This document shows positions 1 through 64,000 of a stretch of 64,000 nt of DNA, in pieces. The stretch lies in assembly GCA_033819885.1 (NCBI GenBank), contig JAQYUZ010000009.1, positions 372,001 to 436,000 on the forward strand, read 5' to 3'. This DNA comes from Microbotryomycetes sp. JL201. Its lineage: Eukaryota > Basidiomycota > Microbotryomycetes. Below the pieces are notes generated by a model, which was given only the letters and a program-made list of their open reading frames with translations, made no database searches and was not told where the DNA came from. The first letter of the stretch is position 1, and every line of letters starts with the position of its first letter. The translations under genes were made by a program, and so were the position numbers.

Positions 1-945
1 GGCCCGTGCAAGGTCAGATGATTCGTTCGCACAAGTCAACATTGTCTCAGGCACCTGCTTGCGTGCTCATGACAGCATTGAACGAGGTTAAAGCACGCGC
101 TGCGACGCGTCAAAAGGGCAAAGACCAATGAGCCTAGCGAGCGAGTAAAGGCAGATGCATTGCACAATTTGTTATTGTCTGGCTTGGCAGCACGTTCGCT
201 TTCCTCCTGAGCGACACACGGCTAGCCAAACAAGTGTAAGGCGGCCGTGATGCCTGCCCGCGCAAAGGAAAACGAGTTGTGCACCAAAACCACAAGCACT
301 TCGTCTAGCGCCCGCCGATAGAGTGAGTCTGGAAGAACTGTTTGTACTCGTTTCACGAGCACGATTCAGCCTCACGACAATAAAGCGGGGCAAAAGTACG
401 AAGTTGAAAAACGTCGAGACTCGGAAGCTGGTTGACGTCCGCGTCTCGTATCCTTGCATGCCAGTTGGGCCAGCAAATTTCAAGACGCAGCAACTATCAA
501 GGTGTTATTTTTCTGTGTCTAAGCTGTGCCGACGCACATTGTTTCCTGTTTCAAGGAGCGTTTGGAAATCATCTGTAATACGCTTTTTCGGGTGGTCCCT
601 ATGATCGCTGACAAAGTGAGTGAGTAATTCCTGCTGACAAGCCTGACCTCCGCCTTCCGTGACGCGTTTCAGCAGCTTTTTTTTTAACTGAACGTCTCTG
701 ATGACGTCGTCAGCCGAACTGCCCTCGAACGGCGGAACCAAACCAACCTTTCTTTCTGTTACTTCCAACACCTCCTGCTCAAGAGCTCCCAGAACTCGCA
801 GAAATACATCGCTGTCAAGTGTGCACGTGTCTTCGTCACGTCATCCGAGGCTGATCGCACCCCCAAAGAGCCGATCTTCAAGGCCGAAGTCGATTTACTT
901 TGCCTTGGTGTAGCGGCACCAGCCCACACCACAGCTCCGTTCAAC
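1..945. other. No recognisable gene
   Basis: Open frames here are short, lie in both orientations and resemble no family I know. A run of nine T's lies near 675-683, and ACGCGT occurs at 105-110 and 662-667. The stretch probably holds the upstream region of the following membrane-protein gene and the flank of a gene outside the window. Confidence 0.5.
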
Positions 946-1920
946 ATGTTTATTCGCGGCCTGTATTTCATCTGGCCCGTGCTCGGCGCTCTGTTCTGGA
1001 CAGCCACTCTGATCAGTTTGCTGCTGCTTTGGACATTGCGTGACGGCGCCGATCCATATGACGTCGATCAAGGTACAATTGTTTTCATCTCCAACGTCGG
1101 TGCCGAACATAAAACGCTCTTCATCGCCGGTAACGCGTGCACTTTCGCTTTTTGGTCAATCACTTTGATCACGGAAAGGTGGCTTCATCATCTACGACGC
1201 ATTCCTGGGTCATTGAACCGCCACGAGACAAATCTGGACATTGCATCGGTTGTGTTTGGATGTCTCGGCGGCTTGGCACTTCTCTTGCTGGCCATCTTTG
1301 ACGCCAACAACTATGCGAACGTGCACTGGAGTATGACGGCCGTATTTGTCGTCTGCATCGCCATTTGTGCTATCCTCCAAACGACAGAGGTCATGCTCCT
1401 CGAGCGCGACCACCCCGGCCGCAAACATCTAAGGCGCAATGCCATTGTCAAACTCAGTATCGTTTTGGTCGCTGTCGCGGGCGCGATCGCCTTCATTGGC
1501 ACATATGTCGCTTGTGCCAGTCAGCCTAATGACAGGGCCCCAACTGCCCGATGCAACCGTATTCAGTCGGCCGCTGCAGTGCTTGAATGGTTCATTGCCT
1601 GTGAGTTGGCTCGCTGCCGAGTTGTTATCGGTCTCAGGGGATGCTGATTGAAACATTGTATGACAGTTTTGTTCGACGCTTACATCATTACGTTTATTCA
1701 AGACTTGTGGCCGGCCACAAAAACGAGAGGACACAAGTTTACGCCCGAGCTTGTTGAAAAGGATCAGCAGAACGTTCTGCACCACCACAAGGACGGCCGA
1801 CCGGGCGCCCCGATTACTGAGCACCGTGCCCAGCCTGGAGCGAGCATGGACGGTTATTCGACCCCTGACAGTCTAGGAGAGCGTGTTGGCCGTCCGAGCG
1901 AGGACGCTCGACGATTGTGA
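946..1920 (+). CDS. Frag1/DRAM/Sfk1-family membrane protein
   Basis: Exons 946-1600 and 1667-1920 give 302 residues; the 66-nt intron has gtgagt/cag ends and joins the frame exactly. About six hydrophobic segments are visible: one at the start (FIWPVLGALFWTATLISLLLLW), then a loop with VFISNVGA, and further helices ending across the splice junction in AAVLEWFIAFLFDAYI. This order matches the Frag1/DRAM/Sfk1 family, which in yeast includes the plasma-membrane protein Sfk1, linked to PI4-kinase Stt4 signalling and lipid asymmetry. The C-terminal tail after about residue 235 is hydrophilic and cytosolic-looking. ATG 946 is used because the first helix begins right behind it. The family call is firm; the role in this organism is inferred. 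Confidence 0.85.
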
Positions 1921-2186
1921 AAAGACTCTGCTACGAGACACCTCACATATATTGATATCAGCTCACTAGACCTCTTTCCTTAATACTAGGCGCGCTTCTA
2001 CTGCGCGATGACCTGTCAAAATTTCGTGTTTGTTGTAATTATCGAGGCATTTCATTTTTCGGGGTAGATTGCGTACTGCGAGCCGTCGTGCGCGACAGGC
2101 TCAAAATTGAGAACCGTGTGGTGCGCAGGCAGGTCGATCCTTTGCAGCACCGAGCGGCGGCCTGACTCGTACCACGCACGCGCGCC

Positions 2187-4631
2187 ATGTTCTCGTGAGT
2201 TTGGTGCTGCCTGAAGCTCAAGTTGTTCGACGAGCACGTATATACCCAACCCAAGGCCGTGTTGACCGCAGAATGACTTTGTTCGGCGCTGACCTTCTGG
2301 ATCTTTGCGAATTTTCACTCGATCCTGCGCCAATGCCATGCACTGGGTTGTTGCAGAGGCTATCCGGGCACGTCACCGGCATCGTACAATGGCGACGTGT
2401 CGTTCCTGCAGCGCGCGGCCGTGCGCGGAGACCGTTCGCTCCATTCGCACGCGGGCGGACCAGCTGGCTCAAGTGGGGCCACTTCCGACGACGAAGATGC
2501 ACTGCAAGAGCCGTTCGTCAGGGCACCTCGAGGTCGCAGAGGCAGCGCAGGCAGACAATCGCTCTCGTACAGCATCGGCAGCGGGTCGAGACTCAGTCCG
2601 ACGCGCGAGAGCGCACACTCGGACGAGGACGACACAGATGACGGCGATGCAGCACACGCACACTGGCGTGCGAACAACACTGCCCTAACAATCGATCCGG
2701 ATGCGCACGCTCACGCACAAGCGACACTAGGAGACGAGCCATCATCTCTCGGCGTCGCACAGGTGGCGCTCAGCAAAGCCTCGGCCGTGCCGACCGTTGG
2801 TGGCGCACCCGGGGCGTTCGGCTCAACGCACTTGGACAATGAAACCACTCCGCTGCTGCCAAGCGCCCGTGTCCCCAAGCGAGACACTGACAGACGGAAG
2901 GCCTACTTGCACGAGACAAAGGTGCTCATCGGCTACTCGATCCCAATCGGTAAGCTGCCCAGCATGCACACTTTGGACAGTGTTTTCATTGACATCATCT
3001 GCCGTTGCCCAGCCGGAACGCATTACCTCGAGTACTCCCTCCTCGTCGTGACAGTTGTCAGCTTGGGTCACCTCGGTACAGTTGAGCTCGCAGCAGCATC
3101 CATCTCAAACATGACCAGCAATGTCGCTGCATTGTCCATCATGCAAGGATTTTGCACGGCGCTCGACACACTTTGCCCTCAGGCGTACACATCGAAACGC
3201 AAGGATACGTCGCTTTACGCCCTACGAACGGCATTCCTCCTCGTTTTGCTCGCGATTCCCCAAACGATATTCCTTTGGAACGCTGAACGAGTGCTCTTAT
3301 TGCTACGTCAAGATCCTCGTGTGGCAGAAAAGGCGGGCTTGTACCTCAAAGTCATGTCGCTGGGCTTGCCAGCGTACGGAGGTTTTGAATGCATCAGGCG
3401 ATGGCTCCAAGCACAAGGCCTCATGGTCGCCCCCGTCATCACGTTGGCTGTTGCTGCCCCTCTGAACGTCATCCTCAATTATCTTTTGGTGTGGGGTCCG
3501 GAACCTCTTCGACTTGGCTTCATCGGTGCACCCATTGCATCTGCACTATCAATGCATTGCATGTTTTTGACTTCAATCGTATACGCCGTTTGGTTTGCAC
3601 CTCGCGACGCATGGGGCGGATTCTCAAAGGACATTTTCCGAAATCTCGGACTCAACATCAAGCTCGGTTTGGCCGGTACGGCCATGGTCGCGTCCGAGTG
3701 GTGGTGTTGGGAAGTTGTTGGCTTGGCATCATCATTCCTCGGACCGACCGCGCTCGCCGCTCAGTCCGTTTTGCTCACGTCGGCCTCACTGTTTTATCAA
3801 ATCCCGTATTCACTCTCTGTTGCCGCCGCCGTCCGCGTCGGCAACTTGCTCGGAGCTCAGCGACCAAAGACGGCACGTGTCGCCTCTCGAGCTACCATGG
3901 CCCTTGCAATCGTCGTCGCAGGCGTCAATTCAGTCTTGCTCATCATCTTCAGACACCAATGGGGAAGCTTGTTTGCATCCGAGAAAGACGTCGTTGCGGC
4001 TGTGGCGAGCGTATTGCCACTCATGGCTACCTTCCAGCTGACGGATGGTGAGTGTTGAATTGGCTTATGAGCGCCAGGACACTCGCTGAGTTTTTGCCGC
4101 GATTTAAAGCTCTGAGCGGTGCGACTGGCGGACTGCTTCGTGGAGCTGGCAAGGCCGTGAGCAACACTTTCTTTTTGTATGTCGGAGTACATGCGCTGAT
4201 ACAATATGTACTTGTAGACGCTCGGAGCCGCGATCAATTTGAGTGAGTTGACGACTGACCGTTCCTTAAAAGATCCCACGCCGACCTTTCTCCCAAACAG
4301 CGTCGTATTACGTTCTCGGTCTCCCTTTGGGCCTTGGCATGGCATTCCTCGGTCCGAAACTCGGACTGCAAGGGTAAGTTCCTAGTTTGTGCGACAGAGC
4401 TTACTTGGCTCATCGCGTTTTGTTGTTGTCGTCTTTTCGTGCAGTTTGTGGCTCGGTTTAACGCTCGCCCTGCTCGCTACGGCGGTCTTTTCAAGTTATT
4501 TCGTTTGGGTTATGAACTGGGAAGATGAAGCGAAGCAAGCTTTGGTTCGCATGGGACTGTTCAAGGGTGACGAAGAAGGTGGTCCTGTACTGGCTCGTAA
4601 TGACGAGGATTCGGTCGTCAGCACTCATTAG
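2187..4631 (+). CDS. MATE-family multidrug/metabolite transporter
   Basis: Six exons: 2187-2194, 2357-4047, 4110-4156, 4218-4242, 4301-4373 and 4445-4631, giving 676 residues. The first coding exon is only 8 nt (ATGTTCTC) before a 162-nt intron; this is the only upstream ATG I found that joins the long frame in phase. Residues 1 to about 180 are a hydrophilic, acidic Ser-rich cytosolic extension. About twelve membrane helices follow in the two-bundle MATE arrangement, with signatures such as ALDTLCPQAYTS, NLLGAQRP and GLLRGAGKA. MATE proteins export organic compounds in exchange for cations, here probably at the plasma or vacuolar membrane. The long N-terminal tail is common in fungal members. 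Substrate cannot be told from sequence. Confidence 0.9.
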
Positions 4632-4753
4632 AACTTTCTATCTCTTCTCATATTTTGCAACTCGGGGCACGTATTGTATCACTCTCCCACGTTCGAAACG
4701 AGGCGTGAATGCAAACTTCCCATGTGCATTTCAGAGTCTGCCGAGTGCCGAAA

Positions 4754-6045
4754 CTACAACTTGCTAGCTCGAGATCCCTCCTTTGCAAACAAAGCGACGC
4801 CACCTTGCAAGCAAACCTTGCCCGTGTTTTTGACCTTTTGAGTAAAGTCGACCCTGATACCACCTGACGCGGCATCGTCAGACACCCACATAGACGTCTC
4901 GAGTTCGTCACCTGGCATGACAGGCGACGAAAACCTGGCAGACATGTACTTGAGACGAGTACCGTCACCGTTGGCGACTTTGAGGACGAGTGCGCGGGCG
5001 GCATGACCATATGAGCACAAACCGTGGAGGATGGCGCCCTGTGAGATGCGAAAGTGTGAGCACGGCACGTTACACGTTGGTCACGATTGTTCCCACCTTG
5101 AAGCCAAGCGATCGACCAATCTTGCCGCCGTCATGGTGCAGAGGGTTGTAGTCTGCAGTGCAACAAGGGTGATCAGACGCAATCGAAGGCAGGCAGAGCC
5201 AACTGGCGGAAACTGACCTCCGGACAGACGGTAGAGCATGGCTTGCTCTAGCAAGGTCTTTTCAGACATGACATGGTCAGGCTCGCGAGCTGGTGGCTTG
5301 CCACCCTTGACGGGCTGCTTTGGTGCGACCGACTTGGCGTAGCCTTCGGTACCGTCCTCCTTCTTGGTGTATTTGCCGAACGCATACGACGACGAGATCA
5401 TGCGAACGTAGACCTCGCCTTTAGAGTCTTGCAGCTCGATGGCACCATCAACGATCAAGCCCTTGCCAGTGTCCTTGATGCCGACCGTCTTTTTGACAAT
5501 CTTCCATCCAGGTCCGCTCTCGGCTGCCACGTCACATCCGAGTCAGACGGCGAAAGCAAACTACGAGATTGTGTCAACTTGACTGACCAGGGATTTGCTT
5601 CAAAATCTCGATGGATTGCTCGGCGTGAACGATTTTTGTTGCGTCCATGTGAGGCAGGCCGGGCGTTGATCCGCCGGCATCCTTTGCCTTTGAAAAGTCG
5701 TTGACCGAAGTGCTGTCGAGCTTGAGCCCCAGGACAAGTGGATACGTTGGGAACGCATGCCAGTTGGGTGATAGCTCGTACGTGAATTGCAGTTCGTCCT
5801 GCTTGGCGCCAATGCCGGCAGCGTACAAAAGAATATCGCGCTGGTTCCAGTTGGTGGGAATGGGTTGCGAGGCGTGGCCTGGTGAATCGGGAGCTCGCTA
5901 TCATCAGTATACTGAGTGTCCAACAGCTCACGATCCGCAACAAGCTCGTCGGGTTGGGACAAGCCAATGTGGGGCCGCGGCGAGGAGGAACGGTGCTGTG
6001 CGGACTAGTATGCTTACCGAGAGCCTTGTCAAACGGAGGTGCCAT
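4754..6045 (-). CDS. Peroxisomal enoyl-CoA hydratase 2 (MaoC/hotdog)
   Basis: Five exons on the minus strand: 6045-6018, 5878-5588, 5523-5218, 5152-5097 and 5038-4754, giving 321 residues. The N-terminal half (GIGAKQDELQFTYE) is the degenerate hotdog fold. The C-terminal half carries the hydratase-2 signature SGDYNPLH and then HGLCSYGHAARAL. The D-x-N-P-L-H motif is assembled across the 5153-5217 intron and contains the catalytic Asp and His. The protein ends in SKL, a textbook type 1 peroxisomal targeting signal. It should hydrate trans-2-enoyl-CoA to (3R)-hydroxyacyl-CoA in peroxisomal beta-oxidation. In many fungi this domain is the C-terminal part of the multifunctional Fox2; here it is a separate gene of the usual stand-alone length. 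Confidence 0.93.
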
Positions 6046-6588
6046 GTCTTAACGTGTATGCGTGGAGAAGAAGGTGATGGGAGGATGGAAGCCGCACAGC
6101 GCCGGGAAAGATCAGTTCCAGTTTGTTCTCCCCGGTTATGCGACTGAACCGGGCGTGAGCCGGCGACGACTGACCTTGCATACAACGTGATGCGACGACG
6201 ATCAGTCAGGTGAAAACAAAGTTATGGCATTACCCCTCGCTGTTCTCGTGAAGTCGTTTTGATGTGGAACAAAAAGTTCTCGACAGGAGGTGCGGTCAAG
6301 CCTGAAGAACACCGCGACCCAGCGATCGAGCTCGAGGCGTAAAAAGACGAGTGGCCGTGCAGACATGCGAACTTTGATGGGGACAAGGCCTGACAACTTT
6401 GGCGCTCGGGCCCTTTCCTGACTCCCGACTCGGGCCTCAACCGCATATCGAACAACGCCTCGGCCTGACTTGACACGGCGCGTAGAGACCTGGGTCCACT
6501 TTACAACACTTTGCCGTCGCAGATCCACTGCGAACGCTGTCGGTATTGCTCGCTGGGACAATTTGGCGGGCGCGAAAGAGCGATCTGA
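6046..6588. promoter_or_regulatory. Divergent intergenic region, hydratase / tRNA ligase
   Basis: This stretch separates two start codons on opposite strands, so it must hold both promoters. I see no TATA box, repeat or further gene in it. Confidence 0.5.
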
Positions 6589-9500
6589 ATGTCGTCACCA
6601 ACGAGCATCGCAGATTCAACAAAGCTCGTCAAGGCACTTTTAGCTTTCCAGCATGGCGATTATGACCCACTAGTGGGCAGAGAGCTTGCAACAGAGCCAC
6701 ACAGCGACTTGGACGAGGAGGACGATGAAGTGACGGTCGCTGGCGGGCGTGCTTCGTCGACTTCACAGTCAGAAAAGGCCAGAGGTAAACAGAGGCAGCG
6801 TGACGACCAACATGCAGTCACCGACGGCGTCGCAGCTTTATCGATCGAGTCGGAACGGAAGCCAAAGCAGCCGAAGGCCCTTAAGAATTTGCTCAGGACG
6901 TCAAAGCATGTGATCGAGATACCAGCGGCAACTCGTGATGTCAAGCCTCAGCACAGGGAGCTCACGTCCTGGAAGATGGCAGATTACGCGTACAAGCGAG
7001 AGCCGTGCCCTTTTCCGACTCGAGCTCGCGGACTATTTACAGAAAAGATTGCTACATCCGACAGTCAAGAGCAATATCGCATTGTTGTGCGCGGTTATGA
7101 CAAGTTCTTCAATGTGGGCGAAGTCTCGTGGACTCACGTGAGTGCCGAGCACCTGGAAGCCTTCGCCATCTGATCACCTTGCGCTGCAGTGGGACGCAAT
7201 TCCGAAACACTCGTCAGCCCCTTACGAGCTGACGCTCAAGTCAAACGGCTGTATCATCTTTATTGCCGCCTTGACACCGGCGCATCTCATCGTCACGTCC
7301 AAACACTCTGTCGGAGCCAACTCGGCCGCTGCCACCGAAATGTCGCACTCGCAACGCGGAGAATGGTGGTTAGAGAAGCATTTGGAAAAAGTTGGTAAAT
7401 CAAAGGAGGACCTCGCTCACGAGCTATACTCTCGTAACTTGACTGCGGTTGCTGAAGTGAGTCGACCGAGCGCTGGTGCTCCTTCGTCTGCAGTGATGAC
7501 CTGACATCCGTGCTCAGCTCTGCGACGACTCGTTTGAAGAACACGTGCTCGCCTACCCCGAGAACTTGACCGGATTGCACCTGCACGGCCTCAATGCGAA
7601 TTCGGCTGTCTTGACAACGTTGCCATCGTCTGCGGTATCGACTTTCGCCGACGCTTGGGGCTTCATACGGACCAAATACAGCATTTTCCCTTCTGTCATG
7701 GCTGTGAAGACATATTGCGAGACGGTGGAAGCCGCTGGTGGCATGATCGAGGATGACGGGTCCACCACACCCGTCGAAGGTTTTGTTGTTCGTGGAGTCA
7801 AGAAAGGCGGCGTGCCCGGCGAGCCATTCTTTTGGAAAGTCAAGTATGACGAGCCTTACTTAATGTATCGCGAGTGGCGCGAGCTCACCCGCAAGGTGTT
7901 GAGCGCATACCCGGACCTTGACGGCGTCAACCCGAGGCGCATCAAGAATGAGCAGAGCCGACTTTATCTGTGGTGGGTGAAACGTGAGGTTCAAAAGGAC
8001 GTCAAGAAGTTTGATTCGTGGAAGAAGGGCAAAGGCATAATCAGGACTCGAGAAGAGTTTTTGGCTTGGAGAAATACAGACGAGTCAAAAGCGGCCATGC
8101 GCGAGCTAGGCCAGAAATTGACCGACCGTAGCGAGAACGACAATAGGTCTCGTCCATTCGACCGCACCCTCGTCGTGCCGATTGCTGTTCAAGGTTGCGG
8201 TAGGTGTCGGACCGATGCAGAACCGAAGCCACTACCTGACTTTCAGATCTTTGCTGCAGGCAAGACTGCTCTAGGACTCGCCCTGTCCAGCTTGTTTGGC
8301 TGGGGACACACGCAAAGCGACGATTTCCACATGAAGAAGCCAGCGCCACACTTTCTGAAGAGCGTCAAAGACCTTCTGCAGAAGCAGGAAGTCGTGTTTG
8401 CCGACAAGTAAGCTTAAATGCCCTGCCAATTTGTGACATTCTGAGATTCTGTGCACCAGGAACAATCATCAACGCAAGCATCGCGAGGACGCCGTCTTTA
8501 CCGCGCGCTCACTCGAGCCAAAGCACCATGTTCGTACCGTTGCCTTGGTGTACGCCATCGACACACCGGAACTCCCGCGAGACAAATTACATGCCCTTTG
8601 TGCATCTCGCATCGTCCAGCGCGGAGATCGACATCAGACACTGCGCCCTATCTTGCCCGGTGAGACGAACGACGAGGCAGATCTCAAGATGCATGGTACG
8701 TGGGATTCCGTCCAGGAAAGCATGCAGATTGGTCTCTGTTGACGTTTGCGCTTGTAGAACAAGCCATCTGGCAGTTTCTGGGCCAGTACGAGGCGTTCGA
8801 TCCGGCTCTGAACGGCGCAGGCGACGGACAATTCGACTTGGTCGTAGAGATGCGACCTGAATGGTCTCGCGAGCAAGCCTTGAAGACTGTCATTTCAGCA
8901 CTGCAAGGTGTAGTTCCCGGTGTGACCGAACCGAGCGAAGAGCAGTTCAAGCAGGCAATCGAGTATGCGAGCTCGTGGACGCCCGAGAAGAAAAAAGTCA
9001 TCACAAAGGAGCAGGTTGACAAGAAGAAGGCCAAGGTCAAACCGAGGTACTATGGCGTCAAAGTTGAGGCCGATTTGGCCAATTTCGTGCAGAAGGCGCT
9101 CGAAATGCATCAGCCAGCTGTTTTCGACGGCGCTAGTCAGGACGACACATTCAGCTTCCTTGTGAAGCATGGTCGCGTTGAGAAGAACCCACATGTAACG
9201 TTGGTTCATGAGAACGAAATCAAAGACGCCGATGCCACCTCGAAAGTCGCCGATAAAGCTGCGGCGGCGCTTGCAGCAGCAGCTGGTGCGGTTACGGCGA
9301 CGCCGGCGCCACCCAAAATGGATGAAACTGCTCGACAACGCAAGCAAGCGCTATGGAACAAGTATAGCAACATGGTCAAGCAAGCCGAGCAACACGGATC
9401 GCAGACGCTGGAAGTTGATGTGACTCTCGGACCGAGAATCGCGTGGGACAAGCGTGTCATGACCATTGAGGTTTCTGGGCTTGATTCAGCTCATGCTGTA

Positions 9501-9722
9501 CCTGGAGCAGGTAATGACGGAATCGAGATGCCAGGTCAAGGCGATGACAGACACGCTCATGTTACGGTTGGGACTCGCGATGACAAGATCAGACCTGTCG
9601 AGGGAAAATGGCTCTTGGAGGCCCTCCTTCGCGGTGAGAAGCAGACCAAGGACGGTGGCGAGATTCGGTTTGTCGAGATTGAGCCGGTCAAGGTCAAGGG
9701 TCACTTGGCAGGGCTAAAGTAG
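6589..9722 (+). CDS. TRL1: tRNA ligase Trl1 (ligase-kinase-cyclic phosphodiesterase)
   Basis: Six exons: 6589-7137, 7190-7456, 7518-8199, 8260-8407, 8460-8695 and 8758-9722, giving 948 residues. All three enzymatic parts are present. The adenylyltransferase domain has the nucleotidyl-Lys motif KSNG near residue 200. The central kinase has a P-loop GCGKTALG near residue 500, split by the 8200-8259 intron. The C-terminal 2H phosphoesterase has two H-x-T motifs, HVTLV near 773 and HVTVG near 892. Trl1 heals and seals tRNA halves after endonuclease cleavage and, in yeast, also joins HAC1 mRNA exons in the unfolded protein response. An acidic, low-complexity stretch lies at about residues 35-70. 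Length fits fungal Trl1 with a somewhat longer N-terminus. Confidence 0.96.
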
Positions 9723-9775
9723 CGACGCATCATGATGCTGTGCAACTCTATCCATTGAAAGAAGCCGCTATTATT

Positions 9776-11792
9776 TTAAATGACGGAATCGAGTCTGTCC
9801 AGACTCGCTCGCAAAATGTCGAGGCTGGCATAGCTCGCGTCTCCTTCGGGCGAGGTGATGAGTGTGTAGCGACGAAGGGGTTCTATGAGTTCGATCTGTA
9901 TCTGCGAAAGACAGCATCTGGTTTGCGTCTGAGGAAATCTGAATTAGTCGTGCGATAAACAATTCGATCGAGCTGCTTACCAAGTCTAGCTTGTCACGTG
10001 CTAGCAAAAAGTAGAGCAGAGAAAGCGTCTCCAACGTCCGCGACCAAGAGTTTCTCTCGTCCTCGGTTTCTTGAGGTGACTTGAACAGATGCGACCCCAA
10101 CTCGTGCCAAAACAGCGGAGACAAAAGTATCGAGGGCTCAGCCTGCACTTTACTGTCAGCTCGACTCGAGTCGCACATGTACCTTGCTTACTTTTTCAAA
10201 CTTGTGTGCAACTACTTCGCGCACAAGCGACACTGATGCGGCTCGCATCGGACCGTAAGGACAATCTAACACGAGATCTCTCAAGACCATCATAACGATC
10301 TCGTCCTTCCGAACAAGGCGCGTCACAATTCTGACCAAGAGTCTATACGCTGAGAAGCGAATGTCGACGTCTTGAGATTGCGAAGACACGGCGCTTAGGA
10401 ACTGGACAGCAAGGGTGGGGTCAGACGCTCGCCTGGTGATAATTGTAGCAGTGACTGACTTCGACTAGTACGAATACGTCTTCGTCTTCGAGGTGCTGCT
10501 TGTTGCACTCGATGCCTTGCATTATGTACGACAGCAGGAACAAGGGCTCATCTGGGCTCGCTCTCCCTTCGGTGTACAGCAGCAAGCTGCTGAGGGTCAA
10601 GGGACGAACGTGCTCCAAGTCTTGCCTGAGGGACCTATTCCCAAACAAACATTCGCCGTCCTGTGAAACCGCAAGGGAATGGGCCAGGAGCACCATAGCG
10701 CCCACCCATGATTCGTTGAAGGTGCGAGCTTTGGCACGGTGCAACAGTGCTTGAACATCCAATCCCAGTGATTCAGCAGCCACCTCCAAACCTTCATCAG
10801 CTCTACAGGCATTCGATATATAGGACAGGACAGGTTATAGCTCACCATGACCGATGACCAGGCTCTTCCGCTCTGCTGAGTAGCCTGACTGCCATTTTGG
10901 AGCGTGTACCTGGGTTCTGTCTTCGAAAGAAATCCGCGCGCGAGGTTTGATCGAACATAGATGTGCAAGACGGCCGTCAAATTGAGCAAAAAGCTTCGCA
11001 GGAGATCGAGACACTGTCAGGACAGTCAGCTGCGTCTGTGCGGGAATACGACATCGGTGACAGACTCTGTCTCGGTTCGGTTCAATCCAATTGCTTTCAG
11101 ACAAGGCCTGAACAAGCTTTGCGCCTGTTTTCAGAATTTCTGGGGCGTTGCGAGTGCCCGTCATGCCAGAGCCGTTGTTGCGTTTAGCTGCTAGAAATCC
11201 ATCCAAAGCACTTGACAGAAACATGTCTGGCTTCCGGGTGTTTATCCGTTGGAGGACTGCCGGATTCTCTGATCAGCGGTGGCGTTGAGGGATGAACCTT
11301 GAACTCACTGGACACGTATGCGCTCGCAAGAGCTTGGTACTCTCGTGCTTCCGAATAAAGAGACGAACAACATGTGAAAGGTTGCGCTTCATGGTTTTCG
11401 TCGTCCGAGTGCGATTCTCCGAAGCGCGTCAGACGCTCGGATATCGCCATAGCCATCTCTCTCGGGCTCGATTCGTTGAGAAAGTGATGCAAGCAGATTT
11501 GCGCCGAACGCGTCACATGCTCGTCTGCATGGCCGAGAAGCGGACAGAGCACCTCGACGAACGGAAAGGGGTCGTCTGTCAGAGCTGTCTGCATAGGTGC
11601 TCTCATGAGCTCTCCATCTCGAAACCTGGGCTGTGCGAGTCCTACCGTCTCATCTTGCTGCTCATGGTCGCTCGAAAGTTGAGCGCCGAGCTCGGCGAGC
11701 GCCTGCAGTAGGTGAGCGGCGTCTTGCGAGGACGCAGCTTGGGCTAGGCTGTCGAGGAGAGCGTTTCTGCTCTTTCCGGCTGACGGTGTCAT
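9776..11792 (-). CDS. Glomulin / YAP1-binding-like helical-repeat protein
   Basis: Seven exons on the minus strand: 11792-11309, 11226-11066, 11013-10910, 10802-10460, 10401-10192, 10142-9981 and 9928-9776; lengths sum to 538 residues. The sequence is almost entirely helical with ARM/HEAT-like repeats. The stretch DIRFSAYRLLVRIV followed by CPYGPMRAASVSLVREVV resembles the glomulin/Alf4/Ybp1-Ybp2 superfamily. Yeast Ybp1 binds the redox regulator Yap1, and vertebrate glomulin masks Rbx1 of cullin ligases. Two junctions are less sure: the donor of intron 2 (gtctgt) and the 107-nt intron 3, where no other in-phase solution was found. The gene ends only 53 bp from the tRNA ligase stop codon, tail to tail. 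The family call rests on similarity remembered, not searched. Confidence 0.6.
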
Positions 11793-12022
11793 GTGCTGCG
11801 GGGTCTCGATGACATTGCGCGAGCGTGAGCCGATTCGCCGGCGTTTCGACGTCAGCCACACTTTTCATATCCGCGCCAGGCTGATCGCGGCACTGTGTGC
11901 GACAATTAAACGCTTGTTGCTACAAGCCCCCTCTCTACCTTTTCAAGCGCGCACCACCATTCTCGCAAGGCCACGGAGTCAGCTCACATCCAATCCCGCC
12001 GCTGAACTGCGTGACACCCGCC

Positions 12023-13040
12023 ATGTCTCTGTTGTTTGCACTAGTTGCACGGGGATCCACGGTCCTGTGCGAACATGATGCCGCCGGATCTGGCAACGCC
12101 TACGCCCAAGGTAGGTCTGCATCGACCACTCCTCGACGAGTCACGTGCTCGCCTGGCTAACGCATCTAGCGGGCTCCAGCCACACAGACGATCCTGTCAA
12201 AGATACCACCCAATGATTCCAAATTGACGTACGCCGGTAAGCGACCTGTGCAGCAGGGTATACCTCCCCACAGCAGACATCCCTGACGAGAGCGCCACTC
12301 ACGCAGCCGACAACCTCTTGATACATCACATCAAGTCGAACAACATTGTCGTCATGGTCATTGCAGAGCAAGAAGCTGGAAGGAGAATGCCGTTCGCTTT
12401 CCTTGCAGAGCTGCTCAAACGAGTGCGTCGCCTGGCCACACAAGCATAAAGGGCGAACCTGCTGACCTGGCGTCTCCTCGGCAGTTCAACAACAAGTTCA
12501 ACATTGACGAGATCGAAGACGCCCCGGCATATGGCATGAACTCGTTCGAGTCTGACATATCCAAACTCATAGTGAGCTGCCTAATCACTTGCGCAATCAG
12601 CATCGTACTAAATGCGCGGCACAGAAACAATTCGAAGAAAGTCCACCGAATGACCCGATCAAGGTGAGCGTGGTGCGCGATGCCTGCGACAAGCTCACAG
12701 ACTCTTCGTGGCAGGCTGCGCAAGCAGAGCTCGCCGGCGTCAAAGACGTCATGGTCAAGAATATTGATGCCGTTCTGTCCAGAGGGGAACGCATAGAGCT
12801 GCTCGTGGACAAGACAGATCAAATGTCGGCTCAAGCGCGCGCTTTCAGGAAGCGGACGGTCGTGCTGAGGCGCAAGATGTGGTGGAAGAACGTCAAGGTG
12901 CTGATCGCAATTGGAATGTCTCTCGTGGTAAGCTGTAGTGTGACGTGCGACCTATCGATTGCTAAACCTGGACCTTGCAGCTCCTGTTTTACGTTCTGGC
13001 TGCGTTTGTTTGTGGTCCGGGTTTACATTGCTACTCATAA
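12023..13040 (+). CDS. VAMP7-like longin R-SNARE
   Basis: Seven exons: 12023-12110, 12180-12236, 12307-12422, 12485-12571, 12625-12663, 12715-12927 and 12981-13040, giving 219 residues. An N-terminal longin domain (MSLLFALVARGSTVL) is followed by an R-SNARE helix with the zero-layer arginine in LSRGERIELLVDKT. After that come the membrane-proximal KMWWKNVK and a C-terminal transmembrane anchor. This is the standard plan of VAMP7 proteins, which act in fusion with late endosome or vacuole membranes. The length equals that of animal VAMP7 (about 220). Yeast Nyv1 is the functional counterpart. Confidence 0.95.
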
Positions 13041-13633
13041 TGCTTTGATTGTTGTTTGTTCTATCTTTTTACCTGCCTTTGCAGTGCGATCTCGTTGCTG
13101 CTTGTCATCAGATGTCCTTCCTACTGAAGGATTGTCTCTCCGGATCCGTGAGCAGGGCACGACTTAGAAGATGAGAACGTGGGGCGAACTTCTGTGGATG
13201 CCCTTTCGTGACAGGTCGATCCACCTCCACAACGATACAGAAAGGGGTCTTTATACCGAGGCGGCCATAGGGTATAACCAAGCTGGGTGCTTCGAGCAGC
13301 GATGCGCGAACACTGCGCCCGAGCACTTTCTCGTAATCATCTCTAAAGCATGGCGCTATGCTTTGGAGCTTTCAGGAGTCTCAACGCGTGGTCACTTGCT
13401 TTGACCAAGCACAGAGCTTGGTTGCCGGAGAACTGTGCGCAATTGCCGAGTTCGCCATCACCGGAAGTACACATCTGGGTTTGGTCAACACATGAGTGTT
13501 GCTCTTGCAGTTAACGAGTGCGCCAGCGAACGTCTCGCAGAAAAGAAAGGTGCAAGCAATGCATTGGTTTACAAACGAAACGACAACCGAGATCCAAAAC
13601 CCATAAGAACAGCCTATCTACGATGCTGACGCC
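13041..13633. other. Convergent intergenic region
   Basis: This lies between two gene 3' ends and should hold both terminators. A small inverted repeat (AAAGCAT, 6-nt gap, ATGCTTT) is at 13345-13364. No convincing gene was found on either strand. Confidence 0.45.
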
Positions 13634-16288
13634 TCAAGTGAGACGCTGGCAATAATCATAATTGTGTGCAGACAAGTCTGGGTTCAGTGCCCAAACTGGC
13701 ATGTTGACTGTAGGAGACGGGTAGAAAGGTCAATTGAGTCTTTGAGCATGATATCGTGACAAATGCTTACCTGTGTTGCCACTGCCGCCGAAGACAGCAA
13801 AGGTCGCGACGAAAACCATGAATTGCGTGCCACCGTCGAGTCCAGCCGACAACAGATAATTGTACTTGCGGAACCAGGTGGCGCGGTACTTCCGGAGGTA
13901 GAATTGAGAGAAGATGCACAAAAGGAAGGTTGTGAAGATGGATGAGTTGATGCCGACTGAGAGGTAACCCAAGCACCAGCAAATCTGTACAGCGAGTGAA
14001 AATTAGCGTCGAAGGGCTAATTCGCGCGCGGCCCCAAACTCACAATCGGAGTAACAACGCGGTCGAACTTCCACGTAGGGCGCAGCTTGTGTCCGATCCA
14101 GAAGGGAATCGGGACAGCGAGACCAATGAGGATGGACCACGGGACGATCGCGTATGTCGACGAAGGTGAATAGAAGTGCTTTGCCAGGGCTCCCCACGTT
14201 ACGGCTTGCGAGTTGAAGCTTTGGACTTGCTGACCTGACCAAACGTTCGAACCTTGGACGTCAAGCAGAAGTTCACGTTGAGCGTTGATGATGGTCTTCA
14301 TGATGATGAGCTGAAGAATTGCACCGACGACGGTTCCAACTGTTTGGACGACAAAGGTCGTGCGAGGTGGCAATTTCGTGTATTGACCCATCTTCAAGTC
14401 ACGGGTCAGACCACGAGCTTGCGTGACAGTGTTTGAGCCGTAGAGCGTGAAGTACATGTTGGCTTGCGAGTTGCCAGGAACGATGGCGGCACCGAGCATC
14501 TGTGCCAGCTGCTGCACGTCTGTGTTGAAACCGGTGACGGCATACACGATGATGACGAAGGGGTAGACGAAGCAAGCGAGCAGCAAGGCAACGATGAGAG
14601 CCCACCAAGGAAGCTGCGAGTGACCGGTCTGTGTATGAGTAGGTCAGCTGCGCTGCACGCGTTCGTTCCAAGCCTCCCGCTTACATAGCAGGTGGCCATG
14701 GCCATGGCGAACGATGCAATCATGCAAGCGCCGTACCACCACATGGGAACCTCCTTGTAGACGAGCATCTTCTGGTAGTGAGGATCAGGTTGCGAGCGGT
14801 CACGGAACTCCCTCCACGCGCGCATGATGGAAGGCAAGAACCAGCAGACAACGTGGGTGAATGAAGCGCCGATGGCCAAGTTGCAACCGACGTAGTAGAT
14901 AGCGTTGGTCGTTGCGTACCAAGGCAAGCCCTGTTCTTCGAGTGCGGTCTCGTTCAGCGAGTAATCGGGGTTGAGAATCGACAACTGGTCGTATTGCGTG
15001 CCATTCTCGTAGAACAGATCTTGCGACAGGAAGGGGAAGTTTTGGGCGTTCCAAACGTTGGTTTTGCTGCATGAATATTGAGGTCAGTGCCCGGATTTGC
15101 ATCAGAAGGTTGGCTGGCTCACTAAGACGCGAGGAAGACGATGATGCACAACAGAACACCGCAGTACTGCGAGATCTGCGTGTTGAACGGCGTGAAGAGA
15201 GCGCCAAGAGATCCACCGCCCGAGCCAACATAGTTCCAGTCGAGGCAGAGCGAGAACATGCCAAGGCCTTCGTTACCGTTCGATCCGCCAAAGATGCGCG
15301 TGAACCATGCAGAATTTTGGTTGGCCAAGCAGAAGATGGAGATACCAGTCAAGGTTGGCGCCAGGAACTCGGGGAACCACTCCCAGATGAAGATGGCGAT
15401 GAACACGATCCAGAAGAAGCGCAATCGCTTCTTTTGCGCGGCACCGTTCAAGTCACGGTGCAAAACATCGAACAAGTTGACGGTAGGAACCAAGTTCGGG
15501 AACAAAATGTAGGTCGGGTAGCAGGTGAACGAGCGGCAAAGACCGGCTAGACCGTATCCGAACAATTGCGAGCCGAGCAAAGTGAAGATGGCAACTCCGT
15601 AGTTGGGAGTAATGTTGTAGTACAATTCGTCTGCCGCAAAGACACTGATGGCGAGTGCAGAGTCGGTGGCGGTGGACGACATGACCAGAATCGCAACGTG
15701 CTCCTTGATGTTGAAGTCGCATGGGTTCAAGATTGCCCAAATCTTGCCCTTGTCGGCATTGGGGAGAATCTTGGCCCAGAACTTGCCGAGAATGAAGGCA
15801 ATGACTTGCAGGAAGAGTTGCGAGACGAAGACGGTTTGCGGACGGAAGTAGAAGATTTGTCCGAGGACGGCGGCGAAGCACGTCAATCCGAGGCCGAGAA
15901 TCCACATGCGAACGGTATGAATGACCATGGAAGGATCGTCCTCGAGTGAGATACAACTGCCGAAGGATGAGGCGCATGGTCAGCTTGATGCTGCGCTTGA
16001 CTCATGCCAGGAAAAGTGCAAGTCTTACCGAGTGGCGATATCCTCTGCAGTCTCGATGGGACGTTCCTTTCCATTGGCAAGCAAGTTCTTAGGATCAAGC
16101 TCCGAAACGTCCTCGTCAGCTGGGTTCTCGTGCACATGTGGCGCCTGGCCTAGTCCGTCAGCCGCCTTCTCGTCGGCGGGGTAGCCATCCTTCGAGTCGC
16201 TGTTGAGCGAAGGCGGGCGAACATCGGGCTCGATTGTCGCACCTGCGATCGAGTCCTGCCGCTTGAACGGCATTCGGAGAGATACCAT
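13634..16288 (-). CDS. OPT-family oligopeptide transporter, copy A
   Basis: Six exons on the minus strand: 16288-16029, 15956-15123, 15066-14685, 14628-14044, 13984-13771 and 13707-13634, giving 782 residues. An acidic, hydrophilic N-terminus (about 85 residues) precedes the conserved OPT membrane core. The core includes SQYCG and a KIPPR-like motif (KLPPR), plus many hydrophobic helices. The first OPT hallmark, normally NPG, reads NPCDFNIKEH here. OPT proteins import short peptides, glutathione or metal chelates with protons at the plasma membrane. The gene is a close paralog of 19526-22248: exons 3 and 4 here and 4 and 5 there are the same lengths (382 and 585 nt). The final intron 13708-13770 is missing from the paralog. 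The 5' leader is pyrimidine-rich on the coding strand. Confidence 0.95.
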
Positions 16289-17538
16289 GTTCGCTTAGCG
16301 CGAGCCGACTTGACCGGTGCGGAGCGCAGGGAGGGGGCCGCGCGCAGTGGCGGCGAAGTTGCGGGCCTGAAAAGTTGCAGGCAGAGGCGGCAGGCGAGGC
16401 CGACTCGTGTGTGAGATGTCGTAGAGAGGAAGAAAAGAAGTTGTGGTGATTTGAGGAGCAAGAGAGAAGAGAGATAAGAAGCGCGGGGGTTTGTGCTTCA
16501 CTTCGCAGCGTGGAGAAAGGGCAGCCGGGATGAAGTCTGCGGCTTCTCTCAGACGGCAAAAATGGTTACAAGTGCATGTGGCAGCGATGCGTTGAAGCCT
16601 GCGAGCAGAATCTCGGCGCTCGCCGGTGTCTGAGTTGCGAAGCAAGCGCATGCTTTTCGGGGGTTATTTATGGATCGCGCGCCAAAATTGGCCGCAGCAC
16701 GCGCCCGTCCGGCCGTTTTGGCGTGGCAAGTGCGATCAAATGAGGTCATGCAAAAATATACAGAGTTCGCTTTAAAAACCGGTGGCCAGGCGCCGGGCTG
16801 GCTTCTGCAGTGCAGGCCTATCCAGTCGTGGAGACTCCGCTATCAGAAAAGCGTCATGACCGCATGAGAAAAGTATAGAAACGAGCACAGCGCAGACGGG
16901 AAGCCGTTCATGTTGCAGTCGCGTGACCAAGTCTTATCTAGCGCGTCCCCGCACAATATCCGATACGGCGCGTGCGCTGCAGCATACTCGCACACGGGTG
17001 CTCGGAGCCGACGTGGACCCGGCGGTGGCGTTGCTCGCACGAAAGCAAAGTTCGGCTCGACTCTCGACTATCTTGCCAATACAGCCTGTGCACAATCGAT
17101 CATTTGTTGACGCCACACGCGACCCAGCCGCTCAAAAGATGCCGCCAAACGCGAATCCGGCCGGTTCCAAGATGCCAGCCAAAGGTTCTTGAGGATGACA
17201 TGAACATACCGTACCCCTGCCGCAAAGTTTGGCGGTAGTCAGGCAATGTTCTCAAGCTTTGCAATGACGATTTGATGGCACTTCCACCCAGAATTCGTGC
17301 GCTTTCAGTCTCTGTTGAGTCTTGATGATAAAACTCTTTTCGCCAGACTGTTTCGGAGCGACGAATAGGTAGTCCAGTTGACCCCAGCAGTGCGTCGATC
17401 ATTACATGGTCGTCGTAGTCGGTTCCTTCCCTTCTTCCAACATTTAGCCGGACCGTCATGAGGGGCTCCACTCGCTAGATCAACCAGATTAACCGGAACC
17501 GGCGATTGCCTGTGCTCGTTCTCTTGCACGTACCTGAC
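16289..17538. promoter_or_regulatory. Long divergent region, OPT copy A / dehydrogenase
   Basis: Next to the OPT start (about 16420-16485) the plus strand is strongly GA-rich, so the transporter mRNA leader is CT-rich. A TATA-like ttatttat lies at about 16665. An open frame of 123 codons runs on the minus strand (17471-17103); it resembles nothing known and has no supporting splice context, so it is not called a gene. Confidence 0.45.
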
Positions 17539-19150
17539 ATGCCCACAGACACTGAAGCCTGGATTGTCTACGAGCAAGGCGGACCGTTCAAACGTAGCAA
17601 GCTCGTATTGGATGACCCGCTTGACGACGAGGTCTTGGTCGAGTGAGCTGTCCCGAATACAAGATCCAGCGACTGTCTAGGCTCAGTGACGGGCCGGACA
17701 ACGTGCTGACTACGTCAAACATGTGCTACCTGCGTTGGGTGTGACAGGATTGCAGCGTCGGGAATTTGTGTGAGTACGCTTCTGCTCCTTGCTAGGCCAA
17801 CTGCAGAGTTGACAAGTGCGTCGCAAGCACACCGACTTCACAGTCGCGAAAGGTCTGCTTCCAGGGGCATCATACCCCGTCATTCTTGGTGCGCACCGTT
17901 TCAGGGCCTTGGAATTGTCGCGGTCATTGATTGCATCGCACTCGGACAGGTCACGAAGGTGCAGGCAAGGTTGTGTCTGTTGGAAGTGCTGTGAAACATC
18001 TGTAATTCTGCTTGAAGGCGCTTCATTTGTCCAAGCTGACGTGCAGCGCGCTCGCAGGGGTCCGGGAGACCTTGTCCTCCTCTCATTCGCTTTCTGTGGC
18101 GAGTGTCCGGCATGCGAGAAGCAGAGTCCTCACGCTTGTGGAAAGTGGGGCTACGTAAGCTGCTCAATTCGGCATCGCCAAACTCAGCTGATCGCCAAGC
18201 CGACAGCTAAACTTTGGCAAATTCCGAAGCAATGGCTCACGGGAGGTCGGCACCCTTGCGGACGGCAAGCGCGTACATGGCGCATTCTTCGGACAGTCAA
18301 GCTTCGGCAAACATGCGCTCGCCAAAGCCACGTCTGTCAGTTAACAGGAGGCTACTCCCTGTGCGCATCCGAACTCAGTGTTTCGCGTCTAGTGCGTCAA
18401 AGTCGCTTCCGACACCGACCTCGCGTCGCTGGCTCCGATGGGCTGTGGCATGCAGACCGGTGCGGGAGCTGTGATGAACGTCGCCAAGCCAAAGCCCGAG
18501 CAGACTGTAGTCATTTCTGGCACCGGCAGCGTTGGGTTCGCAGCATTGTTTGCAGCAAAGGAGCTTGGCGTGAAGAATATCATTGTCACTGATATGAACG
18601 ACGGTCGACTCGAGCTAGTACGTCGTGTAAAATGACTCGTTATCTGAAGCTCATACAAAACTTGTCGAAGGCGAAGCGTCTAGGTGCCTCTCACACAATC
18701 AATCCCAGCAAGACCGACACCGTACAAGGAATTATGAATGTGACGGAGAAACACGGCGCGGATTTTGTGATTGAATGCTCCGGAGTCGTCCAAGCTGCGA
18801 AAGCCGCATTCATGTCGCTTGCGTTTCAGGGCGTGCAGGTCAGCTCTGCAGAAAATTGGCGCTTATGCACAAGCTGACTGTTCAGCGGCACACAGGTGCA
18901 AGTTGGTGACAGCGGAGTTGGCGAGCTGTCAGTACCTCTTGGAGAATTCCTGCAAGGCCTCAAGACGATTGTCGGATGCGTCGAAGGAAACTGTGATCCC
19001 CGCAAACTCGTGCCGACATTGGTGAAGTTGTCGAAAGAAGGAAAGTTCCCGTTGAATGAGATCAGTACAAAATATGATTGGGACAACTTTGAGCAGGCCG
19101 AGCATGATGCTCACGCTGGCAAAATCATCAAGGCAATCCTTGTAGTGTGA
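17539..19150 (+). CDS. Zinc-dependent (aryl) alcohol dehydrogenase
   Basis: Nine exons: 17539-17642, 17748-17769, 17828-17888, 17950-18001, 18058-18154, 18207-18335, 18393-18617, 18671-18838 and 18896-19150, giving 370 residues with all eight junctions in phase. Catalytic zinc ligands appear in GICHTDF and GHEGAG. The structural zinc loop is C-x2-C-x2-C-x7-C (CGECPACEKQSPHAC). The core reads LGCGM-like (MGCGMQTGAGAV), followed by the nucleotide-binding GTGSVG. This places it with class III-like/aryl-alcohol dehydrogenases that oxidise alcohols with NAD(P)+. Unspliced, the frames shift repeatedly and the locus looks broken; splicing restores an intact protein. It lies between two OPT paralogs but on the opposite strand. 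Substrate is unknown. Confidence 0.92.
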
Positions 19151-19525
19151 AACATATCACCTTGCTCATAATGACAGATTGTCTATGATGGGTTCAACCG
19201 GAGGTTAGAGCATCTACTTGTGCTCCATAACGAGATGCCTTCATACAAGAGAGCGAGCTTTCTTCTTGACTATGGTTCGCACCAATGTGACTGATTTCAG
19301 TCTATTCGAGCAGAATTTTTCAAGTCTTGGCAAAAGGGGCAGTGAGAAATTGATAGAATCAATCGCATGTATATGCTCCTTCAACACGAGATCGAGAACA
19401 TCCGCAGACGAGAACGACATTGCGGATCTGAAGATCATGCACAGCTGCGTTATTATTATCCAGTACAACGTTTTGAAACCCCAATACGACACATGTATCC
19501 TGAAGAAACCAGTAGCCACCTCCTC
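19151..19525. other. Convergent intergenic region
   Basis: Tail-to-tail spacer between the dehydrogenase and OPT copy B, AT-richer than its surroundings. No gene or repeat seen. Confidence 0.5.
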
Positions 19526-22248
19526 TCAAGTCAAGCGCTTGCAGTAGTCGTAGTTGACCCGTCCAGCTGGATTCAACGCCCAGTTCGGGAAGTCTACAGG
19601 GGCCCCCGAGGCACCGAAAACAGCAAAGGTCGCGATGAACGTCATGAACTGCGTGCCACCGTCGAGTCCGGCCGACAACAAGTAATTGTACTTGCGGAAC
19701 CAGGTCGCGCGATACTTCCGGAGGTAGAATTGAGAGAAGATGCACAAGAGGAAGGTTGTGAAGACTGAAGAGTTGATGCCGACCGAGAGGTAGCCGAGGC
19801 ACCAGCACATCTGAGGAAAAGTGGTTGGTCAGTCTGTTGTGAGCTGGCTTGGAAGAGCCCGCCATTCCCGAAGACCACGCCTGCAGCCCGTGTTGCAACG
19901 GGGTGTGCAAGCATGATCTGCAGGATATGACTGCTTCCTGAGCAGTGCAACTCACAATTGGAGTGACAACGCGGTCAAACTTCATCTTCGGGAAGAACTT
20001 GTGCAAGATCCAGAAAGGAATGGGCACGAACAAGCCGATGATGATGGACATGGGTACGATAAAGTATCGTGAGCCTGGGGCGTACATCGATTGGGCCAAT
20101 GCACCCCACGTGACGGCTTGCGAGTTGAAACTCTGAACTTGCTGGCCGGACCAAATGTTGGAACCTTGAACATCCAAAAGGATTTCGCGCTGCGCGCTAA
20201 TGATGGTTTTCATGAGAATGAGCTGGAGAATGGCACCGACGACAGTACCGGCCAATTGCACTGCGAAAGTGGCGCGAGGCGGCAGCTTGGTGTATTGACC
20301 CATCTTCAAGTCGCGAGTGAGACCGCGAGCCTGAGAAACAGTGTTGGATCCGTAGAGCGTGAAGTACATGTTGGCCTGCGAGTTGCCTGGAACGAGAGCT
20401 GCACCGAGCATTTGCGAAAGCTGCTGCACATCTGTGTTGAAACCAGTAATGGCATAGACGACAATCGCGAACGGGAAGGTGAAAGCGGCCAGCAGCAAAG
20501 CAACGATGAGAGCCCACCATGGGAGCTGCGACTTGCCGGTCTGATATTGCCAGGAAGGGGTCAGTACTGAGCGGAATCGTGTTTTCGCTTGCGAGGGCTC
20601 ACGTAGCAAGTGGCCATCGCCATTGCGAATGATGCGGCCATGATGACGCCGTACCACCACATGGGAACCTCCTTGTAGACTTGCATCTTTTGCCAATGGG
20701 GATCAGGCTGTGTGCCCTGGCGCCACTGCTTGACGGCAGCAATGATCGAGGGCATGTACCAGCAGATGACGTGGGTGAACGTGGCGCCAATTGCCAAATT
20801 TGAGCCGACGTAGTAGATGGCATTCGACGTAGCATACCAAGGCAAGCCTTGTTCTTCGAGTGCCGTCTGGTTGAGCGAAAAGTCGGCGTTCAGAATCGTC
20901 ATCTGGTCGTACTGAGTGCCGTTCTCGTAGAACATGTCTTGCGACAAGAAGGGGAAGTTTTGGGCGTTCCAGACGTTGGTGACGCTGTACAAGAGCTCTC
21001 GTCAACACCGGCTTTTCCATAAGTTTGATCCGGACTCACTAGCAAGAGCAGAACAAGATAATGCAGAGGGCGACACCGCAGTATTGCGAGATCTGCGTGC
21101 TGAAAGGCGTGAAGAGGGCGCCGAGAGATCCACCACCCGAGCCGACATAGTTCCAGTCGAGGCAGAGCGAGAACATGCCAAGGCCTTCGTTACCGTTCGA
21201 TCCGCCAAAGATGCGTGTGAACCATGCAGAGTCTTGGTTGGCCAAGCAGAAGATTGAAATGCCTGTGAGTGTCGGTGCCATGTACTCGGGGATCCACTCC
21301 CACACGAAAATGGCGGCAAAGACGATCCAGAAGAAGCGGAAGCGCTTCTTTTGTGCCGATGCGTCCATGTCGCGATGAAGCACATCGAACAAGTTGACGA
21401 CGGGAACCAAATTGGGGAAGACGATCAAGGTCGGGTACACTGTGAATGAGCGCAGGAGACCGGCGAGACCGTATCCAAACATTTGCGATCCAAGCAGCGT
21501 AAAGATGGCAACGCCATAGTTGGGATTCAGTCCGTACTGTAACGTCGGAGTGGTCAGACTTGATGCCAGTCATCGGACACGGGAGGCGACCTACGTAAAG
21601 CTCATTCGCGGCAAAGACGGAGATCGCAAGGGCCGAGTCAGATGCCGTCGAGGCCATGATGAGAATGGCTACGTGCTCCTTGATGTTGAACTCGCCCGGG
21701 TTGAGAATAGCCCAGAACTTGCCGTGCTTGGCCTTTGGGAGAATTTTGGCCCAAAAGATGCCGAGGAAGTAGGCGATGACTTGCAGGAAGAGTTGCGAGA
21801 CAAAGACGGTTTGCGGACGGAAGTAAAAAATTTGACCGAGCACTGCGCCAAAGCAGGACAAACCCAGACCAAGGAACCACATGCGGATAGTGTGGACCGG
21901 CAGAGTAGGGTCATCGTCGAGGGAGATGCAGCTGCAGGCGGAAGATATCAGTGAGCGATCCCCGGGACGGAGACTATGTCTGCGCTCAACATACCGAGTA
22001 GCAATATCCTCTGCGGTCTCGATTGGACGCTCCTTGCCATTGGCGAGCAAGTTCTCTGCCGCAAGGTCTTCAACTGCCTCGTCGGCCGGATTCAAGTGGG
22101 TGCGAACGCCCTTGACATCGCCAGGGAAGCCGTTCTTGCTATCGTCTGCGTACAAGTCGGGGGACTCCTTCGAGTCGAGGACCGGAGCGGAAGCCACTTC
22201 GTTGGCGGCGTCCGACTCTTGCCTCTTGAAAGTCGGTCGAGAGGACAT
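19526..22248 (-). CDS. OPT-family oligopeptide transporter, copy B
   Basis: Six exons on the minus strand: 22248-21995, 21931-21595, 21536-21040, 20984-20603, 20540-19956 and 19810-19526, giving 779 residues. It matches copy A along its whole length, from the N-terminal FKRQES and ANGKERPIETAEDIATR to the C-terminal NYDYCKRLT. It keeps the canonical NPG motif (NPGEFNIKEH) and KLPPR. It has an intron at ELY/Y (21537-21594) that copy A lacks, and lacks copy A's last intron. The first intron (21932-21994, 63 nt) is a multiple of three without a stop, so an unspliced reading stays open. Upstream on the coding strand is a CT-rich leader like that of copy A. Peptide or glutathione uptake is the expected role. 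Confidence 0.95.
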
Positions 22249-23120
22249 GTTTTCGTCGGTGGCGACAAAGGATTGTGTCGCTCGTCGTCGAAACACGCTA
22301 CAGGGGCAAGTTTGAAGAGACGAGAGGGATAGCAAAGAGAGAGAGTATGGGAACGACCCTTGGCTTGTGGTGCACTTTGAACTGGGTTGGCCTTTCGCCG
22401 CTTCGCAATCGAGAAGCGCACTTGCGGAGGCTTGGCAACTGATTGTGCAGGGCGCCTGAACTCTGCGGGGGAGGTGCTTTTCAAAGTTCACACCCTTATC
22501 ACTGCGAAAGCCATCAGGTCGCGCGAGTGCGACACGAGGGCGCGCTAGGAAAGTCAGGCCCGGCAAGCCCTTCGCAGTCGGCCGAGCGCGTGGTTGCGAC
22601 GCCGGCGGCTGTTTTTAGCTCGGTGCCAAGCCCTTTCGCCACCTGCGCCGAAACTTGAAGCTGCAAACACTGACGCTTGCACTTGGTTCGACCATGCCTA
22701 TTATCCCCCACAGCATTGCTGATCATGTGACATTCAGGTGTGTGTTGCAGGCGGAGATTCCGTGCATATCGCCGTTGAGTGTACACACAGTACCATACAG
22801 CACGCGGGGTCTCCATGAAAGGCGTGTTGCCGGAATTTTGAGTGATAAAGAATCTCGGTCACATGACTTTTCCTGGTACCGTGATGCAATATGCGGCAGA
22901 CGCGTCAGGGGGCGCGCGGACCAACCGCCACTGCTGGCAGTCGCCACCATGCACGTTCTGCGCGCCAGGATGCGAGCTGGTTGGCTCGATGTACAGCACA
23001 AGTGACACATTGACACGTACTATACATAATCCGCCGAGACCGTCGTAATTTCATGAGATTTCCGAGTCGAAAAGCTCACGTGACCTGCAACCTTTTGGAT
23101 ACCTGACACGACGCGACGCG
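22249..23120. promoter_or_regulatory. Divergent region, OPT copy B / SEN54
   Basis: Plus-strand GA-rich sequence at about 22310-22350 forms the CT-rich leader of the OPT gene. One ACGCGT occurs near 22898. No further gene was recognised. Confidence 0.45.
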
Positions 23121-24868
23121 ATGGAAGACGACCGCCCGACCGCTACCCTTGTAGACGCCGAGGAAGCGGAAGAAGAGGCCTTGCCAGACTGGAGTCAATT
23201 TGCGAAGCTCGCCAGGTGCGCAATGCAAAACGCGCGGCCGAACAGGTCTGCACTAGAAAGACGCCGCTGACGCGATTTGCTCGGGAACGATCAGCGCATC
23301 CAAAAACAAGCAGGACGCATCAATCCCGGTGCCGTTCATACCCAAGCGCGGCGAGAAGGACTTTGAGCCGATCACGCCAGACTTGTCGGCGTTGCCGGCG
23401 ACGAGCAAGCAGGCGACGCTATCTCAGCACCAGATTAACCAATTGACCGGATCTCGCAACGCATATTTCGCTGCTCTTGCAAGCGGGTCTCGGCACCATT
23501 CGTCGCGCGCACACAATTCGTTCACCTGGCGGCCCGAGCTCGATGGCGGGCGCGCTACTTGTGACTCTGACGCAGTCTACGGCGTCCACTTTGGCTCAAT
23601 TGGGCGCTACAATGTGCAGAGAAAACGTCTCGAACTGCTGCCCGAAGAAGTCTTGTACCTTGTCGAGCGAGGAGCGGTCGAGCTGTGGCAAGCAGGTGGA
23701 TGCGAAGACGGTGGACGCGTACCGATGAGCGTGCAGGAGACTTGGGACCAAGTCATGGGCACATACGACCTCAATCTGGAGCGATATCAGGTGCGCAATC
23801 TGCAATCATCAGTCGAGTATTCACTGAGCTTTGTTCTCTCCAGGTATATACATTCTTGAAACGGCTAGGTTACACAGTCATCCGAGCACGAGAAGAACAA
23901 AAGTCTTTGGAAATACCTGCCACGACAGTGACTCTCTGGGAACGGCTGAATCGGATAAGCCTTGCCGCTTTTCATTGGTTCTTCAGCTTCACAAGACGGA
24001 TAAAGCGATTGCCATCGGCGCTTTGGAATTATCTTGCTCCGTCATCTCGACTCGTTCTCACGCGAACGCTGGGAAGCACGGAGGGACAGGCTCGCAGCTT
24101 GCTCTCGGCGCGCCGGTGGTCATCTTACGGCAAGCGGATCAAGTTGGCCGCTCCTCTAGACATAGCCTGACATGATGCTTCTGCAGATTCGATCTTTTCC
24201 CACTTGCAAATTGTACCCAGCGGATGGGATCGCAAATTGCCACGAGCAATCCTCCCTCGAAACGCGTCTGCACTCACGCCGTTCGTGTCGCACGCACCGT
24301 CAAACAAAACACAGCTTGTAGAAGAGCCATATCAAGAGTTCTACCATGTCTATAAGCCAATTACCAAGTTCAAAAAAAGTGCGCCTCTGCCACCCGACTT
24401 CCGTTTGGTCGTAGTCAAGCAAGTCTGGCCTGTGGCTCCTAGTATGACGTGACATGCGCTGACCGATTCTGTCGCAGCGGATCGACCACGTCGATGCCGG
24501 ATGTTTTCGAATTCGCGTCAATGTTCGACGCAGTTCCCTTACCGATCGGCGAAGACACGCTGTTGCCGCCTCCGCGAATTATGCGACAAGGACTACCTGC
24601 CAATGCGCGAGCGGCGAGGCCTCCTAGAAGGCCAGCACAGATGCGAAACGTTGACAACTCGAACAAGTGGCTCACTAAACTCACACAACTTGTACCTTTC
24701 CTCGGTCCGAAAGATCAAACGAGAAAACCGTCGCCGTATCCTCGACTCAAGACTGGAAGGAGAGATATTCTCGTTGCTGTGGTGGACAATGGAACGATTT
24801 CAATCTTGCGCTTCAACGAGTCCGAGTTTGCCAAGTTGCCGTGGAATGGACGCGGTCGCCACGGCTGA
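23121..24868 (+). CDS. SEN54: tRNA-splicing endonuclease subunit Sen54
   Basis: Five exons: 23121-23215, 23295-23790, 23844-24129, 24187-24418 and 24478-24868, giving 499 residues. An N-terminal Sen54 domain contains the conserved block RKRLELLPEEVLYLVERG and then YQVYTFLKRLGYTVIRA. The C-terminal part carries PSGWDRKLPR, the sequence YHVYKP with KKSAPLPPDFRLVVVN, and FEFASMFDAVP, as in fungal Sen54. The protein is a structural subunit of the heterotetramer that excises tRNA introns. Introns 3 and 4 start with GC (gcaagc, gcaagt) instead of GT; only these junctions restore the conserved reading. The tRNA ligase that acts after this enzyme is also in the window (6589-9722). Confidence 0.93.
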
Positions 24869-24956
24869 TTTTCGGCAATGATGTCATTCCGGGATGCATT
24901 CTGTGCTAGTTATACCACTACAAACAACATTCCTTTTCGATTAATCAGTCCATGCC

Positions 24957-27573
24957 TTAGCATACGTGCCTCCGAGTGTCTCCCCCACTCCGGATCCTGC
25001 AATCTCTAGAGCAGAACAGCTTCTGACATCTCGGGCAAGCTGAAAAATTGAGTCCCTGCTTGCCGCACTCATGACAAATGGTTTTCATTCCTACGCGCGA
25101 GTCTCTCTCTAGAGCGGCCAGGAATGGATCGAGCGGCGGCAAGGCGCTCGCTTGAGTCTTTGGCGACATCCAAGGATCAACAACTGCGCTCGGGTTCGCA
25201 GGAGCGGGCTCGTCCTGCGAGTCGCTCGAGCTGCCCGAGTTTCCACACGAAGACCTCCTTGATTTTCGTCCCTTTCGCTTTCGAGGTTGTGGTCGAGGCG
25301 GGAGAAGATGGTCACGTTGAGGAGTCGGAGGTTGACAGACGATCTGTGGGACCGCTCTGTCCACCGAAGATTTGATGGGCCACGGTGTCGTGACGTCGAC
25401 GAAGGACCTTTGCTTCACGAGTGGTCTCCCCGAGGCCTTGTCCCGTGCGACCGACCGCAGAGACGGAGGCGAGGACATGCTCTGGACATGCGGTCGTGCC
25501 AACGAAAACGTCTGACCGAAGGGGACGCGCGTCCGCTCGGGAGATTCATCGTGATCGCTCACTTCCAGCTCCTCGAGATGGTCTGGATCCTCGCCCCAAT
25601 CAATCACGACCTGCGTGAGCGACTCGTCGTCCTTGGCGATCACCTGCCGAAGCAGACTTGTGGCGGACGTGGGCTTTGCTTGTCGCTTGAAAAGATTGTG
25701 GAATGGCACGCCAGTCTTGAGCGTTGACAAGCGCTGGCGCAGCCCTGTTGTCCAATGAGCTGGCGCATTTGTCACAGTCGACGCCGAGCTCAGAGGGTTG
25801 ATGACAATCCGTGTCGTGTGTGAATGAGCAAGCACGGTTGCTGCCCGAGTTGTCGTCTGCACTTCCCCCTCCCAGGTCGAACCGCCGACAGTCCGAGGGC
25901 GACCGAAATTTGGAGGTACCGTCGATATCGATGTACTCGAGGTGACTCGGCGCAGTAACCTTGGCGGCTGGAAGTCGGCAGTCGAAGTCACTCGACGAAG
26001 CAGCGGCGCTGGAGGAGGACCGGTGCTCGAGTCGGAAGGCGGCGAGTTATCTGGCGTTTCAGGAGGAGATGGGTAATCGGTTTGCAAGCTCTTTTGCGTG
26101 ATCAATTGGCGCAGGGGTCGAGAGAAGTTCTCGCTGGCCGGGGCAGGGCCAGGGAAGTACGAGTCGGCAGCGACTCCATAACCCAGAGACTTGATTCTAC
26201 TTGCCACTGTATCGTCCACGGTGAAGCTGTGCTGTCCCATAGCCCCCTGACTTCGTGCCATTTCGATCAGGGCATCCCCGCTGCCCCGCCGGCGGATAGC
26301 CATGTCCTCGGTAGGCTTGTCTACAGGCCTACCGGCCAGCTTGACATTCTTCCGAGACTCGTCTGATTCTGTCTGAAGTCGACGTCGTGCTTTGAAGATT
26401 ATTTCGTCGCCTTCTTTCGTGCCGATGACGCCTCCCACAGAGTCCGCCACAGCTACTGCCGCTCGCCAGTAGCGTTCGGCAGCGTCTTTGTGGTGAGGCC
26501 ACGCTTGAAGGGCCAGTATGTACAGGGCGTTTGCCCGGATAGTGAGGCTTTGCTTCACCTCGGCCTTCAGATGGGTTTGACGCGAATACGCTGGGTCGGT
26601 TAGCGCTCGTGTCGGCGGCTTTGGCCGAGGTTCAGCGCTAGCGACCCCACTGGCTAATTGTCTCGGTGGAGTTGATAGCGCAAACACCATGCTTGGAGTG
26701 AGAGGCAACGGTGGCGAATGAGGGGGAGTCGGCGCGGAGACGATGAGCGATGCGATTTCCGAGGTGGTCACAGCAGGATGGAGCAGTGTCTGACGTGCCA
26801 AATGCTCCCCTCTTTGTGCCAATGCCAATGCTGCCGAGGAGTTTCGGCTGCTTGATTGGCTATCGAGATACGACAGGAAGCCGTAGCGGTAACACGTCGT
26901 GAGCTACAAAGTTGGCGGCACGTACGGCCTTGATCAGCCCATTGTACAGCGTCAACATTCTCAAGGCAGCTCACCCCGACAATAAGATCTTGCAAGCTCT
27001 CGAGGGAAAAGTAGCGTGGGCTGGTTTCGTCGAATTCAGAGTCGGAGCTCGCTGACGACCTCCTGGAATGAGCAGGCGAGGTCGGGTTGGAAGCCAGCAA
27101 CGGTCCATCAGGGGTCAGAATGTCGTGTGCGACAGCGTATTGAGGTTTCTCGAGCTCTAGTGCGATTCCCCGGATGAATATGTCAGCTGCGTCAACCCCG
27201 CGCGCCAGGCGCCCCTCAGAGTTTGAGGCGGTTGATAGCGCGTCCGCGTCTCGGAGCAGCAGCCTGCAAAGATACGAGCGGAAGATCTGTCAGCGCATCT
27301 GTCCAATGGATAACGCCGCGAGGCAGCTTGGCGCTCAAGCAGGGTAGCACAATGTATAGGAGCCTCGAGCGCTCACCTGCCCAAAGCAGACGCCGCAACC
27401 GTGTCATTCAGCTCGACCGCCGCCCTCAGGTAGCGAATGGCAGCTGACTGCTGCTTCTTGATCAGCGCCACCTGAGCCAGCTGAAGCAGCTCGGCACGTC
27501 CTGGCGGCGACGGCGGACGGTCTTGTAACCGATGTCGCTCAAGCCCGCGCCAAGCAGGCTGTTGCCGAGCCAT
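24957..27573 (-). CDS. MYND zinc-finger protein, function unknown
   Basis: Three exons on the minus strand: 27573-27377, 27263-26975 and 26903-24957, giving 810 residues. The C-terminus is a complete MYND finger: C-x2-C, C-x2-C, C-x3-C and H-x3-C within CHECGKQG...RRHVC, with the protein ending on the last cysteine. The N-terminal third has helical, TPR/Sel1-like segments (QLAQVALIKKQQSAAIRYL, and later NALYILALQAWPHHKDA). The middle is long, Pro/Ser-rich and probably disordered. MYND fingers bind proline-rich peptides in partner proteins. A position exactly at the C-terminus is less usual than in Mub1-type proteins. No specific ortholog is recognised. Confidence 0.8.
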
Positions 27574-28613
27574 TGAGTGGGTCCTTCAGCAGAAAAGAAG
27601 ACGGTTTGTAGTAGATCACGAGAAAACTTCTAGGCTCTGCGAAAAGTCGGGCGGGCTGCCGTCCACCGGAGCGCGCAGCTTGTTCCCTGCGCAGTCGACG
27701 CTGATCACTGAAATGATTACAGCGCGCATCTGCGCGCCGTGGGCAGGCCAGTGATTTCAAAAAAGAGACGGGCGGCTATTGACACCTGATACCATACACA
27801 ATTTCACGTCTGCAAAGAAAGACGAGGACACGGGCTGAAAGATGGCCCAGAACGCGCATCCCTAGTGCTGTCTTGGGCAGACATGTCATGGTTTTCACGC
27901 TGTTCCCAACGCCGTGGGATCGGCGTCTGCCCAAGATATTCACAACGCGCTGATCAGCAAACCGGAATCTTACTACAGCATGTCAAGTCAACACTAGTCG
28001 AAACTGTGATCAGCAGTGACGTATCCGTCCCGCATACTGTGTTCATGGTACTAGCCGACGGACGCAGTCTCTGAAAAGTTTCCGGCGCTCGGCGTGAACG
28101 TACCATTCTCGTGTAGCAACATTACAAAGCTTCAATTTACTACTGCCTCGGCCGCCGTTTGATACAATGCAGCGGTCCAAAGGGGATATTTCTCTGATTC
28201 TGTTGAGTTTAGAGCGCCTTTCCCGACCTATTTGCTATTCTTGGACTGTTGCTTCACGTGTGAGTCTGAGATTCATGTGTGACCTCAGCTTGCCCCGGGC
28301 ACCGGGAACGGGAAGTTGTCATTCCACACGATATTTCCCCGCCATCTGTGTCGGATTCTTTTCAAAATCCGACCGCACTACTGCCCGGCCCGGCCCGAAA
28401 TGCGCCGCTGTAAATGAAGCCGATGCGAAGTTTCATTTGATCGCCCACTGACAGCAAGCCTTGCGAAATTGCATCACGCTCACGGACCGTCGTTCTGGAC
28501 ACCGGAGTCGAGGCCACCTGGCACTGCCGCGGGTTCAGCCCGCCCGGAAACGATGCCATCACGTCAAGGGGAAACAACAGTGGGATGACAGGTACCCGAG
28601 GTTACCGAAAATT
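27574..28613. other. Intergenic region without recognised gene
   Basis: This covers the upstream region of the MYND gene and the 3' flank of the next gene, both on the minus strand. Short open frames occur but none has family resemblance or good splice context. Confidence 0.45.
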
Positions 28614-29384
28614 TCACAGGCCTATGCTCTCTAGATGTCTTGAAAGCTGACCGTTCGAAAGTGCTCCTGGTTCAGGCCAAGAGCGACCAGTTCGCCACGC
28701 GTGAAACTGCTGCAAAACTACCCAACCTGCTTCGTCTACCTCGGATCGCCACAAAAGGTGGATCGAATGGCTTCTGCCTCGCCTTTGCCGTCTGACCTTT
28801 GGTTTCGACGCGAGGTGTTTCAACCAAGTTGGCAGTGGTCCCGCTTCAGAATTCTTGACCCGTCCAGAGGCTTCTACCTGCGGTCCCATCGACTCGAATA
28901 ATATTGTTTGCTGAGGATCATGATCGTCACAGTGCATGCGCTGGTCGGTTGGGGCACTGCCCAGCCGTGGCGTGGAATCGGATCCACTACCGGGTTTTGA
29001 AGTGGCGTCGCTGCTCGTCGAAGTTCGCGAGGCTGAGCGGGAAAGGTGCGTTGACCGAGTTGGAGTGACGCTGGTGTCCGATAGCATGGCTGTTGGGAGC
29101 TCTAGCGGGGGAGGAGCCGGCAGTTCGATCAACATGCCCGGTCGTCGTCGGATTGGTTCTTTTCCTTTGGCAGTCGTCCACTCTTCAGGGTCATGCAGCG
29201 TCTCGTCTTCGTCCATTACTGTTTCTGCCGAGTCTCGGATGAGCGCCGTATCTTGCAGTGCCGAGACCTCTGGAGTTTGCAGCCCGACAGACGAAGCTGA
29301 GCTACTTGATGATCCAGACGATGACGAAGCGCAAGAGGATGTCTCCTTGCGTCGTGGTAGCCGCCTCAGTATGCTGTTCATCAT
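28614..29384 (-). CDS. Ser-rich hypothetical protein
   Basis: A single open frame of 256 residues from ATG 29384; the same frame extends upstream but without another ATG. The N-terminal part is basic, then a long Ser-rich run (ETSSCASSSSGSSSSSASS) leads into acidic and Pro-rich segments. The last 70 residues look ordered: basic RRQRRGRSHSIHLLWRSEVD, then GWVVLQQFHAWRTGRSW and a closing helix. I do not recognise the family. The ordered C-terminus and uninterrupted frame argue for a real gene, probably lineage-specific; the start is uncertain. Confidence 0.55.
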   Translation of the reverse strand: MMNSILRRLPRRKETSSCASSSSGSSSSSASSVGLQTPEVSALQDTALIRDSAETVMDEDETLHDPEEWTTAKGKEPIRRRPGMLIELPAPPPLELPTAMLSDTSVTPTRSTHLSRSASRTSTSSDATSKPGSGSDSTPRLGSAPTDQRMHCDDHDPQQTILFESMGPQVEASGRVKNSEAGPLPTWLKHLASKPKVRRQRRGRSHSIHLLWRSEVDEAGWVVLQQFHAWRTGRSWPEPGALSNGQLSRHLESIGL

Positions 29385-30011
29385 TCTTGGTCGTTGCTGG
29401 TGTGATCTTTGAGAAGCAGAGGAATGTCGGCTCTCACTGGCCGAACGTTGAGCTCCGCACTCCAATGCTGAGCAACGGGTCGATTCAGGGCACGAGAGGG
29501 CTTGCGTTGATAAAAATGTAGAGAAAGTCGACGAGTGAATGATGGGGGGCAAGCGCAGTAGCTGTCCTTCATGAAAGAGCGAAAAAGCTCGCGTCGTTTT
29601 GATCGAAGACCCGACATGCAAGAACGTGCGCACGAGCGGGGAGGCCCAGCCGAAAGCATCGGGAACGTCTCCGAAGAGACGAGTTTTAGCACGTTGCGTT
29701 TCGAATCTCTGAAGGGGCTGTCAACGCCGTATCGACATCATGCAACAAACTGCACAGTCGCGAAGACACGTCACGTGACCCGATCGCGGTCTTGTTCTTT
29801 GCAAGGTACCAGTGACATTACAAGCATGCTAGGAAAAATCACCTTCGATGTGGTTTGTCGTTCAGCAACGACACCGAATGACTGTGACAATCCATCATAT
29901 GGCCAGGCAAGCAAGGCGTCCAGATCTAAACTGTGGTCGGCGACATGCGTCTCTTGCGCGCTCGGTCTCTGTGGAGTTGGTCGATGATCTGCTTTCGAAA
30001 GTGGATTGAGC
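29385..30011. other. Intergenic region without recognised gene
   Basis: Lies between two minus-strand genes. An 89-codon open frame overlaps the end of the next small gene in another frame and is regarded as its shadow. Confidence 0.4.
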
Positions 30012-30324
30012 TCAGTCGTGCGGCGCGGCAGTGTGCTCAAACGTCCGACGGCGCTCCCACTTCAAGTCGTCGAGGGCTTCTTTGAGCTCTGCCGTCTCCA
30101 CACGTCTGTGATCGAGCTCGGTCTGTATGCAGTGAGCTAGATAATGCTGATCTCGAGTGTTCTGGCCAAGCCTGCGCTTGACTGTTGAGCATCTTGGTCA
30201 GCCACTTCAGGGAGGCTCAAGCGCTCAATTTACCCCCGTACAACTCGACCGCAATCGTCCACGCTGCTGCCGCAGTGATGATCCTGGTAGCCAAATTGAG
30301 CTGTTTGGCAAACCTAGAGGACAT
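30012..30324 (-). CDS. Small single-pass membrane protein (86 aa), unknown
   Basis: Two exons on the minus strand: 30324-30234 and 30181-30012, separated by a 52-nt intron (gtaaat/aacag), give exactly 87 codons. Neither exon is long enough to stand out alone. The N-terminus is basic and hydrophobic (MSSRFAKQLNLATRIITAAA, then AWTIAVELYG), like a mitochondrial presequence or a single membrane anchor. The rest is strongly charged and helical (TELDHRRVETAELKEALDDL), with coiled-coil character. It sits divergently 453 bp from MCM2. Such proteins are frequent among small inner-membrane assembly factors, but I cannot assign one. The coding character of both exons and the exact phase support a real gene. 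Confidence 0.65.
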
Positions 30325-30514
30325 CTTTTTGGGTTGTGAAAAGCGGCAATGAGAAGGTTGATCGGCGGCCACAGCAGGTCAATCGCAATTGGTTTGCACT
30401 TCCATGTCAGTTTGAGTTAGATACACTCTTTTGCGAGCTGTTCCTTTCGCTGCTGTATGATGTTCCAGTCCGGCTGAAAGTGGATACGGTGAACCCCCTG
30501 TCAAAGTACTTTGA

Positions 30515-30763
30515 ACGCGTCAAGTGTCTCAGGACGCGTTCGCACATCTACACGTCCCATTCGTGTTTGTATATTGCCCAGCGCGACATCTTGAAGTCGA
30601 TTGACGCGTGAAGTGGTGTTCAGTGAGACCAAGCCCGGCTTTGGTTCGCTGCACAACGCGGTCGACTGACGCGTCGTTGCGCGCGTCTTTGCGGCCCACA
30701 GCGTGCACTCTTCACGACACGCTCACAAGCGGCGCAACATCTTTCCGAGCTCAGTCGACGCGT
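30515..30763. promoter_or_regulatory. Cluster of five ACGCGT (MCB) boxes upstream of MCM2
   Basis: ACGCGT occurs at 30515-30520, 30534-30539, 30604-30609, 30669-30674 and 30758-30763, the last 15 bp before the MCM2 start codon. In yeasts this MluI cell-cycle box is bound by MBF (Mbp1/Swi6) and drives G1/S transcription of replication genes. Elsewhere in this window the hexamer is seen roughly once per several kilobases. The remaining sequence of the 30325-30777 intergenic region shows no gene. Confidence 0.75.
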
Positions 30764-30777
30764 TATTAGAGGCAGCT

Positions 30778-33700
30778 ATGGTAAGCAAGCGGCGTTTCGT
30801 GCCTAGTCGATCACTCGCCTGACCTTCGTCCGTTGTCCAGTCCCAGCCCCCGTCGTCAGCGCAAAAGCGCGCCCGCTCGCCGTCGCCTAACCGAGAATCA
30901 TCTCCTGCTGGCCCTGTCGAGATCAGAGCGCGGTCTCCCGGTCCGTCGTCAGCCGGTCCATCATCTCTGCCAGCCAGCTCGCCGCCAGCCGGATTCTCCG
31001 ACTTTGACGATGATGGTGTCGAGGAAGACGCTGTGCCATTAGATGTGACGGATGCAGAGGAAGGCGAGGGAGAAGACCTATTCGGCGAGAATATGGTAGA
31101 GTGAGTGTCCAGCCGGGGCTTTCGAGTTCAACAAGCTGATTCAGCGTCACAGCGATTACATTGAGAATGATCGACTCGATGCATATGACTACGGCGACAT
31201 CAACGACGACGAAGAGTTCTCGGACGATATCGATGCTCGTCGCGCCGCCGAAGCTCGCATGAACGCCCGAGACAGGCGGGCAGCCCGTGCACAACCTGGA
31301 GAGGGACGCAAGCAGGCTCGGATGCCTGCATTCTTGGCCAGTGATGACGAAGACAGTGAGGACGAAGGTCGCTTGCTGGGTCAGCGCAGGGTCCGTAGGA
31401 ACTACGATGAGCCGTTGATCGAGGAAGAAGGCATGGAGGAGGTTCGTCCCGCTAATTGACAATCCCAAGAGTCTCAGTCTCACGCTCGCTATTGCCAGGA
31501 AATGCCAATCGAGCAACTCGCAGACATTAAAGCCGACTCGATGGCAGAGTGGATCCAGGATCCGCGCACGAAGCGGACGATTCGACGCGAGTTCAAGTCA
31601 TTCCTGATGACATATACCGATACGGAGGGCGTGTCTATCTACGGCCAGCGCATCAAGGCTCTTGGCGAGGGTACGTTGCGCTATCGAGCGAGTTGCGCAG
31701 CCACGCTGACGCAGACGGAACACAGTCAATTCCGAGTCGCTCGAGGTATCATTCTTGCATTTGGCCGACTCGAAAGCTATTCTTTCGTACTTCCTTGCCA
31801 ATCAGCCCAGCGCTATGCTGCCAATCTTTGATGAAGTCGCCCTCGACGTCATCCTGCTCTTCTACCCCTCCTACACACGCATTCACCCGGAAGTCCATGT
31901 GCGCATCACAGAGCTCCCAACTTCATACACCTTGCGCGATCTTCGTCAGAACAACTTGGACGCGCTCGTCCGAGTCAGTGGAGTCGTCACTCGTCGCACA
32001 GGCGTGTTCCCTCAGCTTAAATACGTCAAACTCGATTGCCAACGGTGCGGAGAGGTCCTTGGTCCCTTCCAGCAAGACGCTACAAAGGAAGTTCGGATCT
32101 CGTTCTGCAGCAATTGCGAGTCGAAAGGCCCTTTCACAATCAATTCCGAACAAGTGTGTTGGATGCTTCCATAGTTTCGAGCAACCGCTCACCTTTCTTC
32201 TGCAGACCGTCTACCGTAATTACCAGAAGATTACTTTGCAAGAATCGCCTGGCTCTGTTCCGGCTGGTCGCCTACCACGCCACCGCGAGGTCATTTTACT
32301 TTGGGACTTGATCGATTCTGCCAAGCCGGGAGAGGAGATTGTGAGCGAATGCAACTGCCTGACTGCCAAAGGAGACACGCTCATTGCTTGACCTGTGCTT
32401 GTAGGAGGTCACAGGCGTTTATCGCAACAACTTTGACACCGCGCTGAACGTCAGGAACGGCTTCCCCGTGTTTTCAACCATCATCGAGGCCAATCATGTC
32501 AACAAAAAGGAAGACATGTTTGCGTCATTCCGGCTGACTGAAGAGGACGAAAAGGCCATTCGGGCACTTTCTCGAGATGATCGCATCGGCAAGCGGATCA
32601 TCAAGAGCATGGCCCCTTCCATCTTTGGCCACGAAGACATCAAGACGGCCATTGCACTGTCCATGTTTAGTGGCGTTCCAAAAGACATCAACCGCAAGCA
32701 TCGCATCAGGGGTGACATCAACGTGCTCATGCTCGGTGACCCGGGAACGGCAAAGTCGCAATTCCTCAAGTACGTTGAAAAGACTGCCAACCGCGCTGTG
32801 TTTGCGACAGGCCAAGGAGCAAGTGCTGTGGGTTTGACGGCATCGGTGCGCAAAGATCCCATCACGCGAGAATGGACGTTGGAAGGTGGTGCGCTCGTAT
32901 TGGCAGACAAGGGCGTTTGCTTGATTGACGAGTTTGACAAAATGAACGACGCCGATCGGTGAGGATGAAGCGTAATGGAAAAAAACTCGAGGGCTGACAA
33001 ACTACTCTTGCAGAACTTCCATCCATGAGGCCATGGAGCAGCAATCCATTTCGATTTCGAAGGCGGGCATTGTCACGACACTGCAGGCGCGATGTGCCAT
33101 TATCGCCGCAGCGAATCCTATTCGAGGCCGCTACAACCCTACGATCCCATTCTCTCAGAACGTCGAGCTGACCGAGCCCATCTTGTCTCGTTTCGACGTC
33201 TTGTGCGTTGTCAAAGACGCCGCTGATCCCGTTGTCGACGAGATGTTGGCCAAGTTTGTTGTGGGCAGCCACTTGCGAAGCCACCCGAATTTCGATCCGA
33301 CGACTGACGAGGTACACATCTCAACGTCGATGGATTTGGATGTGAGTTCGCTGGTCACCTATCGTCAAGGACGAAACTGATCTGTGGAAACGACAGATCA
33401 TTCCTCAAGACTTGCTTCGCAAATACATTCAGTACGCACGTGATCGGGTCAAGCCTCAACTGCACATGATGGACCAAGACAAAATCTCCAAACTGTATTC
33501 TGACTTGCGATGTGAATCGCTTTCGACTGGCTCGTACCCGATCACGGTTCGTCATCTCGAGAGCATGATTCGCATGGCAGAGGCGAGCGCCAAAATGCAC
33601 CTTCGAGAATACGTCCGCAGTGACGACATTGATTTGGCGATCCAAGTCATGGTCGGTTCGTTCGTCTCGGCGCAAAAGAGTTCGATCAAGAAGCAGCTCG

Positions 33701-33984
33701 AGAGAGGATTCCGCAAATACCTCAGGGTCGCTCAGGACCACGAAGAAGTGTTGGCATTCTTGTTAGGTCAGATCGTCAAGGACAAGGTCAGGTTGCATCA
33801 AATTAGGAATGGCGAGCAACCCGATTCTGTCTCTATCAAGACGAGCGAACTCGAATCTCGTGCGGCAGAATTGGAAATTTATGATGTTCAGGCGTTCCTC
33901 AACAGTCAATTGTTCAAAACGAACGGGTACTCGAAGCGCGACAATGGCGCATCGATCCTCAAGACTTTTGTCGACGCTTTGTAG
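30778..33984 (+). CDS. MCM2: DNA replication licensing factor Mcm2
   Basis: Nine exons: 30778-30780, 30841-31100, 31153-31441, 31499-31670, 31726-32153, 32206-32340, 32405-32958, 33014-33341 and 33397-33984, giving 918 residues. The first coding exon is only the ATG. An acidic, Ser-rich N-terminus (about 170 residues) typical of Mcm2 precedes the OB domain. A C4 zinc finger (CQRCG and later CSNC) lies near 346-376. The AAA+ core has Walker A GDPGTAKS near 538, Walker [10 protein letters not shown], and the arginine finger SRFD. The C-terminal winged-helix region is complete. Mcm2 is a subunit of the MCM2-7 replicative helicase loaded at origins in G1. Five ACGCGT boxes lie immediately upstream. 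Confidence 0.97.
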
Positions 33985-34419
33985 TAATTGCGGTGTTCTT
34001 GTTATGGCTTTAAGTGTCTGTTCATTGGCTTTCTTGTACTCGGGTGTAACAGCTTTTCAGTATTCGTCTCATGTGAGCATGTCAATTGTAGCGAACTTTG
34101 CGCCCCCGATTCGCAGAACGCCTAGATTGTTACAAGAGCACCAAAGATGTATCAAAATCGTTTTTCGCTAATCGCACAAAAAGGAGAGAAAGGGAAGTTG
34201 TTCAATCATTCGAATAGACAGGGGTTTGTCGGTATGGAGGACATCGTAGGCAGAGACAAGCTCGAGAAAAGCCAACGAGAGGGAAGACGAGTCGAGCACG
34301 GTAGTACAATCGAGACGGAAATCAGATCATCTGGTCGGTACTGCCGTGCTAGCCGAGTCGGTACTGCTGAACACGGGCGGCCGGACAGGTCCGATGCCAC
34401 CAACGTCCTCCGACTTATC
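33985..34419. other. Convergent intergenic region
   Basis: Between the MCM2 stop and the synaptobrevin stop. AT-rich near 33990-34090, as expected of 3' ends. Nothing else seen. Confidence 0.45.
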
Positions 34420-35336
34420 CTATTTCTTGACGACGATTGGGACTGTAGATGATGCGAGAGAACCTTGTGAGCCGCTGACAATGGAAAGGTTGATCGCACG
34501 GCACTGACCAACGATGACGATGACGAGCACTGCGATACCGACGCCGATCAGAATACGCATCTTCATGTCCTTCCTGTTGGTGTGCGCAACGGGTGCGAGT
34601 CGTGAGCTTCAGTTGTCACCAGGTCCAAGTAGATGCACTTGCCACCACATTTGCTTTCGGACCCTGTTTGCGCCTTTGCGGAACCCTTGCGCCGACTGGG
34701 CCAGGTTGTCCGTCTTGTCCTGAAGCGCATCGAGACGTTCGCCACGCTCTGCGACCTTGTTGATGTTGTCGCGCATGATGCCGACAGTGTCGTCAATCTG
34801 CGCTTGGATCGCCGCCGTCCTTGATGGGCCGGAAGCGCCAGGCTGGCCGCTTGGGTTTTCTGCATCGATCAGGACGGGCCAGGAGTGAGTCATTGAAGTG
34901 TCGATCTCCGCAGTGCGTCAGGTCGTGAAGAGACCCGAGCACTGCCTCGCTCGTCAGACAAGACTCACGCGAAGCATTGCCGCTCGGGATGTACGGGTCG
35001 TAGGGTTCGCTCCTGTGAATACGCGAGCATGCCAGCGTCAGCTGATGTCGATTGGCGTTGTCAGTGTCCTGAGGAGTCTCGAGCTCTCGCTCGCCCCGAA
35101 ATGAACCAGACCGGCCGGTAGCAGCGAAGCATCGGCGGAGCACAGACGAGAGACTGATCACGTCGACTTCTGTCGCTGCGCGACACACGCGGCCGTCGAT
35201 ATGCTTCGCGCCGAGGCATCCGCCAAGCCACGCGCGGGGTCAACGGGCTGCTGGTCACTCCACTGCGGCCATGACAGAGCTCGCAGGCATGTGAAGACCA
35301 CCAAACGAGTCATGATTGCTTGTATTGCACTCACAT
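34420..35336 (-). CDS. SNC1: Synaptobrevin-type R-SNARE (Snc1/2-like)
   Basis: Four coding exons on the minus strand: 35336-35335, 35012-34969, 34859-34643 and 34573-34420, giving 138 residues. The start codon appears to be split: AT at 35336-35335, then a 322-nt intron with a perfect gtgagt donor, then G; the protein begins [10 protein letters not shown]. The SNARE motif has the zero-layer arginine in [18 protein letters not shown]. It is followed by QMWWKDMKMRI and a hydrophobic C-terminal anchor with a tail of about 30 lumenal residues. The third intron uses a GC donor (gcaagt); only it yields the conserved MWWKDMK. Snc proteins drive fusion of secretory and recycling vesicles with the plasma membrane. 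No in-frame ATG exists in an unspliced upstream frame. Confidence 0.88.
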
Positions 35337-35793
35337 GATGGTGTGGGGAAGACCAGCGCCCGGTTCAAGTTCGGCGTGCCAACAGCGAAATGCTGTGTGT
35401 AGCGCACCTGTTTCTGGAGCGTTTCTAGCTCGTAGTACAATGATCAACAAAGCGCACACTACTCGTCTCCACCCAAACAAGCCACAGCTTGAGACCTCCT
35501 GTTTCAACGCAGCTCCCGCTGCAGCTGACTCAATTGGCCTATCGCCATCAAAGCCATGATATACTCAATTTAAATGCCATGAGTCCACCTGACGTAACTC
35601 GTTTGTCAACTGGTGAGAGAGAACTGAGGGCACTGCTCACCGCCACTGCCACGGGCGCTCGCTGGATTGGAGAGACTGGCTTGATTCCAAACCTGGCTCA
35701 TATGTTGTTCAGCATGTTACCATTGAGAGGAAAAAAGTAAAGGTTGATTGACTAGAATCCCTGTCGGTACAACACGAGGGAATGCGCTCTATT
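35337..35793. promoter_or_regulatory. Synaptobrevin upstream region
   Basis: Minus-strand upstream region of the SNARE gene and the 3' flank of the ABC transporter. It must include the noncoding part of SNARE exon 1. No additional gene is supported. Confidence 0.4.
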
Positions 35794-38700
35794 CTACTTT
35801 GTCGACGACCACACTTTAATATGTAGCGCTGCCACAGCAAAAAGCCTCCAAAACACTACCAACGCCATGAGAATGCCCATCAACTTGTCCGTACCATCCA
35901 AAGGCAACCCAAACGTCCGCAAAACCTGTTCTCCTGTGGTGGCAATGCACGCGCCAGATTCGATCTCTTGTGCCGAGCAATCAAACTCGAGTCCACGAAA
36001 CTCGTTAATCATGCAGATTCGAGCTTGAGGTTTCATTGGAGAAATCCAGCCTATGACTTTGAGCCAGAACGGCAAGGTGACGGAGATGATGCCATTGAGC
36101 TGGGACAGCAACGTGAGGATGGCAGACGTGATCGACACTGCCAAGCCTCCGGACGAGCAGAACGAGCTGAACATGATGCCAACAGACTCGCCCACCGATC
36201 TGCGTTGAAGATCGTCAACGCCAAAGCTGCAACAAGGAAACGCGCTTGACGCTCACACTAGAGACCAAGTCGAGATCCAAAATTGTATAAAGATACGCGC
36301 CGAATGTTGCAAGTTCATGCCGTAAATGAAAATAAGCGAGAGCAGCTATACGACCAGACTCGTCAGTTTTGCAAACGTATCGTCAGTTCGGGTGCCAGTC
36401 ACTGACCAACGTCGCAATCAACGAAACGGCGGTCTCCTGAATCGTGTATGAGAGCAAGAATGTCTCGACAGACTGCCGCGCGCTCGAAGGTCGCTCATGT
36501 AAAAACAAGGCTTTCTCGGCAGGAAAGATGGCCAAGCACGACAGCATACCGACGAACGGTAATGCCGTCAATTCAATCATGATACCCACGCGCGTCTGTG
36601 CACTGGCTGGACCGCGACTGAGCCGGGCGAAAAAGATCCAAAACAGCAGTGCAAGGAATGGTGGGTTGAATAAGCGAGCGAGCAGCGCGTCTTGTTGACG
36701 CCGAAGGTTCTTGAAGGAGCGCGATAGAACGACAGGAAAGGCTCGAGTGAACGGCGCAGATGTTAGCTTGTCGGATCGTCCAGGTGACAACGCCAGCGCC
36801 AGCTTGTCATCCGTCTTTTCCGTTGGCGAGGCAACGAGCTGCGTGTGTTGCTCGTGCTGCCACCGGTCGAGGATGTCCGATACTCTCGCCGCTGTATCCG
36901 ACCGCGCCTTGTCGGAGCGGTGGTCGATCGAAATGGCGTCGAGAACAAAATCAGCTGGACTGTGGAACGCGAATTGTCAATCACTCCGGCGCCATGACCG
37001 TTCCCTCTGCCGGTCTTACTTGTAGTGCTCAGGACAATGAGCGCCTGCCTTCTCAAAGCTCGGCAATATGCCCTGCCTAGGTCCTGAGTAGGCCGTGCGG
37101 CCACCTTTGGCAAGCAACACGACGTTGTCAAACATGTCCCAAATATCCGATCGAGGCTGGTGCACGGAAACAATGATGGTTCTGCCGGAAGTCGCCAAGT
37201 CGCGCAGAGTCTGCATGACGTTGCGGGCGGTAAACGCGTCGAGACCTGATGCGCATGGTAAGCAGCGATTATCATGATCAACATGATATTTAAACTTGCC
37301 TGACAAGGGCTCATCTGCCAGCAGCACAGCTGGGTCTGAAATGAGCTGTACCGCGAGCGACAATCTCCGCTTTTCTCCTCCGCTAATGCCTTTGACCAGC
37401 TCTCCGCCGACCATGTTGTTTGCGCATGGCTTGAGTCCAAGCATTCTCAGGACTATTTCTGCGCGAGCGTCGCACTGTGCCTTTGATCGTCCGCGCAGTC
37501 GGAGTCGTGCCGCGTAACATAACGTCTCACGCACGGTCAGAGCTGGTAGGTGATGAGCATCTTCTTGCTCAATGAAGGCGACGAGCGATGCAACTTTGTC
37601 CAGCGGCATTTCATTCAGCAAAATACTCCCTTGCTGTTTGAAACGCGAAGTTTGACCTGTGCCGATTCGTCCGCCCAACAACTGCAACAAGCTTGACTTT
37701 CCCGCACCAGATGGCCCCATGATGCTCGAGACTTGACCTCGCGGAAATACGGCGTTGACGTCCGTCAGAATCTGTTTCGATCGCCGCTCTCCCTTGATCG
37801 TCCGGTAAAAGACAGTCAAGCCGAGCTGCTTTACGACGACGTCTACTTGCTTCTGAGCCGTGCTGTGCATTTCGTCACCGTCTTGATCCCCCAGCTTGAG
37901 CTTGGCAGGGTCCGATTGAGCTGCAGCGTGACGAACACCTCCAGCATGCCAAAACTGAAGCACCAACCCTGCAAGCAGAGTGCACCCAACGATGTAGCCC
38001 AGCAATCCAAGAGGGTAAACGAGCAGAGGTGTCTGCATGGGAAACCGCAGTCCAGTCAAGACGTTGTCGCCAGCACATTGGTTGCGTGCAGGTCCTGTAA
38101 TCCCCTCGCAGGCAAAAGTTCTGTTCTCGAACTGGAGTCGAAGGATCCAGTGAAATCCGTAAAAGTACGGAGACAACCATCTCGACCAAGCGATCCATCT
38201 GCGAACCGCTCAAAGCGTCAACTACGTGACCGGCCGCCTGAACTACGTGTGAAGGTATGACGTACACGGGCAACTCCGGAATGAGGTATCCCGCAGTCAG
38301 AATGAACAGTATGCTAAAGCCTGTTTGTGGCGTATGTTGTCAGTTCTTGCCGTTTCACCGAACAGGGGCGCACTCACCGTTGGCGAGCAGGGAAGCTGAC
38401 GCGAACGATCGGTTGATCGAAACGGCCAGCAGACCGTACGCGAAAGCCGCAAGGTGCTGCATGATGCATTGTGCGATGAAACTGAGCACGTTGACGGCCA
38501 AATCGTCCCGTCTGAATCCAGACATGAAGTAGAGCAGAACGGCATAGATCGTCGACGAAACAACCATGACCGGAAGGAATTGAAGCATGAACGCGAGCAC
38601 AGCGGGAGCTGTAGCGTACAGATTGTCCTCGCGCTCTCGGTCAAAGAGCTGGAGTAAAGGGCACAGCAGGTAGATGAAGACCACGATCGAGAGGTAGTAG

Positions 38701-40328
38701 AATGCTGGAGTCGACTGGAAAATAAGAGTCTTGAGTGTTTGCACGCCAGCAGGCGTTTCTGGAGGATTGAGGAATGCCAAGCCCATAAAGACGCCGACTC
38801 TGCAAAGTATTGCCGCCGTCAGCCCATACGACCATGCGTGATCGTGGTAGCGTAACCCACAAGACTGCCTGCAGAGCAAAGCCGAGCGTTTGGCCCCAGT
38901 TGCGATACTGGTCCTTCAATCCCCTGACAGTGAGTAGCGCTGTCTGATTGAGCAAATTTGCGCGCTTGGCCGTTGTTTGCGATGCCGGCCTTGCTGACGC
39001 TGATGTCATTCCGTCTGCCTTCTCAAGATCAGATCCGCTGGAATTACTAGCTGTTGGAGCTCGTAACGGTTTTCCGTATGACTGCTGCTGCATGCTTGCT
39101 TCCTTCTCGCGCCACGCTACCACAAGTTTCCCGACGCGCTCCTTTGAGAGCTCTTCCGCCGCGTCATCCCGCGTGTCAACGCTCGAAATGTCAATAACAA
39201 AATCCAGAGGATTCGTATGACGGTTTGGCTCGTAGCCGAGCGAGGCGAAGTGTGGGAGCATGTCGCGAGCGAAGCCGGAGTAGACGATATTGCCTCGCGA
39301 AAGCAGGCAAACCTTGTCAAACTGTGCGACACGTCGTCAAGCGAGAGTGATTCAAATGATACAAGGCTACTTACAACCGGGAAGGCATCACTGCGCGGTT
39401 GATGAATCGAAAGGATCACGGCACGACCTTTCTTGGCCAGCTTGGACAGAGTCTCGATCAACGCAAATGCAGTAAAGGCGTCCAAACCTGTCGTCGGTTC
39501 GTCTGCGACGAGTACTGACGGCTGTGTGACCAGAATGCAACCGATCGACAGTCGTCGCTTCTCGCCACCGCTCAAGCCTTTGCGAAACGGCCCTCCGACG
39601 AGCGAATCTGCGACCTGAGACAAACCGAGTTCGTCGATCGTTTGCTGAACAATGGCTGCTTTCGTTTGCTTGCTGACGGATTGAGGCAGGCGCAACGAAG
39701 CGGCAAACATGAGCGTTTCGCGGACTGTGAGGAACGGCAGCAAGGCATCGTCCTGTCTGCAGTAGCCGATGATTTTGCGCGCGACCGAGACTGACGACGG
39801 CGCGACAGCATCAATGACCGTGTCTGACCCTGACGCGCGCTTCGAGTCTGATGCAGTGGCTGGACCGATCGCAGGCACGAACGATACAGATCCTTGGACC
39901 AACAAGTCTGGATCGTGGCGCTGTGCGATGGCCGTCAACAATGTCGTCTTGCCCGAGCCTGACCCTCCAATGATGGCAAGGACTTGACCTGGCTCGACGA
40001 CCAAGCTGGCGTCATTGACGAGCACGGTCGGCGCTGGCAGCGGACGAGGCCCGTGCGCATCGTCCTCATTGCCGCCCAGTCCCGCCCCGGCATCGATTCG
40101 CCGCCGTTTCTTGGCCCGCGTTGACTGCACCCAGTCCTGCACTGTGCGTGGCACCGTGATCGGAACAGCCATCGGGATCGTCCACGCGGGCGGTCGCGCG
40201 GAAATCGTCAAGCGCTCGACGAAAACTTTGAATGGCTCTGGCCGGGCGAGGCTGTCGAGCAGCGTCTCGTCGCCGCAACTGTCGCCATCTTTATCACCAA
40301 CATGTCCCGCGGTCGTTGGCTGCGTCAT
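35794..40328 (-). CDS. Full-size ABCG transporter (NBD-TMD-NBD-TMD)
   Basis: Nine exons on the minus strand: 40328-39375, 39321-38861, 38799-38378, 38320-38266, 38198-37300, 37245-37020, 36959-36407, 36345-36257 and 36199-35794, giving 1354 residues. NBD1 has Walker A GGSGSGKTT near 120, signature LSGGEKRRLS and Walker B VLVADEPTTGLD. NBD2 has GPSGAGKSS near 790, ISGGEKRRLS and LLADEPLSGLD. Each NBD is followed by a set of ABC2-type helices, the second containing GESVGIMF. Both halves look catalytically intact and resemble half-size white-type ABCG proteins more than classical PDR pumps. Intron 5 (37246-37299, 54 nt) is GC-AG and stopless in frame. Export of lipids, sterols or xenobiotics is the family role. 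Upstream of the start, a short CG-dinucleotide run lies at about 40348-40361. Confidence 0.93.
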
Positions 40329-40577
40329 GGCATTCGGCGTGTGGGGCGCGCGCGCGCGCGAGAAACCCACGCGGGCCGTCGAACGAGCGAGCGAGCGCGC
40401 GCAGTACGCGCTGCCGACGTCGCTTCCATTTTCCGTCGACAACTCCCCCGACACTCTGGCTCATGTGCAATCCGAGTCATGCATACGATGGCGCATCTCC
40501 CAGTCAAAGTGCATGATGGCGCAGAGGCCATGTCAATTCATACTCTTGCCCCCCAATAAAACCCCCTATTCTGATCG

Positions 40578-42721
40578 CTACAACTTTCTAACTGCCTTCT
40601 TGACATTCCTCTTGATCAATCCACCCTCTTTCTTTTTCTCAAGCTCTGCCTTGACTTGCTCATTCAACTCTTCTTCGTCCAACTGTCCCCCGAGCGCGTA
40701 CCAGACCACAGCAGCCATGCCCAGCAATGCGGCAATAATCGTACCCGCCAATGCTCCGATACCTTTCGGCTTCCAACCAAGCTTTTGAGGGTAAGGACCG
40801 TGCGGCGCTCCCTTTAGATCAGTCACCGAAAACTTGCCAGCAGCATTGCCTTCGGGACTGATGCCTAGAGCTGCGCACTGGTCCTTCATCACTTGCGGCA
40901 ATTGCAAAACTTGCTGAGCCTCAGTTGGAGCTTCAATAAAGACGGCCGCCAAACCGGCAGTCATGTGCCAATCAATGTGGCAGTGAAAGATCCATGCGCC
41001 AGGATTGTCGGCGACGAATTGAATGTTGACGGCTCCACCTTCACCCGGAACGATGATCACGTCTCGGCGCATAGGGTTTGGAGCGTCGTACACTTCGACA
41101 GGGTTGATCTCGGGATCCTCGGACGTGTCATTCGTCGTAAAGCGAGTGATTTGGAACTTGTGACCGTGCAGGTGGAAAGGATGAGCGTTACCGTCTTCGT
41201 TCACAATCTTCAGGTTGACGACGTCATGCTTCTTGAGCACGACGGCGTGTGTCTGCGGGCCGTAGACCTCGGCCAGGCCAGAGTCATTGCCCATGGACAG
41301 AGTCGAGAACAACGTCGGTGTTTTCGGCATCGAAAAGGTAATGTCGTTGAACGCAGCTCGATTGCTGCCATCGTCCTGCCAATGCGATCAGCAGATGAGT
41401 ACGCGGACTTTCTCGAGCTTTAACAGTCTTTCGCTCACATAAGTGTCAAACGTGACGGCAAATGTAACGTTCTTGGACGGCACGAGTTGAGGTTCGGCGG
41501 CGATTGGCACCATCAGGTGATCTTCCATCAAGTCCATGTCGTAGCGAAACTCTTCCGGCGCAACAGGCAGACCTTGACCGTACGAGACGGTTGCGGTATA
41601 GTTGAGCTTAAGGTCTTCTGGCACTTGATCAAACATGGTGTAATCGAAATTGACGTGCATCAAGTAGTTCGAGTTTGTCTCGTTCTTTGTCGTCACGAGC
41701 ACAGAATACCGTTGCGCCACACTGATCGTAAGCTTGTCGACGGGGAACTCTTCCACGTCTACGCCGTCAACCTCAATCACTCTCATCTCGTGGCCGTCGA
41801 TCCACATGAACATCATGGCGAATGAGCCAGTGTTAAGTACGCGCAGACGGTATGTTTTGTTTGGCTCAAACGGCAGCGTCGCGTTCTCGTTAAACAGAAC
41901 GTTGTCGTTTGCAGGCAAGTATGAGCCGTTCTTGGCAAAGTAAACGAGCGCCGATTGGGGCACTGGCTCTGCACCGGTCGGGTTGAATTTGCTCATGAAT
42001 CGTTTGTTCATGACTTTTGATGGCTCATGGTACCAATCGCCAAGAATGACCTTTAGTAGCGCAAAATTTTTCGGTCAATATTGCACGTGATACGTATCGG
42101 TGTCGCGCTCACAGTCATCTCTTCGTCGTACTGATGGGGTTCATTCTCTGCATGAATGATGAAAGGTGCGCGCAAGCCGTCCATGTATTGGTCGCCATTG
42201 TGCGAGTGCCACCAGTATGTGCCGTGCTGCAAATCGACGGGCACCTCGTACGTCAACGTCTGGTTGGGTGGAATGCCACACTGCGTAATACCAGGCGCGC
42301 CATCGTAGTAGCCTGTGCCGTTAAAGTAGATGCCGTGATGATGAATCGATGCCGTCTCGCCCGGACCGACTTGGTTGGTCGCGTGGATGCGCACAGTGTC
42401 ATTCGCCCTGACTTCGAGGATTGGCGGACTGTACCAACAGAATCGCACGCACGCGTCAACAAGATCCGAGAGTGGCACGCAAAAACAGCTCGTTTCTTGC
42501 TCACGGCCAAGTTCCGTTGACTCCGACGGCGACCTTGTCAAACATGCCGTCAGGGTTGGTCGTCACTCGCTGGATGTCGTACCTGTTTTCGTTCAACCGT
42601 GCTCAGCTATGAAATTGCATGCAAACAAGCGTACCACTGACCATTTTTCGACGACGGCGGCGTTGGCCAATCCGAACACACTCGCCGCTGCGGCCGCTGT
42701 TCGAACAGCTCGACGCATCAT
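40578..42721 (-). CDS. FET3: Fet3-type multicopper ferroxidase
   Basis: Five exons on the minus strand: 42721-42642, 42582-42505, 42428-42113, 42050-41439 and 41375-40578, giving 627 residues. A signal peptide (MMRRAVRTAAAAASVFGLANA) leads into three cupredoxin domains. All four copper-binding motifs are visible: HHHG, WWHSH, HPFHLHGH and HCHIDWH. A transmembrane helix near residue 570 is followed by a short basic cytosolic tail, as in Fet3 and unlike secreted laccases. Fet3 oxidises Fe(II) at the cell surface and feeds the permease Ftr1. The partner permease gene, often adjacent in fungi, is not in this window. ATG 42721 is followed directly by a second ATG. Confidence 0.94.
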
Positions 42722-43172
42722 CGGTCTGGAGAAAACATGCTTTCAGCTGTCTGTTTAGTTTGACTGGCCGTTTTGCCCATTGCACGCGCGTAGGGCGGCA
42801 GGCACGAAGAAAAATCCGTCCGAGCGCGTTCTCGCCCCGCACAGACCGCGGCGGGCGAGCGCACAACAAGGTGCGCACAGCACGCACGTGCACGTGACCA
42901 CAGCACGACATGACTCATCCGCCGAAACGGGATGCTCACCTTCAGGAACGGGGCGTGTGGGCTGCTTTGGCCTTTGGACACAATGCCCGCCCGCGTTTAA
43001 TCAGATCAGATTTCACAGAAGATCTCGGCAGGCCACGCAGAGCCAATTTTAGCAACAAAGCGCTTATTTCGCTGCAACCGAGTCCGTGCATGCATGCATA
43101 CGAGAGACCGCACAACATGTGTATCTTGCAAGCCCATCAAGCCAAAAACCGATAAGAACAGAAACCAGCTCC
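42722..43172. promoter_or_regulatory. FET3 upstream region
   Basis: Between the FET3 start and the MSH2 stop. A tandem ATCAGATCAGAT lies at about 42999-43012 (on the gene strand ATCTGATCTGAT, close to the ATCTGATAA element of fungal iron-responsive GATA factors). No gene seen. Confidence 0.4.
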
Positions 43173-46100
43173 TCAGTAGGTCTGCTCCAAAACTTGCTTG
43201 AGCCACGGCGACTCGTCGAACCGGTTCTTGAATTGCTCGTACACCTTGAGCAAACCCTCAAGGCTCTCTTCAACTGCAGCATCATCTTGTTCCGGTTGTG
43301 GTTCGACGTCGTCATTACTTCTCATATCGACATCGCCGTCCCTGTCTTGTCCAACGGCCGGAGCGAGTTTAGCCCACTCTGCCAGAAACTCTTCCACGAG
43401 CGCAGTGCCTTGCGCGACTTGTTCAGGCGACAAGGCATTCGCGACCTCTCTCGGTTCATTGGCTTTAGCACCCAAGAGGCTTCAGTCGAAAGCTCGCAAA
43501 CATGTGTGAGCCGACGTCAAAACTCACTTGCGTCGCTGAAATCTTCCAAATCGTCGGCTTTGCGCTTCGCAAGCTGAACAATCGTAAGAGTCAATGCTGA
43601 TTGGCCCCAATGTCTTCGACCGCAATCGACTCACTTTGATCACTTCGGACGGGAACGATGCCAACTCTGCGACGTGAATTCCGAAACTTTGATCGCAAAC
43701 GCCTGCGTGACCACGTCGTTAGCAACCACTTACCGCCATCAAGACGCTGAGTGGCACTAACCAGGTTCAACCTTGTACAAGAGCGTGATCTCTTTACCCG
43801 TCAGCGAGTCGGGTTTCGTGTCGACGTGCGCGACAACGTGCAAGTTTTTGACATGAGGCACTTGTTGAGCCAGCGCAGTCAATTCGTGAAAGTGACTAGC
43901 AAACAAGACCGAAGCGCGTGTCTCGGTGGCCAAATGTCTGCATTGACGCTAAACGCTCAGCCAAGGATTCGAGACCGAAAACGAATCAACTGACTCTGAA
44001 ATGGCCCAAGCGAGTCCAAAGCCGTCGTACGTAGATGTGCCGCGACCGAGCTCGTCAATGATAACCAAACTGTCTCTCGTGGCCGACTTGAGAATTGCAG
44101 ACGTTTCGAGCATTTCGGCCATGAACGTCGACACGCCTTTAAGCTGACTGTCGCCAGCACCAACTCGGCACAAAATAGAGTCAAAAATGGGCACAGTGGC
44201 CGTCTCGCAAGGTACGAAGGAGCCAATCTGCGCCATAAGAGAGATCACTCCAGCAGAGCGGATAAAGGTCCTGTCCGAGAACATGAGCACCATAGCCATC
44301 AAGACTCTGCGATTCACTTACGATTTGCCGCCCATGTTAGGTCTGTAGAGCGCATGGTCAGCTAGCTGAAAGTGCGAAACCATTGACAGTTAACCGACCC
44401 TGTAATGATTTGGAACTCGCTGACGTCGCGTTCGAGGTGCACATCGTTGGCGATGAAATTAATATTTTCCATGCATTCCAGGCAGGGGTGACGAGCTTCG
44501 ACCAAGTGTAAGCTGCCTTGACCTTTGTCTTTGACGACCGGTTTGACATATGGAATCGGTGCATTGAGCGCGGCCATCGCGAGGCTGATCAAAAACAAAT
44601 TTGAATGACGTCCAAATAGAGCACTTTGTACAACGTACCTCGCAATGACGTCGAGCTTTGCCAAAACGTCGTTGAGCGTCTCCAGCACCGGGCAATAGGA
44701 TGCGGCAATGTTGACGACCTCTTTGACAAGCGAGCCCTGCTTGCGATCGTACTCTTTTGACAAGTCAGAATACTCGTTATTGAGGTCTCGCATCGTCTTG
44801 GTCGTGAAATGCAATCCTTGAGTAGAGTTACGCAACTCGAAGAACCCCTTTTTGTTCTTGATAGCCGAGGCAGCCTTTGAAGGTAATATCTTTATAAGCA
44901 GCTGCACAATGTCACCGTCAGTGAAAACTCACCTTTTTGGTCAGCCTGAAGCAGTGACCGTAGACGCTGTGCTGCTCAAAATGCAACACCTTGCTGTCCA
45001 TCGGCTGGTCCAGCTCCTTTGCCACCTTGCGGTGCTCGTCGTCGAGCTGATCTCGCAGAGCTTCGAGCTTGGTCTTAATGCGGCCCAAGTTTTCGTCAAA
45101 CTCTGGCTTGATGACAAAGTTGTGTCGGTCGAGCTCGTCCAAATCAATCGTCTCCTCAACCATCTCGCGATAAGGTTGCAATTGATTTGAGAATTCTGTC
45201 AACGGCTTGATAAAGTGCTCTTGCAACAATGCTTGCCAGCGTTCTGTCGTCTGACCGCCGTTCTCGAGCGCCGTGAGCAAACCTGGCAAAAGCAGGACGG
45301 CTTGGTAGACGCGTACGACATCTTCGAGATTTGCGACGCCCTTTTGGAAACGTTTCGAGATGCGATGAAAGTCAGGCATGCGTGACAGGTAAGAGGTTTG
45401 AAGCTCATCCCGAAGCTCTTGCTCCTCGTAGAAACACCCGACCATGTCTTGTCGTTGCTCTGCGGGCCAAGAAAGTCAGAACTAGGCTAAAAGTAGCGCC
45501 CTTGATCGTGCTCACCAATGGTATGAATGTTGACGAGAGGCTGCTTGAGCCACTGTGCCAGCATCCTCGTTCCTTGCGATGTCTTGCACCGGTTCAACAA
45601 GCCAAATACGGACATATTCTTCGAGTTGCCGCCAGTACCAGTGGGGTCGGGCATCACTGGACAGTCGGATGAGCATGAGCAAGTAAGGCTCTCGACGGAT
45701 CGATCTCAAACTTACAGTTCAATGCCCTCAAGGCAGACGCGTCCAATTTCATGTATTGCTTGAGATCGTGTGACTCGAGCGTGTAGGCACCAAAATTCGA
45801 GTCGTTCGCCATCAGACCGAGATACGCGATCAGCGCGGCAGTTGCGCCCATGGCCACCTTTTGATCAAATTCGGCTGCACAGTCCAGCGTGTCAGCATCT
45901 TGCGGCGAGAAATGGAAGGAACGGCAACCTACGTCGGGTGGAAGCTTGGAGATTACCACGCAAAAGCCTATTGAGGTCCTGCTCGACGTCATTTGCGGTG
46001 AAAGCAGCTATGAAGGAGAAGTTGAATCAAAGACCACATTCGGCATCAATAGATCAAGCACTGACATTTCTTACGGTCGGTAGCGACAATGTTGCAACGC

Positions 46101-47363
46101 TCGACGAGCGTGCGTAATTTTTTGAGATCGTAGTCGGATCCTTTCTCGTCGGCCGGCAGCAGGATCTCCTTGACTCCGAGTTGAATCAACAAGGCCTGTA
46201 AGCGAGGCGTCAGAAGATTTTCATCAACTGTGTAGGGGCCGCCGCTCTGTGTGCTTTTCCCGTCTACGAGACGAAGAGGCAATGGCTATGGACCGGACCG
46301 CCAGCCCTCAAAGCGACCTCTTCAGTGCTCAAGCTCGGAAGAGCCGGGCGCTGGGGAAAGATGGCGAGTCGTGACGCTCCTGCTCCTCTTTGCAGTCTTG
46401 ATGCGACGCCATGGTCGCACAAGCTACCTTTGCAGCGGGTGCATGCCCAGGCTCGTCTTTCGAAGCTAGTAAAGTTGCCATCGAAGTACGTGCAACCGAC
46501 CAGTTCGACAGGTACTCGCAGCTTCTTTCCGGGCTCGTCAAGAGAGCGAGTAGCGACATCGCGCATGGCCTCGGAAACTCGAGTCACGCTGCCTCCGTGC
46601 TGCCGTGGCGATGACGCAGAAGTGGCAGCTCTGGGAATTGTGCTCACCTCGGTGTTTGAAAACAGGTCATTGTCGACGAATTCGGAGACACCAATACGTT
46701 GCATCGACGTGTCTGCGAATGCGACACCAACACTTTTGACATTGTCCTTCACTTGGAGTTTCAAGCTGAGAATGACTGGTGCGGCGAGCATGTCCGAATG
46801 CGCAAACAGCAATTCTTCGACCGAGCCGAGATTACCCGGACTGGCACTCTTGCTCAAGCTCCATTTGCCGCTGCTTTTGCTGCCTGACTGCTCAAAGATC
46901 TCGATACGAAGTTGCTTTGTCGTGAGGGCGTCCCGAAGGAAAGATTGCGCCACTGCTTTTGAAAGGGTCACCGATGGAAGGCCGTCAGGATGTTGACTCG
47001 AGATTTTGCCCAGTTTCTTGATGACGGTCTGAGTCTGAAGCGCTTGACTGGTCAGCGCTACTAGCGGTCTCGCCGTTTGCGCTCGTGTGGCGCGATCGCC
47101 TGGCCCACCTTGAAATGGTGCGTCGCGACATAGTACGCATCTGAGCCAAATGCAGAGAAGAAGTCGCCACGATCGAACAGTCTGACTGTCCCTGGCGGAG
47201 TCTATCAACACACAGAGCAAGGTCGCCCTCGCCAAGTCAGTGCCAGGTGGCTGTAGGTCACAGGTTCAGGACTGACGGGCTCTAGCTTGCGAACAATACC
47301 ACAGAACGAGTCGTCCGCGGCATCACCTGCATTCTTGGCTTCGCCGTACTGCAGTTCTGGCAT
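43173..47363 (-). CDS. MSH2: DNA mismatch repair protein Msh2
   Basis: Sixteen exons on the minus strand: 47363-47277, 47201-47109, 47034-46648, 46195-46075, 46007-45960, 45874-45716, 45656-45516, 45459-44933, 44874-44639, 44584-44399, 44342-44322, 44270-43995, 43937-43762, 43702-43635, 43573-43528 and 43462-43173, giving 953 residues, close to yeast (964) and human (934). All MutS domains are present: N-terminal [10 protein letters not shown], connector, lever and clamp, and the ATPase. The Walker A GPNMGGKS near 662 is encoded mostly by a 21-nt exon. Walker B and the switch follow in [14 protein letters not shown], with FASHFHEL after them. Msh2 pairs with Msh3 or Msh6 to recognise mismatches. 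Intron 3 is exceptionally long (452 nt) and open in frame for about 125 codons. The last two junctions are supported by phase and branch site only. Confidence 0.96.
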
Positions 47364-47726
47364 GACTGCGGCCCAGCTGCGACGCTGTCAAGGCAAGTCA
47401 TGGTGTCAGTCGGCGCAGCAGCAGAGTGCTGAACCATCACGAGCGGGACATGAAAGCGTGCGACTGTTCCGCGAGCGACGCCTGCCGTGTCGCAAAGTCA
47501 ATAGCACGGCTGACTGCATGATCGCGGTCCTCTGCGGCGCAGAGGCGCGCCAGCCTGCACACAAGCTGCTCGGCCACTCACTCAGTGGCAATTCTTGGCA
47601 GTCCGACGCGAGTGACAGCGGACGCACTCTGGCGCACGATGCCAAAAATCCCCCGACCGCAGTGCGCGCGTCGCGACGCGTAACAAAAGGTTATAGCTTT
47701 CGTAGCGACATAATTGTATTATTGTA
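47364..47726. promoter_or_regulatory. MSH2 upstream region
   Basis: Between the MSH2 start and the 3' end of the F-box gene, both on the minus strand. One ACGCGT lies at 47676-47681, about 310 bp upstream of the start. AT-rich sequence at 47700-47735 is likely the F-box gene terminator. Confidence 0.4.
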
Positions 47727-49049
47727 TCACATCATACTGCCACTCAGCCTATAAAACTCAGCAGGCCGAACTGGCTTGAACGCTATTGCCTGCCGTTGCA
47801 ACGCCACCATGATCCGGTCTCTTTCGCCTTTCCACTCGGCCGTCTCGATCGATCCGTTTGCGTGACTGGCTGCCATGGCAACCAGCGGATCTCTTGTGTA
47901 TGTCACTTGCTTCAAGCACGAATACGATCGAGCGCACATGTCAATCAGATAGTCGGCGTCAGGTCGAACGCGACCCAAGTCGAGCGTGTTCAGATTTGAA
48001 AGCTGTGGTGGCAGCCATTCATGGACATGGTCATCCGCACGAGCGTCATTGACGTAAATGTTGCAAGCGAGATGTTGAACATTCTCGTGAACCGTGGCCA
48101 AGACTTGACCTAAGAACGGCAAAATTGACGTTTGTCGTCTCTCGTTGCCAGACCCGTTGTACACCGTCAGGGCCAGTCTGTCGAGCTTGTCGAAGCGACG
48201 AAGAGACGGTGATGGCGTGCTTGCCGCGTCAATTTCTGCAGCGACCATTAGTAGGTTCAGCGTTCTCAATTTGGTCGGCAAAACATTGAGCAGAGCGTAA
48301 TTGCTGCCAATGTTGCATGTGAGTGTCGAGACATTTGACTCGGTCAACGCGTCACAGATGCTCGGAGGCAGCGTGTCTACCGCGAATTGAGATTGGTCTT
48401 GTACCGTAAACGTACGCAGCATCGGGCGAGTTGCGAGGAAAGACCAGACGTCGGCGCAGACGCTTGTCGTCAACGTGAGCTGTTCAAGAGTCGGTGACAG
48501 CCGCTTGAGAGCCTCGAACGCTATTGCGGCCTCTCGAGCATTTGGAGCGACCCATCGAACTCGTCGAACACTTGCGAACCGACTGAGCAAGTCGGCCAAT
48601 TGATCGACGGCGGCAAGATACGTATCCATTTCATATGACAAGTCGACCCCCCTCGTTCCAATTCCAATGGACAGTTCTTTGACAAACTCGACACCAGTCC
48701 GAGCTTTTGCAATCTCGCACGCCGATCCTTGCAAGATAAAGTTTGTCACGTGACCTTCCCACACTTGCCAGCTGTCGTGTCTGTACGCTGGGTCATGTAG
48801 ATACACCTGGGCCGACTGACACAAGCGAGGACGGGTGAGCTCGAGCCACTGCCGATTGACTCGACACAAGTTTGCGAAATCTCGCTTCGAGGTGACATGT
48901 TGCAGGACGAGGATGATGACATCTTCCGGCAACTGTGTCGCAGCGGTATCAACAAGCTGCTTGACTGCACTCGTTTGCAGGACGGGCGGCGGTAACGCGG
49001 CCAGGACGTCATCGACGCCGTCTGCACGCAAGCTCATCAAAGTCAACAT
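47727..49049 (-). CDS. F-box protein, LRR-like C-terminus
   Basis: One uninterrupted frame of 440 residues from ATG 49049, the first in-frame ATG. An F-box lies at about residues 35-80 (LPEDVIILVLQHV and FANLCRVNRQWLELTRPRL). The rest has irregular leucine-rich repeats (LEQLTLTTSV, LRTLNLLMVA, LDRLALTVYN, LNTLDLGRVR). Such proteins dock substrates to SCF ubiquitin ligases through Skp1. The substrate cannot be inferred. It is one of the few intronless genes here, although an intron in the 5' leader cannot be excluded. Confidence 0.8.
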   Translation of the reverse strand: MLTLMSLRADGVDDVLAALPPPVLQTSAVKQLVDTAATQLPEDVIILVLQHVTSKRDFANLCRVNRQWLELTRPRLCQSAQVYLHDPAYRHDSWQVWEGHVTNFILQGSACEIAKARTGVEFVKELSIGIGTRGVDLSYEMDTYLAAVDQLADLLSRFASVRRVRWVAPNAREAAIAFEALKRLSPTLEQLTLTTSVCADVWSFLATRPMLRTFTVQDQSQFAVDTLPPSICDALTESNVSTLTCNIGSNYALLNVLPTKLRTLNLLMVAAEIDAASTPSPSLRRFDKLDRLALTVYNGSGNERRQTSILPFLGQVLATVHENVQHLACNIYVNDARADDHVHEWLPPQLSNLNTLDLGRVRPDADYLIDMCARSYSCLKQVTYTRDPLVAMAASHANGSIETAEWKGERDRIMVALQRQAIAFKPVRPAEFYRLSGSMM

Positions 49050-49363
49050 TTGGTCAGATCGTGACTGCACAGTGAATCTCACGATTGGATGTGAATTGAC
49101 CGAGATCGGACGACACTGGCTGCTCGACGAGCAACATCTCAGTCGGACCTGTGGGTGAGCTGATAGCGCTGGCGGAGACAGTGCGGTCTGACGAGTTTGG
49201 ACAGGCCTGAGGCAGATTGATCAGTCTTCAAACACGATGATCGAGCTGGATGGCGCCTCCGCTCGGTGCGATTCCGCAAGAAGACAAAGCCGATTGTGGT
49301 GCGCCGCATTCTGATTTTACAACGACAATTCAAGCAAAAAGAGGAAAATTCTACAACAAGAAA
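49050..49363. other. Short intergenic region
   Basis: Promoter of the F-box gene plus 3' flank of the nuclease gene; nothing specific recognised. Confidence 0.4.
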
Positions 49364-51992
49364 CTAGTATGCAAACTGGTTCTCGTCAGACGCTTGAGAA
49401 TACATCTCGGCCAAAACTTGATGCTTCAGCTCGGGCGCAGGGAATGCACCCTCTTGCAATGGGATGACGCTGCCGTCGCGGTCAAAGCGTCCATTGCCCA
49501 TCATGTGAAGCATCTCTTTCAACAATTTGTGCCTTTTTATTCTCGAGTTTGCCGACGGCCGCGGATTTCCAAGGCTGGATTCGCCTGCAGACGATGATGG
49601 CTCGCTGCTCAAGTGGACAGGTGCAGAATGCATCTCGGTCGAACTTGACTTGACAGCGATCTTCTTACGGACATGCCTGTCGTCCTGCACGGCTGGTCCC
49701 GATAGTAGTGGCCATTGGCGCTTCGGCTGCAAAGCAAGCGCAGGCAGCAGCGCGGTACTCGTCTCCTGCTTGATCGACGAGGTCGACTTGTCTTCCTCGT
49801 CTCCGTCTTCGCCGTCCGAGAGGACAATGACCCGCTCTTGCGATGCTCCAAACGTCAACTTGCGATTACATGCCAGTGTCGGTGGCGACATCGACATGAC
49901 AGAGTTTTGCCTGACGATGCCACCTTCCGAAACATTCGACCTGGAAGGGGAGATCGGCGGAAACCTCTCTCCCTTCTTGACCAGCAGCCACGAGTTTATG
50001 GTGGCAATTGCCTCAGGCGGACCCTCGACATTCAGTGTGGCAGCCGACAAAAGGCGATTTCGATCTTTGACACCTTCAAGATGTAGGTGCACTTCATTGA
50101 GCTCGACCGGACCGCTCTGCGGCAGCAACAAAGAACATCGCTCAACCTCAAGCGCTTCCTGCTCCTTCAGGCCGAGGCCGGCAAAGTGCCTCTGCTGATA
50201 CGTATTGCCCTCCATCTGCAGTCTGCTTCGCGCAGCTTGGTCCAGTTGACCTCGAAAGCAAGATGCGAGCGCAGGATACAATACACAGGGCTGGCCTGGC
50301 TGCACGTCCATCGTCAGTGGATAAAGAGTCCTCGGTCGGAAAATCGAGACGAGGCGTTGCAGCTCGGGCAGAGTTGAATGGCGGGCAAGAGGTGTGATCT
50401 ATTTGTACGCGAGTAAGTACGAAAACATCAAAGCGTAGTAATCCGTCCGACTAACCAGGTAATCGGGCAGCGATGCCATCGCATCCTCCTCTGCTGTCAA
50501 AGTCTCTCCGCCTGCCTTCCTCTTGTACAGCGATACAACTTCATCAAGACGATCTTTATATTCCTTCCATTGCCATGTCGGCATCTCGAGCGGGTTGAGG
50601 TAAACGACTTTTGGATCGACGCCACCAACTTCAGGGACGGCTTTGCCAGGCCGTTTGAGCTTTTTTGGGCCTCGCAAAATTGACATGTGTTCTTCGGGCC
50701 AGACGAAACATCCAACTCCATCTCCCCAAACCTGATCGCACTTCCAACGCCTTTCGCAAGCGTGAAAGCGGAGAGGCTCGCTGGACATCGTCCCAGCATC
50801 AGCAAGAAGCGGGTCGAGACTTGCTACCGCTCGCGAGCTATACACGACGTGCTTGAGTTTGTCCATGTGTATCTATCGGCCATGAAATGACATCAGAATG
50901 ATGCGCACGACGTGAGTGACTGCCATATAGCTCACTCTCTCGTTGAACGCAGACCTGATACCCTTGAGCAGCTCTTCATAACCCCACGTCCACGCATTGA
51001 TGAAGAAACGCGTGGTTGGAGGGTACTCGGAGATGTACTTGCAGACCTCTGTGACAGCATCGGCCTGAACTGGATAGATCAGCGCTTGCCTGCGATTGAA
51101 GACTCGAGTGGGCGCACCTTTGGCACAAGCTCCTCATCCAAGATACTTGACGTGTCGATGTAAACGCAGTCAAGACGTGGCTTCTGAACAGAGCCCATAC
51201 CGCGGTTCGGCCAGTGAACGTATTTGGCCACAGCAGGATTGTGACGCAAAGCAGTCGTCCACCAATCTTCGGCTCGAATGTCTCCCGTCACGAGCACTGC
51301 CTTGTCGACGCCATTGACTTGCCCTTCGATCAGATACCTGCGCTGATTGCATCAGATCGTGCTCGACTGACGGTGGTGAACACTGCTCACATGCAAGAGC
51401 CTATGCAATGGTTTGCATCGAGTGCTGTGACTGTGACGGTCTCGCCTGCTGGGCCAGCAATTGTGAATGGTGCATTCAGAGTGACAATTCGCTGCGCGAG
51501 GGGAAATTCAGCCTGGAGTCAAGTCTCACGTGGTCAAGACTGCTCACGATGGAATCTGCAGCTCTGTGCTTGGCCTTCTTCTGAGCTTGAGTTGCGAGCA
51601 GATTGGCGAACTTTTTGCTTAGACGACTACCCATTTCTTCATGCCGCACGCGATCGCCAGCCGTAGCCGTGTTCAGAATCACGGTTTTCGTTGGCTCTGT
51701 CATGTAGACGATGCCTGAAAAGAGCGGCGAATCGAGGCCTGGTGAAGCAGGGGCTAGTCAGACAAGTGGACGTTTGCTACAGATGCTGACGTACCGACGA
51801 TGTGATCTGTATGACAGTGGGTGAGCAGATAGACGTGCGCCGACGAGACTGAACCCTCTGGAGGCTTGCGAGCCTTGTCGAAAGCGTCGACCCTTATCCA
51901 CGGAAATTCATTGACTGCAGCTCGGATAGTTAGCGAGAAGCACATGTATGACTGCTTGATGCCTACTGACTAAAGCCATGATGCGTCGACAT
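49364..51992 (-). CDS. SNM1/Artemis-type metallo-beta-lactamase nuclease
   Basis: Eight exons on the minus strand: 51992-51971, 51914-51795, 51738-51548, 51491-51391, 51337-51118, 51064-50936, 50872-50456 and 50398-49364, giving 744 residues. The N-terminus MSTHHGFINEFPWIRVDAF resembles Artemis. The catalytic motif HCHTDH, the later DANHC and TGDIRAEDWW, and the beta-CASP region ending in HSTLPELQRLVSIFRP identify the SNM1 group. These 5' exonucleases or hairpin endonucleases act in interstrand crosslink and double-strand break repair. The C-terminal 300 residues are Ser-rich with an acidic patch (SDGEDGDEED) and look disordered. Whether it serves as the Pso2 or the Artemis counterpart is not decided. 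Two ACGCGT boxes lie 33-48 bp upstream of the start. Confidence 0.92.
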
Positions 51993-52529
51993 GACGAGTC
52001 GAATGTCAACGAAATGTCAACGCCACGCGTCGCAACGCGTCCGTGGCGCCTCTTGGGCAAGGCTTGAGCCTGTGGCGCCAATTCGATACCTTCAACTGCG
52101 AGGCTAGCACAGCGCAGTTCAATTTGATGTCACAGATGGCGTGCAGAAAGTAAGAGGCCAGTTTGATGCATGCACAGACGCAGACTCGCGCGCCCTTGTC
52201 CGCGCAGAGGGAAGGCAGCGGATCGGGTAGTGCAGGTTGTTGCACCAGACAAGCCTTGAACAGTCCCCGGATGGTCGCTGGCTTCGCGGCGAGTTTGCGC
52301 TGGTGCTGTTGCTGTTGGCGGAGGGAGCGACGATGTCGATGCGATGAAGCAAATCTCGGCCTCTGCTCACTCAACCCTCGACATCGGACAACTTGGAACA
52401 GCATGAGACGGAGATGGTCTTGATCTCAGGCACTTCTACATCCGTAAAGTTGGTGTCCTTTGTCAGCTCCTTCGCCTCGGCGCTCGGCCCTCAGAACTGC
52501 ACTTTACGCACACATCGGCAAGCGGAAAC
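51993..52529. promoter_or_regulatory. Divergent region with paired ACGCGT boxes
   Basis: ACGCGT occurs at 52025-52030 and 52035-52040, ten bases apart and just upstream of the nuclease start. The opposite strand leads to the methyltransferase gene at 52530. No gene recognised between them. Confidence 0.55.
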
Positions 52530-53740
52530 ATGTCGCTGACGGAGAATATATCGCTACATGCCCTGCCCTCCTATTTCTTGCCCCCATTGCGGCCTCGCCC
52601 GTCTGCAGAAAACTTGCGAGAAGCACTCGAGCGGCTCTCGCATCTGTATGGTCCTAGAAACAACATCATTCATTTGACCAGCACGACAGGAGGCACGATA
52701 CCTGACATGGGCTCAGGCGCCAATGACAATTATGAAAAGTCTGTCGCCACCAATTGGCTCGAGCGGGCGTTATCGCTTGCAAGCAAGATTGTAGGCGAAG
52801 ATGAGGATCCCTATTGGGAAACTGTTTTGGACAAAGCATCTAATTTATTCAGCCGAATGACAGGGGATCCGCGTAAGTGCGCCAATCTGATTAGAACCTG
52901 GATGCAACGTTGACGCCAATTGCAGACGGAGTAGAAGGCTCAATCACGACGTACGTCACGCCTCTCAAGCCCGATCTACCGCTCAAGCGGCAACAGCGCC
53001 CTTTTAATCTGCGGATAACGCTTCGTCATTCGCAACAAATCTCGACGTTCACCGGGCACCGGACTTGGCAAAGTGCGCCACTGCTGGCTAGTCGAGTCGC
53101 AGAATCGCCATTCGACTTTGTCACTCTTGAGAGCGACTGCAAACTGCTCGAGATCGGGTCAGGTACTGGTCTCGTCGGTTTGACAGTTGCATCCTTGATC
53201 TGCTTGCTTGGCATTCCGGCCGAAATACACTTGACGGACTATGACGAGCAAGTCCTCAAGCTGCTCAAATCCAGCCTCGATTCTTCGTCCAACGTCGGAT
53301 CACTTCGGAATGTCGCTCGAGTGCTGCCGCTCGATTGGAACGAGTGCTCGCCAGGCTCAATCCCGGCGAACTTGTCGGCAGAATACGACGTCATCTTTGG
53401 AGCAGACGTCATGTACGAACCTGAGCACGTCAAACTCGTCTCTGCTGTCGTTTCAACTCTGCTTCGCAAACCCACAGATCAACATGACGGATTTCAGCCC
53501 GCATTTCATCTCATGATGCCGCTCAGGTCAACCCATACCGAGGAACAGCGAGCTCTGGAACGCGAGTTTCCGAAAATGGATCAGCTTATAAGCGGATCAA
53601 AGCTACATGGTGACGGGGGCCCGTGGCGGTTAGCTCGAGTTGCCGAACAGCACATTGAATGTCCAGACGATGGCTTTGCGGGTCGAGGCGTGACGGAGTA
53701 TGTCCTGTACACAATCCGGTGGGTATTCAATGAACAATGA
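52530..53740 (+). CDS. Methyltransferase-16 family protein-lysine methyltransferase
   Basis: Two exons, 52530-52872 and 52926-53740, give 385 residues. An N-terminal helical domain of about 130 residues precedes GHRTWQSAPLLA, the lead-in motif of this family. SAM-binding motif I follows (LLEIGSGTGLVGL), then HLTDYDE and YDVIFGADVMYEPEH. This arrangement is that of yeast Efm2/Efm3 and human FAM86-type enzymes, which methylate lysines of translation elongation factors or other proteins in the cytosol. An Efm2-like role is the best guess; the exact target is unknown. Confidence 0.82.
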
Positions 53741-54082
53741 GGGGCAAACCAGGTCGCCGTGCAATCCACACAAGTTCCAAGGGGCGAATGAGCGTGGTCG
53801 ACTGTTCAGCAACACACACGGGCTGAGTCGTTCGTACAGAAAAATCATGTGAGGTCGAAGCATGAGACGGTCTTGCTCTCCTCTGCGCTTTCTTAATGAG
53901 GTGCTGTCGAGAATTGAAACCCTCACTTGTCTTTGATTGAAAATTAAAAGGTGACAGAACAAGCCGCTTGACAGTGCTTGAATGAGCGCACAGTGGTATA
54001 ATATAGCTGCTGTTATACGAGATTGCCTTGCCTTGATGCCCGTCGCGAGATCCTCGCCTCAGCTGATTCCCCCGATGGAGCC
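53741..54082. promoter_or_regulatory. Upstream region of Rrg7-like gene
   Basis: Tandem spacer between two plus-strand genes. A TATA-like ggtataatata is at about 53994-54004, some 80 bp before the next start codon. Confidence 0.45.
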
Positions 54083-54817
54083 ATGGCATCCAACGTGGCC
54101 AGAGGCACGGTCTACGAGCATTTGATACAACAGCTGCTGTCTGAGCCGCCGTTGTCAGTGCAAGGATTGCTGCGCGTCGGCGGTGCAGGGGACAAGGGCG
54201 TCGACTTGCGAGGATGGTGGACGCAACGTGCATTCGACTCTACTTCTGTCGCTAGGGCACCACAGTTGTCCTCGAGTACTGTACGGCGGCCACAAGAACG
54301 CCGTCTGCCTGTCGTCGTTCAATGCAAAGCCGAGAACCGCAAGCTCGGACCTCAAATCATTCGCGAGCTGGAAGGCGTGGCAGGATACGAGACGGGTCTG
54401 AAACAAACAGTGCACAATAGGTCGATTTCATATGCGCACGCAGGTCAGAGGCACGACAGGATACCGAATCTGCCGACTCTCGCCTTTCTATGCGGTTTGT
54501 CTGGGTTCTCGAAAGAGGCGTACAATAGGGCATTGGCGTCGTCATGTCCATTATCGTTGGTGCACGTCGAATGTCCGAGTCTGAGCGACCTTGCATTGCG
54601 ACATCAACAGTCGAGAGAATCGCTCAAATGTATTCAAAAACGGGTGAATGTCATGCTGAATCAAGGGTCGGCAGGATCCGAAAAGCCAGTGCTCAAGGTG
54701 GTCAGTTGGACGATGAACCAAGCGTTCAGAGACGCTGTCGGTCCTGGATGGGAGACAGTTTTGAAACGCAGCTTGGTATCAGACAGTCGGTCAGCTGAAT
54801 TGCAATACCAAGCCTGA
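54083..54817 (+). CDS. DUF2034 / Rrg7-like endonuclease-fold protein
   Basis: One frame of 244 residues from ATG 54083, the first in-frame ATG. The start RGTVYEHLIQQLL, then VGGAGDKGVDLRGWW and VVVQCKAENRKLGPQIIRELEG form a PD-(D/E)xK nuclease-like core (D, then Q-C-K). This is the DUF2034 family, to which yeast Rrg7 belongs. Rrg7 is mitochondrial and needed for respiratory growth; its enzymatic activity is unproven. A mitochondrial presequence is not obvious with this start, so a further upstream exon is possible. Confidence 0.75.
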   Translation: MASNVARGTVYEHLIQQLLSEPPLSVQGLLRVGGAGDKGVDLRGWWTQRAFDSTSVARAPQLSSSTVRRPQERRLPVVVQCKAENRKLGPQIIRELEGVAGYETGLKQTVHNRSISYAHAGQRHDRIPNLPTLAFLCGLSGFSKEAYNRALASSCPLSLVHVECPSLSDLALRHQQSRESLKCIQKRVNVMLNQGSAGSEKPVLKVVSWTMNQAFRDAVGPGWETVLKRSLVSDSRSAELQYQA

Positions 54818-55041
54818 GTCCTCGCTTTTGTGATGCACGCTCGACTGTGGGGAAGATGATTCAAAGGACAGAGTTTCAACAAGTCGGGACACACGCAATG
54901 TAAGGTAACCTGGAAAAGGGCACGAGCAGAGGAGCAGGCTGAACAGGCTGGCAAGATATTTGAACGCGAAAGTAGCTAAATCGAGCTCAGTACAAAAGAA
55001 CCTGCGTGCCTTGACCTCGTGCCAGATTTTCAGAAGACCGA

Positions 55042-55770
55042 TCAGCAACCGCCAATCTTCAGACGGCGCGAAGGTCAGCACAGGGCACCTGTCGTTTGAT
55101 CGCCATGAGCAACTGACAGCCTGTTGAACCACGTCAATCATGATTTCCTCGTCGTCTTCGTCGATATCGAGCTGTCGACGAGGACGTGATGTTAGATATT
55201 GGGCCATTTTGATGGGATGGGGGAATTGTGCGTTCAGCTCACGTCGGCAACAGTCTGATCGCCCTGCAGCCTGTGTCCGTCTACAGGTCGAGCGACAATC
55301 AGCTAAATCGTGAGATGAAGACCTCGTCGACAGACCAAACATGAAACGGATGTCGGCCGTCGTCTTGCCCGCTCGCTCGCAGTATGCGTTCATCATCTTT
55401 TGCAGCTTGGTCGACCTGAGGCAAGAGTCGTTAGTGCTGAACCGACGTTTGCAGTCTCGGTGCGATTGGTGCGGCTTGTTTGCGTGTGCGCCTAGACGAG
55501 CCCAAGTCACGAGCGTTGTTCCTCACTTTTTGACCTTGATCAACAAGTCGGGGAAGCCGGGGCCTTGAATCTGATAGTCACAAGAGTGCAAGGTGTCATG
55601 TGTCAGCTGGAGTTGACGCGGGCGCGATCGAGGAGTGACGCGCGTGTGCGTGAGCGCGAGCTTGGTGTTGCCGATGCTCGCGGCAGAAGAGAACTGACCC
55701 GCAAGGAAACATGCTGGTTCTCAGGCTTGACCTCGGGCTGAGCCTCCTGGCGCTCCGGGCTTGCAGACAT
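55042..55770 (-). CDS. SMT3: SUMO (Smt3)
   Basis: Six small exons on the minus strand: 55770-55699, 55570-55527, 55415-55336, 55280-55243, 55171-55118 and 55056-55042, giving exactly 100 residues. The protein runs from a flexible N-terminus (MSASPERQEAQPEVKPENQH) through the ubiquitin fold (KLQKMMNAYCERAGK, DGHRLQGDQTVADLDIDEDD). It ends in AIGGC, so cleavage by a Ulp protease would remove one residue to expose GG. The last exon is 15 nt. The reading through the last intron stays open for over 100 codons and would hide the GG end; the gtcagt donor and a CTGAC branch site support splicing. The start lies only 77 bp from that of RRP46. Confidence 0.93.
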
Positions 55771-55847
55771 GGTGGACAGGTTCGACACAAAGGTTGAGAG
55801 GCAAATGGCCGCAGCGATTCGCAAACACCGCTTGTTCGGCGACTCTG
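55771..55847. promoter_or_regulatory. 77-bp bidirectional promoter, SMT3 / RRP46
   Basis: Only 77 bp separate two divergent start codons, so the promoters and 5' leaders must overlap or extend into the opposing genes. No TATA box is visible. Confidence 0.6.
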
Positions 55848-56957
55848 ATGGGCAGCAGAACACAAAGGGCACCGACAGCGCTGAGACCGCTCGAACTGAC
55901 CTTGTCAGTGCTCAACAGAGTAGACGGCTCTGCCAAATTCTCGTTCGGTCAGTCGTGCGCGACGCCTGAGCTCGGGCGCAAACGACAAGCGCTGACGAGC
56001 GGACATGCACGCCATTGCCCGCCATCACGATACCCCTCAACAGGCAATGTCAGCGTGCTTGCATCCGCCACGGGGCCCACCGAGGTCAGAATCAGGGACG
56101 AGCTCGTGCACAGCGCAACTTTTGAGGTTAATGTTCGGCCGCTGCGAGGCTTGCCGGGTGAGGCGGAGGTCTACCAATGTACCCTGTTGCTCCATTCAAG
56201 CTCAATCTCCCCCTCTTTCGCCGCTATGCAGGACCAACCTCGAAACGCGCAGAGACATTACTGAGCTCACTTCTCTCGCCGCTCATCATCCTCAACTCAT
56301 ACCCACGATCCTTGATTCAGCTGACGTTACAAACCATGTCAAGTCCGACTACCGCATTCTCGAGACCCGTCTCGACCGCCACTTCAGACCTTGAATCGGC
56401 AACGACGCTCGGACCCAAGCCAACCACAGGGACGGTTATCGGTGTAGCAGAGATGGCAGCAAGGATCAACGCAGCAATGATGGCGCTCGTGGACGCCGGG
56501 ATATCCTCGAGGGGTATGCTCGTCGCCGTAGCAGTGGCGTTTCTTCCGCGAACAAGTGGCGAGAACGACAGTGAGATGCTGTTGGACCCAACGCCGGAAG
56601 AGGAATCAGATGCATCAAGCTGTCACTTGTTTGCATTCTCTTTTGGCGTTGGCGTAGGGGGCGTCGAGGGAGAGTGTGTGGGCGTAGAGTCTGCCGGACG
56701 CTTTGACGAAGACGAGGCAAGTCGTGTGGGATCGCAGGATGCCGTGCATGATGAACTCATAGTTTTACGTGCAGCTATTTGACGCTCAGGCGGCCGCACA
56801 GAAAGCCGCACAGGCGGTACTCGCATTCATTCGCAAGAGCTTGGAGGCAAAGTACGGCGCCAACGGTGAAGGGCCAACTCCTGCTCGGGTCAAGCGTCAA
56901 GTCAAAACAGAGCCGACCGACGATCAAAAAAGTGACTCGGAAATGGACGATGCATAG
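55848..56957 (+). CDS. RRP46: Exosome subunit Rrp46 (RNase PH fold)
   Basis: Four exons: 55848-55947, 56044-56157, 56232-56716 and 56775-56957, giving 293 residues. The RNase PH fold is clear: LRPLELTLSVLNRVDGSAKF, NVSVLASATGPTEVR, SYPRSLIQLTLQT, AARINAAMMALVDAGI, then LLDPTPEEE. Rrp46 is one of six catalytically inert ring subunits of the RNA exosome. Compared with typical Rrp46 (about 220-250 residues) it has a Ser/Thr-rich insert of about 40 residues after LQT and a charged C-terminal tail. The last intron has a GC donor (gcaagt). Confidence 0.92.
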
Positions 56958-57067
56958 CCAAAGACGACAGACGAGAATAGCGAGGCCGATCTTGTTGTAA
57001 CACAACTTTATGTCAAGGCGGACCGAAAGTCAAATCTGTACAAACTCAAGGCTGTTCGTTACTCGCA

Positions 57068-57614
57068 CTAGTGCTTGCCAGTGACTTGCTCGTAGCCCTG
57101 CCTCATCTCCTCGACGCCCTTCTGTGCTGTAGCTTGACCCTCTTGGGGGTTGTTCGAGGAGCGAGAGGCTACGGATCCTTGTTCGCGTCCAGCGAGGCTG
57201 TTGCAGGCTGATCAGTAACGCATTTGCCACCACTCTTCTGCGTCAAAAGCTCACGAGTCTCCAAACGAATCCAGAGTGCTGTTGATTGTGCCGCGGATGG
57301 CCTCACCGGCGCCATGGATCTGATTGATCAGTAAGCTGTCAATGATGAATTACAGGACCGCTTCAAATCAGGGCTCACTGCGCCAAACACTCCGCTGTCC
57401 CACCAAGACCAACTACGAGTCAGTAGAGCTCGGCGAGCGGACCGGATACAATAGTAGAGCCGTACGAAATGGCTGACCCAGCTTTCTGACCAATGTCGTT
57501 CGATTGGGGGTTACCGACTGTGCCCGAGCCAGCGCCCGTCGTCGGTGCAGGGTTTGCGGCGGTACCTCCTACAGATGGTTGCACGAGAGTGTTCTGATCA
57601 GGTTTAGAGGCCAT
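57068..57614 (-). CDS. Small Gly/Ala-rich protein (119 aa), unknown
   Basis: Four exons on the minus strand: 57614-57466, 57394-57379, 57319-57255 and 57197-57068, giving exactly 120 codons; one exon has only 16 nt. The N-terminal half is Pro/Gly/Thr-rich and soft. The middle (AISGVFGAIHGAGEAIRGTI) is an amphipathic Gly/Ala-rich helix, like a glycine zipper. The end is a charged helix (AQKGVEEMRQGYEQVTGKH). Comparable short proteins are widespread in basidiomycetes and often stress-induced, but no function is known to me. The donor of intron 1 (gtacgg) is not optimal; the other junctions are good. Confidence 0.7.
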
Positions 57615-57953
57615 TCTTGTCAAAGGAAAATGTCGGCCTCGAGTCCTAAGAAGAAGTAGAGACGAGTCTATGCGCGGCATGGCCATGGCGGGGCAACGAT
57701 GACGCACTTCCGAGTGCCTTGTAACCTATGCAAAGGCATTCCACCTCTAATTTCGAAATGATTCTGTGCTAGGTGCGAGCTGGCTGCGCATTCTCTGATT
57801 TTGCTGCAACCTAAGTGCGCGTCACGTGATCCTTGCATTTGGAGTCCCCGTTTCAAGAGCCTTTGTGCGGACATGCGCCGGATTTGACCAACACGACACG
57901 CAAAGGACGTGGTCACGGACTGAAGGCGCCGCAAGGCGGCACAAGTCAGGCGA
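57615..57953. promoter_or_regulatory. Divergent intergenic region
   Basis: Promoter space for the small Gly/Ala-rich protein and the DUF6534 gene. No specific element recognised. Confidence 0.4.
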
Positions 57954-59353
57954 ATGTCAACCCTGTCGGCTACAACACCTTCATCGCGAGGTGTGCCTTC
58001 GCTGAGCTCGCTGTTGGGACCGTTCCTGGTCGAAGCACTCGTTTGCTCTCTCCTCTTGGGCATCACACTCGTACAGGCCAAGACCTACTTTGAGCGATGT
58101 GGCAACGATCCGACGATTCTCGTGCTTGCAGTGAGTATCAGGCCTCTAGCGGGGTCAAGCCACCGCGGCCGACACTGTGTTTCTACGCAACCTGAAGTTG
58201 ACGTCCCCGGTTTTCACAGGTGGCGCTTTTGTGGATCCTACACCTCTTTCATAATGTCTGCATGTCACGTGAGTGACCATCACTGGCCCTCGGCAACCGC
58301 AAAAATCTGATGAGTGCTTGGCGGCATCCTTCCAGATACAATCTGGTCGTTTGCGGTATCTCACTTCGGCGACTATGCGGCATTGACGATTCCGCCATGG
58401 AGCTTCGGAATCGGCGCGACCTTGACGGGCATCGCCAGCTTCATCGTTCAGTTCTACTACGCCCGTCAAGTCTATGTTCTCGGTCACCGAAGAGTACTCG
58501 TGCCTATGTGCATCATCATCCTGTCATTCCTTTCACTCTTGTTCTCTGTCCTCTCGACAGTCAAAGGCTATTCTTACGGCGACTTTCGACGGTTTTCAGA
58601 GTTTGAATGGGGCGTCTTCATTTGGCTGCTGAGTGCCGCAGCGGCCGACGTTCTGTTGACGTCGGCCCTCGTCTACTACCTACGACGACATCGCCAAGAG
58701 ACCGAATTTCAGGATACGAAGTCTCTACTCAACAAGGTCATCAGCAACACTGTCGAGAACAATCTCATTACGTGCTTGGTGGCGTGTATCGATGCCGTGG
58801 TGTTCGGGTTGTACCGCAGATTGGGCAACTGGCATGTGGTACTGAACGGCATGCTCGTCGGACTGTACTTTATCTCTTTCCTGACTTCGCGTGAGTCAAG
58901 CTTTGACACGCTCCTTTCGATGATTGCCAACGCGCTGATTTGTCTCTGCCGATCCCGACAGTCAATGCCAAACACAGCTTTGCAGAACGGCAGTCTAGTA
59001 TCCGAAACTTGTCGTCGCTCGCCAACGTGCCCAAATCCCAGTCTGACAACAGCGGCGACAGACACGTTGACCTGACAGAGTCGAGTCAAACGAGGCGTCC
59101 GAGCCACGGTTTGATCCAAGTCATCTCACGAGCAAGTTTCGCGTCGCTGTCGAAACCGAAAAGCGCAGATCAGGGTGGCGGCAAGGTGTCTTCGCCGCCA
59201 GCGGTGAGCCATCAGTTTGCGTTGTACAGAATAGATGACGCAGAGTGCGTATCCTTTAGCCCGTATCGTTTGTCGGACGGGAAAAAGCTGAACAGTTTGC
59301 TGTTACAGAAACAACAAGCGAGCGGAGAGCGTATTGACCGACGAGCTGATTGA
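57954..59353 (+). CDS. DUF6534 seven-helix membrane protein
   Basis: Four exons: 57954-58130, 58220-58268, 58336-58890 and 58962-59353, giving 390 residues. The opening LLGPFLVEALVCSLLLGITL and YFERCGNDP, then LHLFHNVCMSH, an amphipathic loop and QFYYARQVYVL, match the DUF6534 pattern, which is abundant in basidiomycetes. Seven hydrophobic segments are visible, the last ending in FISFLTSLNAKHSF. The C-terminal tail of about 120 residues is Ser-rich and cytosolic. No function is established; a receptor-like topology has been suggested for such families. Confidence 0.85.
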
Positions 59354-59675
59354 CCCGCAAGAGTCTTGTCCAGAGACGCGGGTCTCTGTGAGAGTAAGCT
59401 CTTTGGCTCGATTTCTCCTTTGTGACGCTGACCGGAGGTGATGATCAGACGGACGGGCAGAGTGCGTAGTTTTGGGGCACGAGCGCGCATGTATCCGTTT
59501 GTCATTGAATCTGTAGCCGTACCCCTTGCACTTGTTGTCGCTATCGTATTCTTCCGGGAGAAGAGGTCGTGCCGAATCGTGAGATTTGTGTTGCCTGCAA
59601 GTGTCCCCGCTTGGTCTCGCTCCACACACTCTCTCTCTCTTTCTGTGTGTCTTCAAGGCGGGACCTGCGTCCACG
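59354..59675. other. Short tandem intergenic region
   Basis: Between two plus-strand genes. A CT dinucleotide run lies near 59630-59645, shortly before the next start codon. Confidence 0.4.
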
Positions 59676-61026
59676 ATGCCGCTCAAACTCTTGCATCACA
59701 AGTCGTATCACGTGTACAATGCCGAGAATATCGCACGCGTGCAGCGTGACGAAGCAGAGGCCGCGCGAGCCGAAGACGAGCGCGAGCAACGCTCTATGCA
59801 GGCCGATAGCGAAGCGAGACTCGACAGAATGAGGCACAAGTTGGACAAGAGCAAAAGGAAGAGACAACGGGATCAAGACGACGACGGCGAAAAGGCTTTG
59901 GACAAGCAGTTGACGCGCGGCAGAAGTTCACGGGCGTCAGGAGATGATCAAGATGACAGTCGACAGACGCGCACGAACGGAACTGTCATTGTCAGACCAG
60001 GAGATCGATCCACGGCGAGTCGAGCGGTAGCACAGCCGCTCGAGCACATCAACTTTTGGAAAGAACTCGAGGCCGGTGGCGGCGGCGAGGCGAGTCTCGA
60101 TCAACAGGGCACCTCGAGGCCAGTGTCATCTGACATACATGGGTCTCCTTGTGCACAGGCCAGCAAACCGCTCGTTACAGAAGCACAATTGCAAAAGGCG
60201 ATCGAAAAGGACAAGCTCGAAGCCATGACACGCATGTATATCGCCAAGCGAGGCGAAGGCGAGCCGAAAGGATGGTACGCCTCGGAAGATGGTCAAACAG
60301 AAGCAGAACGCAAACGCAACGAGGAAGCAAAGTTGGAACGGGCGTGAGTTCCGAAACAGCGACAGTCCAAGGAGGCCGACAACTGACTCTTGGGGCCTGG
60401 TCAACTTTGCTAGGTACAAAGACGGCGAGCAAAAGAGAATGACTGATCCTTTGGCGCAAATGCAAGCGTATTTGGCTCGACGAGATGACATCTTGGCCGG
60501 AAGACAGCCGGCTTCCACCCGTCGTTCTCACACGTACCGAGAAAGGTACCTCGAACCGGCAACTCCGTCAGAGCGAGGTAACGACAGGAGCGTCGATCCG
60601 GTTGTTCCTTCGTTACTAGCCCCTCGAAAACGAGATCCTGCGAGACCGACGCTCTCACCACCAGGAGGAAACAAAGGTCCGAGTGGCACCTCGACGCAAG
60701 CTTCATCAAGATCAAAAGATCCGGTGACTGAATCCACAAATCGAGTTACGTCCGAACGAGCCCGCGCTCAGGCCCTTATTGCCCAACGCAAGAGGGCAGC
60801 TTTGGCGGCAACCGGTTCCGCCTCACCAAGCACGATTCGAGGTGGCAACGACACGCCTCGTAGCGATTGGGACAACATGTTTAATCGAGACGCAGTCAAA
60901 GAAGCGAGGGAAAGACGAGACTATGGCAGGACGGGACAAGCAGGACGCAACGAACAAGCGTCTTCATTCTCATGGACCGATCAAAAACGAAACAGAAACG
61001 AAAGAGTTGGCTCGAGACGGTGGTAA
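59676..61026 (+). CDS. CIR_N-domain protein, LENG1-like
   Basis: Two exons, 59676-60343 and 60414-61026, give 426 residues. The N-terminus (LLHHKSYHVYNAENIARVQR then DEAEAARAEDEREQR) is a CIR_N domain of the kind found in LENG1 and the splicing factor Cwc25. The rest is charged, coiled-coil or disordered, rich in Arg, Lys, Glu and Ser. A conserved-looking patch at the exon junction reads YKDGEQKRMTDPLAQMQ. A nuclear role around the spliceosome is likely from the domain; nothing more specific can be said. Confidence 0.8.
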
Positions 61027-61238
61027 GACTTGACGTATCTGATTCCTTGTTCTCCCAGTATTCTGTTCGTGTTGTTGTTATGCATGTGCTTTGTCAACGT
61101 CTTCGTGAATCAGAGATGAAATTCGTCAAGCGGTTCGTAAACGTTGTACAGTCGAAAGAGGGAAGCAGTGTCTACTGATGCACTCGTAGAGAAAAAGATG
61201 GTATACACGGAGTGGACAAGGTGACGCATGGCTTGTCA

Positions 61239-63005
61239 TCACATTTGCTGCAGCTGCGCAATGAGAAAAGCCTTCTCGTCCTGCGAAGCATGTCGGGCAT
61301 CAGCGAAGGAACGTTCAGGGTTCCAACAGCGCCCATGGCTTACATTGAATTGCTCGTCTTAAAGAAAACATTTGACCTAATGTCAGCTGTAGCAGCTTGA
61401 GGCGTATCTAGATGCCGACTCACCGTTACGGTCGTTGTGAAACTTTTGCAAGAATTCGATAAGCTTGACCTTGTTTCTCCGCAAGATGGCCTCGATCTGA
61501 GGCGTCTTTTTCGGATTCGCCACAAAGATCTGTAGATCGTGCGGGCGGGCTACGTAAGCATTGTGCACAATGTTAGATCAATCATGCGCTGCCCGCTTAC
61601 TTTAAAGACGTGAAACGCCTCGAATTGGATATTCTTGCTTCGATCCTTCAACAAGTTCATCATGATCTTGAGATTGTCTTCGTTGGCAATATACCGCGTC
61701 ATGACTTTAAAGTTTGCCCGGTCGAGCAGGATCTCGCCAAGCAGTTTCAAAGACTGCCGCCTCGTCACGTAGTTGCTCGATTGAACGAGCTGACCATAGG
61801 CTGTGAAGAACTAGTTAAAGAAACCCGAACAAAGGTCTCTGTCAGCTGCACTACCAGCTTGCGCTTGAGCCTGCATTGAGTTACCCGATCGTAATTCTCC
61901 TCGAGATATTCTGCTACCATGCCCTTGTGCCGTGTGAGTGTCTCCTGTAGGTCAACGTCAATTGGTAAGCATTAGTCCGACAGGCGGTCGAGGAACGAAT
62001 CAGAAACGCGTACCTTGAAATTGGCCTGAGCGTCACAGGCGATTCCAAAAGTCGTCTGCTCGATGTAGTCGATAAAGTCATACAAGCTTGGAGATTAAGC
62101 AGATCTCAGCAGGTGGCACTCGCAATCGAGGTTACAGGAGCACACACCGGTCTGACCATAGCAGGATCCTCGCCAATGGCTCGTGCCTGAGCATTTCCCT
62201 CAAGATCATGCCGGTATTGAGGGCTACCTCTGCGTTCTCGTAGCTGCCGTTTTCAATAATATCAGTACATGTCAAACACCGCATACTCAAAACATGACTC
62301 GCCCTCGCAAAGCAGCAAAGATGGTCTCTTCTCGCGAAGCGAGGTGTTCGACCGTTGGCCACCGTGTACCTATTTGTCGCCGCAGCAAGTTGTTGAAGAT
62401 TTGAGAAACGTCCTTGCGGGCCTGATTAGGATCATTGCATGTCAGCAGCTTTGGGGCACAAAGACCGTACGATCTGGCTTTGAGAATGCAACTCGCCTCA
62501 AACTCGAACCGCCAAGTGTTGCACACGAGCAGCTGCAACAAATCGTTGGCGTACACTTCCTGCGCTAGCTGGGCGATGATTTCCGGCTGTGGATCGCTTT
62601 CTGAGAATGCCTTGTGTGTCAGTTGAGCGCCAGCGTTTTGCCGCTGTGCGGCCCGATAGTGTTGACTTGCCTCCATCGCCGTACAGCAGTACCTTCATCT
62701 GAAACAGATTTTTCGATACTTCATCGCTCGCCTGTTATTGAGCCACCAAACCAAAAGACAGTGAGCCATATGGTCTCGTCAGTATGAGCTCGCCTCCCCG
62801 CCGCCATTGAGCAAAGCGTCTTTTGGGAATCAACGGCCCACGGTGTACTGACCTTTTTGCGACTCTCTGGCGAAGCTGTTCTCGATTCCAGTTTTGTGAT
62901 GGCGTCTTTGGTAGATCTAACGAGGTCTGGTGGTGATTTAAGTTTGCCGCCGCCGATCCCGCCATTTGCCGAATTTGACGACGCAGATTTTGAGAAGAAA
63001 TTCAT
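61239..63005 (-). CDS. HYM1: MO25/Cab39 homologue Hym1
   Basis: Eleven exons on the minus strand: 63005-62853, 62731-62671, 62600-62497, 62421-62303, 62243-62148, 62086-62014, 61944-61885, 61810-61601, 61529-61424, 61357-61344 and 61280-61239, giving 345 residues (human MO25 341). The family sequence is complete: [67 protein letters not shown] and [16 protein letters not shown]. Hym1 is the scaffold of the RAM/MOR kinase pathway controlling polarity and cell separation. Exon 10 has 14 nt and encodes DEQFN. Introns 2, 3 and 4 all have GC donors (gcaagt, gcgagt, gcgagt); intron 3 is stopless and in frame, so a genomic reading shows a false insert of 25 residues. Confidence 0.95.
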
Positions 63006-63564
63006 CGGTCGTGCGTATCAATATGCTTGGAAAAAGTGGTTGCAAGTTGGACACAGGTCGCTGTAGCGAATTCGGAATCACTCAACGTGCGCGTCGAGCG
63101 GATCGCGCAGCCAGACTCGGCAAGCAGCGCTATCCAGAGAGAGTGTGCGCGCGCTTAGCTTGAGCAATCGTCTTTGGTATGCCCGAGTTGTTTCGAGCGA
63201 GTGGTGCGTAGTCGCGTGGGCTTGGCCGAGCTCGCGGCGCCCGAAGCGCGTCGTGTATGTGTGTATGTGTGCTGCTCGTGTGCACGCAAGACCAGCAAGC
63301 CGAGACCCGAGTGCTCAGCCAACGAGCACCTTGATAGTGACGTAGGCGACAGACTCGAACCTCGAAACGTCCGAGCTCGAGCTCGAACGCCTTCTTGAGC
63401 GCGCACGGTTCGCACCTCGACGTTTCGTGTATCATTCTCGACGTTGCCATGCTATGCTACAAGTCTCTCTACCTCGTCATCATCACTATTCGGAAAACTA
63501 TGCTCCGTCTTGGTCCCAAAAAGGAAAAGAAAAGGGTACCGAAATTAGAGAAGCCACGCAGCCT
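63006..63564. other. Intergenic region with short repeats
   Basis: Upstream of HYM1 and downstream of the SKT5-like gene. It holds a TG-rich microsatellite at 63253-63270 and the perfect palindrome CGAGCTCGAGCTCG at 63372-63385. No gene seen. Confidence 0.45.
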
Positions 63565-64000
63565 TTAACTGATCACACACTCTGTCGCAGCTTCTTGCCG
63601 TGTCGGTCGCGCGTTCTTTGTACCTTTGCCCGTACCGAGCTTTTTCAATTCTGTCAGCCGTTGCATCGCCCGCTTGTTCCCTTGAGCTGCTCGTGACACG
63701 TTGGCGCACATGCCAGCCGGTCAGCTCTGGTTAAAAGCGACATGCGAAGGAATGACAGAATTATTCACCTGCAGCGCGCATGTACCATCGTTTGGCCTCT
63801 TCCAAATCTTGTCTGACGCCAATACCGACCTCACTGTAGTATCCGACGGCGTACTCTGCCTTTGGCAGACCCTTGTTGGCAGCCCTTCTCGCCCAAAGAT
63901 ATGCCTCTGAATCACTTTGCTTCAAAACGCCTTCACTGCCCGTCAAGTACCATCCGCTCAAAGCCAATTCGCTCTCGGCGTCGCCTCGTTCGGCAGCTCG
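63565..64000 (-). CDS. SKT5: Skt5/Chs4-type chitin synthase activator (3' part)
   Basis: The last two exons on the minus strand, 64000-63769 (continuing beyond the window) and 63686-63565, code for 117 residues. Sel1 repeats are clear: SDSEAYLWARRAANKGLPKA and VGIGVRQDLEEAKRWYMRAA, then GNKRAMQRL. The protein ends in CVIS, a CaaX prenylation motif; yeast Skt5/Chs4 is farnesylated at the same place. Skt5 recruits and activates chitin synthase III at the bud neck or septum. The N-terminal part lies outside the window. Confidence 0.88.

Follow-up and report, generated by a model that had tools for sequence, protein, structure and literature searches.

T at the second position of an intron is regarded as almost invariant. 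In the window analysed here (64,000 nucleotides, C89:372001-436000, from an assembly of 17.15 Mb in 92 contigs), a first-pass annotation had listed eight introns with GC donors, about 6% of those modelled, which raises the questions of whether these introns are genuine, how common such introns are in the rest of the genome, and what would allow a C at this position.

We examined the window together with 20 further 10-kb stretches and ten small loci, a sample of 297,707 bases, about 287,600 of them readable (one of the 20 stretches is all N and another contains 100 N). G+C content is 0.543 in the window and 0.545 in the extra stretches. Introns were called with a gene model that combines five-base coding statistics, a donor matrix from GT introns, branch site and acceptor scores, and an intron length between 42 and 130 nt. 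The model was trained on GT introns and afterwards run with GC donors permitted at a penalty; as a control, 14 other dinucleotides were permitted in turn with the identical penalty and the identical matrix.

All eight listed introns have a GC donor and an AG acceptor on the same strand, and the gene model, which placed 123 introns in the window including 12 GC calls, reproduced every one of them with identical ends (Table 1), confirming the eight GC donors by a separate route. An additional candidate, absent from the earlier list, may plausibly be a genuine GC-AG intron according to the gene model; the gene that contains it had no hit in Pfam, leaving it without family support. The other three GC calls are probably wrong: 59318-59373 joins two separate genes, 50824-50732 has a rival GT site, and for 19862-19811 a tandem paralogue suggests a 145-nt GT intron (19955-19811), which exceeds the model's 130-nt maximum. 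After discarding doubtful calls, the GC share of the window is 8 or 9 of about 120 introns (6.7-7.5%).

Table 1. GC-AG introns of the window, with the donor written as last exon bases/first intron bases and the evidence for each.
Position	Strand	Donor	Gene	Length (nt)	Evidence
24130-24186	+	acg/GCAAGC	Sen54-like	57	in-frame stop; reading frame only
24419-24477	+	caa/GCAAGT	same Sen54-like gene		weak alignment to human Sen54
34574-34642	-	gtg/GCAAGT	synaptobrevin (Snc1-like)		gene model; Pfam 119.2 vs 118.8 bits
37246-37299	-	cag/GCAAGT	ABC transporter	54	alignment; open if retained
56717-56774	+	gag/GCAAGT	Rrp46 exosome		Pfam RNase_PH_C 21.5 vs 15.2 bits
62601-62670	-	gag/GCAAGT	Mo25		gene model and Pfam (three Mo25 introns jointly)
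62422-62496	-	gag/GCGAGT	Mo25		gene model and Pfam (three Mo25 introns jointly)
62244-62302	-	agg/GCGAGT	Mo25		gene model and Pfam (three Mo25 introns jointly)
60090-60158	+	gag/GCGAGT	additional candidate, absent from the earlier list	69	gene model only

Alignments of the predicted proteins clearly back five of the eight introns, namely those of Mo25, Rrp46 and the ABC transporter. Three of the ten introns in the Mo25 model are GC-AG; with these removed the predicted protein scores 462 bits against Pfam, compared with 395.2 for the best GT-only model, and the sole gap in its alignment to human MO25 is distant from all three GC junctions. Rrp46 is gap-free at the junction when aligned to yeast RRP46. 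In the ABC transporter the intron falls between EPLSG and LDAFTA, and the spliced EPLSG/LDAFTA aligns through to EPTSGLDSQTA; the AAA_21 score is 32.0 for the GC model and 15.7 for the GT-only model, with ABC_tran nearly unchanged (86.2 vs 85.8). For the synaptobrevin intron protein support is marginal, although the GC version carries the conserved K of Snc1 and VAMP2. For the second Sen54 intron it is weak, the relevant stretch of the alignment scoring -1.5 bits, and the first Sen54 intron is suggested by the reading frame. The annotation had claimed for all eight introns that the family sequence is recovered solely with the GC site; this holds for five, and the claim for all eight is too strong because the other three have weaker support. 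The best solved match of the synaptobrevin is "Synaptobrevin homolog 1".

Across the roughly 288 kb of readable sample, permitting GC added 58 introns, whereas each of the 14 control dinucleotides added between 8 and 26 (mean 19.7, s.d. 4.7). In the window alone the 12 GC calls compare with a control mean of 2.9 and maximum of 5, and in the 20 extra stretches (one all N) there were 45 GC calls against a control mean of 15.8 and maximum of 21. The corrected GC share is 7.4% beside 499 GT introns (bootstrap over 31 loci, 4.9-9.9%), and judged from these calls about one in 14 introns of the genome appears to start with GC. A regular-expression count made without the gene model pointed in the same direction for AAGT donors, less cleanly. 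The claim of a share well above 1% is thus supported by the window, by the sample and by the genome-wide pattern counts described below. In other respects the introns resemble GT introns: the median length is 60 nt for GC and 62 nt for GT introns, intron G+C content does not differ between the two classes (0.512 against 0.522), and the branch site CTGAC occurs in 25 of 51 GC and 171 of 499 GT introns, in a gene model that itself rewards such sites.

High GC-AG shares can be artefacts of annotation, in which GT introns are mis-modelled or retained sequence is called as intron. A nematode annotation with 8.87% GC-AG introns is reported to have shrunk to 0.79% on re-annotation (PMC5906903), which is why we place the emphasis on controls and protein comparison, and here too some calls look false, namely three of the 12 in the window and at least one of those tested in the sample. 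However, the GC count far exceeds that of any of the 14 dinucleotides handled alike, the Mo25, Rrp46 and ABC transporter junctions align gap-free to solved proteins, and 54 of the 58 GC calls would break the frame or introduce a stop if retained. We consider it very unlikely that the GC calls as a whole have such an origin.

Comparison of GC-allowed with GT-only models against Pfam gave a similar picture. The 15 pairs, covering 14 of the 46 GC calls outside the window and the ABC transporter within it, were hand-picked for the likely presence of a domain, together with one expected to fail; several of the GT-only rivals are truncated, and in two pairs the compared region contains two GC introns. 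The best-scoring family favoured the GC model in 13 of 15 pairs, and in 11 of these the margin exceeded 12 bits or the GT-only model lost the hit altogether (for example CN_hydrolase 56.2 vs 32.0, ArfGap 122.1 vs 30.6, 6PF2K 124.7 vs 97.9, and QRPTase_N 57.9 vs none). The two exceptions are the pair expected to be false (L013 3543-3667, Abhydrolase_6 59.9 vs 62.7) and L017 8326-8379, where GRAM scored 28.5 vs 29.1, yet PH scored 25.1 vs 22.5. Some sample GC calls are therefore false, since these two pairs fail to favour GC. From the sequence evidence as a whole we infer that the GC introns are spliced as modelled.

GC calls are concentrated in donors with a strong remainder. Grouped by positions +3 to +6, they comprise 28 AAGT, 11 GAGT, 6 GAGC and 5 AAGC, as opposed to 5, 16, 27 and 13 for the 14 controls pooled by the same contexts. 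Context profiles were drawn from the 51 of 58 GC calls with RAG at +3 to +5. The GC share rises with the number of matches to CAG/..AAGT (seven positions) from 0.02 at three matches to 0.07 at four, 0.20 at five, 0.54 at six and 2/2 at seven; with a single RAGN gate for both classes the series is 0.04, 0.04, 0.13, 0.30, 0.70 and then 2/2. GC donors have on average 4.90 of the seven matches and GT donors 3.56, a difference that persists with the single gate. The strong consensus that had been noted after the GC is borne out, in that the GC share climbs with U1 matches at the other positions. Median U1 duplex energies are -5.3 for GC and -5.5 for GT sites, the pairing of GC sites being slightly poorer (p 0.017), and GC sites given a U at +2 on paper reach -10.0.

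A shortage of TpA, which went unnoticed in the earlier annotation, runs through the whole sequence: the TpA odds are 0.46 for all sequence, 0.43 for coding regions, and 0.50 both for introns and for sequence outside gene models. GTA contains TpA, and GTAAGT is probably rare and GCAAGT common because of this genome-wide shortage. As a neutral guide we used intron interiors and a first-order expectation. For the +3 base of GT_AGT donors the observed counts of A22, G75 and C69 (T, with 4, left out) match the neutral 22.0, 78.5 and 65.5; in this context, then, selection need not be invoked to explain why GTAAGT is rare or GTCAGT abundant. The counts in GT_AGC donors are A30, G81 and C13; C is much rarer there, so freedom at +3 is likewise confined to strong contexts. 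For a +2 base followed by A, neutrality predicts C in a share of 0.78 (0.76-0.80). In the sample, donors with an AAGT-type remainder have C at 15 of 20 sites with G at -1 and at an intermediate 13 of 30 sites in the weaker class without it (H/GYAAGT). With GAGT or GAGC as the remainder, GC donors have a share of 0.12 or 0.05, respectively, far below the neutral GYG value of 0.57, so +2 is not free in general.

These counts also bear on selection against over-strong donors, by which AG/GTAAGT would pair U1 too tightly and a C at +2 would relieve the excess. The similar U1 energies of GC and GT sites, and the far stronger pairing of GC sites once given a U, are what such selection would produce; however, TpA depletion alone predicts both the +3 counts and the C share of the strong class. 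We rejected this kind of selection as unneeded once TpA depletion is counted, and regard it as very improbable.

A prediction was set down before the genome-wide searches, although after the sample value of 15 of 20 was known: the C share of AG/GYAAGT should be near 0.78, and that of other contexts lower. Searches for donors with a branch site and acceptor, which count places rather than distinct donors and include the sample (less than 2% of the genome), found 193 matches to AG/GCAAGT and 48 to AG/GTAAGT, against an expected background of about 68 and 14 scaled from 24 and 5 motif copies in the sample. All GCAAGT gave 1256 matches, all GTAAGT 710 and the control HCAAGT 1730. After correction the C share is 0.79 (0.68-0.91) in the AG/ context, a value that depends on background subtraction from those few motif copies, 0.38 (0.26-0.46) in the remainder, and 0.44 (0.35-0.51) overall. 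The raw genome-wide share of 0.80 is no evidence on its own because raw AG/GYAAGT motif copies in the sample have a similar ratio (24 of 29 with C, about 0.83). Searching with a backward pattern as control gave C shares of 0.81 in AG/ and 0.66 elsewhere, the same direction with a much smaller contrast. Agreement of the corrected C share with the neutral value is confined to the strongest donor class.

We think it probable that the +2 pyrimidine of strong donors is nearly neutral and driven to C by the TpA shortage, in introns that are otherwise of the ordinary U2 type. Under this explanation the major spliceosome would allow C at +2 by virtue of good remaining pairing with a normal U1 snRNA. 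Recognition would be threshold-like, with the pairing lost at +2 regained elsewhere in the donor, through A at -2, G at -1, A at +3 and T at +6. Within the AG/G_AAGT class U and C at +2 would be almost interchangeable, leaving the base to drift to the outcome of neighbour-dependent mutation; with TpA at about half its expectation, GTA would drift to GCA (a GC donor), GTG or GTC. GCAAGT would thereby become about as common a donor as GTAAGT, and the counts are 28 GCAAGT vs 22 GTAAGT donors in the sample and 449 vs 561 genome-wide after correction. Threshold recognition combined with TpA shortage fits these numbers, as far as sequence can tell, and neutrality, not selection for C, would set the share. 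A stronger version is that the donor code is effectively GY-AG: given a strong remainder, +2 would be a free pyrimidine with no selection for U, and the TpA shortage alone would fix the GC count. If so, checks on +2 after U1, at the U6/Prp8 stage, would therefore also be relaxed. We hold this version only tentatively and think it more likely to be wrong than right.

The spliceosomal components found in the assembly look ordinary. A single U1 candidate was found, with the canonical 5' end ATACTTACCT and a score of 31.1 bits where the Rfam threshold is 69.5; no second or variant U1 copy was found in the assembly by a search that a very divergent copy could escape. U6 contains ACAGAGA. U1C has a single locus with a canonical-looking N-terminus, whose start presumably agrees with that of the human protein. 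An altered U1, an altered U1C and multiple Luc7 genes were each looked for and not found in the assembly, the sole U1 candidate having a canonical 5' end, the U1C sequence looking canonical, and Luc7 being a single locus matched in two pieces. The annotation had suggested tolerant U1 pairing: tolerance is found where the rest of the donor is strong, but no altered U1 was found, since the single U1 candidate and U1C look canonical.

Changed machinery, for example in Prp8, Prp28, Luc7 or an unseen U1 variant, might nonetheless accept C at +2 and outweigh the TpA shortage as the cause. A C share of about half in AAGT donors suggests above-usual tolerance, and U1C and Luc7 are each present as a single locus; set against this are the canonical-looking U1 candidate and U1C and the avoidance of C in weak contexts. 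Since C continues to be avoided in weak contexts, it is not accepted at +2 in general, and we consider changed machinery unlikely as the main cause, while inferring that C at +2 is tolerated more by this spliceosome than by most.

The first-pass annotation had also proposed regulated splice sites. Selection for regulated or slow splicing could maintain GC donors, which in human, nematode and Arabidopsis have been tied to alternative splicing (PMC2490688), and there is a weak trend for several GC introns to occur in one gene (23 pairs vs 14.9; p 0.054, borderline). Against this, frame-keeping, stop-free retention is possible for 4 of the same 51 GC introns and for 40 of 533 GT introns (later loci L031-L034 having been added to the 499 of the main count), so that the enrichment looked for as in let-2-type regulated GC introns was not seen. 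Position along the gene is the same for GC and GT introns (p 0.55), and many GC introns lie in housekeeping genes. The sequence data thus lend the proposal no support, and we consider such selection highly improbable. Introner-like spread was rejected as well: comparison of 550 introns gave five short matches of 15-25 bases and no groups of alike introns.

Returning to nearly neutral C in strong donors, these introns share with the usual U2 GC-AG class the GC donor, the AG acceptor, a stronger remaining consensus, and normal branch site and length; they differ in abundance, the usual class making up about 1% of introns and the present one about 7%, or about half of AAGT-type donors. Fungi are reported to average 98.7% GT-AG introns (PMC7072748). 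GC-AG shares far above 1% have been described in Aureococcus anophagefferens (39.6%), Micromonas pusilla (22.2%) and Chlorella sp. (7.7%), and are ascribed there to high G+C content (69.5% in Aureococcus and 65.9% in Micromonas; PMC3033335). In contrast to these algae at about 66-70%, the genome studied here has a G+C content of 54% and the likely driver is the TpA shortage. Globodera rostochiensis, with about 3.5% non-canonical, RNA-supported sites (PMC4901422), likewise combines an elevated share with a genome not rich in G+C, but it is a nematode and the share is lower. The GA and GG donors of Eurytemora affinis and Oikopleura dioica, for which a variant U1 isoform has been suggested (PMC5714493, PMC7072748), are also lineage-specific non-GT donors, whereas no variant U1 was found here. 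Similar in reasoning is the proposal of neutral GC fixation in a strong donor context in mammals (PMC2490688); there it covers less than 1% of sites, while in the present genome the strongest class, after correction, has C as often as neutrality predicts. Among the papers listed, whose species tables lie in supplements outside the search, we found no fungus with such a share and no link to TpA. Three points seem to be new: a share of this size at a G+C content of 54%, the agreement of strong donors with the neutral expectation, and the explanation by TpA.

The constraint on +2 seems to disappear once the remaining site is strong, with the leftover choice tracking mutation. Differences in GC-AG share from one genome to another would then have a numerical and testable explanation, as the product of context strength and neighbour-dependent mutation. 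In practice, a gene finder with a ban or penalty on GC donors would overlook or wrongly model about 7% of the introns in this genome. The gene content of the window is fungus-like, with synaptobrevin and Sen54 genes and dense introns of about 60 nt carrying CTGAC branch sites.

The dinucleotide TA is depleted in the window and the sampled stretches: its observed/expected odds are 0.46 for all sequence and 0.50 for the part outside gene models. mRNA stability alone therefore does not account for the shortage. C at the third intron base is unusual, and GTCAGT ranked third among the GT donors of the gene model (69/499, window and sample); it is also the donor of introns 1-3 of the gene for the U1 snRNP protein U1C. 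In the context of a following AGT, C at this position fits, in the window and sample, the neutral expectation under TpA depletion.

An mRNA-type intron of 67 nt splits the sole U6 snRNA gene found in the genome, inserted directly 3' of ACAGAGAA. U6 introns are known from some fungi.

Within the window, two closely similar membrane transporter genes, presumably OPT-like, lie in tandem. The second probably contains a 145-nt GT intron (19955-19811), which the gene model shortened because of its intron-length cap. A second, putative R-SNARE-like gene has six GT introns.

Contig C21 appears to be either a large inverted duplication or a palindrome created during assembly, since its two match pairs, the second from a search for the pattern AG|GTAAGT, are mirror-symmetric around one common centre.

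Coordinates of the U6 intron, window genes and C21 matches
Feature	Location	Strand	Remarks
U6 intron	L010:1548-1614, within C63:52479-52661		GTAAGATT...CCATTAG
Transporter gene, first	window 13634-16273	-	
Transporter gene, second	window 19526-22248	-	
Second R-SNARE-like gene	window 12075-13040	+	MWWKN motif; N-terminus longin-like by eye
First match pair	C21:14551-14913 and 203940-204302	- and +	
Second match pair	C21:19047-19111 and 199742-199806	+ and -
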